Source of the DNA: Utricularia gibba
Lineage: Eukaryota; Streptophyta; Magnoliopsida; Lamiales; Lentibulariaceae
Assembly: GCA_002189035.1 (NCBI GenBank)
Contig: NEEC01000013.1
Span: forward strand, 2,542,001-2,606,000
Length of the DNA: 64,000 nucleotides
Direction of reading: 5' to 3'
Shown: in pieces, positions 1 through 64,000 of the stretch
Layout: each line of letters opens with the position of its first letter
How positions within the stretch are numbered: the stretch's first letter is position 1
Program-made: the position numbers and the translations under genes
The notes under the pieces: model-generated
The model's database searches: none
What the model was told of the DNA's origin: nothing
What the model saw: only the letters and a program-made list of their open reading frames with translations

Positions 1-290
1 GTAGTAGAAAAACATTAGCAATATGTTGAACCTGGAGGTATTTTGGGAGGTGACAGTTCCTCTTCCCATTAACTCTATGTCTAAAGATCTCATCAGGAAA
101 AAAAGCACTTGAAAAAATGCTGTTTTTTTGGTCTTGACACCAGCATTTGAACACATTGGGTGGAGGCTGTAAAGCAACACAGACAGACAACTGCTACTAA
201 CATCATATATTATCATACCAACAACTTGCTTTGTTTCAGACGTCACGCTTACAACTAGATTATCTAATGCAGTGTTTTTTTGCCATCTTA

Positions 291-1676
291 TTAGTCGTCC
301 TCGTCATTATACACCTTGTCAAAGCGAAGCCATTTCCTGGCTCGCACGACTCTCATGAACAAGAACCAGATAATCCCAGCGCCCGTCATCACCCCGGACA
401 ACAAGAACACAGTTTTGGTCGCCGTCACCATGATGAACAAGAGCATCCCGATGGGGATCAACGATAGTGCAGACAGGGCCGGCAATCGCAACGGCACCCT
501 GAAGGACCGTCTCTTCTGCGGCAACTTCCATCGCAGGAACAGAAACGATGCGAACTCGAGAAGCATACCTAAGCTATACAAGAAGTTGGCCGATGACACC
601 AGGTTCGTGTAGCTCAAGGACGAAACCCCGAGGGCTATCAGCGCGGAAAGCAGGATCCCCATCCATGGCGTATTGAACCATTTCGATCTCATGGCAAAGA
701 AGCGCGGCAGAAGGGCGAGATCCGCCATTCCTTCCAGTTGGTATGAGACGCTACTCAGCTGTGCTTCGAATAATCCGATGGACGATAACACCGCACCGAT
801 TTCGATCCATAGCTTCAGCCACCCACCCGCGATTAGTTTCGCAACGTCCGCCATGTACCCGGCTTCCCATTCGCTCTGCTCAACGACGATGGCTCCAGTT
901 GCGGCGAAGAGGGGTATTATGTAGCTCAACGCAATGAAGATCACAGCAATGAACAAAGCCAAGGGAAAGGTTTTACTAGGGTTTTCGACTTCACCAGCCA
1001 TGGTGCTGACGCTGTCCCAATAGTTCAAGTTCCAAAACAAAGTGTTGAACAACAAATTCCAATCTTTTTTCACACCTCTTTCGCCTAAAGAAATCCATCG
1101 ACGGGGACGAAGCTTCGGGATCGCGATCAACGACATCAAGAGAAACGGAGAAAGGGAGAGAATCCCCAGGGCAAGTGCAAAGTAACCCATGATAACTAAA
1201 CCAGTGTAATTCAAAGAAGCAAAGACCAATATGAAGACAAAGTTGGCCACATGGTTCGCCAGCCCGGAGGAGAGCAAAGGGAAGAGCCTCATCAAGTACT
1301 GCATGCAGAGCGATGTGACGGCGGCGATGTTTATCACTCCGGAAAGAAACTTCCATGTCCCCATCAGTGACCCAGCGAAGGACCCAAAGGCACGCTCCGC
1401 CCAGATCACAAACCCTCCATTCCCAGGGTACATGGTGGACAGCTCTGCAGTGATCAGCGCAACCGGGATGCACCAAACGAACGGGAAGATAAGAAACCCG
1501 AGGATTGCGAACAGAGGGCCGGCAGCTCGGATGGTCGGCTCTTCGCCATAGGGCCCGCCGGCAACTTCAAAATAGATCAAGGAGATGAGAGGTATGAGGG
1601 ACAGCTTCTTGGACGCAGCAACTCCGATGGGGGCGCTCGTCGGGAGCTGTTGAGTGTCCAAAGCCGCTTCCGCCAT
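291..1676 (-). CDS. Polyamine uptake transporter (PUT/LAT family, At3g13620-like)
   Basis: Single-exon gene of 461 residues for a multi-pass membrane carrier of the APC superfamily. The N-terminal block [15 protein letters not shown] and the internal [20 protein letters not shown] are hallmarks of the plant polyamine:H+ symporter (PUT, formerly LAT) group; the closest match I recall is At3g13620. About twelve hydrophobic segments run from residue 25 to 445, followed by a short charged cytosolic tail. Family knowledge: these carriers import spermidine, spermine, putrescine and paraquat at the plasma membrane or endomembranes. The start is the first Met, just before the conserved core. A CATATAAGG motif on the minus strand at 1736-1744 would suit a TATA box about 60 bases upstream. 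Positions 1-290 are the 3' flank. The exact substrate is inferred. Confidence 0.9.
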
Positions 1677-3915
1677 CGTCCGACAACTACTAGTCTTGGT
1701 GGTTCCAAGTTGAGGAGAAGGGGATCCATGACCCTCCTTATATGTTGTAGTGGCTGAATCTACTGTTCTGGTCTTATGGTAAAAATAATGCTACATCATC
1801 ACTTTATATTTTAATATCTCCATAAGTTTTATCATTTTTAATTCACATATTTTAAAAATACAAATATTTATCATTTTATTTCAAACATTATCATCATATT
1901 CTTCATTATAATGGATTAAATAGTATTTGTTAATTTGGAATTATATTTATTGTAAAGTATTATAACAAAAAGTAAAAACAATCCTTTTAAAACATTGTGT
2001 GGATCACTATGAAATAAAAAAATAATAGATAAAGATTGTTAATGTATAAAGGAAGTTTAATAGCATGAAAGTCAAATGTCAAAATTAACTTTTTCTTGAA
2101 AAAAAAAAAGTGATTTCCATGTACAAGCAGTGATACGTAGAGTACCTCTCCTATCTCTAGATTTTATATTAATTAATGAAAAAGGTCAATATAATTTTAG
2201 AAATACTTGTTTTGTTTAAAAACAAAAAAAAAAAAAAAAAAAAATACAAGTTCCATCACATGGTAGTTTTAAGATCAAGTTGAAGAGAGAGGTGTGGAGA
2301 TGGGCATCACTAGATTACAGGAAGTGTGTTGTTATGCAATGTATCACACATGAGAAATTTCCGACACACACATCGAAAGTCTTTCGTGCTTCCGGTTCCA
2401 ACCCTCCTTCCGACAACGCACATATGCACGCTGACGACACACAACCAACAGTCCGAAACAGTCTTCAACTCTGTAAGACTTTGGTTCCTGCTGCGCTCAG
2501 CCCAGCCCATGCTTCTGTTCATTTGGAAAGGCGGCAGGGGCAGCATGTAATGAAAGCAGAAAGCAGAAAGCAAGCATCTTTTTTGTGGGATTGCTTGTTT
2601 ATAAGCAGAGTTAGAAATGGGGTGGATGGCAGAGGGCCACGCCTCGCCTGAGGAATCAGATCAGAAGCCAACCATTCCTTCTCATATATCTATCTAATCT
2701 ATCTGAGAGGGTGAGTGATGCAAGCCCAGGCCCATCCTCCCATGTGGCTGACGTTCCCATCCAATTTTATTAAAGTATCCATTCTCACACTCTCTCTCAC
2801 ACATTACCTATATTTTTTTCAACACAGGATGATTATTTTTATCACACACTTAAAATAATACAGTGTGTATTTTTTAAATTAACTCTCCAAACCTGGGACT
2901 CCTACGGTACTGCTACTGGGTCAGGCTCTGTCTGTCTCTATGTTTACCTCTGCAAGATAATATACAAAAAACTTAGTGGAGGCGCAACGCCATTCACATG
3001 CCAAAATAACCATCCATCCTATGGGCTGTTTGTAAATAAATGGTGCCTAACAGATAAATCCAGGATACTTATTTTTTAAAAATGGACAATGCTTGCCCAT
3101 GGAAAAAGTTTACAGTTTGTAAAACTTAAATACATAATAAACATAAATCATATTAAAAAAATATTATACTTTACCAATCAATACTAATTCACAATTTATT
3201 ATTTTATTTACTTTTACGATATTAGATTGTTTTTGTTAATGTATACCCCCCTACTATATATATCTTTTTGGTGGTTGAAAGTAAATGAAAAGATGTTGGT
3301 TTTGGGTCTTTATTGGGCCCATCTCTAAACAGACTTCAGACACTGAGCCAGCCCGTCTTGTAATAATAAGGTGGCCCAAGAATCCAAGGTCTAGGGTTTA
3401 GTCTTCCCAAGGGTACATTTGGTATGCACCATTTAATTTCAATTTTCGAATTACAAGAAAGTACTTTTTTTATTAAAATAATATTTTCTAAAATCGGAAT
3501 TTTATTAAAAAAAATTGAGGAAGACACAAATTTGAAAAGCGAGGGGGACCGTCCTCAACCTCATTCCTCCTTACCAAGATTGAAAAATATCCCGACAAGA
3601 AGCCGTTGACCAAACCAAAGTGAGTGAATGGTCCGATTTCACATTTACATGTAAATGAATAATGCATCATCTATTATTCCTCTATAATAAATAATAAATA
3701 TATCCAAACCCTTTTATTATTTCTTATTATTTTTTATATTACCAATTCTAGGTAAAAAAAACGATAGCGGACACGGCGCGATGCGGACTCGCGACACTTC
3801 CATTCCATCTTCACACAACTAAATTTTCCTGGTATTTTCAAAACCGGCAGCTAATTTATTCGAAAGCCACAAGATAACTAGTGCACGCAAGGCGGAGATG
3901 TCATTCCTCCCGGTA
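1677..3915. other. AT-rich intergenic spacer
   Basis: Spacer of about 2.2 kb between two minus-strand genes. It contains a 21-base poly-A tract (2224-2244), CT/CA-rich patches and many short AT runs. Short open frames here (for example 2280-2651) have no recognisable protein features. I see no gene and no clear terminal inverted repeats. Confidence 0.6.
1736..1744 (-). promoter_or_regulatory. Candidate TATA box of the PUT gene
   Basis: CATATAAGG on the minus strand, about 60 bases upstream of the PUT start codon. This spacing leaves room for a short 5' UTR. It is a motif match only. Confidence 0.35.
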
Positions 3916-4621
3916 CTAGAGAAGGGACGCTGCGAGTGCAATTCCAGCCGCAGCCACGGCGGCCCGTAACAGGTTCCGACTCGCGGCGCTGGTCGAGGAG
4001 GGATGCTGCACAACGGTTGTCGGCACGCCGGTCGATCTCGCTGACCCTGGGTTACAGTAAAAGTTTGTTAGTTTTTTTTTAGCAGCTGGGGGGTTTGCAA
4101 ATTCAGAGAGGAGATCTCACCGGTGGGGGCAGGGGAGGGAACGATGGCGTGGGGTGTGACGGAGGAGACTTCCTTGAAAATCTGCGCGTCCGGTGAGTTG
4201 GGGTCCAGATGCAGGTATGCTGAGAAACAGGCACCGACCGGGGTTAACTCGAATGGTGGACAAGAGAAGGAGAAGAGAAGTGTATCAGACCTATGCAGTC
4301 GTTGGCGGAGTACTTGGAGTAGACCTTGCAGCGCTCAGGGAGGTGCATGGCGAGAGTGGCGTTGATGTTGAGGCTGAGGGAGGGGTCATTTCTGTCGTTG
4401 ATGAGGACGCAGATGCACCCGGGATTGTCCTGCACCACCTCCTTCAGTCCTCCGCAGCAGTCCGCCGTCGGGACCTTCGACTGCCCGCTCACGTACGCCA
4501 AGCACGTCGCCAGGCCCATCAGCTTCTCCCCGCACTTGCTCCGGTCCGCGTTTATATCGCATTCCACCGCCGCCAACAACAACCACGCCGCCGCCGCCAC
4601 CCAAATCGCAATCCTCATCAT
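3916..4621 (-). CDS. GPI-anchored non-specific lipid transfer protein (LTPG, At1g55260-like)
   Basis: Three exons on the minus strand (4291-4621, 4121-4219, 3916-4046) encode 186 residues. I chose the Met at 4621 because a signal peptide (MMRIAIWVAAAAWLLLA) follows at once; the frame stays open 24 codons further upstream. The eight-cysteine motif is complete: C...C...CC...C-I-C...C...C. The stretch LINDRNDPSLSLNINATLA and the exon 2 block LHLDPNSPDAQIF match LTPG6/YLS3-type proteins. A Ser/Thr/Ala-rich linker leads to a hydrophobic tail ending ALAASLL, typical of a GPI-anchor signal. Introns are 71 and 74 bases. Expected role: binding lipids at the outer plasma membrane or wall and supporting cuticle or suberin lipid export. 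A TATTAAAA motif lies about 140 bases upstream of the start. Confidence 0.88.
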
Positions 4622-5660
4622 CCTGACTTCCCCTTTTTCTTTGTCACGGGAACGCGAACGGGGGGAGAAATACTGCGCGCCCTGCCTCTGCAACTAGATG
4701 TTTCGAGACTCCACGAGACGGTAGAGAGCGGAGTGCAGGGGGGAGGAGGGCGTGGAGTGCTTTTAATACAGACCCAGAGAGGCAGGCAGCTCTTCATTAA
4801 AGTCCATCCTTTACTCCCATGCTCTTATGTAGAGGAGTTCCACAGTAAAACACAAGGGGCGAGCAACCCATCCATCCTCTTGGTCCACACAGGAATTTGT
4901 TCCTCATCTTCCAAACTCATCTCAAATTATGCCCGTCCTCCGCATCCTCACATGCGGCGGCGGCGGCGGCGGCGGCGGCGGGTCGTTTCTCCGGTGAAGA
5001 ACCACATCAAACTCCAAATCTACCCACAACCCACTTGTGCAAATACATGTCTGGTGGCGTAGCACCACCTCACAACTGCCACAAAACAAACAAACAATTA
5101 AAGAAATCATATTTCAGCAGCGAGTTCAAAGGGTGGTAAAAGCGAGACATGACAGAGGGGGGGGGATAAGTGGCGGGCTATAGCGAAACAAGTGGCCTTC
5201 TTCTTGCCGGTGACCGGAAAATAAGAACCGCGGATTATTAAAAAAGATGGCCGAGTCCCACAAAGTGAGAAGCGTCAGTGATCTGGCGCACCTTCCTGCT
5301 GGCGATTCCGCATTATGCATCGTTTCTGCAAGGAGAAGCACGATGCCGTGTCCGTACGTATTTGCATCTTAACTCAAAAAGAACCCATCCAAGCCAAGGG
5401 GCAATCGAGATCCTCCACACTAACCGATGCATTGAAAAAGAAAAATCCAACTGGATGCATGAAGGTAGCCATGCAGCTAGTTTTCAAAACAATTGGGGTC
5501 TGGTGTAACTCAGTTCATTTTCCTCATCACACAAGTGTAAAAATGTATCCTTTCAGTGTGACACTTTGAATATGTATAGCGTGTGAAATAATGTGGTTCA
5601 AAGGGTATGTAACCAAGGTATGCGATCCAGGACACTTCCGGGTGAACAGGAGATGATGAA
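4622..5660. other. Intergenic spacer with CGG microsatellite
   Basis: The LTPG 5' flank and the 3' flank of the AP2 gene. A TATA-like TATTAAAA (minus strand, 4761-4768) precedes LTPG. A CGG trinucleotide run lies at about 4954-4982. I see no additional gene. Confidence 0.55.
4954..4982. repeat. (CGG)n microsatellite
   Basis: Nine to ten consecutive CGG units upstream of the LTPG gene. It is not inside any modelled exon. Confidence 0.9.
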
Positions 5661-6788
5661 TCAAGCCATGAGGATGTCGTCTTCGCAACCCGGAAAATCG
5701 ATATATCTCGGCTTCTCATTGGCCTTTTCCACTTGATGGCACCCTTTTGCATTCCTTCTCAGCCCTTCGGATGATGCATATATCAGAAAATAGCAGCTTC
5801 ATCATAACTCGCTGTATTCTATGAGTCAAAGCCTTACTCTTATTGGCGATGGTGGAGCGTGTGAGAGCGAGGAACTCCTCCCATTTGTACTTTCGCAGCT
5901 CGTTCTTTTCCTCCTCCGAGAGCTTCATGTTCGGTTCCCTCCCGCACATAAATGCAGCCCTGCAGAAGTATCAAAGCATTCAGACAAAGGCAAGAGTCTG
6001 AGGAATCATTTGGACTGATTCCTTTACTTGAAGAAAGGATATTGTTTGTTTTCCGGTGAACATGCCCGTGAATGGCTTTTGAGCCAACGGGAGAGGGAGC
6101 AAAAGTCAGAAGCATGTAAAGAACCTGTCATATAATCTTGCAGCCTCTTCTTCTGAGTCGACAGTTCCCAAATGGATCTGCTTCTTGTCAACCTTGATTG
6201 CAGCTTGCCATTTTCTGTTCTTGTAATAAACACCGCGCATTGTGCACAGTTCTCTGTTTTCAGCACGCCTCCTTCGGTGGGGCTTCCTGTGTTCAACCTC
6301 TGCAACTTCATGATACAAAACATTTGAAAAAATTGAAATATGTTGCTGTCATGTCGGATGCTGGACACTGAATACAAACCTAGGAATTGTCTGAAATGAT
6401 CATCTTGCTTCAAGGTGTTGGGGTCACTCAATTTTGGTGAGGCTGCCACAACCACCAAGGTGGCTACCTAAACAAGCCGCTAGATTCTTTTAGCAACAAA
6501 CAAACCACAATCCAAGAAACAGAGCGCACACTTGCCTGATTTGCTTGTTCTGGAATGCAGCCATCGTTTAACTGCAGAGGATGGGCGCTAGCAGATTCGT
6601 TGCTGTCTTTTGGACTCATGTTTCCATGGACAGAGAGAGAAGTTTCACCAGATGCCGACTTTTGCCCAGCTGAGACTCCACAAGGATACAAATCAACAGA
6701 CAGCAGAAGGCAACATCATGATACTTGAAGAATGAATATTCATACCACAGAAGATTCCCAACGGCCTGCGTCTGCGAATGCTCACCAT
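5661..6788 (-). CDS. AP2/ERF-like transcription factor (At4g13040/APD1-like)
   Basis: Six small exons (6746-6788, 6532-6675, 6380-6442, 6125-6305, 5838-5959, 5661-5764) give 218 residues with consistent phases. The start MVSIRRRRPLG matches the At4g13040 subgroup, an atypical single-AP2 family. The AP2 core runs over exons 4 and 5: RGVYYKNRKWQAAIKV, then KKQIHLGTVDSEEEAARLYDR, then AAFMCGREPN. Basic residues precede the domain. In Arabidopsis this subgroup (APD1) supports salicylic-acid-dependent defence; the role here is inferred. Exon 4 and 5 borders are firm. Exon 2 has two possible acceptors six bases apart. Its donor could be GC (AG|GCAAGT), but only the GT four bases further keeps the phase. 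The C-terminal exon is assigned by splice phase alone. Confidence 0.8.
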
Positions 6789-7372
6789 GGCCTTAATTCT
6801 CCTACAGAGCACATGAGTGATGCTTCACGGATTCAAAAACAATGCACAAAAAGAGCCAAGAATTAAATCAGACTGCAACAGGTAGAGAGCCCTATCGTAA
6901 AACTGTGCCCGTCTGAGCTTTTAAATCAGACAACGTAAGTTGAAAGTGTTCAAATGGAAAGGCCATCAGCCATCGGACAAGCAACCGTGTTTGGGTAAGT
7001 GGGAAAGCAACGCAGAAAGAAAGCTTTAATAAAGCAAAACAATCAAGCTCTATCCCTGTTGCACTCTGACACGCTATAGCTAATCAGCTATCTATCAGTA
7101 CCCAACAACAGAAAGAGCAGAAAAGACTTTTCTTTCCCTTTCCGCGAACTCCAGCTCACCACCCTCTCGCAGAAACGGATGAAATCAAGAGAACCCACAT
7201 CTTAAAAAGCAAGAAATCGTCGTCTTTCAACTGCAAAACACGGGAATGAATACCGCACGAGTGAGTCAACTGGGTGATTAAAAGCCAAGGCAAGAATATG
7301 GGCAGTAGACAGAATCCACCCTAGGCAAAAAAGAATCCACAAATTGGCCGTAGCTGTTGGAAGAAGAAACGA

Positions 7373-7387
7373 GGGGGGGGGGGGGGG
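7373..7387. repeat. Poly-G tract (15 bases)
   Basis: Fifteen consecutive G, followed by a further GC-rich patch. It is complementary to the poly-C tract at 7543-7558. Confidence 0.95.
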
Positions 7388-7542
7388 CGGGGCGGCAGAT
7401 TCCAATCGAGAGCTGTAGTTGGAAGCGAGCCACGACCACGAACCAGTAGTTGTTGCATTACATTACTCATGCATCAACCACCTTTCATCTCAACTCCTCC
7501 TCCATTCATCTCAACCCAATAAATAGCCTGCCCCTGACCCTG

Positions 7543-7558
7543 CCCCCCCCCCCCCCCC
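7543..7558. repeat. Poly-C tract (16 bases)
   Basis: Sixteen consecutive C about 155 bases after the poly-G tract. Confidence 0.95.
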
Positions 7559-8315
7559 TTCATCACATCTCCATAATGGAGACTAACTCATGTCTGACTG
7601 ACTTGGCGACGAAGAAGGATGTGAAATTACCGCCGCGCCCCTGCCGCGTCGTGAACCGACCGGCGACCTTTTTATGGATCTTCCGTCTGCCTGAATTGAC
7701 TAAACTACCCTTGGGGAAGAAAAACAGAACTGCTGCCTATTAAAATCCATTCAATGACCAGCCCAACCTAACTCCTCCTCCTCCTCTTCAGATAATAACA
7801 AAGAAAAAATACATTTTATAAATTAGTTGTAACTACTTAATTAATTCAATCTTCTAAAAAAAAATTATTATCAAAGTTCAAAAGACTATAAATATAAAAA
7901 CGCTTGTTACGTTTTATTAGAATTAATTTCTTTAAAAAGAGGTGTTAATATCCGATGAATTTCAAAATTGAATATGTAAACAGCATAAGTAGTAGCAAAC
8001 ATGAGTTTGTGTGTAAACCCGCTGGTGTTGGGCTTGGAGCAACCATTTAAATTAGCAAAGAAAAAACGAATTTTTTTTTGGATATTCTTCTTGAAAAATA
8101 TTTATAAATTTTGTTATTGCAATTCTGTTGTTTTAATTTAATTTGTTGAAAAGCACCTCGCCGGTAGGCTGTAGGGCGAATGCGTCTAGTGTAATTAAGA
8201 TAGTGGCCGAGGGATATTCCTTTCGGGAACTCTGGTGTGACAATTGGATGACCGTCGATCCTTATTCCGCCATGGCTGTGCTCGGATTGGGGTCGTTTTG
8301 GTGATTGCATGACCC

Positions 8316-11300
8316 ATGGAGACGCTGCAGAGGACAGTGGAGACCTGGGTGCGGGACCGGAGTTCCAAGGTTTTCAGCCTCAAATGGTCTCCCCCATGGA
8401 GGATGGTTGTGAACTTGCCATGGCCCTGGCCCTGGCAGAGGCCTCGCCCAAACAATCGGCTCGAGGAACAAAGGAAAATGAAGGAAGAATTGGAATCCCG
8501 AAAGAGGAAGTTAGAAAAATTGTGTCGTGCCCTCAAGGCAGAGACCGTCGCTGATTTGCAGGAAATTCTCTGTTGCATGGTTCTCTCCGAGTGTGTTTAC
8601 AAGGTGCTTCCTTTTTAGCATCATCGAAGTAAAATGTCGTAGAGTTGTGCTTGATTCTCATTTTAGAATGTGCGTGGCTGTAATTTTGTGTGTGTGTGTG
8701 TGGGGAATTCGGATCAGTGGCACTGACCTTTGTGAATTGCAAGTGCAGAGACCTCCTGAGTTGCTTCGAGCAGTGAATAAATTCAAGGCCGATTTCGGTG
8801 GCAAAATTGTTTCTCTAGAGCGAGTTCAACCTTCTTCTGATCACGTCCCTCACAGGTATATACAATAGATTTAAACCTAGCATTGTTTTCCCGTCAGTTT
8901 CACACATCGTTTGTAAACTCTTTTGTCAACCCGAGCTTCATCTCACAGTTATACGCATATCACTCAATTGAAAAAGATTCATTTTTTTATCAGTAATAAA
9001 AACATACATTATAAATGCAATTGTCCACTGATTGTGTACAAAAGCATCCCTTGGGTGAATTCGTTATAGGATAGAAGATATGTACTGACTTATTGCCTGG
9101 TTGTCAGTTTGGTATGCCATCATAAATAAAAGTCATGTTCTCTTGACACTTAGGTATTTGCTGGCCGAATCGGGAGACACATTGTTTGCCTCCTTCATTG
9201 GAACTAGACAGTACAAGTTAGTATGGACTCTGCATCTCTAAAGCTGTTTGTAGTAATAAGTTAAAAATGATTTCTTAAGCTGTCTCCTTCTTCCTCTTTT
9301 GTCCGTATCTCACAAAAAGGGATGTGATGGCTGATGCAAATATATTTCAAGGTGACATATTCCATGAGGATGCTGTGGCAGACCTCACCAGCAGAATTGC
9401 ATATATGGCCCCTGAGATCCTAATGGATAATGCAGATAGTGGTTCTGAACCTGTAGATACCCGTTTCAAGGAAGCTAAGTTTACGCCTAAGCCTGCTGTT
9501 CATAAGGTATAATAAGCACTGCAATACGTTTGCATATTGAACTTCATTGGATGCATCAATGGCTTTTTGTCATATACATGTACATATATATTTTTTGTTT
9601 TTGGACGCTCTCAACGTATGATTTTCTTCAATGTTCGTTTGTTGTTGCTCATGCCCCTAGGGTTTTATGGCTCGAGCAAAAGGAATCCCTGCGTTGGAGT
9701 TATACAGGTTAGCACAAAAGAAGAGAAGAAAACTTGTTCTGTGTGGGCATTCACTTGGCGGAGCAGTATGTTCTTTCACTGGTGTTTTTGGGTTTCTGTC
9801 TTGAGACTTGCATATCGATGAATGTTTTGAATGTGCCAATAATTTCCCAGGTAGCAGTTCTGGCTACTCTCGCAATATTAAGAGTTGTTGGTATTGCATC
9901 AAAGGAGACTGAAAAAGTACAAGTTAAATGTATCACATTTTCACAACCTCCAGTTGGAAATTCTGCTCTCAGGGAGTATGTTTTTGTACTCTCACCTTTT
10001 ACAAAATTCCAAATTTCATGTAATCACCGCCCTTCTACCATTTTTTTTCAGCTATGTCAACAGAAAAGGATGGCAGTATCTTTTCAAAACATATTGCATT
10101 CCAGAAGACTTGGTTCCTCGAATATTATCTCCAGCATATTTTCATCATTATAACTCTCAAAACTTGGCCGGATGTGCAGCAGCTGTAAATTCATTGCCAT
10201 TAGCATCCTCAAAGAACGGGGAAGAATCTTCAAAGCAGAAAGCAACCAACACTAAACAAGAAGGAGAACAGTTGGTACTGGGTTTAGGTCCAGTGCAGAC
10301 ATCCTTTTGGAGACTTTCAAAACTTGTTCCCATAGATGGTCTTAGAAGGCATATTTCTATGTATAAGCCTAAAAAGGTGGATCCACTTGATTCTGCTTCA
10401 ACGTCCTCAATTGATGATGTTGCTTCTTCTCCACAATCTCTTGCAATCGAAGAGGGTTCCAATGGTATTTCTTTACGGCCTTTGCCAGTGATCAGCGATG
10501 AAAATGCTGAATCAAAAAGTGAAAAGCCACCTCGAAATGGTAAAATCCACGCTGGAAACAGACTGCTATGGCGTGGTATGCCCTCTTTACCTTCTTATGT
10601 GCCCTTTGGCCAGGTAATTCCTTACTTAAATTGATCCCATTTTTTAATTCATCATATGCCTGAAGTATATAGACTTCAGGTCTCCTAGTCTTGTATTCTC
10701 AGTGGCCTGACTTATCCAGTATTTGCTTTGTTTTTTAATCGCTGTTTTTCAATAGCTTTATATTCTGGGAACTTCCGCTGTGGAATCACTTTCTGGATCA
10801 GAATACACAAAGTTGACATCGGTGAACTGCCTGATTCCTTAATTCTCCTTCATTGATATTGCTCTTTATTTCGTGTCACTTTTATTATCAATGTTTCTAA
10901 ATTTGTTAACTATAACAACTTTCACATTCAGGTGGCATCTGTGATCACTGAGCTGAAAGAGCGTTTCCAGTCTCACTCAATGAAATCATATAGGTCAAGA
11001 TTCCAAAGGTATCACACTGTTTTCTAGAGTCCCTTGCTTTTTGATAGATAGTTCCTAGTTTCCATGTTGGTTATCTGCTACTTTTTTCCACTAGAATCTT
11101 GAAAATGATATTCTACAAAACTGTATCATTAGCAACTTGTCTTCCAAAGTGCCTTGCTTTTATTTAGCTATGAGCACCTTCTTATTTTGTTTTCAGAATC
11201 TTCGATGTCTGCATGAATGAAAATGCATTTTCATGCCTTGGGAGAGAGCAAGAGCTGCAGTTTCAACATTTACAAAAAATGCTAGGAATTTCAGATTCTG

Positions 11301-13448
11301 ATACGGTTGAATTGGGCCGCATTGTTGACACCCCAATTATTCGTGCAGCTACTTCATTGGTACCCCTAGGATGGAATGGTAATCCGTGCCAGAAGAATTC
11401 CGATCCTTTGAAAGTGGATATATCTGGCTATGGACTACACTTATGTACTTCAGTTCAAGTACGAGTTGATGGCCGTTGGTAATTTCTCTCTTTTGTATCA
11501 CTTTTAATGTGCTTGGAGTTGGAATTTCTTTTTTTGCGTTTTTATTTTTAATTTTTTTCCCTCCAAAAAATATATCTATGCATTCATCATTGCATGTTCA
11601 GTTTTTCATTCTACTTTTCCACGTAAAATGCCTAATTCTGATTGTATCCACTTGCATTGGTACATCCTTGTTAGCATTCATGTTTGAGTTCGCAGGTTCT
11701 CTACGATAGTGGAGTCTTTTCCTTCTCCACCATCATATTCCCATCTAAATGAAGTAGAAATAGGAATGCAGAAGATACGGGTACGAGTTGGGGATGCACT
11801 TAGAAGTCCCCCAGTTCATCAGATGTTGGAGGATCCAGTGATTCCCGCATTTTTATCAATTGATACAAGCTCTGTTGACATGAAACTGAACTCCAAGACC
11901 CAGGAGATGGATGAAACATTCATTCGTCCTGGTAATCTCTCCGATTTTGTAGTATTTTGTACTACAGATTTTTCAACCATAGCAGAGAAAATTCATGTTA
12001 GAACCCGTAGGGTGCAGCTGATTGGGCTTGAGGTAATATATTCTATTGGATTCCTGAAATTCTGGTGCAAGGATTTATTTTAGCCACATTTGATCACAAA
12101 TCTGTTGTGTGCACAGGGTGCTGGTAAGACATCACTGCTGAAGGCAATTTTGGATCTGAGAAGAGATGCTAGCAGCAAAGAGAGTGAGAGATGCCCTGTT
12201 GAGGTCGATGTCCATGAAGGTATTTCCGGTGGCTTGCTCTTCTCAGAGTCCAATGGAGTAAACCTACAGGTGCTGACCAGATTATATTTTTAGTTTTTTT
12301 TCTGTAATATTCATTAGGTGCAATTTTATAGTTAGAGTCACATAGTTGCTAAGTGCCGTCACAATCAATATAACATTTTGTTCTTACACATCTGTGTTTC
12401 TACCTTCCTGCATTTCTTTGATTTATTCTTTTTGTAGAGTAGGTTCTTATCACCGTATCATGTGATCCTACCTTGGTGTGAATGACATAAAACAAGAGTC
12501 TTGATTTTCCATTGGCATTCTGAGTTTACTCAGCACCTGCTGTGGTTTATGGATGCAGAACTTAAATGCGGAGATCTCCAGTTTCAGGGAAGAGTTGTGG
12601 AAGGGAATTCGTGATCTTAGAAAGAAGGTGGATATGGTGGTTCTTGTACACAACTTGTCCCATCGGGTGCCTCGATCTAGCCAGTCCAATGCGTGGCAGT
12701 TGCCTGCCCTAGCACAACTCTTGGATGAAGCAAAATCTGCTGGTGTTCCGTGGGTCCTGGCCATAACCAACAAATTCTCTGTCAGTGCACACCAGCAGAA
12801 GGAGTCCATCAATGCTGTAATCCAGGCATATCAAGCATCGCCCAGCTCCACAGAGGTTATAAATTCGTGTCCATATGTTACCCCAAGCCCCACAGGCCGT
12901 TCCCTATCATGGAACGCAGCAAATGAAGTTCCTGATTGGCAAAGGAGGGTTCAGAATCTCTTTCTCGCTCCCATTAATCTTGCTCAAATGCCTTTCCAGA
13001 AGAGGCCAGCCACACTTCCCGTTGAAGGTGTCCAAGCTCTCTGTGATCTTATCCACAGCGTGCTTCGCAACAACGAAGACATTGCCTTCCAGGTAGATCT
13101 TCACTGCTTAACCATAATTTTCTTCCTTCATATTTAAGTTGCGCCTCGGTGGTACCATCTCTAGTGCAATTTCGTATTCCTAGAAACTGACATGATATCA
13201 ACATGGGATCTCCAAATCTCACCATTCACCTGCACCACTAATTCGTCTGTATCCTTTCCTCATAGGAGCTCACGACAGACACAATTTTCATACAAATGGC
13301 GAAGGAGCATGCATCTTCTGTGACAAATGATGGCTCTGCTAAATCAAATTCTCTTGCAGCAGCAACCGTGGGTGCCTCTGTAGGTGCTGGTGTTGGAATC
13401 TTGTTGGCAGTCGTCATGGGAGCAGCTTCCTCCTTGAGGAAGCCATGA
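8316..13448 (+). CDS. Class 3 lipase fused to a P-loop domain (At3g07400-like)
   Basis: Fourteen exons: 8316-8603, 8749-8855, 9154-9216, 9320-9506, 9661-9765, 9851-9975, 10052-10613, 10756-10821, 10932-11008, 11197-11478, 11696-12032, 12117-12269, 12559-13092, 13266-13448; 1022 residues, all phases consistent. The N-terminal half is an alpha/beta-hydrolase of the lipase 3 family: nucleophile elbow GHSLGG at the end of exon 5, probable acid in IPEDLVPRIL and probable His in AYFHHY. The C-terminal half has a Walker A motif GLEGAGKTS split by the exon 11/12 border, a beta-strand-like VDMVVLVHNLSHR and a possible guanine-specificity ITNKF. The tail is a Gly/Ala/Val hydrophobic segment ending SLRKP, a likely membrane anchor. 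It matches At3g07400 over its whole length. Lipid substrate and nucleotide are unknown. Confidence 0.92.
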
Positions 13449-14437
13449 AAGTAAGGCTCTACTTTTCCCCCCACCCCGCTGCCATGTACAGTTATAACAC
13501 CGTGCATGCACTCCCTGCATTATTCCCGATTTGTTTGGCAAGCACAGGCCCGTGATATGTAATTAAACAATTGGTCTGAATGCATTTTTTATACCCATTT
13601 GTTGGGCCTTTAGAGGTGTGGATCTGCGTATGAGGAAGCCGTACGACTTCTCTCATCTTAATTTTATGCTTCCTGTTTTGGTGTGAAAATGAAAGAATCT
13701 TATGTCCATTTGGAGTAATTGGTGGTTATAATTTCTTGAAAAATATTTTTTTATTTTTTTCAAAAAATAATTTTGAAAAACTATATCTTTTGAACTCTAA
13801 TTTGAAAAAAATCAGGAATAAAAAAAAAAAGCAAGTTCTACTCTGGGAGATGGAGATTCAAAAACCGATCATTTTTCAAGAAGCATATGTTCTATTTTTG
13901 GTAACATTCATTTTCCCCCAGAAAATTCTATAAAAAGAATGCTGCTTTACTTTGGATGGAATGGTTATATTGATGTACGGTCATCCCATAAGAAGAATCA
14001 CAAGCATTGATTATCTGTCATAGAAAAAATCATATTGTTTTCTACTAAACAAAGTTTGGCCACAGAGAAGAAGGGAAGAGAACTTAGCGCTTGAATGCAT
14101 TTGGGTGTTTGTTGAAGAACACAAGAGGCTCAGGAACCCAGGCGCAGACCCTGTCATATTCACACACGAAACAAACATTTACAGAGGAGGAGGTAAACCT
14201 AAGCTCAGCTGGCAACGCCTAAGGCCCCATACTTGTCCTACAAAACAGGAAATGAGATCAGCTCAAAGAAGGAAAGCAATGGCGAGTAGGGGGGTCTACA
14301 GCTGCCCAACAACACCAACGAAGACCAGACACCAGCATCCCCGAGTCAACAAGCTAACTATGTACAGCAGCACCCCAGATAGCTACTTTTGGCCCAAGTT
14401 TTTTTCACCTCTGCGGTAAAACCTGCTGATGCTTTGT
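13449..14437. other. 3' flanks of convergent genes
   Basis: About 1 kb between the 3' ends of the lipase (+) and ACR (-) genes. The first part is AT-rich with several A and T runs. I see no gene. Confidence 0.55.
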
Positions 14438-16484
14438 TTAGGAACATGATTTCACTAGCTTGAATAGATTCCTCCTCACCATGCTTCCAAATGACCAGAA
14501 CATGGCTCCACTAGAGGCTTCACCTTCATCCTCTTTTTTACTGCATATCACTGCTGCTTCTTTTACATTCAGGCTGCTTGATCCGACCCTCTGTCTAACC
14601 GACTCCACGATCTCTGCATCTGGTGTGTTTCCAGTTGAATCTGTGATGTAGAATGTGTTGTGGGCTGTTCCCTTTGATGTGGATACCTCTGCCATCGTTA
14701 CGTTTAGGCCGTTCTCACGGAAGATGCGCATCACCTCTGCGAGTAGGCCTTTTCTATCGGGTGTGATGAGCTCTAGCTTCAGACCCTGCATTCGAATTGC
14801 ACAGCTTGATTGATATCATCACCGTTGTGTTTGTTTACACCCTTTTTTCGTTGGTACCTGAGATGCCCTCCTCCTGATTGCAGCTTGTAAACATACAATG
14901 ACACGCTGCTTCTCTGTGTCTGATTGAATTGGTGATCCATCCGTTTTCCTGATGAAAAACTCCTGCAGGGAAAAACCTTTCAGGAGTTGGGGACGATCCT
15001 AAAAGAAAAATAAGATATATACCAAGGTTGCTCTGTCTCGCGATGTGTTGACTGTGGCATGAAAAACAATGTACTTCATGTCTGTCAAAGTGCAAACAAT
15101 GTCAAACAGAAGCTTATTCCGATCTCTGCAATGAATATTCACCACAGAGTAATCCTTCTCCAAGTAGTTCTTGACAGATACCGTCAGGTTATCATCTACT
15201 GTCTGGATGATCGGTTTCCGGTCATAGTCCCTGTCATTGAACATCAACTGATGAAGCCTCCTATCAGTGTGCGCAGCAGCGAGAGAAGCACAAGTTTTTG
15301 CAGTAGCGACGGTATCTGTGTTATCCCCCTGCAAGACATTCCTCAGCATTGCCTCAACTGCACCCATCTTTTCAGAGTATTCAACAGGGGAACCAGAAGC
15401 TTCATCCGTGAGATAAATGAGGGATGCAGCTCTGCCATTGTGAGTCCACACTTTTGCATCCACAACATTAAACTTGTGGTCAAACAACACTGCAAACACC
15501 TCCGAAAGCAGACCAACACGATCCGAACCCGTTAGTTCTAAGACTGTTAACCCCTCAACAACGCTTTTCACTCCACCGTAATGAACTGCGACTAGTGACT
15601 GCAGCAGCAGCAGCGCCCCAACACAACAAAACAGTCAAAAACTTTGATCTTTTTGAACAGTGGTGAATTTTTAATTTTGAAAAGGGCAACCAAAAGTTAG
15701 GCAACCTGTTCGATGGAGCCCAAAATGGCATCATCATCAGTTAATTTGTTCCCATTGAAATCAGTCACGTGGAAAACTGAGGGGAAAAGGAAACGGCGAG
15801 ATCAGGAATCCTACTCATCACCCATAATTCGTAAAAGGATGAAATTAAATGCAGGCAGGGAGCGGTTACCGTCCATGAACCAGCGGCCATCGGAAGAAAT
15901 GTAGGCCTTCTTAATCGAGAGATTCAAGTCCGTCAGAACCTGAACTGCTTCAAGAAGCAGAAACCCATCTTTCCCTGCCCTGTCAATCTGCCCCCACACC
16001 ATGATCACAAGACCTTCTGCAATCATACAGGTAAAAAGAAACGCACAGAAAAATGTACCATCAGGCGGGTGGCGTCGGAGCAACCGCCGTTGTCGATCAC
16101 GACCCTGCGAGAGAAGGGAAGGGCATTAGGGGAATTTCACATCGAAAAAGCGTTGCGTGTTGTCGAAATGTCTTCACCCACTCCCCCTTGTAATTTGGAA
16201 AAAGGAGGCCGTGAACAGTGGGTGACTTGGAAGAAAAGGAAAACCGCCGTCAAGTTCAGTCTTTCGCTACGAACGAGAAATTTTTCTTTTCTTTTCTAAT
16301 TCTCTCTCGCTTCATGGAGCAAGGAAGGAAGACGCAATTGGGTGTGTCTACCCAGAAACCCCCGCAACACACACACACAGAAAATCCAGTCGGTAGAATT
16401 GCAAGAAGAGGGAGATGACCTGGGAGTGGACATTCGAATCTGAAGCTTCTCATACTCCCCCAAGCACGCCGCCTGCTCTTCCAT
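14438..16484 (-). CDS. ACT domain repeat protein (ACR4/ACR6-like)
   Basis: Seven exons (16420-16484, 16059-16104, 15870-15987, 15706-15776, 15023-15598, 14858-14962, 14438-14785) encode 442 residues. The layout follows the plant ACR family, four ACT domains and nothing catalytic. ACT1 contains [22 protein letters not shown] followed by [15 protein letters not shown]2 has [21 protein letters not shown]3 has [18 protein letters not shown]4 has [37 protein letters not shown] between ACT2 and ACT3 is a family signature. Family knowledge: ACR proteins are thought to sense amino acids or nitrogen status, and ACT modules usually bind small ligands. The C-terminus FKLVKSCS resembles the basic, Ser-rich ends of ACR4-type members. 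Which ACR paralogue it is cannot be settled by eye. Confidence 0.9.
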
Positions 16485-18634
16485 CCAAATCAGCGTAGTC
16501 GACAGCCCTGCATCAAAACGCCGCGCCGCGCCCAGAGACGGAAAGAAAAGAAAAGATCTCTCGTCGCCGTTTCTTCAAGTCTGGCGGGGCGGGGCGGGGG
16601 CGCTGGGACCAAATATTCTCTCTCTTCTCTCTTCTCCTCGTCGGCTAATTTTTAAAAAGGGGATGCATTTAATATTATTTCCATTTTTAATACCACAATT
16701 TCCAGCTAAAGAGATTCTTTCCATATCTAAAAACGCAATTAAAAACCTCAAATCCATTACCAATCAATTCATTCATTCATTTATTTATTTAAAAAAAATC
16801 CTAAATTTCTAGTAGGTTTGACCAAGTCCACGTTCCGTCTACCAACTAACTAACGAACTAACTAACCGTCAAACAGTATGCATGGCATGGCATGGCATGG
16901 CGCCTCATCAACGGCACTCGTGACTCTTCCTCCTACTCCACCGCCAATCGTATCGTATCGTATCGTGTCGTGTCGTGTGGTGTGAATGAATGAATGAATG
17001 AATGAATGTTATTAGGGCACAAGTAATTAATAAATAATAATAAAAATAATGGGGTAATAAATTTGTCATTGAATAGGCCAAGCACAGCAGCGAGGGTTGT
17101 TCGGTATCTACTCTCCCACGCCCACAAATACAGACAGCCCGCCCCCGGGCCGGCGGTGAATATATTTATGTTTAATTTTTTGGATATTAAATAGGAATGA
17201 AATCAATTTATGCAAATGATGTTGCTAATTAATAGTATAGCTACTGTTGGTATTCAGAAAATTATTCTTTTTTTTTTTACATGCGATAGAAAAAGGAAAC
17301 GGGGGGCGACTATTAATTTGTCCGGTGGGGGTGGGGAGGGGAGGGCGCCCCCACATGGCATGGCAATGAAAACGTCGGCCTACGTAAAAAGTGGCACCGC
17401 CGCCGCCCCCCTAATTTCAGTGGGATGCCGATATCTCTCTCGCTTCTTCTTCACGCCACCGCCACCGCCACCGCCCCCACCCCCTACAACACAAACCTTT
17501 CACCATGCACTACAGAAGTGAAATACATCTCAATAATAATAAATATTTTTTTTTATTAAGTGAATTGTCAAGATCCAACCAATTAAACTCATGACTTATT
17601 AAGTCCAACTCACGTTAATATATATATAAACTATGTAATATTTTGGATTAACACGTAAGCTAAGACAAATCTAACATGTCGATCTATGTATCTTAAATCA
17701 TAATTTTTTATGTTGATTCGACCCCTGCTCACTGGATGGGAGGTGTGTGTTGTGCTGCTGACCCCTGCTCACCAATATTTTAAAGTTGTTGATTAAATTA
17801 AACAATTTTTTTTAAAAATAAAATAAAATTTCTAAACACTTTAAAATACAGCTAAATATTATTGAAATTGATTTGTAACTTAACCCTAGCAAAATAAAGT
17901 AAACCAATGGGGCTGCTGCGGAGGCCCAGCCCGGGACTTGGAGTGGGTAAACGCGAGCCCATTCTGCCCGAGATTTGAATGTGTGACATCATTGCAACGC
18001 AACTCCGGAGGTTCGTCACCGGTTCTTGTGGCCGGCCTCTGCCACTCGGTAACCCTTCCTTCCTTCTCTCCTCCGTCTTCCTCGGGATTGGGAATTTGGC
18101 TCGCCCTACAATTTGATAGTACCCAAGGAATATATGGATTCTCTTGGCCGTCGTTGTTTGACAGCATGAGTTCCACCAAAATGGGTGCTTTCCGCTGTGA
18201 TCTATCGAGGGCTCTCGTGAGGTTGTAAAGGAGAAATTTTTTTTTTTTTTGGATAATCAACTTTGGTACCAATATTTTTTGGGCGAGTTTCTGTTCCGGT
18301 ATTTCTGTTGCTGAAGATGGAGAGTTGGCTTTTATGTGCCTCGGGAAATCAATCCGATCTTCTTTGTTGGGTACGCAATGCACCTCTGATTTTATCTTCG
18401 GTGAAAGATCATGATGTCGTAGTCAGTTCAGTTCAGTCCCAGAATCATTTCCACGTGGCTTGATGATTCCATCGAAATTGAAATACCCTTACTGGACAAA
18501 TGAGCACGAGAATTTTAGAGATGGTGTTTAGCCTACTGTCCTGATGTATTGTATGGTTGAGTTTATGCCCCTTGCATCTGTATTTTTCTAATGAGTTGCA
18601 TGTGCTTCCTATTTCATGTTTCTTGTTAAGGTAA
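16485..18634. other. Intergenic spacer rich in simple repeats
   Basis: About 2.1 kb with several microsatellites: CATGG units (16881-16900), CGTAT/CGTGT units (16949-16980), TGAA units (about 16984-17008) and a CCACCG-rich patch near 17455-17483. The segment 17886-18634 is less AT-rich and may carry the PPR 5' UTR. Its short frames (for example 17938-18228) match nothing I recognise. Confidence 0.5.
16881..17008. repeat. Cluster of pentamer and tetramer microsatellites
   Basis: Three adjacent short tandem repeats: CATGG x4 at 16881-16900, CGTAT then CGTGT units at 16949-16980, and TGAA units at about 16984-17008. They are separated only by short unique DNA. Confidence 0.85.
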
Positions 18635-20595
18635 ATGCATCATCTTCTGTTGAGTAGTGAAAGAGCTCTACTCTCGGTATTCTTAAAATCAAGGAGCTTC
18701 GGGTGCACATCCTACATTTGCATCATTCAGAAAGAATATTGGTTCTCTGTGTCAGACACATCTTCTTCATTTCGGAAATTGGGGAGCAGAGGACTCAGTA
18801 ATTTATTATCATGCAACAAAGACATTACCTCCTATATCCGTTCTGGGGACTTGGACTCAGCAGTCCAAGTCTTTTTGGGTATGAAGATAAGGAGTACAGT
18901 CACTTGGAATTCTCTCTTGGCTGGTTTATCAACCAAACCCGGGAAGCTAAAAGAGGCAGAAGACTTGTTTGGTAGAATTCCTGAACCTGACACAGTTTCG
19001 TACAATGTGATGTTGTCCGCTTATTTGAATAATGCTTCCTTGGATGCTGCAATGGATTTCTTCGATCGGATTCCTTCTAAGGATATTGCATCTTGGAATA
19101 CAATGATATCAGGATATTTGAAAAATGGGAAAGTGGATGATGCTGAGAAATTGTTCAGTGTTATGCCTAGAAGAAATTTAGTGACTTGGAATGCAATGGT
19201 TTCAGGTTACGCAGAAGTTGGTGATATGGAATCAGCTCTATGTTTTCTTGAAAGGGCTCCTGTGAAGGATGTTGTTGCATGGACGAGTATAGTAACGGGG
19301 TATATGAAGAGAGGGATGGTTGAATTGGCCGAAAAGTTTTTTCAAGAAATACCTTCCAAAAATTTGGTAACATGGAACACCATGATTTCTGGTTATGTTG
19401 AAAACGGCAGAGGAGAAGATGGTTTAAGGCTTTTCAAGCAGATGTTGGTATTGGGTATGAACCCCAATCCATCAACCTTCAGCAGCATTCTTTTGGCCTG
19501 TAGCAGCTTTTCACTTTTGAAGTTTGGAAAACTGGTTCACCAGTTGACACTCAAATCTCCATTATACTATTCAGGCACTACGATTGGGACTTCGTTGGTG
19601 AGCATGTACTGCAAGTGCGGGGTTTTGGAAGACGGATGGAAACTGTTCACAGAAATGCAACATAAAGATATAGTGACATGGAACGCAATGATCTCAGGCT
19701 ATGCTCAGCACGGGGTTAGTGATAGAGCTCTGTATTTGTTCAATGAGATGAGGGCCGGAGGTACGAAGCCAAACTGGATTACATTTGTTGGGATTCTATC
19801 GGCTTGCAACCATGCAGGATTAGTAGATCTTGGCAAGCAATATTTTCAGGAGATGCAGAAGGACTTGGGAATCAGAGCAGAGCCAGATCACTATACCTGT
19901 ATGGTTGATCTTTTCAGTCGAGCTGGTAGGCTTGAGGAGGCAATGGACTTGATCAAGAACATGCCATTTCAACCACATCCCGCGATATACGGGACTCTCC
20001 TGGGGCCTGTAGGATACATAACAAGTTAGAAATTGCTGAGTTTGCAGCCGCCAACTTGCTCCATCTCGAACCTGCTAACCCTGCTGCATACGTGCAACTT
20101 GCAAATGTCTATGCAGTGAAAAAGAACTGGAGAGGCGTTTCTCGTGTATGGAGGTCGATGAAAGAAAACAGAGTGATGAAAACACCAGGATGCACATGGG
20201 TAGAAATAAAGAGCAGGATGCACGAGTTCAGATCAGGAGACAGACTCCATCCTGAACTGGAGATCATCCACAACAAGCTCAGGGAGCTTGAGCCAAAGAT
20301 GAAGCTCGCAGGTTATGTTCCTCATCTTGAATCTTCTCTGCATGACATTACCGAGGAACAGAAAGAGGAGCTGCTTCTCTGGCACAGCGAGAAACTGGCT
20401 ATAGCTTATGCACTGATCAAGGTTCCACCCAGCGAGGGGGCCATCAGGGTGTTCAAGAACCTCAGAGTTTGTCAAGATTGCCATGTAGCCACCAAATTCA
20501 TCTCTGCAGTTGAAAACAGGGAGATCATCGTCAGAGACACCACAAGATTCCACCATTTCCGACATGGAAAATGCTCCTGTGGTGATTACTGGTAA
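18635..20595 (+). CDS. DYW-class PPR protein (At4g16835-like), frame broken once
   Basis: Intronless PLS-type pentatricopeptide repeat gene; allowing one frame change it encodes 653 residues. Repeats with the signatures [28 protein letters not shown] and [20 protein letters not shown] fill residues 60-460. E/E+ segments and a complete DYW deaminase follow: [12 protein letters not shown] (the HxE zinc/catalytic site), CQDCHVATK and the terminal CSCGDYW. The N-terminus looks like an organelle presequence; the recalled homologue is annotated as mitochondrial. Expected role: site-specific C-to-U editing of organelle RNA. The first frame stops at 20029, while the family sequence ([17 protein letters not shown]) continues in another frame. 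One G is missing from the run at 20002-20005. See findings: probably a sequence error, but a null allele cannot be excluded. Confidence 0.88.
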
Positions 20596-21479
20596 CCAGT
20601 CAGGTGTGATCAAATCAAAATGCTCCTTCAGAACAATCCATTCCATACATTCATTCTCATCTTAAAAATGGCATTTTTTTTTCCAAAAAATAATTTTTTT
20701 TATTTTTGGAGTTATTTTGCTAAAATTTCAGTAAAAGAAGAAAGGGGCCCCACATCAGTAGGTTTGACTTTCAAAACCCTTGGGAGAGGGCACCTTCAAT
20801 TTGGTGTGGTTTCTGTACAATTTTGACTTTTGAAAATCGCGCGTGGTTTTATTCCACAGTAGACTTCGAAACCAAATAATCTCTCATTGGATATTTATTT
20901 TTTGTGGGTTCTTTCATGAGTTTCCAAATTTTGAAAAAAAAGCCAAATTTTATATTGAATTAATAAATGAATTTTAATGTTTAAAAAAAAGAAATTATGA
21001 AAATGACATCCAAAAGTGGCCAATTGTGTTTATTTTTATAACTATCGCATTCATATTTTACAGTAACCCAGAGATGGCAGAGGGAGGCACACCTTGCTCT
21101 GAATCAGATGCTCTGTGTTCTGTGTCTGAAGGTGATATACGAAGGAGAATAGTCACCAAAACGACTGTAAGAAAATTCGTGACGTACAAATTAGAAAGTT
21201 CAAAAGTGAAAAAGGAAAGGTGGAAGTGATTGTGGGTGGAATCTTCGTCTAAAGAGATTGGTTTCGGCAGTTTGATGGGGCTCCGTTGATTGGCGAGTTT
21301 CTGCGTGGGGTGCCTTCTTTTCATTTGATGGGCATCAAAAGATGGAGCTTTCTTTATCCTCCTCGTTTTTTTTTTTGCTTTCCTAACGATAGTACCTGAG
21401 GACGTTGAAGTTCTTAGCTGCACTTCGTGTTTCAGGGCCCCTTACCGAGATTAAGACTAGTCACTGAGTCATATTGTAG
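20596..21479. other. Spacer before the SYTF-like gene
   Basis: About 880 bases holding the PPR 3' flank and the promoter/5' UTR of the next gene. It is AT-rich with A and T runs. I see no gene. Confidence 0.5.
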
Positions 21480-24400
21480 ATGGGCAAAACTAGGAAGCTT
21501 ATTAACTTTGATGGGGCGATGATCGATTTGTATAAGTTGTTGGAGGAGAATCCCCTGCTTCCAGGTTTGATTCCTTTGTTGATACTTCTTTGGGCAGTTG
21601 AGAAGTGGGTATTCTCTGTCTCCAACTGGGTTCTTCTTGTTCTTGCCGTGTGGGCTACACTGCAGGTTTCTCCTCCAACTCTGCCTCTGTTTTCTCTTGT
21701 TGTTCTCTTTTTTGTTGTCTCACTGCTTTTTGTTCCGCTGATAATGGAATAGCGAGGGTTGGAACAAATCACTATCCAAAGTGTCCTTTCGATATGATTG
21801 TTAGTTTGTTGATGTCGTTTCTTGGTAGAGAGAACTATAAGCTTTTAGAGGGTGGAGGTCGAAAACTTACATTGGTTTTGTGTTTGGCAGCATGGGAACT
21901 ATCAGCGAAGGATTCTAGTGGAAAATTTGAATAAGAAATGGATGCAATTGACTCTGCAGACTTCTGTAATTTTTCTTCTTTAATTCTTAAGTTCCAAGTT
22001 CGCTTCTTTTTGAAGTTTCAAATTTATCGTTTTTGCATCTACTCAGGACAAAACACCTTTAGAGCACTGTGAATGGCTGAACAAGCTGTTTATTGAAGTT
22101 TGGCCTAACTATATTCAGCCAAGACTTTCTCAGCAGTTTGCATCTATAGTTGAGGCGAGTACCATTCCCGTATATTTTATTTCACCTGTACAACCCAGAG
22201 TTTTCTTAATGCATGTTTTTTCTCCATTCACGGAGCAGAGACGTCTGAGGCATCAAAAGTCGAGGTTCATTGTAAGTTGAATATTCTACCAGAACTTTAA
22301 AGGTGTTCCTGTTGAGTTATTGACTGAAAAGAACACATACAGGAAAAGATTCAGCTGCTAGAATTTTCTCTGGGTTCACGGCCTCCTGTACTTGGTCTGC
22401 ATGGAACCTATTGGGCAACATCTAGAGATCAGGTTTTCATATATATTAATTGGTGATCATATATCATTATGTGCACTAGATTGTTTGGAAATGCTCATGT
22501 ACATTTATTTATATGCTTTAATATGGCTTTCTGCATTTAAACCAGCGCATCATGCACACCAGTTTCGACTGGGATGCAGATGATGTGAATGTTTTGATGC
22601 TCGCTAAGTTGGCTAAACCACTTGGAACAGCTAAGATTGTGGTGAACAGCATCCACTTGAAGGGTCATGTAGGCATCAAAAGCTCTTCTGTCGCTTCCAC
22701 TGTTTGTTAGTTCCTGCCCATGCATTCAAGTGTTCTCTTTCATCTGTAATTTGCAGCTTCTTGTGATGCCAATATTAGAGGGAAAGGCGCTGATATACTC
22801 TTTCATTTCGACTCCGGAGATCAGACTCGGTGTTGCCTTTGGAACTGGTGGAAGTCAATCTCTTCCTGCAACAGAGCTTCCTGGTGTTTCTTCGTGGCTG
22901 GTAATCTCCATAATGCATTGTCTGCTCTGGGTTGTTCTCATACATATGCACTGTTTCTCTAATTAACTTGCCCTCCTATTGCCATGATGTTTTCCCATCC
23001 AATGCACATAATTTATCGGGGATGTTATTCACCTCTTCTGAAACTTCTCCATTGCTTTATAGGTTAAACTGGCTACTGATACATTGAACAAGAGGATGGT
23101 TGAGCCTCGGCGTCACTGCCTTGCTTTGCCAGCTCTAAATTTGCACAAAAGGGCAGTTGGTGGTGTTTTGTATGTAACAGGGTTGTCTGCTGAAAATCTC
23201 CAGTGTTCGAAGCCATCTGCAGATACATCCACAGATGATCACATTGAGACATTCTTGGAAGTTGAGCTTGAGGAGCTAACAAGGAAAACAGATACAAAAC
23301 CAGGATCTTCTCCTCAATGGGATTCCACTTTCCGTCTTATGCTTCATAGTAACACTGGGATTCTACGGTTTCATGTGTATAAGTGCAATACCGATAATCT
23401 AAAGTATGACCTTCTTGCAAGTTGTGAAATAAAGGTAAATGACAGTTGCCTTCAGATTCTATTCCTTAGAATGGCTGATGAATTTTGAGCAAATGCAGGT
23501 GAGGTATGTAGCAGATGACTCAACCATATTTTGGGCCATTGGAGCAAATTCATCAGTGGTTGCTAGGCGTGCCGAGGTGTGCGGCAAAGAAGTTGAAATG
23601 ACTGTTCCATTTGAAGGATCTAATGCAGGAGAGGTACTTCTTCCTTTTCCTGCCTGTAACACCAAAAGTGTGCTTCAATACTAAATTCCGAAAGCATCTT
23701 TCAGTTGACAGTGAAGGTTGTGCTTAAAGAGTGGCTTTATTCTGATGGCTCACGTAGCTTCACCACTACCAGAGAAAGCTTGCATCACTACCCGAGTAGT
23801 TCATCAAAGCTTTCAAAAACAGGACGGAGAATCTATGTAACAGTTGTGGAAGGTAAGGACTTTCCTGTGAAAGACAAGCTTGGAAAATCGGATCCTTATG
23901 TCAAACTGCATTATGGAAAGGTATATAAATGTTTTTTCTGTTCTTCATCACACTCAAGGGGACTAAAAAAGGTCAGCCATATTTCATCCTGCATCCTTTT
24001 CACTTCAGACTATAAAACGAACGGAATCTGTCCCGCGTTCCTCCGAGCCAACTTGGAATCAGAGGTTCGAATTCGATGAAGAAGACGGTGAATACTTGAA
24101 AATCAAGTGCTGTACTGAAGAAATGTTCAGTGATGAAAGTTTTGGCAGAGCACGTTTGAATCTTGAAGGGCTTGTGGATGGCGGTGTTAGAGATGTTTGG
24201 ATTCCTCTAGAAAAATCCAGTTCTGGGGAGCTGCGGCTACGAATTGAAGCTCAAAACTTGGGAGACTATGAACATGTAAAGGTAACAACTGCAGCTCAAT
24301 ATGTTTATTTATCTACTTCCCAAGCATCTATTGATCAGCTTCTTTCTTTTTCTTGATGGAGGTTCAGGGCTCAACTAATGGATGGATCGAGCTCGTTCTG

Positions 24401-25204
24401 ATTGAAGCAAGAGATCTTGTGGCTGCTGATCTTCGAGGAACAAGCGACCCATATGTTAAAATACAGTATGGGAATATGAAGAGAAGCACCAAAGTCAGTT
24501 AGTTTCCTTGAACCGGAGGCTTCCTCTTTTTTTTTTCCCCACTTTTTTTGTTCAGTTCAGATGAACTAACTCCAGATGCATATTCATCCAGGTTGTTCCC
24601 AAAACTCTGAACCCGAAATGGCATCAAACGTTTGAATTTCCAGACGATGGTAGCCGGCTTACACTGACCATAAAAGATCACAACGCATTGTTGCCAGAGA
24701 CCGCAATAGGAGACTGTGTTGTAGATTATAACATGCTGCCTCCAAATAAAATGGCCGAGAAATGGATACCGCTCCAAGGAGTTAAAAGGGGAGAAATCCA
24801 CATTCAAATTACAAGAAAAGTAGGTGAACAAGAAACTGGACCGCACATCTCCAAGGCTTCCTCCAAGTCTTCTGAAGAACTTAATCGCCAGATCTCTGAT
24901 CAGGTTTTGTGTTAAATCAGTGAATTTAATAGTACGGGATCACAGTTATCAAGATTGGTTTCTCTTTTTTCTTGATGCGCAGATCAAGGAAATGTTGATG
25001 AAGATAAGGTCCCAAATGGATGATGATGATGTTAGTGGTCTATCTGAGACGGTGACTGAGCTTGAAATTCTGCAGGACTCACAGGATGAATACATTACCA
25101 GGCTTGAGACAGAGCAAAGGCTGATGATTGACAAAATAAATCAGCTTGGACAAGAGATTTTCCATTCCTCAGCTCCTCTGCACAGAGTTGAGAGTGCTCC
25201 CTAA
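21480..25204 (+). CDS. Membrane-anchored SMP/C2-domain protein (SYTF/NTMC2T3-like)
   Basis: Fourteen exons: 21480-21665, 21891-21965, 22047-22154, 22239-22271, 22343-22432, 22546-22668, 22757-22900, 23063-23434, 23499-23633, 23705-23920, 24009-24281, 24368-24493, 24592-24903, 24983-25204; 804 residues. An N-terminal hydrophobic hairpin (LLPGLIPLLILLWAVEKWVF, then NWVLLVLAVWA) precedes an SMP-type lipid-transfer domain (PLEHCEWLNKLFIEVWPNYI to the TELPGVSSWL region). C2 domains follow; two have clear cores GKSDPYVKLHYGK and RGTSDPYVKIQYGN. A C-terminal coiled coil ends the protein. It matches Arabidopsis At3g18370 (SYTF) throughout. Plant relatives tether the ER to other membranes and move lipids there. 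Exon 12 could start six bases earlier. Intron 3 begins with GC. A polyadenylation hexamer lies at 25268-25273. Confidence 0.92.
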
Positions 25205-25687
25205 GCTCTCCTTGTCTCTATGTAGTTGTATATTACATACATGTATCCTCATAATCACGTAACACACAATAAAACCCACATTGGTAGTTAGATGTGAATT
25301 CTGTAGTTGAACATGTTCATGAAAAATAATACAAAAAGACATACATCTTCATATGAAAAAAAAAAAAAAAGAAATATATAATCTGGTTGAAAGGTTAAAT
25401 CTTCAGAATAAAGATGAAATTTGCGTTAGATTTTTTGCATATATGGAGAATACTCAGAGTATAAGGAAAAAAGATGATTACATTACACTTGGTCACTATC
25501 GTAAAGCAAGGGCAAGCGCCGTACAGAGATCCGGTACTCCATCTAGAACAGATTGGAAAAGGGAACAAATTCGAAAGATGAAGATGTAGCAACGACAGTG
25601 TAAAAATCTGCGGCTCTCTGTTAGTAGTTAGAGAGGAGGGAAAGCTTAAAGACCTAGAAACACTTATCCATCAGATGGCTGTCAAGT
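25205..25687. other. 3' flanks of convergent genes
   Basis: About 480 bases between the SYTF-like gene (+) and the bZIP gene (-), including an A-run near 25358. A short open frame at 25353-25589 has no homology I recognise. Confidence 0.5.
25268..25273 (+). terminator. Candidate polyadenylation signal of the SYTF-like gene
   Basis: AATAAA 64 bases after the stop codon. Plant signals are loose, so this is only a plausible near-upstream element. Confidence 0.35.
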
Positions 25688-27996
25688 TCAGTGACCATCT
25701 TCTTCCTCATGGCTTCCTTTATGGCCTGGATGTTCACCGAGTCTCTCCTGCCGAATCTTGAAATGTTAAATCGAATCCAGTGGCAACCATACGAAGAAAC
25801 TAAGGAATGCTGGAAGATTTTCCATTTCCCTACCTTGAGGGAAGCATTCTGAGACAGAAGCTGCTCATATTCACTCTTTAAGCGAGTGATCTCAGCCCTG
25901 AGAGACATATTTTCCTCTTTTAGAGCTTCAGCACGTTGGGCAAGCTCATCACATTCCGCCTGGATTGCAATGCAACACAACAGTCAGGAAAATATACCCG
26001 AACTTGAAACACATACAGGCGTTTCAGGGCACAACTTACTTGCTTACGCAGTCTTGACCTCCGGGCAGATTCCCTGTTAGATTGCTTTCTTCTCTGTCTT
26101 TTGAGCTCTCTTTCGTCCTGGATATTAAACATATAAAAAACAATGATGTACACGAAAGATGCAATTTCAATTTATTTTACAAATTCCAACTCTTTAACAG
26201 ATTCGTGTAAAGAAAAGCGACCTGAATCCACATCTGTGACTGGATACCATCGTGTGTGCCAGGAGCAACCACTCCTCCAGTTACTGGTGCAGCCGGGACC
26301 TTTCCATGCATTGCAGGAATAGTGGGTGATGTTGCGGTGCCCCAGTAGTCAATTCCAATATTCAAGTTTGTTTGTGGGCCAGGAATGCCACTAACAGCGC
26401 CTACTGCAGGAACAGGCACAATCGGAACAGTTTGCCCTATCATAATATGAGGGCCACTAGATCCACCATTTTGTGAGGTTGAACCGTTTTGAGACGGCTC
26501 TTCTGTTGCTGCTTCCAAAGTAATGAAATAAATTTAGGTGGTTAAAGAGTAATAAGGGCTAAAATAGAGTGCAAATTCCTAAAGAAAACCTGAATCTGGT
26601 CGATCAGAAGACTTCACTTGGGATTCCTGGAAATCAAATTAGAACAAGTAGATCAAAGAAAATCCTAACGAGCAATGTCAATTAAAAAAATTATAACTTC
26701 CACTTGAAGGTAACATCGGGGAGCCAGCTTCATGGATGAACTCCACATTCAAGTGAAAGATATGTAAATCGCCGACTTCAAAAGCAAAACTTACATGTTG
26801 GGAATTCGCATCACTCCCTTCACTTGACCCTTCACTTGCACTCTCATCACTGAAAATTAGTTAACACATGAATTGAAAATTAAAAAGAATGTGGAGGCGC
26901 AATATGAGAAAATTGGGTAAATTTGACACATCAATAACGTACGAACTTTTGCGTCACTCAAGGTTCATTTACCTTTTTGAATGAGCACCATTGGCTACTG
27001 CACCTGATTCATTCCCACGTTCATTTTTTTTCCCAGTTATCATATTTAAACTACCCAAACTTCCCTTGGATCGCTTAATGGGTAACTTTGCTTTCCCTTC
27101 AGGTGACTTGCCGTCCACTTCAACACTAGGCCCAATAACCTTCACAGACATGCAAGGAGAAATTGAATAATTACCAAGGAGGAAATACGGAAAAATATAA
27201 AAAGACAAATGCAACCACAAGGACTACTCACAGGGGCCTCAACAATACCATTAGACGAGGGCATACCGAATGGGCTAAAAGGGTAAGCTCCCTGAAAAAA
27301 GATAAAAAGATGAATCAGTAGAATAGGACTTCTTGAAGAATAGTATTATTAATCACAAATATTGATGAGCAACTACCGGGGTCATTGTTGGATGTGCATA
27401 TAAGCCTCCATGGGGATACATGGCAACGTATGGGTGTGGTGGAGGACCATAGGGTGGAATAAATTGCTATAAACAAGTCAAAATGGAACGAAAAAAAATG
27501 GTAAGGTAATGCTGCCACCTGGAGTAAACTCGATGAGAAGAATTGCAAATAATAATAATAGTATGCGACTCTTTTGCTAGATAAGAGAACCAAAAAAATG
27601 TAGAGCAAATGAGGCGGTTCATACCTGCACTCCCCACATGTACGGGTGCGCTTGAGGACTTGAAGCTAGGAAACCATGGGAGGCATGGGTGAATATGCCT
27701 AAGGGTATAATAGTAAGTACGCATGAGAATCAGATGCCCAGGAAAATGATTACGTAATGAGTCAACAACGTTTAAACATTGTAAACCTGAAAACCCGTCC
27801 AGTCAGCAGGAATTGCGCCTGAAGCAGCCGGTATCTGCTCCTGATACAACACGAAACATTTTCAATCTGGAAATAATAAATCTAGGAAAAAGAATTCCAT
27901 CGGACGTATGAGCAACAATGCCTGTGAAGTAGGAGTCCTTGCATCGTTTGCTTCTTTGTCCTCTTTAGAGGACTTATCCGCTTCACTACTACTCAT
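25688..27996 (-). CDS. G-box-binding bZIP factor (bZIP16/bZIP68/GBF1 type), frame broken once
   Basis: Twelve exons: 27922-27996, 27787-27840, 27625-27698, 27377-27466, 27232-27291, 26973-27139, 26795-26849, 26590-26626, 26222-26511, 26040-26117, 25834-25959, 25688-25747; 388 residues if the frame is continuous. The N-terminal half is the Pro-rich activation region of the group (ADWTGFQ, then HPYMWGVQ, then [14 protein letters not shown]). [20 protein letters not shown] precedes the bZIP. The basic region is [20 protein letters not shown] and the leucine zipper follows in exon 11. Family members bind CACGTG and act in light, ABA and redox responses. Exon 3 is 74 bases although both its borders are phase 0, so the frame breaks at 27678-27680 where one C (coding strand) is missing. 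Intron 1 appears to start with GC. Confidence 0.9.
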
Positions 27997-28876
27997 GATG
28001 TAACTTGGCACTTTCTTCTAGGTTGCTTCAGATATCCTGTCACAGTAACCATTTCCTCAGGTTCAGTGCATGCTTGCACAAAATCCTAACTTGCAGAACA
28101 TAAAACATCGGGCGTAGAGGAAGGACTTGTAAGTTATCTAGAAGAACCAATGATAAAAAACTAAGAAAAAAATCAGCCATTACTAGAGGTGAGAAAAGCT
28201 CCGACCAAACAAATTACTACCACAAGGTCTTAGCAATATTATCGACCGGAACTGCCTTACCGCAACTCTTTTTCCTGGATGATCACACAGAAGCGGAAAA
28301 AAAAAAAAGAAAAAGAAAAACTCAAAGCTACGATGTATCCAATAAAACAAGCCTAATTTTGGTGCTCACGGGATAAAGATTTCGACTTTGAATGAGAATT
28401 GCGTACCAAAGAGAGATTCCGCAATCCGAGTCACTGAACCAACTGACCACCGCCAATTCACCTGTTCAATAACTTACAAAAATCCAGAAACGCGTCCTCC
28501 TAAGTGGAACGAGCGTGGCCATGAAGGAAAAACTGACAACTCAGCTCAGGAATTTCCTCAAAACAGGGACAAATAATGTAGGGAAAACAGGCTTACGAAT
28601 CCAGGAGGAGGAAATTAGAGATCCTTCATGAAGATCGTAGGCATAATTGTGTCGTGGTACCGTGGATTTGCAGCGGTGGGAGGCAGAGAAGCCGATGTGG
28701 TGTCCACCGTGGATATGACGAACGGATGGATGATTGGACGGACGGGACGACCAGAGACGCGTTATCCAGGGCTGTAATTCAACCACGTATTCACCCTCTT
28801 TTCTGCCCTTATTTTTAGGGTTTTCTCCCCCAAGAAATCGATTATCTATTTGGCAAACACCACCGACGAATTTCGA

Positions 28877-28882
28877 CACGTG
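28877..28882. promoter_or_regulatory. G-box (CACGTG) upstream of the bZIP gene
   Basis: Perfect CACGTG in the flanking context GACACGTGAT, about 880 bases upstream of the bZIP start codon. This is the element that bZIP16/68-type proteins bind, so autoregulation is possible. It is inferred from the motif only. Confidence 0.4.
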
Positions 28883-29071
28883 ATGCACAAAATTATTTTC
28901 CTAAACAAATAATAAAATTTTTCTACGGTCCAAATAAATAAATAATATATACCCCCCTTTCATTTCATAAACATATCAAAATTCCCGATGCCACACCTTT
29001 TGTTGCTGGTGCCTTCTGAATCATCATTCAGCTTTACATCATACTCAAAACAAGCAGAGAACAAGTTCAAT

Positions 29072-29191
29072 ATGGCATCCAGTCACTACTACTGTCTTCT
29101 GGCTCTGGCTCTGGCCCTGGCCCTGGCCCTGGCTCTGGCCCTGGCCCTGGCCCTGGCTCTGGCTCAGGCAGACAGTTTTGATAGTGAGTAG
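29072..29191 (+). CDS. Short signal-peptide-like frame with Leu-Ala repeat (uncertain)
   Basis: A 39-residue frame reads MASSHYYC, then about eleven Leu-Ala pairs, then QADSFDSE and a stop. The Leu-Ala tract comes from a hexamer repeat (CTGGCC/CTGGCT) at about 29098-29166. The composition resembles a secretory signal peptide ending in AxA-like ALAQA. A donor-like GTGAGT sits just before the stop, so it could be the first exon of something longer, but the next gene on the opposite strand ends only 35 bases later and I find no following exon. It may be a leader fragment of a lost gene, a tiny secreted peptide or chance. Confidence 0.25.
   Translation: MASSHYYCLLALALALALALALALALALALAQADSFDSE
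29098..29166. repeat. CTGGCY hexamer tandem repeat
   Basis: About eleven imperfect copies of CTGGCC/CTGGCT in tandem. They encode alternating Leu-Ala on the plus strand. Confidence 0.9.
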
Positions 29192-29225
29192 TTAGTTCAT
29201 GAACACTGCACAGCAGAGAGCTGGA

Positions 29226-31264
29226 TCAGAGATGGGAGGGAGTGATTTCAATGGCGTAAACCTCATCCTCATCCTCATCAAGGCGAAAATGGCAGACATC
29301 ACCAGGTTGGATGAGGTTCTGCCTGCAGAATTTGTCCCAGTTAAACGTGAGGGCGGTCAAGGTGGGAAAGCTTAACTGCATGACTGCCCACGTTCGCCCT
29401 CCTGGGTCTTTCAGGTATACAACCCTCCCGGTGTTGACGGTTTTTTTCTTTTTCCGATTCACCCACGGAGGGATCTCCTGCAAAACGATGAAGGAAAGGC
29501 ATGTGAAGAGCCAGACGACTGCAGCACCCACAGCTGAATTCAAACGCATGAAGAAAAGAGGGAAACTCCTCGGAAATGTTGCATGATACCATGAAGAAAA
29601 GGGATTTCACTACAGCCGAGAAGCTGCTGTTACAGCTTGAAAAACGTTGACGAGGCTCCGTTTTTACTACTGAAGGAAGCATCCTATCTTTCTGTTTCCT
29701 ATGTTGTTTTGGCTGCGCATATGCATTTTCACGCACCTGATCATCTTCACTTCCTGCAGTTGCATTTTCACCACACATTTCAAAAACATACAAGGACTAA
29801 TGAAGAGGGACACTTTACATTAGAGACCCCCAAAGTGAGTGTAGAAAAGATTCAGCATGCCATGTCATGATCAATTCTGAAGGAAAACAGCAGTGAAATG
29901 TGCTATAACGCTTACGGTTCATTAGCTTCTGGTCACCTCCACCACTAGGATGGCGGGTGTGAGTGGAACCAGAAAAGAACGGCTTCTTATCCAGCTTTTC
30001 CTTTTTAATTTCAAAATATGAAACTTCAGTATGCAAGTCACGGCTCTCCACCTGAGGCTGCAATACAGGATGAATTGTTTCAACTGAGGGCTCGTTAAAT
30101 TCCAAGTTGACATCATGCTGAACTAATGTATTGATGTTCTCCATCCCACTACACTCCAAGATTACAGTTGTATGATCGCCTTCCATAGCAGATGCTGCCG
30201 TGACCTTGTTCCAGGAATTTTGCGGCTTCACGTCTACTTCAAACAATTGAAAATCATAATCTGCTGTTTCATATTGCTCACAAGCTATTCCAGTAGGTGC
30301 TCTCAAGTTCACATCTTCCTCAGGCTTATCACGGGACACCTCAGAAATCCTGCAGATTTGAGCTTTCGGGGCAGTTTCAGCATTGCATTTCTTTAGTGCA
30401 CCTTTCAATGCTTTTCCAATGGAGGTAAATGATTTTTTTGTGGGCAAAGCTGACACATCCTCGCGGGGGAAGATCTCAGGAAAAAGCCTGTTGATGTTCT
30501 CGGTATCCCTTAAAGCATTGGATTCAGTTTCTTTCTCCATCTCAAATCTGGACAAATCTAATAAAAACCTCTTGTTATCTCTTTCACTGGGCACATCTCT
30601 TACCAGCATGCAAGGTTCCTTAAATTGAACCATGGGCAGCTGCTTTCCATATTTGGCCTTTTTTGCATTAGTGTTCTCCCCGTGCAGACGATCATGAACA
30701 ATTTCAATCCCCAAAAACGTTTCTGCCATTGGCTTTTTGTTCCGTTGGGACGTGAAGTCCTTTCTTTCACAGCCACTAATTCCATATATCGCAACAACAA
30801 AGTGGCGGTCTTTGATATATTTGAAAACCAAAAACTCCCCTTCTTTAATATCATGGTCCAAAACGAACATGTGCCATCCCAGAGTAAAAGCCAGTGAGCC
30901 ACCAACAGATTTCAGTGTCACAGCCCACTGCTTCCCACTTGAATCCTCCATTAAAATCCCTTGGCCATCTAAGTGGACTAATCGCCTAGCAAAAGTAGGA
31001 GGTAGGTACTGCAAATAGAACCACAAAAAAGTCAAGCTTATAGATAAGCATACAGTTGCTGCACAAGGCTAATACAATGCAACTGGATATTTAAAAAGAT
31101 TCCCAATGGGCAGGAGACAGCCACTGAAGTACCATAACCACTGGGAAGCCTTCTCCGAGCATGATTTTGAAGAAACTCTCTTCAGATAAGGAGCCAAGTT
31201 GTCCTGGTTGTGTTAGGACACAATCTGTAGCGTACTCATCGCTTCTTAAGCGTCTTCTTGCCAT
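29226..31264 (-). CDS. Two-B3-domain transcription factor (REM-like)
   Basis: Four exons (31133-31264, 29916-31008, 29590-29753, 29226-29477) encode 546 residues. The first B3 domain spans residues about 30-130: SFFKIMLGEGFPVVM, then YLPPTFARRL, GKQWAVTLK and KEGEFLVFKY. The second fills the C-terminus: SFSAVVKSLFFM, then EIPPWVNRK, GRTWAVMQL and QPGDVCHFRL. A roughly 300-residue acidic, low-complexity linker lies between them. The class resembles the REM branch of the B3 superfamily, which binds DNA without an auxin-response partner domain; targets are unknown. The second B3 was recovered by joining exons 3 and 4 on splice phase, and the junction sits exactly where the first B3 is also interrupted. 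The Met at 31264 opens the first domain; a 5' UTR intron upstream is likely. Confidence 0.83.
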
Positions 31265-33010
31265 ATTTCCACCTTCGTTCAGACAACCACTTCCTATAAA
31301 TACAATAAAATTAACCGAAACACCTAATGCTTGTAACTATTACGCTCAGCAAATGATCAATATACGCCATGACACTTCAGATAGTGAAAAATGAGGAAAA
31401 ACATTAAAATTTTGAGAAAACAAGAAATCGCTTCTTACTTTGCGAACGGAAAGCAGAATTTTTATCTTACACTTGCACCTGCGTACTACAATCAATTTTT
31501 ACAAAAACAAAAAAAAAGTAAAAAAACAGAGAAACCGTTTACCATAAGAACTTGTCAAAACATGGAAGCAAGAAAAACTTCTATTAGCGAAAACAACCTA
31601 TCCAAACAACTCGTTTCTAGTGTAGGTCTAACAGCCACCATCGCCATCTCCATACACACAACACATGATACATTTCTTTTTCTAAGCAACCCACCAAGCA
31701 CAGAACCCAAAATCTCATTGATTGCGAAAAAAAGGCAGTTACGTCAAGTGGTGGAGCTCATGAAACCAAGCGTGAACGATAACGCACAAAAAAAAAAAAA
31801 AAAGAAAAAAAAACCAGAACTCAGGAAAAACGCGGAAACGAAACACAGCTACAGAGTGTGTAATCCGAAGAAACGACACCTTGAACCGAAGAAATCCGCC
31901 AACCGCCCCTCACGGCTAGCTTCGTTTCCCTTGGGTCTTTGAGTTGTCAGGGTGGCGGCATTCTGCGTTGGATTCGATCGGAGCCATGGAAGTAACCGGC
32001 GGATGTAATGACGGAGCCGGAGAGTAGACAGAGGGTCACGAGGGAATGTGTATTAATTACTAGAAGGACAACGCTCCTTAATTTCGAGTTTATTGCAGGC
32101 TATATACTCCTTGGAACGCAGCAGATGTCCCCCTCCCTTACCTCGGAACTCTAAAACCCATCGGACCCAATCCTAGTTGTTGGTGAAACCGACCGAGTCA
32201 GGGGGGATCCCTTTACTGCCAGAAACCTGGTTACGCAATATTATCGATTTGAGAACAGACAGTTGTTGGTATTCGCTGATTTTCGATGCCAATCACCAAG
32301 AATATCATCTGCAGTTGTGGATCCCAGCTACGCAATGGCAAGAAGGTGAACACACCTGTGGATATTATACATCCACACAACTCCCAAACGATATCAGAGA
32401 TCAAAAAAAAAAAAAAAAAGGTGAGCATGTATGCATTCCTACTGCAAGACCAGGCTTGTGGTAAAGGACTAAATTGCTATGCGACACTACAAAAATGGGC
32501 ATAACCGTTACGGATGTCCAAACAAGTAACAAATCTACCAACTCATATGGTAGAAAAGTAAATCATTGTCCCATCCCACCCGAGGGAACAATTCTAGGCA
32601 ATTGTTGCATCACTTACATTTGTTCACCCACCAGTAAACTTGCAGTGTTGGGTAGTATAGTCCAGGACAAAACAGAAACAGAGAAAACCTGAGAATTGTG
32701 AACATAAACCAGTTTCTTTTCTCATTGAGAACATTATTACCACCTGGGCTGAGAAGCTCTACCAAATGGGGCGTCCCTCTATAAGCCACCCCTGCAGAGC
32801 AGAGATCACAAAAAGGAATAAGAAAAAACAAAAAAAAATTCTTAACCTCTCAGAGTCAGGACTGAAGTGCCTCCATAATTTTATTATATCAACACAAAAA
32901 GAGTTATCGTCATGGGACATGCTCTTCATATATGTAAGTGATGTACATAACAATGATGAGATTCAGCAGTAGTAGTCTTGGTCTTGATAGACAGCCTGCA
33001 GGTCCGCCAG
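31265..33010. other. B3 gene 5' region and MINDY gene 3' flank
   Basis: About 1.7 kb with A-runs at about 31785-31802 and 32402-32419. The Lys-rich frame at 31391-31942 (+) lies in A-rich DNA and looks accidental. The B3 promoter and any leader exon should lie here. Confidence 0.5.
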
Positions 33011-36000
33011 TCACATCACGATGCACTTTTCTTTCGATTTAGAGGAGGATGGGGTCGTCACCTTCCCACCAACTCGCGAAACCTGCCAGAAATACCATCT
33101 TTTTCAACCTAATATCCCTCGTGCCATCAGACATCACATAGGTGGTGGGTTTCATTGGGCCAAACAATCAACACAAATGGTATCTGTATCAACAGTGTCG
33201 TAACTAGACAAAGGAATACTGACGTGGGTAGCTCAATTTTACATCTACTTATTGCCTATACCCCATGCTCGTTTTGCTTACTTGCTAGCAACATTGAAAA
33301 TCCCTCATCTCTATAGCAAAACAGCATGAAAGAAGAGACAGCAGAAAACATCAGGTGTTGGAAGGAGAAAAACAAATGGTGGGTATTAGCAATGCAACAG
33401 GTTATATCATGATGAAGGAAATGAACTAAAAGAAGATAAGCTAATCATTAGCTTAAGAAGATCAATCTTCTCACTGCAGCAGCGTTGTATAATCATGACT
33501 AAGGAATTAGACTGCTAGACAATGTAATGATTTGGGTTCCAGGTTATAAAATAAGAAGCCTTCATAAGTCACCTGTGGACCCGTGATCAGCCTTGAGCCA
33601 CCAATGCTAACAGGAGGCTGTGGGTTACGTTGTGGTTGCTGTTCCTGCTGCTGATCAAACTCTTGTTGTTGAAGAGCTATCGCCAACTGTAAGTCAGAAC
33701 TGTGCAACAAAAGATTATAGGGACTATATATGCCACTTAAAAGGAACGGACTGTATATGCTACTTAAAAGGAAATTGATTTTTACACGATCCAGATAATT
33801 CTCATCGCAACAAAAAGCCAGATATGTCACCTCAGAAACATTTACGCTGAAATAAGTTAAAAATAAAAGGAAACCAGAAATACTGAAGCCATTGGGAGAA
33901 ATGCCAGGCAACAACTTATAGGGACAGAGAGGAAAAAGTAGAATGAATCCAAATGTACAATTTCAAGGAACAAAAACAACACAGACAAGCGGCAAGAACT
34001 TAGCATTTAAAAATAAACAAGCATATAAAGTTGCAGTTTGAGATTTACTTGAAACTTGAATTTGCTTGGGTGCTTTCAATTTTAGCAAGGTACTCCTACA
34101 CACAGAAAAACTCCAAATTAAAACCAGAACCATAAATAGGAGACAAGTAACGTATCAAAATGCTCACAGAAGTATTGGCCATGACATTCTGCTCATCCCA
34201 TATGCTGTTTGAATGCTCATTCACCTTGAATTCCTCAAAGTTACCAGTCACAAAGACTGTATCACCATTCACCTGACAAGGGAATATGGAGTACACTTTT
34301 CAAGTTTGAACTAAAAATATAAAGAGCCAGACTAAAAATACATGACACAATTTTTATCTCGAGTAAAGCCATAGGAGTGAGGAAATAAAGTTTGCATGCA
34401 TATATGTTTCAAGAGTATATGCTCCATATTCCACTAATATCTGCTAGTACAAAAATGCAAAACAGAATTATGACTCAGAAGCCGAGATTTTGTTTTTGAT
34501 TCTATATTGAATATTCTCAACACAATGTCTCTAGAAATATGGTAAACAAGATGTCAGAAGTGATAAGGTAGCTAATCTTCCGTAAACAACTAACCTCATT
34601 TAGTTTTTCCCACACCAAATCTGGCTGGTTGATGTAGCCTTGGTCAGTTGCTAAAATATACAGCTCACCCTTGTACTGAACGACAACAATTCGGATTTCA
34701 AGTCATATATATTTTCATTCAACATAAAATCAACAGAAAATCGTACACTACATCAATTCCATAAGTAGAGTATTATGCTTCAACTTGAAGAGGAGCCTTG
34801 TATATTTAACAAGCAGAAATGAACGATAAAAGTATTGACGTTTTAATGCCCATTAGAGATAAAGTTATATAAGCATGGATTTGAATAAAAAGTGTAGTAC
34901 GAAAATTGTATAAGCATGGATTTGAATAAAAAAGTGTAGTACAAAAATTGATAGTTCCATAAATGGCATTTGCGATGAATGCAAACAAGTATATCTTTCT
35001 AGCTGCATAAGCCTGAACTAACCTTAAACATTGTGTTAAAATGGTTATTTCTGAAAAAAACACAAAGTTCACGCTCCTTCACTTTCTCCTGCAAGCAAAA
35101 CAGGCTACAGGGGGCATACTACAATCAGAACTATTCAGTGCAGTCGCTAATGGCTATACTCTAAAAAATGCAGTAAATGGCTAATGAATATACCCGTATA
35201 TTGTCAACTGACTCGCGCTGTTCTTAATGAAAGTCCTTATAACATCCCCTAATGACAATGAGTGGAAGAATCAGTACAAAAACAGCAGGGTTCATCCAAA
35301 AGATGATGTTGAAATAGATCAAAAATTCAAAACATCCATTATGAAACGATAATTATTCACTCAGGTACCTTCCTTAGGAGATAATTTCTCCAAGCTTTTA
35401 GTGGAATTGTTATGCATAAAGCCCTTATCTACTTGTTCCGCTAGAACCACCTCTCCCTCATATATTGGCTCACGTGATTCATAAATCATTCCGCCTGACT
35501 CCAATATGCATTCTTCGCCTTCATATATTGGTTCATTGATCTTTAAAACAGACGATATTAGTTCAGGTTTATCAGACTGAATCTTCTGGCCAGCAGATGA
35601 ATTGGATTCAGCAGCTTCACCCAACAAGCCAGGAGGATCCTTTCCATCAACACTGGAATCTTCTGGTTTTGTTTCAAGGTCTGTAGCCAATGTGTTTTGA
35701 GAATCTTCATCAGACACTGCTACGAGGTGTGAATGAGTTGGAGCAGTATTCTCTTTCGCAACAGATACAAAATGAACTGTGTCACCCTCAGTTCTTGAAT
35801 CAGAAGCATCAACAGAGCCACTTGGCTTTGCGGCTTCTTCTTTGGCATCTTTAATGAAACTGGCATCACTGTCCTTTGACTCTGTCGACATGGTAACTTC
35901 TGGGAGTAGTACAGTGGACTTGAAATCCTCTTCAGTATTCACGAGGGCATTGCAGTCGTGAGACGCTAACTTCAAATTCTCCATTGTATGATTAGTATCA

Positions 36001-37624
36001 TCATCTCTCACATTTTCTAAGCCAACCAGAGAATGTGATTCCTTGGCATTCAGGCCTTCGTATGGATAAGCATCACCAACTACACCAGACACCAACGCAC
36101 CAGATGTTTCTGCCTCTGATAGCTTCAAAACCCTTAATATATCCTCAACTTCTTCAGCATCCCCCTTCCGCATTGTATGGGGAGAATCATCAAAAGACTG
36201 CCCTCTAGAAAGACTTGGAGAAGGCACTCCAAGAGCTGCAGTTGTGGCAGCAACAAAATCAACACTGCTTTGTGTATCCAGTGAAACAAGATCACCCATT
36301 AGGGAATTGTATGACTTCGAACCAACAGCACTTGCAGTTTCGGAGTCCTAAAACTCGTGCATCAAGAAAATTTTGATGAGATAGAGGTTGGACAACCAAT
36401 GCAGTTTGAAATTTATATGTTTTAACATCTACATATATGAAGCATAATAAATTAAAATTTCCCAATTAAACATTCAGGGTCCCCATGTGTCAGCATAACC
36501 CATTGACCCCAAGTGAATAGCTTATGCATTCCCTCATCATTAAGAACTAAAAGGCATGTACCTGTGGGTCAACGATCCAGCCATGATATAGTGGAATATC
36601 CAGTAAATCAAATATCGCACACTCTGGAGTGAACTCGAAATCATCAATTCTGCACAGCTTCCGAGTTTGTATCATAAACTTATAATGATACGCAAATACA
36701 TATAAATGCAACATAAGAACATTCAGTGTGCCTCTTTTTAGTGTTGTATTTGTGGGAAGGGTTTAAAACGTCACATATCATTAACAAGATTCTCAAATAT
36801 GCAAACTGTGATAATTGCATACCTTCTGAACTTTATGTTGACATCAATGCCAGTGGCGAGCCTAGGAAGTAAATCAATTGCATCTGCAATATTCTGCTGC
36901 TGGTTTTCTGCATAGCTATTGTCGTTGTTCTGCCAGCCCAAATTTCATGTCAAACAGAACAAATATCATGTCAAACAGCATACACATGTATCTTGTTAAT
37001 TGAATCATGACATATTCTGTTCATTATTGACAGGTGGAGAAACATCAGTTACATTGGTACTAATGTTTGAGTCAATCAACCGCTCAGCAACAAGAGAGAG
37101 CAACTTCTCCTGTGAAACCTCCGCTGCATCTGAACTCAAGCTTAAACTGTTCTTCAGTGAAAGGACATTGCCTACAAAAAAATTAAACGTCAAGACAGAC
37201 GAAAAATAGAATATCACTAAGCGCGTTGTATTAATGCGTACGCTAATGGACTACAATCATCAAAAGCACGCGCACAGAGTAAAACAAAAAAAAGGCATCC
37301 ATTAAAACCTAAAAACATTTTAGGTAACGGAGCATTAAATGCTCTAACCCATCTCAGAACAGATTTCACGCACGCGCACACACAAACACGCACAAAAACA
37401 ACGAAATCGAATCGAAAGCATCGGGTGCAGAAGTATCAATTACAGATAGCAAGGAGCGGGCATGGGCCATTATCGTTTTGAAGAATAATGGGGGCCTCTC
37501 GCCCCAAGAAGTGTATAACTTTCATCCTGTGCATCATCTCCTTATCCTTTGCCTCGGGCTTCGTCTCCATCTCCGGCTGCACGACGGCGGACGTCGTCGC
37601 CGTGGTCTCCTGGGAAGAATCCAT
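33011..37624 (-). CDS. MINDY-type deubiquitinase (At4g11860-like) with CaaX box
   Basis: Twelve exons: 37444-37624, 37053-37171, 36823-36929, 36562-36649, 35369-36347, 35194-35248, 35023-35104, 34595-34675, 34168-34272, 34049-34095, 33573-33699, 33011-33082; 680 residues. The catalytic Cys lies in LQNDNGPCPLLAICN. Other family blocks are NQQQNIADAIDLLPRL, FTPECAIFDLLDIPLYHGW, ERELCVFFRNNHFNTMFK and LATDQGYINQPDLVWEKLN. A large exon 5 inserts an acidic region with repeated EPIYEGE motifs. Near the end SDLQLAIALQQQEF resembles a ubiquitin-interacting motif. The last residues KEKCIVM form a CaaX prenylation box. Expected role: trimming Lys48-linked polyubiquitin, possibly at a membrane. The frame is open 40 codons upstream of the chosen Met (to 37744); I prefer 37624 because homologues start near there. 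Confidence 0.92.
33721..33774. repeat. 27-bp tandem duplication in a MINDY intron
   Basis: Two adjacent 27-base units starting GGACTATATATGCC and GGACTGTATATGCT, with three mismatches, inside intron 10. Confidence 0.8.
34868..34950. repeat. 41-bp tandem duplication in a MINDY intron
   Basis: Two near-identical units of 41 and 42 bases (34868-34908 and 34909-34950), both starting TATAAGCATGGATTTG, inside intron 7. Confidence 0.88.
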
Positions 37625-38650
37625 CACCGTTCTGTGACTCCAGTTACACCAAATTCGCAATCTAGAGAGCGAGACGAGAGTGGAATCAGAAACATGAGAG
37701 AATTCACGAGAGAGAAAATGGCGTGATCGCCATGGCGGCTCCAAAATGAAAGCACCCTAACCGCCTCGATGTCAAATGAATGAATTTACAATTCGTACGT
37801 GTGACGATTTCAAATTGGGAAGATTGAAGACTTCATATTGGGCGTCAATTTCTTACACAAAAATATCCCCAAATTAATTCTTTTTATTACCAATTTAAAT
37901 TCATATATTATATTTAAAAACACATCTCATGAATTCTTCAATTAAATTCATCAAATATTAATAATTCTTTTTTTTTTTGGTAATCGAGATAGTAATTCGA
38001 CCGGTTTTATAGGTATTGACCAGTTGACTAATCAATTCAGAAAGTGACAATTAACTTTTAAAAATAAAATTATGAAGTATACCTATAAAATTTATATTGC
38101 ATTTATCCTATATAATTTTATAAGATATTCAATCCATACGTATTAATTTTTTATACTTATATCGATATCTTAGAAAATATATTTTTTCACGAAACTTTTT
38201 GTGTTCGTCTTTGTTTTCTTAAAGATATGAATATCTTTCACACAAATGCATCTATTTCAGAGTTCTTAAGTGTAACATATTGCCTATTGTTAAAAGAAAT
38301 ATGGTATGAATTCATTAAATATAAAACGAATATAGTATGTTTTTCATGTATATGTATATATACACAAAATATGGTATGAAACAAGTATGTGAATTTCTTT
38401 CCTTGAACAATTTGTATATGAACGCAGATGATCCCATACAGTCTGAGGAAAGTGGCTGCCTACAAGTCTCTCACAAGCCATGTGCTTGCACAGGAAAGGA
38501 AAGTCCAAAGTTCTCGCTTTACAGATGCCTACACAGTTTCTGTATCAGGCTCAGGCTCCTGAGACCTACAAGGGGAGCAATTGGATCCACCATTGATGGA
38601 ATCCCACTCTGTAACTGAGATGAGGAAGAAATGCAGGAGCTGTTGGTACC
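37625..38650. other. MINDY 5' flank and PGRL1 3' flank
   Basis: About 1 kb. The first 120 bases stay open in the MINDY frame and are probably 5' UTR. The remainder is very AT-rich. I see no gene. Confidence 0.5.
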
Positions 38651-40404
38651 TCAACCCTCGCTCCCCTCAGGAAGTGTAATCAGACGTGTCTTGGAATCAT
38701 ACAACAGTTCTGTCGCGCAGCTGATGAGACAAGACGGTGGGATGATGAAACAAGGAAGCCACAATTTCACATGCCATTGGATGAAGGAAATGACTGACTT
38801 ACTTTGAGCATTTCACGGTGTTGATGGTTCCCCGCTGGATATTGAGAGTATGGTACCGAAGAAGGAATTGTTTTCAGTGCCACAGTTTGGACAGGGTCCC
38901 TGAACACAGTGAAGGCTCAACTTTCTTCCCACATGAAAACTGAAAGAAATGAGGGAAAGAAACTTGCCACCAAGATTAGAAAGTCTTTCACTATGAAGTT
39001 TGTTAGGGTGAAAGATAGCCACAGGATGACGGGCAAAGCAGCAAACCATGTGAAGAGGAAACTAAACGGCTCTGGGAGCTGCGTGAGGTATCAGCACCAT
39101 GAAAGCACCTGATGCATCTCATCTATCTGTATAGAAATAGATCTATCGGATCACTGTATTATTACCTCTAAGAGATATGTGATCTCAAAGCCAGTCAAGT
39201 CATCGAGAAAGAAAAACCTGAAAGAAGTAGGCAGGCAGCGCATTTCATGTTTTCACTCGAATGTAAAGTTTTTAAGATAGCTATATTTATAAACTTACAG
39301 TCCCAATGCAACAAATGCAGCTGGCACATTCAGTAGGAACATCTTGAGGTAATCAACAGAAAGGTCACTGTAAACCTGCAGAACAACATTGAAGGAGAAT
39401 GAATGGCAATTATAATTTCATACCACCGAGACAAGGGAAAGTGAGGATGAGTAACCTTTCGACTGCGGAGACTGCATCGAGGACCCTCCACCACTATTTC
39501 ACTGCCATCCTCCTACAAAATCCAGCATGCAAATAGACAGTAAACAGAACTGCAAAAGCTAGCAGTTTTAGACAAGATTACTGGGCATTGGATCATTTTC
39601 ATTCATACCTTAAGTTTCTGTTTCAACTTGTCAAACTCTTCATCGGACAAAATTGGATTCCCTGATGCATAAGCTATTGAAGCTTCTAGAAATCTCTGCT
39701 CATCAGCACCTATGCCAAGCCAGAGCATGTAAAACAAACTTCATGAGGCAACACCAAGAGCTTAATAAGCCCTTTAAGCCAGAGTATGGACCGAACAAAG
39801 CACTATAGAGTCAGATAATGCAACAGCAATTTACTTAGCATAACCACACTGCTTCCTTCCCACATAAGTTCTTCCTTGAGGTTGTCAAATTCCTCATTGG
39901 ACATGATAGATTTTCCCTCATAATAAAAAGCCTATTGTTCCGGAAAACATGATTAGATTTCAAGAATCAAAATAAAAAACAAAATGACGCCAAGATCTTT
40001 GGTTCCGTCACCTGCAGTGCCTGAAGGAATTCTTGTTCCATTTCACCAAGACTCCTTTTCTGCTTCTGATCAATGCTGCAATACGGCAACACATTGCTGT
40101 CAACAACTTCATCTTGTTTGACCTGGCCTGAAAATATACTGCCAATTCAACAATAGCCCAGCAAACAGTGTCCAAAAAACTAAACAAATTGGTTTGATCA
40201 TGAGTAAAACAGACCCGGTTGATCCGCAGTGGCCTTAGGGGCTACAACGAAAATCCGGCGGTGGAAGAACTGCTTGCTGAGGCGAAATTGAAGCTGAGGT
40301 GCAGCGGAGGGTAAAGAAGAAACATGAAAAATTGGGTTCCTGAAGTTGGATGAAAAGTGGCTCCTCGGAATCGGTACGGCGCAGCCGAGAAGTTTCGAAG
40401 CCAT
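38651..40404 (-). CDS. PGRL1: PGR5-like protein 1 (PGRL1), frame broken once
   Basis: Ten exons: 40215-40404, 40012-40127, 39835-39931, 39609-39709, 39456-39512, 39299-39375, 39166-39217, 38971-39078, 38803-38899, 38651-38720; 321 residues if continuous. A plastid transit peptide (Ser/Arg-rich, about 55 residues) leads to the PGRL1 core: VLPYCSI, IMSNEEFDNLKEELMWEGSS, GNPILSDEEFDKLK, EGPRCSLRSRK. Two membrane helices follow (FLLNVPAAFVALGLFFF and FTWFAALPVILWLSF), then the Cys pairs GPCPNCG and KCSNC. Family knowledge: PGRL1 is a thylakoid partner of PGR5 in antimycin-sensitive cyclic electron flow, and its Cys residues respond to thioredoxin. Exon 9 is 97 bases where phase needs 98; one G (coding strand) is missing at 38830-38833, which as written removes the last Cys pair. 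Confidence 0.93.
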
Positions 40405-40691
40405 TTCCGGCGGAAGGGAAATGGAATGAAGGGGTTTTGGGAAGATGCGTTCGGCGAAAAACGAGATTTCATGGGGTCAGCACGCCGGAGATAAGGCAAC
40501 CGAGATTGTGTGGAGCGAATGAAATCAACCAGAACTCTGTGTAGTCCGTTTAGCCACCTAACGAATCTCAAAGTGCCACGTGGATAGTATATTTATAGCT
40601 ATTTTGGTTTTTCTGTTTATCCCCAGTTCCAACTTACACATGCCTCTTCCAGGCCAAACGGATAAGCAGGGGTGTTTTGGCTGACACAGTC
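40405..40691. promoter_or_regulatory. Divergent promoter shared by PGRL1 and the plastid coiled-coil gene
   Basis: Only 287 bases separate the two start codons. A palindromic G-box CCACGTGG lies at 40576-40583, and a TATA-like TATATTTATAG follows at 40588-40598, oriented to serve the plus-strand gene. G-boxes are common in promoters of photosynthesis genes and are symmetric, so one site could serve both directions. Co-regulation is inferred. Confidence 0.6.
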
Positions 40692-42078
40692 ATGGCCGTT
40701 CTCATCAGCTTCAACTTGGCTATTTCAGTCATCGCCTCAAAATCTGCAGCCCGGAGAAACGCAGTGACCAAAATACGGTGCATAGGATGGGTGAGTCTTC
40801 TTCTTCCTTTGTGCAGATGGGCTGTTCGTTGAAATGTCTAGCACAAGTTCCAATAAGTTTTGTGTGCTGTCATTAGTGTCAATATGTTGTTTTGATGTGT
40901 GAAGGAAGGACCCGGAAGGTATACTGGGCGCTCCCCAGTCAGGTCATATAGCCAAGTTAGAATTCAAGAGACGCCTTCAGAAGGATGTCAAGGCCAGAGA
41001 AGCTTTCGAGCGCCAGGTCCGTGAGGAGAAGGAGCGAAGAAGGGCTCTTCGTGAGGTATTTAATGCTTTTTTTTTTTTCTTAATCAGATTCTTTTTTTGT
41101 AGTTGCTGTACGAAGTCAACTTCTGATTCTATGAATTTGTTGATATTTGCATTGCATATCAACGAAGTCTGACATAGATTATTTGCTGCTCGTTCATAAT
41201 GAATTCTTAAATTAGTCTAGAGTCATACCAGAGAGCACAGAGAAGTTGGTTGAGTATCTTCTTGACACTGAGGCACAGGAAATAGAATTTGAGATTGCAA
41301 GATTGAGAACCCGGTTAGTCCTAATGCATATTCTAGGATTTGTATACTTTTAATATGAAGTTAACTGAATATTTCATCTCATTTACAGACTGAACGAAGA
41401 ATTCTTTTCCCATCTGGAGCTTGAATTGGGGAAACTGCGGTTTGCTGTCTCCAAGACTCAGGTATTCTTCGACTGAGACATAATCTTTTCCTTTTTCAAC
41501 TCAGCATTGCATTGGATGGCATGGTCTGCAGGAGACTGAAGACCGCGTAATCGAACTGGAAGCACTTCAGAGAGCTCTGCAGGAAGGAGTAGGTAAGCGT
41601 TAAACCACTCTATAGATGAAAGTATTCTCCAAGCTTATATGACCATGTTTCTGAATCAATGTCCACAGAAGCATATGACAAAATGCAATCGGAGCTCATC
41701 AAGGCAAGGGAGAGCTTGACAAAGCTTTTAACTTCCCAAGATGTTAAAACTACGGTAACTTATATCAGGATGAATTTCCGAATGCAACTTACTTGTGCTT
41801 GCGCTGATGAAAATGAAAACGCATATGGGATTTTGCAGTTGCTGGACATGGTTGAGCAAAATGAGTTGAACAGATCGTTGTTAACCCTACTCGATGAGAA
41901 TATCGCAAGCGCGACTCGGGGCAACCAGGTGAGCAAAATCAGCTGTGGTACCTTCAAATGCACTACACAAGTTTGTTTTTCTGGTATACTGATGCATCTC
42001 TGTCCTCATCTCCAGATTCAAGCTGCTGAATACATGGAGAAAATTCGTGGAGCTTTGGTCAAGTATATCACTGTTTGA
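40692..42078 (+). CDS. Plastid coiled-coil protein of unknown function (At2g36145-like)
   Basis: Eight exons (40692-40790, 40909-41055, 41216-41313, 41389-41461, 41532-41592, 41669-41754, 41839-41928, 42016-42078) encode 238 residues. A basic, Ser/Ala-rich N-terminus of about 30 residues looks like a plastid transit peptide. The mature part starts DPEGILGAPQSGHIAKLEF and is almost entirely charged helix: KRRLQKDVKAREAFERQVRE, then LEYLLDTEAQEIE-type heptads, then ELELGKLRFAVSKTQETED. It ends LLDMVEQNELNRSLLTLLDE and EYMEKIRGALVKYITV, a strongly conserved finish. I recall the same architecture in Arabidopsis At2g36145, which has no assigned function. There is no enzyme motif and no membrane span, so a structural or scaffold role in the chloroplast is the most I can infer. 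Confidence 0.85.
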
Positions 42079-42463
42079 TGCCTACTCTTGTAAAACCCTT
42101 TTCGTGAATCAAGTTGTTCAATAACCTCACTGTAGCTTCAGCTTGACTCGAATTGGATTCTTTACGTTGCTTAAATAATACAAAAATGGTTTTTTTTTAA
42201 ATAATTGTGTAATCGGAACCAGTTCCCAGGCCCAAGATGTGTTTTTGATGTGAAAGCCATAGAAGAGTTCTATGGACAGTGGAGAGACAGACAGCCCAAG
42301 TGAGAGCCACGGCTAATTGGAGTTATCATCAGGTCGCCAGTTTCCGATTGATCTTGGCCACACGAAATCCTATGAACAAGTTCCTTCTTTTCTCTGTTAT
42401 CGGTATAAGGTTCCTCCCGTGGTGGAAATAGAGCTGGGCGTGTGGTGATTTGGAGAAACGAGG
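42079..42463. other. Short spacer before cpEF-G
   Basis: 385 bases holding the coiled-coil gene 3' UTR and the EF-G promoter/5' UTR. I identified no further motif. Confidence 0.5.
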
Positions 42464-45111
42464 ATGGCGGAGTCGTTGTTGAGCTTGTCCTCAAATGCTT
42501 CATCTACTCTTTGCATCTTCAATGGCTGTTCTCGGAGGCCATCATCGCCTCCCGTTTCTCGTTTTATGCGCCGTGAAAAAGCCGTCTGTGCTTCGAATGC
42601 TGGGCGTCTTTCATCTCCGTTTCTGGGCTCACTTTGCCACAGGTTCGCTTGCAGAAAGATGTCATTTTTGGCGCAGAATCAGCAAAGAAGGAACTTCTCT
42701 GTGCTCGCCATGGCCGCTGGTAATATTCCATAACCTGTAACTGTGTGATGAGTTATTGGGCGTTTTCTAGAATTGAGTTATATAGTTGAAGGACATGATA
42801 TGTGATCTATGTAGGCACCCATTTTTCCGAATTTCCTAGAAAGTGTAGCTGATCATACCTTTTGCTTCAAATTTTCTTAGAGGACAAGAGAACAGTGCCA
42901 CTAGAGGACTACCGGAACATTGGAATCATGGCACACATAGATGCTGGGAAAACCACCACCACTGAGCGGATCCTTTATTACACTGGTAGAAATTACAAAA
43001 TTGGTGAAGTCCATGAGGGAACTGCTACAATGGACTGGATGGAGCAGGAACAAGAAAGAGGGATTACTATTACTTCTGCTGCAACTACAACGTTTTGGAA
43101 CAAGCATCGCATCAACATAATTGATACTCCTGGTCATGTCGACTTCACACTGGAAGTGGAACGTGCTCTAAGGGTTTTGGATGGTGCAATCTGTTTGTTT
43201 GACAGTGTTGCTGGGGTGGAACCTCAGTCTGAGACTGTGTGGAGGCAAGCTGATAAATATGGTGTTCCAAGAATATGCTTTGTAAACAAAATGGACCGAC
43301 TTGGGGCTAATTTCTTCAGGACTGTAGATATGATTGTCAGTAACCTTGGTGCAAAGCCGCTAGTGATTCAAATCCCCATCGGTGCTGAGGATGTTTTTAA
43401 AGGAGTCGTCGACCTTGTGAACATGAAAGCAGTGGTTTGGTCTGGCGAAGAGTTGGGTGCAAAATTTTCATATGAGGATATTCCTGCTGATCTTCAGGAG
43501 TTGGCTCAAGATTACAGGTCCCAGATGCTTGAAACTATAGTTGAGCTAGATGATGCCGTCATGGAGAACTACCTGGAAGGAGTTGAGCCTGATGAGGCTA
43601 CCATCAAGAAGCTGATAAGGAAAGGAACCATTGGAGGTAACTTCGTTCCTGTTTTATGCGGTTCAGCTTTTAAGAACAAAGGAGTCCAGCCTTTGCTGGA
43701 TGCTGTTGTTGATTACCTGCCTTCTCCGGTTGACTTGCCATCCATAAAAGGGACTGACCCTGAGGATGCAGAACTGATAGTAGAGAGAAAAGCTAGTGAT
43801 GACGAACCGTTTGCAGGGTTGGCTTTCAAGATTATGAGTGATCCTTTTGTGGGCTCGCTCACGTTTTTGCGTGTGTATTCCGGGAAGCTTGATGGTGGAT
43901 CCTATGTCCTTAACGCAAACAAAGGGAAGAAAGAGAGGATTGGTAGACTCTTGGAAATGCATGCTAACAGCAGGGAAGATATTAAAGTAGCAGTGACGGG
44001 TGATATTGTAGCTTTAGCAGGCCTGAAAGATACCATAACAGGTGAAACCTTGTGTGACCAAGAAAAGCCTATTGTCCTTGAACGAATGGACTTCCCGGAT
44101 CCTGTGATAAAGGTCGCCATTGAACCGAAAACTAAAGCTGATCTTGATAAGATGACGGTTGGCTTGATCAAACTTGCTCAAGAAGATCCATCATTCCACT
44201 TTTCCCGAGATGAAGAGACAAACCAGACCGTGATCGAAGGAATGGGGGAACTGCATCTTGAAATCATCGTTGATAGGCTCAAGAGAGAGTTCAAGGTCTG
44301 ATCCTAGTGAAAACCAGAAAATCTATGTTCATTGGAGCTTTTCACAAGTAACTTTCTGATCCCATGCAGGTGGAGGCAAACGTGGGAGCACCTCAAGTGA
44401 ATTACAGGGAAAGCATTTCCAAGATCACAGAAGTCAAGTACGTCCACAAGAAACAATCCGGTGGAGCCGGGCAGTTCGCAGACATCACCGTCAGGTTCGA
44501 GCCAATGGAAGCCGGCAGTGGATACGAGTTCAAGAGCGAGATCAAAGGTGGTGCAGTTCCCAAAGAATACATCCCTGGCGTCATGAAAGGCTTAGAAGAA
44601 AGCATGTCCAATGGAGTCCTCGCCGGATACCCGGTGGTGGACGTTCGTGCAGTCCTGGTAGATGGCTCATACCACGATGTGGATTCAAGTGTTCTCGCAT
44701 TCCAGCTCGCCGCCAGGGGAGCTTTCCGGGAGGGCATCCGCAAAGCGAGCCCCCAGTTACTCGAACCAATCATGAAGGTGGAAGTCGTCACCCCTGAAGA
44801 CCATCTCGGAGACGTGATCGGCGACCTCAACTCCCGGCGCGGCCAGATCAACAACTTCGGAGACAAACCCGGCGGCCTGAAGGTACAACATCCATCCACA
44901 GAGCTTACAAGTACCAGCCCAGTGACATTTTCCTTGTGTTCAGGTGGTGGATGCGCTGGTGCCACTCGCCGAGATGTTCCAATACGTCAGCACGCTGCGA
45001 GGGATGACGAAGGGGCGCGCATCTTACACGATGCAGCTGGCGAAGTTCGATGTAGTCCCGCTGCATATTCAGAATCAGATGGCCTCCAAAGAGGAGGCCG
45101 TCGCTGCGTAA
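42464..45111 (+). CDS. Chloroplast elongation factor G (cpEF-G/SCO1)
   Basis: Four exons (42464-42719, 42881-44295, 44370-44882, 44944-45111) encode 783 residues, the usual length for plastid EF-G. Residues 1 to about 85 are a transit peptide. The GTPase domain has all its motifs: [15 protein letters not shown] (P-loop), RGITITSAA (switch I), DTPGHVDF and NKMDRLG. Domain II and the domain III-V blocks follow, for example [19 protein letters not shown], then [15 protein letters not shown] and [13 protein letters not shown]. The protein translocates the plastid ribosome along mRNA; loss of the Arabidopsis orthologue (SCO1) gives pale cotyledons. It is the third plastid-protein gene in a row. 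The frame is intact throughout. Confidence 0.96.
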
Positions 45112-45548
45112 TCTTTTTGCCCCTGCGTTTGCTGCAGGCAGCACCTGCCTGCATATACCAAAGCGATAAAATTATTGATTTTTTTTTTCTAATTTAATGC
45201 TTCCAGATTCTACCATTATTTCCCTGATAATTTTTATTAAATTTGAATAATTATACTTTATTTTTCGTTATATTTTTATAATAAATTAAATGGAATTCAA
45301 TTTAAAAATATAAATTAATCCAATTAGTTATTAGAAATGGAAACAGGTCCAGGTGCCCCCTTTGCATAGGCCAGGCAGCTAATCGTCACCCATTCACCTG
45401 GAACTTTCCAGAAGGCGTGCTTAGAACTCTCTCGTACATCCCACACCCTCGTCTTCGGTTGAAAAGGGGCGCGCTCTGCCACTCCTGCCACTAGGGTTTT
45501 TCTGGAATCGAAATCGTAATCGAGTTTTTGCTTGGGGACTGAAGAGCA
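45112..45548. other. Spacer with HOP promoter
   Basis: 437 bases: AT-rich EF-G 3' flank, then a GC-richer HOP promoter carrying a heat-shock element at 45401-45413. Confidence 0.55.
45401..45413. promoter_or_regulatory. Heat-shock element (HSE) upstream of HOP
   Basis: Perfect three-unit element GAA-nn-TTC-nn-GAA (GAACTTTCCAGAA), about 136 bases before the HOP start codon. This is the binding site of trimeric heat-shock factors, and HOP/STI1 genes are known heat-stress targets. Confidence 0.7.
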
Positions 45549-48500
45549 ATGGCTGAGGAAGCCAAGGCTAAAGGTAACGCTGCTTTCTCATCTGGAAATT
45601 TTGAAGAGGCTATTCGCCATTTCACTGCTGCGATCAATTTGTCACCCACGAACCATGTTCTCTACTCCAATCGATCCGCTGCCTACGCATCTCTCAGCAA
45701 GTACTCTGAAGCGCTTACTGATGCGAACAAAACTGTCGAACTGAAGCCCGACTGGGGAAAGGGCTATTCGCGTCTGGGTGCGGCGTATATGGGTCTGCAC
45801 AAGTATAGCGACGCCGTTTCCGCTTATTCCAAGGGTCTTGGGGTAGACCCAAATAACGAGGCGCTTAAGTCGGGGCTTGCTGATGCGGAGGCTGCTGTGG
45901 CTCGCGGTTCCAGGTCGAGAGGTGGGCCGGGGGGGAATCCTTTCGCCGAGGCGTTTGGACCTGAGATGTGGGTCAAGTTGTCGACGGATTCCACTACCCG
46001 TGGGTATCTTCAGCAGCCTGATTTTGTGAAAATGATGCAAGATATTCAGAAGGATCCGAACAATCTCAACATGTATTTGCAAGATCAGAGAGTAATGCAG
46101 GCATTGGGGTTTTGTTAAATATTAAGCTTCAAACACGGAAGCCTGAGGAGGACTCTGAGATGCCGTCCGCTGAGGAGTCTAGCAAGGGGACACCGGAAAT
46201 GAAGAGGCCTGCAGCTGCGGAGGCTGAGCCAACGAAGGTTCAGAAGAAAGCGGAAATACAGCCTGAGCCTGAGGAAATGGACATACCAGATGAAGATAAG
46301 GATACACTGCAGAAGAAAAAGGAAGCGTTGAAGGAGAAGGAATCTGGCAATGCTGCATATAAACAAAAGAATTTTGAGTCAGCAATTCAGCACTATTCCA
46401 GGGCAATTGATCTTGATGACGAAGATATTTCCTTTTTGACTAACCGTGCTGCTGTTTACCTCGAAATGGGAAAGGTACAGTTTGTTGCCGCATTTCTTTT
46501 TTTGATCATAACGATCCTCATATTTATTGCTGAAAATCTGTTAGACGTACAGCAGACAGTTCTAGATAGTGCTTTTCCTGACATGATTTTTTCTTTGGTT
46601 TTTCACTCTTTGGTTTTGTCGTGTATACATGGCCGTACCTTAGACTGTACAAGGTAGCGCGCTTGATCTAATTTCTGCTGAAATCGTTGCAATTGTGCGC
46701 AAGTGCCTTGCATTTGTATGTGCCACAGTTGCAGCTGGTGAATCTTGCCTTGCTGACCCATGTAGTAGGATTCCCTTGAGCAGCTCCGTTTCCAACAGCT
46801 TATGCGCATAAGTGTAGAATTTGTCTTGTTTTACAAGCACGGAGTTATTCTCATCTCCTTTTTTTCCATATGGGTGCTTATTTCCTCTTTTGAGTGTCAA
46901 ACTATGAATATCCCAAGCATTAATCTATGAGTCTCTTGTTGATTTTAGAGTTTTTTAAAAGGTGAACAGTACACTGATATGGTACGCCTATGTAATAGGT
47001 CTCATTACTTTCACATTTACTGATTGCCTTTGTGATTCCTCTTGTTTCTCACTCATTGGTTGGAGGGAGGGCTCAGTGCTGTAGTCACTTGGGGTTAATT
47101 TCTATGCTGATTTGTAAAGGATCGCAAGCTATATCATTGCTAACGTACATGTTTTCACTTACAGTATGAGGACGCTATTGTGGATTGTGATAAAGCTGTA
47201 GAACGGGGTAGGGAATTGAGATCAGACTTCAAGATGATAGCCCGGGCATTGTCCAGAAAAGGAACTGCCTTGGTTAAATTGGCCAAGTGTTCTAAGGACT
47301 ATGATCCTGCCATTGAAACTTTTCAGAAGGCTCTCACAGAGCATCGCAATCCTGATACTCTAAAGAAATTGAATGATGCTGAGAAAGCAAAGAAGGACCT
47401 AGAACAGCAGGAGTACTTCAATCCTCAAATAGCTGATGAAGAACGCGAAAAAGGTGTGAAGCTAATTCGTCGTATAACATAGTTACAGTATTTATCTCAT
47501 ATTTCCAACCTTTCAGCATTTTCGTTGGTTTTCACATCATGTAGGAAACGAGTATTTTAAGGAACAGAAGTACCCAGAGGCTGTGAAGCAATATACAGAA
47601 GCAATAAAAAGGAATCCGAATGATCACAAGGTTCGTAGTGTATTTAACTTGTATCTTCTATGCGTTGGTAGAGCCTGGATTCCATGAATTGTGTGTTTGT
47701 TGAATGGTAGGCATACAGCAACAGGGCTGCATGCTACACAAAACTTGGTGCACTGCCCGAAGGGCTTAAAGATGCTGAAAGGTGCATCGAATTAGACCCT
47801 ACTTTCTCTAAAGGCTATACCCGGAAGGGGGCTGTCCAGTTTTTCATGAAGGAGTATGATAAAGCTTTAGAAACATACCAAGAAGGCTTGAAGCATGATC
47901 CTCAAAATCATGAGTTGCTTGATGGTGTCAGGAGGTACCCTCTCCCATTTTGTAACGGGTTGCTTAGCTTATTCTATTTTTTCACGTTTTCATGTTTGCG
48001 ATCTATCCTTGTAAGTTTATCTTGCTTTCAAATATTACTTAGAAGACGATGCGAACAACCTCAGTCTATTGTTTTTGTTGTTGACTTCTTTGTCTGTTGA
48101 TGCTAGTTTGTACTTGACACTGCGCCAATTGTGCAGATGTGTGGAGCAAATAAACAAAGCCAGCCGTGGAGATCTAAGCCCTGAGGAGTTGAAAGAGAGA
48201 CAGGTTTTTTATACATACATGCACACATGATTGTAGCAATGTCTACCAGATGGTAACTGAATTTACGTGTCTTTTAAAAAACTTCAGGCAAAGGCAATGC
48301 AGGACCCAGAGATCCAAAACATCCTGACAGACCCTGTAATGAGACAAGTAAGTGGGATTCAGATTTATTACCTGCTGAGAGCTCAATTATCCATCTGCGC
48401 CGAAAAAGATAAAAAGCAGAGTGGAATGAATGCTGATGGATAACATGGTATCGGAACGCAGGTGCTGGTCGATTTGCAGGAGAATCCAAATGCAGCGCAG

Positions 48501-48575
48501 CAGCACATGAAGAACCCACTCGTGATGCACAAAATTCAGAAATTAATCAGTTCAGGAATTGTGCAAGTGAGATGA
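45549..48575 (+). CDS. HOP: Hsp70-Hsp90 organizing protein (HOP/STI1), frame broken once
   Basis: Seven exons (45549-46474, 47165-47453, 47545-47630, 47711-47934, 48137-48203, 48288-48347, 48462-48575) encode 588 residues if continuous. TPR1 (AKGNAAFSSGNFEEAIRHFT onward) is followed by DP1 with LQQPDFVKMMQDIQKDP. A charged linker, TPR2A (KEKESGNAAYKQKNFESAIQ), TPR2B (EYFKEQKYPEAVKQYTEAIK, then GYTRKGAVQFFMKEYDKALE) and DP2 (ILTDPVMRQVLVDLQENP) complete the standard Sti1 layout. HOP bridges Hsp70 and Hsp90 in the cytosol during client transfer. In exon 1 the frame as written stops after QALG at about 46117; one G is missing from the run at 46106-46109. With that base, GVLLNIKL continues as in other HOPs and exon 1 becomes phase 0, as exon 2 requires. 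Confidence 0.94.
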
Positions 48576-49734
48576 TCAATAAAAACTGGGATAACATATG
48601 AGGGAACTACCCAATGGCTCACTGCTGGTTGCTGAGTGTTAATTCTTTCTCCAACTTTTACTTGGAATTATTGTGAACCATCTGATGAACGCCATCATTT
48701 CTGTTTCTGTGCCCAACCCACCGCATCTCATGATACCCCCCAACCGCCCCATCTTCTTCTTCAATTCTGCTCAGCATTTTTTTTTCTCCCATTCGAATCT
48801 GGAAATGAATTATTAATTCGTTAGTGGAGTTTTGGACCCGGTTGTCTCAAGCCAACTCCACGATGAAACTGCTCTTTTAAGTTCCGGGGTTAGGATTTGA
48901 AAGTAATGTTGGTGAAAAGGTGGTAAGTATTTAGGTAGATCATCATGGATGATGAAGAGGTAAACCAGTATAATTGTTGAATGCATGAAATTATTCTGTC
49001 TGGTAGATTAGGAGTTAGCTACATCACAGATATGTGAGACAATGATGATGATTATAGCTGACATTTATGATTGAATTGATGTGGGGTTCCCATGTGGGTG
49101 GCAGCAGCACCATTTTTTCAACAATGGCTACGCCCATAATATTTCTCTTTCACACACACACACACACTCTCTCTCTCTCTGGCTTTGAACAATCGGATCC
49201 GATCCATTCATCTTCCTTGTAATAAATAGCTGTTTGTGGGGTTACTCCATAACCGATAAAGCATTGGTTTCCATTGAATATGAAACTACTCCGTGGCGAG
49301 TTTTTGGAGTTTGTTGGTCGATTGTGAACTGTAAATTTGCTGTCTTTTCGTCTCAATCCTCTTTTTCTTAACTGTAAATTGGCTGTCTTTTGGGTTCCAA
49401 CCCACGCATTGTCACTCACATGTTGGCATTGTGTCCTCCTTTGAGGATTGAGGATTGAGGCCTTGTGGGTTTACACAGCAGTCTCTCTCCAGTTTGGCCG
49501 ACAGGAGTTACAGGGACGTCCCGTCTTTCAACCCTACTGCTTTGCTCTTAATCCACCGAAAACAAAACCCATTTGAACTTCACCCCCCTGCGCTGGTAAA
49601 AAGTGTGCTGCTTTCGTTCTCCTCGGCTTTCTCTTCTTTTTTCTGCTTCTCTGCTTTCGGATAACGCAAAAGCTAGGAAAAAAAGAGAGGTTGCATTTTT
49701 CTCTGAGAGCTTTGTGCTGCTTGCTGAATCCGAA
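48576..49734. other. Spacer between HOP and SKU5
   Basis: About 1.16 kb: HOP 3' UTR and the SKU5 promoter and leader. It includes a CA/CT microsatellite at 49151-49180 and a near-repeat of GTAAATT-GCTGTCTTTT at about 49329-49347 and 49373-49392. I see no gene. Confidence 0.55.
49151..49180. repeat. (CA)n(CT)n microsatellite
   Basis: Uninterrupted CA dinucleotides passing directly into CT dinucleotides over 30 bases. Confidence 0.92.
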
Positions 49735-52320
49735 ATGGCTGGTTATGGCCTTTTCTTTCTCTTCTCCATTCATGTGTTGTTGCTAACTCCGTCCATTGCC
49801 GACGACCCAACGGTTACTTACCAGTTTGTCGTCTCCTACATTACCGCTTCCCCTCTTGGAGTTCCTCAGCAGGTACGCTTCCTTTCTGCACTCCCTTGCG
49901 GCTGACTTCAGTTAATAGGGCTGTAAATTTTCAAAGCTCCAGTAGCAGATCTGTAAAGCTTCATAGACTTTTTAATGACAATGTGGCCTGAAGCCCTGGA
50001 GTCTGATAGCTGAATAGATTTGGAACTTTTCACTGTAACCTGAAAGATTTGTGCTTCTGAACTGCAGGTCATTGCTGTGAATGGGAAGTTTCCAGGTCCC
50101 ACAATCAATGTCACTACCAACAACTTTGTTGTGGTCAACGTGAGGAACAAATTAGATGAAGGGTTGTTGATCCACTGGTAAGATTGTTTACCCTTTTCGG
50201 TTGAACTCCAGTTGGTGCAGCTTTCTGATATTCTGAGTACTTGGAATGAATGGTTCATCAGGTCTGGCATACAACAGAGGCGAAGTTCCTGGCAGGACGG
50301 ACTTCTTGGAACCAACTGCCCCATCCCTTCAAGGTGGAACTGGACATATGAGTTTCAGGTCAAGGATCAGATTGGCAGCTTCTTCTACTTCCCTTCACTC
50401 AACTTCCAGAGAGCATCTGGAGGTTTTGGGAGCATCATTGTCAATAACCGGCCTATTATTCCGATCCCATTCGACACTCCGTATGGGGATATCACGATGG
50501 TGATAGGAGATTGGTATACTAGGAATCACACAGTAAGTACAGTAGCACCAGTATGAGTTCTGTTTATATCCCCTCTCAACTTCTGCTGCATTTGAATCTG
50601 TATCTTGATTCATAGGCTCTGAGGCGAACACTGGATGCTGGTAAAGGTCTGGGGATCCCTGATGGTGTCCTCATTAACGGGAAGGGGCCTTATAGATATA
50701 ATGATACACTTGTCCCGGATGGCATTGTCCATGAAACTATCACTGTGCATCCAGGTGAGCTCTCTGGGAACACTGACTCTTTCTGCTTTTGTTATCTCAT
50801 GTGATATTCAGTGTGCTGTGGTGGTGTTCAGGAAAGACGTACCGGCTGCGTGTCAGTAATGTCGGAATTTCAACTAGTTTAAACTTCAGAATCCAGAACC
50901 ATTACCTGATTCTGGCAGAAACTGAGGGCTCATATACAGTGCAGCAGAACTACACTAGCTTGGACATTCATGTTGGTCAGACATACTCATTCTTGGTTAC
51001 CATGGATCAAAATGCCAGCAGCGATTACTACATTGTCGCCAGCGCAAGGTTTGTTAATGAGACAACATGGAGAAGAGTGACAGGTGTAGCAATACTTCAT
51101 TATACCAACTCCAAGGGAAAAGCATCTGGCCCTCTCCCTGATGCTCCACAAGACCAGTTCGACAAGACCTATTCAATGAACCAGGCCAGATCCATCAGGT
51201 GTTTGTTCTTCACAGAGACATCAGTCCCAGAATGTTGAAGAAAATGTGTCTTCTAGTACACTTTCGTTGACATTGATTCTTGATCTTTTCCAGGTGGAAC
51301 GTGACGGCTAGCGGAGCTCGGCCGAATCCTCAAGGCTCATTCAGATATGGTTCGATCAATGTCACTGAGGTGTATGTGCTAAGAAACGAGCCCCCATCCC
51401 TGGTTAATGGGAAGCACAGAGCAACTCTTAGTGGTGTATCTTTTGTGAATCCTGCTACACCAATCAGACTTGCAGACTTTTACAAGGTGAAGGGAGTTTA
51501 CAAGCTGAACTTCCCAACTAGGCCTATCACTGGAACACCATTGGTGGGAACTTCGATCATCAATGGTACCTATAGAGGATTCATGGAAGTGATACTGCAG
51601 AATAATGAGACCAGAATTCGATCATACCACATGAGCGGATACGCTTTCTTCGTCGTCGGGTACTGTTGATATTCCTTCTTCCATAGTCTGGTACTAGAGT
51701 TCAAGCTTCAAATGCTTTCTGAAGTTGAATACATTGTGTATCTGCAGTATGGATTACGGTGAATGGAGCGAGAACAGCAGAGGTACATACAACAAATGGG
51801 ATGGCATTGCTAGAACCACCATCCAGGTACACAGCTGCAGATCGTCACTGAAAGAATGTAATTCAATGACTAAGTCATGGATGAAAACGAAGAGCTCATT
51901 GTTCTTTTTTTTGTCTTACAGGTTTATCCAGGGGCGTGGACGGCAATCTTGATTTCCCTAGACAATGTGGGAGTCTGGAACCTGAGAACTGAGAACCTCG
52001 ACTCATGGTACTTGGGACAGGAAACATACGTAAGAATCATCAACCCGGAGCCGAACAACAAAACAGAATTCCCAGTTCCAGACAATGCCTTGTTCTGTGG
52101 TGCACTAAGCAGATTACAGAAGTACCACCATCTTTCATTGCCTTTATATTTCTTCTTTCTTTGGACTCATACTCACTGCATCCATCTCTCTATGTTTATT
52201 CCATTTCCCAGGCCACAGCGCATCTCTTCTGCTGCTGCATCAGTAAAGGGCAATAGATGGCTGCTCGTGTTGATCTCCCTGGTTATCAACCTGCTTCTGC
52301 CGTCCATTTCCAAATGGTGA
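49735..52320 (+). CDS. SKU5: SKU5, GPI-anchored multicopper-oxidase-like protein
   Basis: Nine exons (49735-49872, 50068-50177, 50262-50532, 50616-50754, 50832-51198, 51294-51659, 51748-51826, 51922-52121, 52212-52320) encode 592 residues. The start at 49735 opens a signal peptide (LFFLFSIHVLLLTPSIA); the frame is also open further upstream but that part lacks homology. Three cupredoxin-like domains follow with signature blocks VSYITASPLGVPQQVI, GTNCPIPSRWNWTYEFQVKD, KTYRLRVSNVGISTSLNFRI and RSYHMSGYAFFVVGMDYGEW. Many NxT/NxS glycosylation sites are present. The hydrophobic tail LLVLISLVINLLLPSISKW fits a GPI signal. Arabidopsis SKU5 acts at the wall and plasma membrane in directional root growth; the family lacks most copper ligands, so oxidase activity should not be assumed. 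Confidence 0.94.
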
Positions 52321-52704
52321 TTTCATCGCTTCGTTTTCGGAGTTTGATCATATTCTTGTGTCTGAGGTGTGTGAAGTTATTGGAATTCATTTGTACCAAT
52401 GCCTGAAGTCTTTGGCTGTAGAAGGCAGCAGTGAGTTTAGGAACTTGTTAATGAAATGGGTCATTCTTTCATCACCTTCTTTAACTCACATTCTAATCTT
52501 GGCTGTTGGGGATTTTAGAACCCTTGTTTCTGCTGTGATGTCCCATTCCATAGTTCTTCAAGCATGTTGTTTCTTTCGTAAGTCGGGAACTGCTGATAGT
52601 CATACAGAGGCCAACTCTTCCTCGGCAATATCATCCTATGGATACTACAGGATCAATGCATACCTTCGCCTTCCCAGGCAAAGGGATGTCTGCAAGGGCC
52701 TTCT
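52321..52704. other. 3' flanks of convergent SKU5 and NRAMP genes
   Basis: 384 bases between two stop codons facing each other; the two 3' UTRs may overlap. I see no gene. Confidence 0.55.
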
Positions 52705-55203
52705 CTAGATGGAACATTCGTTATCTTGCAAGTGGCTCTCTGGATCACCACTGTTGCGTCCGCCCTTGTCCATTCCGGAACCCCTCTGTTCATCATTCAC
52801 GGGCTCGATGAAGGTGATGACACGGTCCCTCCTGAAAATGAGATAGGTCACAGAAAAGAGATAACCGGCCATCACAGGGAACACCACCATGGAGATGAGG
52901 ACATTCCAAACTTTGCGAAGCTTGTTGTGGATAAGCCACTGTACGAATCCGCTGCCCAGATAGTACACGTTGATCCCGATGATGCTCACTCCCAGAATCC
53001 AAGATACCACGATGATCTGCAAGTGTGTAAGATGACATACTGTAGTAATATCTGAATTTAGACAGTTGTCTGGCTTGAAGTTTGCGCTACATACATATGT
53101 GGAAGTCTTGTGAGGTCCCATTTTGGTGGCGCTACTGCTGAATTTCAGCAGCGGGATCAGACAGAATGGGAGTTCAAAGGAGAGTATCATCTGCAAGCAA
53201 TGTTGGAACATCAGTCAGGTGACTGTCAGAATATTATATATCTGCAAAATGTGCTGCGTTTGCAGACAAACCGATGCGATGATGATCAGCCTCCCTGCTC
53301 CGGCTGATCCTCCGATCAGTGAAACGACAAGACTCGGAGCGATGGCAATGGTTCTTGTCACCATGTTCCTAACCACCATTTTCATCTGCAGGTTGAGGAA
53401 GCCCTGCATCAGATTAAAAAAAATGTTCCTTCAATGATGAGTATTATTAACTGGGTTGATAAAGCGATGTTACTAGAGATAACCTGCATGATGAATTGCC
53501 CGGCGTACGTTCCGGTAATGGCGGAGCTCTGGCCGGAGGCGAGCAATGCGATGCCGTAGACAATAGAGCTGGATCTCCCAAGAACATTCTATCTCAAGAC
53601 ACGTGAACGAATTGATGAGCAACCATTCCATGAGAAACTATATTGCATTTGATACAAACCTGGAGCAGGAAAGAGGCCGAGTTCAGCGACAAATCACTGC
53701 AACGTTCAGCATTCTCAGGCGAGATATTATCAGCGGAGCAAACGGTTCCAGAGACAGACACGATGGAAACATTTATCAGAAATGCGACGAACAATGCAAA
53801 TCCACTCTCAAGTAGGAAGTATCTACATGCATCCTAGAAACAGGAACAAGATGAAATCAAACAATCAGTAGCGGCAATTCACCTCTGAATCGTCGAGTTC
53901 ACGTACATTTATTCCGGAGACGGATCTAGGGATCTCTCGAGTGAGCACCAGAGCCGAGTGAAGAAACAAATTGTGGCTAACCGAAGAAGCAAAATCCAGT
54001 GAAAATGGAAACGTACACACTGTTTAGATTGGAGGGGAAAGTAGAAACATACGGCATAACCAGAGCTCCGAGGAGAGCGATGGCGGTTCCAACAGCGCCG
54101 TTGCCATGGAGTTTCGGGACGAAGATTCCTTTGAGTACTTCTTTCACCGGCGGTTTAATGAATCCCATCTCCACAAAGAAACAAGCCGCCATGACGAAGA
54201 TGAATGTCGAGATCAAGTGCTCCAGTTTCCGAATCTGCGAATCCAAGTCAAATGAAATCATCCCCATTTTGACGAATAACAACAGATTTTGTGAAAGATC
54301 TTACGCCGTATCGTTGCAGGCTGAGCAAAAGGAGAGTGCTGCATCCCGTACAAAGCACTCCAGCCCACACGGGGACGCGAAACAGAATATTCAAAGCGAA
54401 CGCAGTTCCAATGACTAACAAAATCAGAAACCAAAATGATTGAATACGAAATGCATTAGATTATTGAGAAAAGAACTCAACTCCGGTACACCTTCGGGTA
54501 TATCGGCGGCGATCACAGCAAGCTCCGCCACAATCCAGAGGCAGAAATTCACGACTCTCGGATACTCCGCCCGGCAATGCTCCGACAGGTGCTTCCCTAA
54601 CAATCAATCCATGAAGCCAAATCACACGACGTGAAGCTCGAACTCACAAGGATTCAATATGTTTTTAACATTTTTGAATAGATTATCAGTACGGGTGCAG
54701 ACTGCAAGGTTGGCCGCTAGCGATTGAATTATCAACGCGAAAACCAAGCCGACGAGAATCACCCACAGCAACTGCAATCCAAACAAGACACGAGTCTCAG
54801 TACAAAAAAAAACAGAACAAGAAACAAGACTCGAGACTCACTCTGTATCGAAGCGAAGCTCCAGCCTGCAAATCGGTTTCCACTGTCAAAGAGACGACGC
54901 ACAGAACAGTAGCACGTGTCAGCCATGCAGATAATACAAAAGATGGTGAATCGTTTGCAGCCTCGAAAACCAGCCAAACTTATGATATCTACAGCGGAGA
55001 AAGGCGACTTACTGTTTCCGGGGTCCAGGTAAGCCAGCGACACTAGGAACCCAGGCCCAACGTAGGAGAGGAAGTTTCTCCACCCTGCAAGCTTTTTCTA
55101 ATTTTTGCAATTAGAACAAGTTAAAAAAAGGCGGCGTTCGATAGAGATGTCAGCAGTTCGGAAACCGTACCCTTCCGACGGCGGGCGTCGGCTCCACCGC
55201 CAT
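52705..55203 (-). CDS. NRAMP-family divalent metal transporter (NRAMP1/NRAMP6 type)
   Basis: Thirteen exons: 55171-55203, 55013-55097, 54842-54882, 54693-54771, 54492-54596, 54305-54414, 54053-54234, 53907-53976, 53660-53833, 53484-53588, 53272-53403, 53095-53190, 52705-53016; 507 residues with consistent phases. The metal-site motif DPGN is present in the first helix ([11 protein letters not shown]) and MPHN in the sixth ([16 protein letters not shown]), the latter assembled across an intron. Other signatures are [31 protein letters not shown] and [17 protein letters not shown]. Expected activity: proton-coupled import of Mn2+/Fe2+ across the plasma membrane or an endomembrane. The N-terminus [11 protein letters not shown] is short and supported only by splice phase. 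The acidic/polar tail after EPVNDEQ is variable in the family. Paralogue identity within the NRAMP1/6 clade is not resolved. Confidence 0.92.
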
Positions 55204-56306
55204 AGCCGGTGTTATGTGTTGTGTGTGTTTCGGTTTGGATTTATTCATTTAGAGTGCAGTAAATGCATTACTTATTTCATACAATTGTTTGATAATAATT
55301 ATTAAATAAATCAATTCTATTTAAAATTATGTTTATTTTCAAACAAATGTTTTAAAATATTTATTACTTTCAAGAAGAAATTGATATCTTAAGAAAGAAA
55401 ATAGATCCTTTTTTGAATTCTTTATGATTTTGCACTTAATGTTTTAAAAATTTTTGACTCATGAATTATTCATTAAAATGATTTAATTAAATTCAAATAA
55501 ATTTAAAATATAATAAAATTAATCATGATTCAATCATAATTTAATTATATTTTGATATTTACACAGCATTCGTCGTCAGTCGTCACCATCCTCTTGGGCT
55601 CCCCTCAAAGCAGTCGGAAAATACAGACAACAGCAGGCAGCAGCATCCATGGAATGGCATTTGAGTTGATCTTCTTCAGAGGAGTTGAATATCCCGCCGA
55701 CTCCTCCTACCACTGCGTGATCGCATCTCGCATCGCATGTAGCCTAGCGTAGGCAACCCCCCATGGTCGATGTCGATTCCTCAGATGCATTCATGATGAC
55801 AGCAGCTGTCTCTCTGTCTCTCCCTCCTCCAAAAGGACTTGGAACTGGGTGCACTTAATGACTTTGCTGCTTGCTTGCTCTTTCTTTAACACAGTCGCCC
55901 ACGTGTTCCGCTGCGCTGCCAACAAAGAAGAAGAACGGAAGGAAGAAAGAAGATCCACTTCAAATTTCGAATTCAAATTCCTCCATTTCTTTCTTTCTTG
56001 AAAGAGAGGTTGCTGCGGGCAACTGGGTCCCGCATCGTACGGTCTACAGTGGGACCACTGCACGCTCCCTACAACTAACGGGTAGCATGATCCAACGGCG
56101 GAGAGTCCATCCATTTCAAATCCTTGTTTTCCCCGCTCTTGGAGAAGCCAACTAGTACTAGTATAATGCCCCCCCACCCTCCCCGCCTGCCTTCTTCGCC
56201 GGAGCGTAGCTTAACTGATTTTGTGACGCTCCGTTTCTTCCTTCGATTCCACTCTATCGTCGTCGTTTTTTTTTTCTTCTGATTTTGGGGAGTCTGCTGG
56301 GCGATA
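55204..56306. other. Divergent promoter region between NRAMP and cyclin A1
   Basis: 1.1 kb. AT-rich DNA lies near NRAMP; GC-richer DNA toward the cyclin carries a CACGTG at 55910-55915 and two AACGG cores at 56077-56081 and 56094-56098. I see no gene. Confidence 0.55.
56077..56098 (+). promoter_or_regulatory. Pair of MSA-like elements before cyclin A1
   Basis: CTAACGGGT and TCCAACGGC lie 17 bases apart, about 210-230 bases upstream of the cyclin start. Both contain the AACGG core of the mitosis-specific activator element bound by three-repeat MYB factors, which drives G2/M expression of plant A- and B-type cyclins. The second matches the longer consensus better. Confidence 0.55.
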
Positions 56307-59118
56307 ATGGCGAGTAGACGCTCTACGACGTCGTCTTTGGCGAAGCGTCATGCCTCTGCATCGGAGAATCCTTGCAAGGCCGTTGCGCCGGGGGAGCTCT
56401 GAAAAAGCGCCCGGCGCTTGCGAATATTACGAATAACCGGCAGCCGTCTGCTACGGCGGCTGGATTTGTACCCGATACATCTAAAATCGTACGTCTGACT
56501 TCTCGCTCCATGTTTTTTTCGCCTTTTGTGATTCCTTAAAGATGCTTATAGGGTTTCGCCTAGTACGTATCCAATGGTGTTTGATTCAGGAAAGTATGTT
56601 AAGGACGGTTGGGTGATGATGCAGCATTTTTACGTCATTGGGGTGGTTTCCCCCGGTTCTTGATTTGTTTGTGTTGATGTGCGTCTGAGAAATGCGCAAA
56701 ATCATCAGGTGGCTGTGAATTCTGAGTAGTGCTCTGAATTCTGACTAGTGAACTGACTTATCCTCCATGTGTTTCCGCAATGTATTGCTTAGGAAACTGA
56801 CAAGCTTTTTTGTCTGCAATTTTGAAGCAGGCACCATGTTCTAGCAAAATTTTGACCATCCAGAAGGCTCCTTCATCTTCATCAAATCCCAGTTCATCGG
56901 CAGTAGCTATTCCGCTCTCTAATTGCGCTGGGAAACCTGCAGTATCTGTTATCCCTAAAGCCACTTCTCTTCCAAGAAGTGATGCAGTTATCCCCAACAT
57001 TGGTGTTACGGCCAGTTCGTGCGGAGTGGAGGTATCACTCAATAGTTCAGATTCTTTCTCCAGTTCCATGGATGAATCAACATCCAGTTGTGATTCATTA
57101 AGGAGCCCAGATATTGAATATATGGATAGTCGACAAAATGAAGCAGTTGATTTTATAGAGCAGAAGACATCTTGCATGCTTAGTATTTCAGAAAATTTGG
57201 AAACTCCTGCAGGTTCTGCGTGCACCTTAGTATTTTAAAGCTTACATTTGGACAAGATTGCATTATAAACTCTTTAATGTATGCAGGAAACTTGTGCAGG
57301 CGTGACGTATATGCTTCCGGAGAATCATGCGACCAGATTGTTTGCGTTGACGACAACCTGGATGACCCACAGTTGTGTGCAGCTATCGCTTGTGACATTT
57401 ATAAGCACCTGAGGGCATCAGAGGTAATGTTCTGTTTCTAAATCAATGCAAATTGATTTTTTCTCCTAGTATTCTGATGGGGCTGCCTGTACACGTTTTA
57501 GTGATTCCTTTCACTACGTTCCTCAGGCTAAAAAACGTCCCGCTACCAATTTCATGGAGAGGATCCAAAAAGACATCAACGCGAGCATGCGAGGCATCCT
57601 TGTTGACTGGCTTGTGGAGGTGAGCATTTCTCTGGAGATTTATTGAATTCTACTCTTTTATGAACTCCCCCATCTGCTCATGTAGCATTTGCTATTTTGC
57701 TTGAGGCCCTGAAGAGATCTTATTTGCACTGTTTGTTTCACCAGGTAGCTGAGGAATACAGACTGGTTCCCGATACCTTGTATTTGACAGTGAACTACAT
57801 CGATCGCTATCTCTCTGGAAATGCTATGGATAGGCAAAGGTTGCAATTGCTTGGTGTGGCTTGCATGATGATTGCAGCGTAAGATTCGTCCGTTTTGTTA
57901 CTCTGCTTGATAACTTGTTGATCCTGGTTACTACTACTATGATAACTTGAATTCCATAGTCTAATTTATATGAACTTTCAGAAAATATGAAGAGATATGC
58001 GCGCCTCAAGTGGAAGAGTTTTGTTATATAACAGATAATACGTACTTCAAGGACGAGGTGAATTTCTCTCTCCCCCTCGCGGGTTTAACCTTATTTTGAA
58101 TTGTAATGCCCATTTATTATGCATATGATGGATCGGGGTCCCGCAGGGTAGCCTTTCGCTTTCCCTTGCCTAGAGGTCTTCTTCTTTTAACGTTTTTCTA
58201 CCAACATCAATTGTTGAAGTTTCAATCGATACTTTTAAGGTTGCTTTTTTTCAATCCATGGTTTTAGTTATTGATTCTGGAAGCAATAACAGCAGTCACA
58301 ATTAATGTTGAATTTACCAGGTTTTGCAAATGGAGTCTAGTGTTCTGAACTACCTGAAATTTGAAATGACAGCTCCAACAACTAAATGCTTCTTGAGGTA
58401 GTGTCTGTGCTCAATCCTTTTCTGATCTCCTCAATGACAAAAATTAATGACTAGTTATCTTCGTGTCAACGGTTTCTAGGCGGTTTGTTCGTGCAGCACA
58501 AGGTGTCGATGAGGTATGTTAGTTCCTCCTGACTTCTTCTTGAAAATAAATTACGTATCTTCATTGATACTGAACGTGCATTCGGTTCCCTATTGATATT
58601 GAAGACTCCATCGTTGCTGCTGGAGTGCCTAGCAAACTACGTCGCCGAGCTTTCGCTGTTGGAGTACAGCATGCTGCGATTTGTACCTTCGTTGATAGCG
58701 GCCTCGTCAATCTTCCTGGCCAGATTCATTCTTCTTCCTTCTAAGAGACCATGGGTAGGCATTCGCGTGGTCTACATTGATTTCCCAGAAATTTTTCCTC
58801 ACGCTGGGTTTAATGCATTTCAGAACCCCACCCTGAGCCATTATACTCTCTACAAGCCTCATGACTTGCGGGACTGCGCTTCGGCATTGCACGGGCTCGT
58901 CTGCAACAACCACAACTCAACTCTACCCGCCATTCGGGAGAAATACAGCCAGCATAAGGTGAGCGCAGCACCCTGAATATTGCTCACTTGCCCATCATTT
59001 CATACTCCAAACTGACAAATTGCTCTCCCTTTTTGTCCCGAACCAGTACAAGTTTGTTGCAAAGAAGTACTGCCCTCCCTCCATTCCTCAAGAATATTTC
59101 ATCAACGAAGACAACTAA
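56307..59118 (+). CDS. CYCA1: A1-type mitotic cyclin (CYCA1), frame broken once
   Basis: Eleven exons: 56307-56488, 56831-57212, 57287-57423, 57527-57619, 57745-57878, 57982-58057, 58321-58397, 58480-58513, 58605-58754, 58824-58958, 59047-59118; 490 residues if continuous. The cyclin box holds MRGILVDWLVEVAEEYRLVP, YLTVNYIDRYLSG, LLGVACMMIAAKYEEICAPQ and VEEFCYITDNTY, the A-type signature. The C-terminal cyclin fold has LECLANYVAELSLLEYSMLR. A destruction box RPALANITN lies near residue 40, just after the frame break: exon 1 as written stops at 56401, but one extra G in the run at 56390-56394 restores GGALKKRPALANITN and the exon phase. It partners CDKs in S to M phase; A1 cyclins also act in meiosis. 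Two MSA-like sites upstream support G2/M expression. Confidence 0.92.
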
Positions 59119-59250
59119 TCGCAGCAGCAGCAGCATAGCTTCCACCTTCTGGTGATTGACGACATGCTCAAGGAACCAAAATCAGCCCCCTCAAGTTGAT
59201 TGCAGATTCCTTTTCAGCTTCCATTGGATATTTCATAACACCATTAGATG

Positions 59251-61377
59251 TTACATGAGTAAGTCCCTCCTACCACCACTATTATTCAGCATGGACATAG
59301 CACATGGTAAAGGCTTCTCAAAGCCACACATCTCCGAACCGACCAGGCTGTTTCTTGAACTCAGCCAATGGCAGTCATCGAACGAACATCTTGAACCACC
59401 GGTGATCCTCTCAACGTCAGCATGATCCGTAAACACAGGGCCCCAGGATGGAGTCCCATCCTCATATGCATTGTGTGTCAGTCTCTGTATCCCCGATCCG
59501 TCCGACTTGATCACGAATATGTCTCCGTAGGGCTGCCAGCTATGGGGGCTGGAGATCGGCTCAGCCGAGACCGCGGCGTAATCCGAAGTCACAACAATGT
59601 GCTCACCATCAGGGCTGAACCATGGATGGTTCACCCTCCCGCCTTCACCACTCTGGAGCAACTTCTGGAGTCCCGTGCCGTTGGGGTGCACCTTGTACAG
59701 CTCGAAGCTGCCGGACCTCGGGTTCCTCCGGTCGGAGGACAATGCGATCCATTCCCCGTCCGGCGACCAATTACACATGGTGTCCGTCCATGGACCATCA
59801 GTCAACTGATAGAGGCCACCTTCTTCACCTTCCAAGGCGTCCATGATGTATAAGTTCTTGTGCCCCGATCGACTGGATCGGAAGACGACCCTCTTTCCGT
59901 CCGGTGACGGCGACGGGAAGGCGTTGTTTGCCCCGCCTTGGGTTAACACGTTGTAAGTGGGTTCTTCTTCATCGTCCACATTGATGGATATGATGTCGAC
60001 ATTTGTGCTCACACCAGCGAATGTTGGTCCCATACTCGTGTAAACTACTCCCTTTCTCTTCCAATCCCACGCTGTTGTAAAGGCTTGCTGATCCAGAATT
60101 TTTCTGAGATTTGATCCATCGCTGTTGCTGACATACAGACCGGAGTTCACGAAGGCGATGCGGCGGCCATCCGGCGAGTAGGATGGGAAGGATCCATCGA
60201 CTCGGAGGAGCGAGGTGTTGGGAAGCGGGCTTCGAATGTTCTCGAGTAGAAGATTGTTGTCGTTTTCAGAACCTCTGCAGCGGTGGAAGCCGATCCATTC
60301 AGAATCCGGTGAGATAAACGGGTTGTAGTGATGGGTTTGCGGTGAGATTGGCCGCGTGACCTCGATGAATTTGTTTGACACAATGTCGTAGATCTCTATG
60401 TGGCGAAATTCCGATTCGGGTCTTCTTGTGGCGACGGCGAGGATGCTCTGATTGGAAACAAAGGCCGCTGGAGTGAAGGCGTGAACTCCCGGTGGGGTAA
60501 TACGGCGAATCACCGTTGATTCGGCGTCTGCGAAGTCAGCCCGGAAAACACTCCACCACCCATCTTCACATTTCCGGTGGAAATACAAGGCGGTGTCGTT
60601 AATCCAGCTCGGCCAACCTCCATGATCAACGAGCTTCACTCGTTTTGAGCCGTCTTCAGTAGAGAAAACATAGATATCGGTTTTGAGCTCCTGCACATCT
60701 CCGGGCCAATTCCGCGACCCATACGACGCCACAGCAGTCAACTCTCCGGAGGGAGAGACGGCGGGGCTAAAATCCGCCACTTTCTTCGGCGTCAGCCTCC
60801 TCGTCGCACCAGTTATCAGATTTATGGAATAAACCGCCGCCCAGCTCCGCCGCGGGAAACCAGGGTTCTCGTCGGTAGATACGTAGATCAGATTTTCTCC
60901 CAACAAACTCGGTTTGTCCTTCATCGAACCCCGCCCGTCCGATACTAAAGAAATCTGCACACGCGCCGCGAATTCGCTCCGAGTTTCGAGAACGCTTCTC
61001 GACGATCCCATCCCTTTACCACTGCTATACAGGTCGTCAAGGTAGATACCCCATGACCCATTTCGTTCAGAGACGTACAAGAAACGGGTCGCAGGGTCGG
61101 GCCCCGTGGAAGGGATGACGGAGAGCGATGATTGCCGAGGGAAATATCCGTTATAGTTAACGGACTTGCCGTCAGAGAGACGTAGTTCTTTGATGCCACC
61201 GCCGCCGCCGGCCGCCGGGACGGCGTAGATGTCAAAAGCGTAGTTTGCTCTTCCGACGGAGGAGAATGCTATGGTGGTGGCGCCGGTAACAGACGGTGAG
61301 GAGGATGAGAATGTGAAGAGGATCAGGAGCAAAATCATCGACTCCATTTTCTGAGCCGGTCTGCGGTTATGTTCCAA
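59251..61377 (-). CDS. Secreted TolB/DPP6-N-like beta-propeller protein (At1g21680-like)
   Basis: Single exon of 708 residues. A hydrophobic leader (MILLLILFTFSSSSPSVTG) indicates secretion; either Met1 or Met11 (61347) may be used, and Met11 gives the more usual signal peptide. The body consists of repeating propeller units of the TolB/PD40 type: FSPAVSPSGELTAVASYGS, YNPFISPDSEWIGFHR, SYSPDGRRIAFVN, AFPSPSPDGKRVVFRSSRSG, CNWSPDGEWIALSSDRRNP and PWFSPDGEHIVVTSDYAA. The set resembles Arabidopsis At1g21670/At1g21680, described only as DPP6 N-terminal-like. No peptidase catalytic domain follows the propeller, so a binding role in the apoplast is more likely than proteolysis. It diverges from OGG1 with only 204 bases between start codons. 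Confidence 0.88.
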   Translation of the reverse strand: MEHNRRPAQKMESMILLLILFTFSSSSPSVTGATTIAFSSVGRANYAFDIYAVPAAGGGGGIKELRLSDGKSVNYNGYFPRQSSLSVIPSTGPDPATRFLYVSERNGSWGIYLDDLYSSGKGMGSSRSVLETRSEFAARVQISLVSDGRGSMKDKPSLLGENLIYVSTDENPGFPRRSWAAVYSINLITGATRRLTPKKVADFSPAVSPSGELTAVASYGSRNWPGDVQELKTDIYVFSTEDGSKRVKLVDHGGWPSWINDTALYFHRKCEDGWWSVFRADFADAESTVIRRITPPGVHAFTPAAFVSNQSILAVATRRPESEFRHIEIYDIVSNKFIEVTRPISPQTHHYNPFISPDSEWIGFHRCRGSENDNNLLLENIRSPLPNTSLLRVDGSFPSYSPDGRRIAFVNSGLYVSNSDGSNLRKILDQQAFTTAWDWKRKGVVYTSMGPTFAGVSTNVDIISINVDDEEEPTYNVLTQGGANNAFPSPSPDGKRVVFRSSRSGHKNLYIMDALEGEEGGLYQLTDGPWTDTMCNWSPDGEWIALSSDRRNPRSGSFELYKVHPNGTGLQKLLQSGEGGRVNHPWFSPDGEHIVVTSDYAAVSAEPISSPHSWQPYGDIFVIKSDGSGIQRLTHNAYEDGTPSWGPVFTDHADVERITGGSRCSFDDCHWLSSRNSLVGSEMCGFEKPLPCAMSMLNNSGGRRDLLM

Positions 61378-61581
61378 GTTAGTGCCTATCTATGTGAGGA
61401 GTGGTGGGCCCCCCATTAAGATTATTACAATAATATATTATTCTTAATTAAAAACAAAATCCCTTCCAAAATTAATTATATTCATCAAATATTTGACCTT
61501 TAATTGATTGGGTTTTTATTTGTTTATTATTATTTTTTTGTGAGAGCTGGCTGCCCCTCACAAGGAACGCCTCCTGCGAAC

Positions 61582-63280
61582 ATGAAAAGAACAAGGGGGA
61601 TTGCTCCTCCGCCGTCGACTCCTCCAACGCCGTCGCTGCGGAAGCCTTTCAGTAAGCACCTGGAGCCCATCTCCAGGAAGCGAGGAAATATCCTGCGGAA
61701 AGTGGTATCAATTAACGCGGTCGAATGGAAGAGCCTCGGCATCGACAAATCCGAGCTCTGCTTGCCGCTCACCTTTCCCACAGGCCAAACTTTCCGGTGG
61801 AAAAGTACTGGGCATTTACTGTACACGGGAGCAGTGGGGCGGCACCTCTTTTCGTTGAGGCAATTGGAGGATAACAGCATCTGGTACCATTGCCATTCCT
61901 CGGAAGACGAGGATATGGCGCGAAACCGTCTTTTTGATTTTCTTAACATGGGATCTCTTTGTGTGAGATGTGGAACGACTTCAAGGCTGCTGATCCCAGG
62001 TTTGCTGAGCTTGCCTTGTATTTGGAAGGGGCTAGGGTTCTGAGGCAGGATCCTTTGGAGTGCTTGATTCAGTTTATTTGCTCTTCCAATAATAACATTC
62101 AAAGGATTACTAAAATGGTGGATTTCATTTCTTCCAAGGGGAAGCTTTTGGGAATGTGGGAGGATATGACTTTTTTGAGTTCCCCAGTCTAGAAAGATTA
62201 GCTCTTCTCTCAGATTCTGAGCTAAGAGAAGCTGGTTTTGGTTATAGGTAAACTCAAGTACTTCCATCTTTTCACTCTTAGAGGCACAATTCATTAAATT
62301 CTGTTCAATTTGGGATAGCTATAGTATGGCTTTTTAGGATGATGTCTGTTATATTTATTTAATATAAGAATATTTGCATGTTTTGGGTTGGATAGTTTGC
62401 TTTTAAGCATGATGAGCTGCTACATTTACTTGATATGCGAATGCCTCTATGTTTTTATATATAATAGCCTACGCAAGCACGAGGATAAGGTAGCATGTCA
62501 AATGCCATGGTGTACAAATTCTGAGTATTTACAAGTTAAAAGACGAGCCATGGCATTTATATTGTGCGAAAAGCAAACCCAATTGCATGCATGTAGGGAA
62601 ACCAGGTATACTTTCCTGGTTTGCGGCCAATTCAGATATAACTTACGTAATGGTTGTCTTGTTTCTTCTGAACAGCAATGGTTTTTTTTTTTTTTTTCTG
62701 TTGTTAAACTTTTTTGGGCTTCCTTTGATCCCTTGGAAACCAAATGAACAGGGCAAAGTACATCGTTGGTGCTGTGGAAGCCTTGAGATCAAAGTCAGGT
62801 GGTGGTTCGGAATGGCTCGCTTCACTTCGTGAACTAGATCTTCATGATGCAATAGAATCCCTCTCCAGTCTACCTGGCGTCGGGCCAAAGGTAGCAGCTT
62901 GTGTTGCCCTTTTCTCATTGGATCAACATCAGTCTGTTCCAGTAGACACCCATGTGTGGAAGGTGAGGAGGATTGTTTCTCCTCTTCCTTGTTAACTTGT
63001 AGGAGAACCACACAGACTACAGAGCTAAATATGATATGTATTGCAGATTGCCACGAGGGATCTCCTCCCTGAACTTGCTGGTACCCGTTTCACTCCAAAA
63101 CTGCACAAGTATGTTGCTGAGAGGTTCATCTGCAAGTACGGCAAGTTTGCAGGATGGGCACAGACTCTACTTTTCATTTCTGAACTTCCTTCCCAAAAAA
63201 CAGCCATAATGCGGCTCGAAGGGGATACCTCCACAAAGCCAAGAAACACGAAAGATGAAAACGGATTGACAAGTGAATGA
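61582..63280 (+). CDS. OGG1: 8-oxoguanine DNA glycosylase (OGG1), frame broken twice
   Basis: Three exons (61582-62247, 62752-62962, 63047-63280) encode 370 residues if continuous. The N-terminal OGG domain includes LPLTFPTGQTFRW; the core has GARVLRQDPLECLIQF, then CSSNNNIQRITKMVDF. The helix-hairpin-helix GVGPKVAACVALF supplies the catalytic Lys, and VPVDTHVWK the conserved Asp. The C-terminal block GWAQTLLFISELPSQK matches plant OGG1. It excises 8-oxoG in base excision repair and nicks by beta-elimination. Exon 1 changes frame twice: at 61950-61952 (FDFLNMG to ISLCEMWNDF) and at 62150-62152 (KLLG to NVGGYDFFEFPSL). Each needs one more G. With both, exon 1 gains the phase 2 end that exon 2 needs. 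As written the product would lack the catalytic domain. Confidence 0.92.
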
Positions 63281-63863
63281 GGATCAGTCCTTAACAGGCA
63301 CCTGAGTAAAATCACTTCCCCTGCTGAGTCAACTGAGTGTTATCATGGCCATTGAAATTCATTCAGATTTGTATAAATGAAACAGGGATTCCATGTCTGA
63401 GTTCCTGAAAATGCATACAACCAGTTGTAGCCCATGCTGTTCAGGTTGAGGATTCACTCTCAAAATTGATTAATATCATTTTAGTCCCCTGAATTGTTCA
63501 TAATTTCAACTTGTTCACATAGCAACGCAGTTTAATTATAAATTACATAAAAAATCATTCCTAATCAGTTGTTTGAGTTTCATTCATTAAAAACATTTTT
63601 CAAAAAAATAATTTTATTAAAAATAAAAAAATGCTTACAAATTTCTGATAGAATGAATATTAAGTGGTTTTTCCTACAATATACAGTGACACCACATTCC
63701 ACAGTTGGAAGGAATGAAGTACTTATGTAAATAGAAAAGAGCTTATAAATTAAAGCTTTTTTTTATATATATAATGCCCCCACCAGGAGCTGAAGCAGGC
63801 ACCCGGTGACCGTCCATCATCTCTAGCTGCATCACATCATCCTCTTCTTCGGTGCTTGCATTT
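63281..63863. other. Spacer before the edge gene
   Basis: About 580 bases of mostly AT-rich DNA. The last 80 bases become GC-richer, consistent with a 5' UTR. Confidence 0.45.
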
Positions 63864-64000
63864 ATGCCCATGGCCAGTTTCTCCCCCAACTTCCCAGCTC
63901 TCGCTGCGCCCACATCGCAATCCCATACTAAGGCGGTGTTGGCGCTCAGGCCTTATCTTTCTTTTGGGGCTTCGAGGAAGTTTCAATTTTGCTCATTGGT
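63864..64000 (+). CDS. N-terminal fragment of a probable plastid protein, cut by the window edge
   Basis: An open frame starting MPMASFSPNFPALAAPTS runs 45 codons to the window end with no stop. It is rich in Ser, Ala and Pro with a few Arg/Lys and almost no acidic residues, as in chloroplast transit peptides; the second Met at 63870 gives the usual MAS start. The upstream base composition also shifts to that of a 5' UTR. The mature domain lies outside the window, so the product cannot be named. Confidence 0.35.
   Translation, partial: MPMASFSPNFPALAAPTSQSHTKAVLALRPYLSFGASRKFQFCSL

Follow-up and report, generated by a model that had tools for sequence, protein, structure and literature searches.

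Six conserved genes within one stretch of the Utricularia gibba genome lose their reading frame by a single base at short runs of G or C. Are these genes broken in the plant or only in the assembled sequence? The window, as we call the whole 64,000-nucleotide stretch analysed here, spans C375:2542001-2606000 of genome G000, an assembly of 100.1 Mb in 516 contigs, the largest of at least 8.5 Mb. A sequence-only reading had proposed seven one-base losses at G/C runs in six genes, and three-frame translation combined with motif location found each of them where it had been placed, in runs written with three to five bases (Table 1). The comparisons described below indicate that the breaks almost certainly come from a consensus that systematically undercalls short G/C runs, the genes being intact in the plant.

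Table 1. Affected genes and frame-breaking sites, in window coordinates (a slash marks the break)
Feature	Position	Strand	Observation
PPR-DYW gene	18635..20595	+	Break at GGGG 20002-20005, GTLLG/ACRIH
Site 1, PPR-DYW GGGG, 1 base short	20002..20005	+	Insertion scoring by homology ranks this very run first
Site 2, bZIP16-like (GBF) exon, coding-strand CCC (GGG on plus), 1 base short	27678..27680	-	MPP/HGFLASS
PGRL1, ten exons	38651..40404	-	321-aa frame once one base is added
Site 3, PGRL1, coding-strand GGGG (CCCC on plus), 1 base short	38830..38833	-	Homeologue (L080/L081/L084) GGGGG
HOP (Hsp70-Hsp90 organising protein), seven exons	45549..48572	+	588 aa after mending
Site 4, HOP GGGG, 1 base short	46106..46109	+	L085 (C255) GGGGG; L086 (C409) GGGAG
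A-type cyclin, eleven exons	56307..59118	+	490 aa after mending; Pfam Cyclin_N/C
Site 5, cyclin A GGGGG, 1 base short	56390..56394	+	Homeologue (L092) GGCGGG
OGG1, three exons (61582-62247, 62752-62962, 63047-63280)	61582..63280	+	370 aa after mending
Site 6, OGG1 GGG, 1 base short	61950..61952	+	NM/GISL
Site 7, OGG1 GGG, 1 base short	62150..62152	+	LLG/NVGGYDFF; alternative place GGGG 62138-62141

Results

As had been claimed from the sequence, a single inserted base mends the frame: restored HOP, cyclin A, PGRL1 and OGG1 each form one full-length frame with GT-AG introns and clean exon phases. The further claim that the missing base is always a G:C pair is backed by a longer G run in the homeologue for HOP and PGRL1. 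For the cyclin A, bZIP, PPR and OGG1 sites a lost G:C pair is likely, the letter being uncertain at the PPR and OGG1 sites because these genes have no homeologue and protein homology fixes the place, not the letter. Residues 45 to 344 of restored OGG1 align to mammalian OGG1 at 9e-58 in a PDB search, across both mended places, and the protein carries the Pfam domains OGG_N and HhH-GPD. Pfam searches also recovered MFMR and bZIP_1 in the bZIP16-like gene and backed the identity of HOP with an STI1-HOP DP match. No Pfam match above the cut-off was obtained for PGRL1, which we take to be correctly named from its recognised family sequence. In our reading of the bZIP gene, the first intron within the coding sequence, at ∼27925 on the minus strand, would require a GC donor (CACAG/GCATTG).

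Within the six broken genes we saw no in-frame stops or extra shifts, and they do not show the accumulated mixture of lesions (stops, indels of various lengths) by which a pseudogene is recognised. Reading by eye the other window genes (permease, LTP, lipase/GTPase-like, ACT-repeat, C2, REM, MINDY, EF-G, SKS, NRAMP, and TolB-like), which bring the coding sequence to ∼29 kb in all as estimated from exons, revealed no further frame shift.

Protein searches of the genome identified an inverted duplicated block on C255 carrying PGRL1, HOP, cyclin A, and bZIP, as well as a third HOP copy on C409. The block derives from genome duplication, with the 25-60 kb portion of the window matching G000:C255:1860593-1914929 in inverted orientation; OGG1 is without a second copy there, and a genome search found none elsewhere. 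In nucleotide alignments, the C255 homeologue has exactly one base more than the window at all four testable sites. For HOP, the window has GGGG versus GGGGG on C255 and GGGAG on C409, and for PGRL1 the homeologue likewise has GGGGG versus GGGG. For cyclin A the comparison is GGCGGG versus GGGGG, with C as the extra letter, and for bZIP it is CCACAT versus CCCAT, with A as the extra letter (L097 reads CCTCCACATGG and the window CCTCC-CATGG). Since the homeologue letters at these last two sites differ from those of the run, the lost letter there is unproven; an interrupting C or A in the homeologue would split the run and so shield it from error. The exons of HOP, cyclin A, and PGRL1 align over ∼4 kb, in which only three gaps have a length that breaks the frame; all three fall in the window copy, each at the run itself.

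We surveyed the PPR-DYW family across the genome. From 73 DYW-domain matches we obtained 70 loci, most of them without introns, and homology to other members covered ∼130 kb of their coding sequence. The final tally comprises 68 full genes, the window gene included, after the introns of L024 and L026 and the fragments L073 and L074 were taken out. L024 and L026 had at first been counted as shifts and are introns. Sixteen one-base losses were found in 14 of the 68 genes, versus a single gain; nearly every frame switch is of the kind that a lost base produces. The losses are spread over many contigs and both strands, and the broken genes are almost free of other disabling lesions. A visual check places 14 of the 16 losses at a G/C run, among them that of L025, whose run counts only two bases in the assembly; the two L071 losses are ambiguous and not clearly in G/C runs. 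No base loss from an A/T run was seen in PPR-DYW coding sequence. The sole gain lies near 1555 in L066, where a run of six T must be shortened by one to mend the frame; L066 has lost a base at a G run as well.

Localisation was repeated blind, with every insertion place and base scored by alignment to at most eight homologues for 17 real cases, L030 and L073 among them, and with 250 simulated random deletions taken through the same steps as a control. The best interval touched a G/C run of at least three bases in 11 of the 17 real cases (65%) versus 16% of the simulated ones (binomial P = 8e-6), and a run of at least four in 6 of 17 versus 5%. A/T runs of at least three showed no enrichment, being touched in 24% of real and 36% of simulated cases.

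Among runs of four or more bases, 11 G/C runs had lost a base and 384 had kept theirs, versus 0 and 1,237 for A/T runs (Fisher P = 1.5e-7, each loss having been assigned to its run by eye). A/T runs of this length are about three times commoner than G/C runs, and in intact genes they hold 4.2% of bases versus 1.2%. In the PPR-DYW sample the proportion of G/C runs losing a base was ∼0.06% at a true length of three, 1.5% at four (2% with L030 and the second L050 site added), 11% at five, and 1 of 5 runs at six. The effect is genome-wide and not a local cluster: losses occur once per ∼8 kb of coding sequence in the PPR-DYW genes and once per ∼4 kb in the window (7 in ∼29 kb), a roughly 2-fold difference that is not clear (P = 0.06), so that nothing special about the region is needed.

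Two kinds of internal control were available. L073 (C4:2200500-2203100) and L074 (C409:1272380-1274980) are real decayed DYW fragments, copies of L021 and L008, respectively, and their lesions include stops, single gaps at scattered places, and longer gaps of 27, 9, and 5 bases, unlike the seven window sites. Genuine decaying pseudogenes likewise present frame breaks in recognisable genes, but with mixed indels, truncations, and stops that are absent at the seven sites.

The second control is a small contig, C245 (G000:C245:33000-37863, L098), which matches part of C244 (C244:2408889-2414289, L099) with 99.6% identity. C245 is one base short at seven places in 4.9 kb, four in G/C and three in A, and the reverse never occurs; otherwise the two differ by a lone substitution and by repeat length in a few places. 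An allelic difference would be expected to give more substitutions, and losses in both directions. The comparison displays the error type directly, and A runs are seen to be not fully spared in this poorer contig. The earlier observation of no comparable shifts in A/T runs or outside runs holds within the window; genome-wide the effect is not strictly confined to G/C, given the T-run gain of L066 and the A-run losses of C245.

A further apparently redundant contig pair, with identical match scores, is G000:C480:711932-713303 and C486:14973-16344. The lengths of C1, C2, C409, C505, and C507 (8,500,000, 6,192,500, 2,492,500, 3,452,500, and 642,500) are exact multiples of 2,500, unlike those of other contigs, as though a fixed step had been used to cut some of the contigs.

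Discussion

The choice of undercalling as the best explanation, already made from the window sequence, is upheld by the homeologues at four of four sites, by the recurrence of the same losses in unrelated genes across the genome, by the differing lesion spectrum of pseudogenes, and by the comparison of C245 with C244. In the mechanism we propose, the long-read consensus would write one base too few at some G/C runs with a true length of about four or more, and each such loss in an exon would shift the reading frame. The chance of an undercall climbs steeply with run length, and in the coding sequence sampled A/T runs are spared. Raw reads should contain the longer runs, and the technology was presumably PacBio continuous long reads, polished with a tool of the Quiver type. 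The observed changes are of the kind that undercalling leaves, being single-base, mostly losses (16 versus 1 in the PPR-DYW genes and 7 versus 0 in the window), biased to G/C runs, found on either strand, independent of gene function, and present between redundant assemblies of one locus. Weighing against undercalling are the length of the runs, since three to four bases is short for a homopolymer error, and the L066 gain together with the two L071 losses, which are not clearly in G/C runs.

Alternatively, slippage deletions in G/C runs could have inactivated the genes, or a single allele of each gene, possibly while selection was relaxed following genome duplication. Run slippage is a genuine type of mutation, and a second copy on C255 would make the loss of HOP, PGRL1, cyclin A, or bZIP tolerable, but OGG1 is single copy and yet has two lesions, and among the DYW loci fetched none is a close DNA relative or paralogue of the window PPR gene. 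Real deletions also fit poorly with the sparing of the more numerous A/T runs, with the imbalance between losses and gains, and with the absence of the other decay that marks true pseudogene fragments, and we consider them very unlikely. That the runs are correct as written, so that the plant truly carries thousands of one-base losses in exonic G/C runs that are either tolerated or mended in the RNA, seems to us exceedingly improbable.

The sequence could also be correct and the frame be mended at expression, through programmed ribosomal frameshifting or transcriptional slippage. All breaks are indeed in one direction and at short runs, but by eye the seven flanks share only the run, the homeologues need no such step at the matching positions, and the mechanism would have to serve about one-fifth of DYW genes. 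To our knowledge, transcriptional slippage is known for long A/T runs and not for runs of three to five G, and we give this reading practically no credence. Nor do we attach more than a negligible probability to chance or reader bias, in which breaks would have been assigned to G/C runs only because such runs are easily noticed. Wide intervals do often contain some G/C run, and more than one place fits the second OGG1 site; blind scoring nevertheless retained the excess over simulated deletions, and for HOP, PGRL1, and cyclin A the gap in the homeologue alignments falls on the run.

Undercalling of this type is already known. Nanopore or 454 undercalling also consists of run-length errors that give rise to spurious frameshifts. 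Those homopolymer errors fall mainly in longer runs and affect A/T runs too, unlike the pattern described here, in which the A/T runs of coding sequence are spared. A U. gibba assembly was built from PacBio reads with HGAP at 88-fold coverage and has a contig N50 of 3.4 Mb (PMC5793159), which the size and contiguity of G000 fit. In one PacBio genome Quiver polishing left 205 indels, almost all of which were in homopolymers of G or C (PMC4832174). That genome, of Streptomyces albus SM254, was sequenced with PacBio CLR and shows the same residual G/C-homopolymer indels after polishing, which short reads corrected there; its G+C content is 73%, whereas that of the window is ∼43%, and the runs affected here have only four to six true bases (PMC4832174). 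In a limited literature collection we found no paper that links U. gibba with OGG1 loss or reports frame errors in its assembly.

An artefact of a known kind carries little scientific surprise, and the value of the finding is practical. Comparison with homeologues, combined with frame checks that take run length into account, flags such sites without new sequencing. In this assembly an ordinary gene finder would miscall about one-fifth of DYW genes as broken, and at the observed rates several thousand genes would appear split, truncated, or lost, errors that gene-loss studies would inherit. OGG1, a single-copy gene of oxidative DNA repair with two errors, would look dead, inviting a story of DNA repair loss in this plant.
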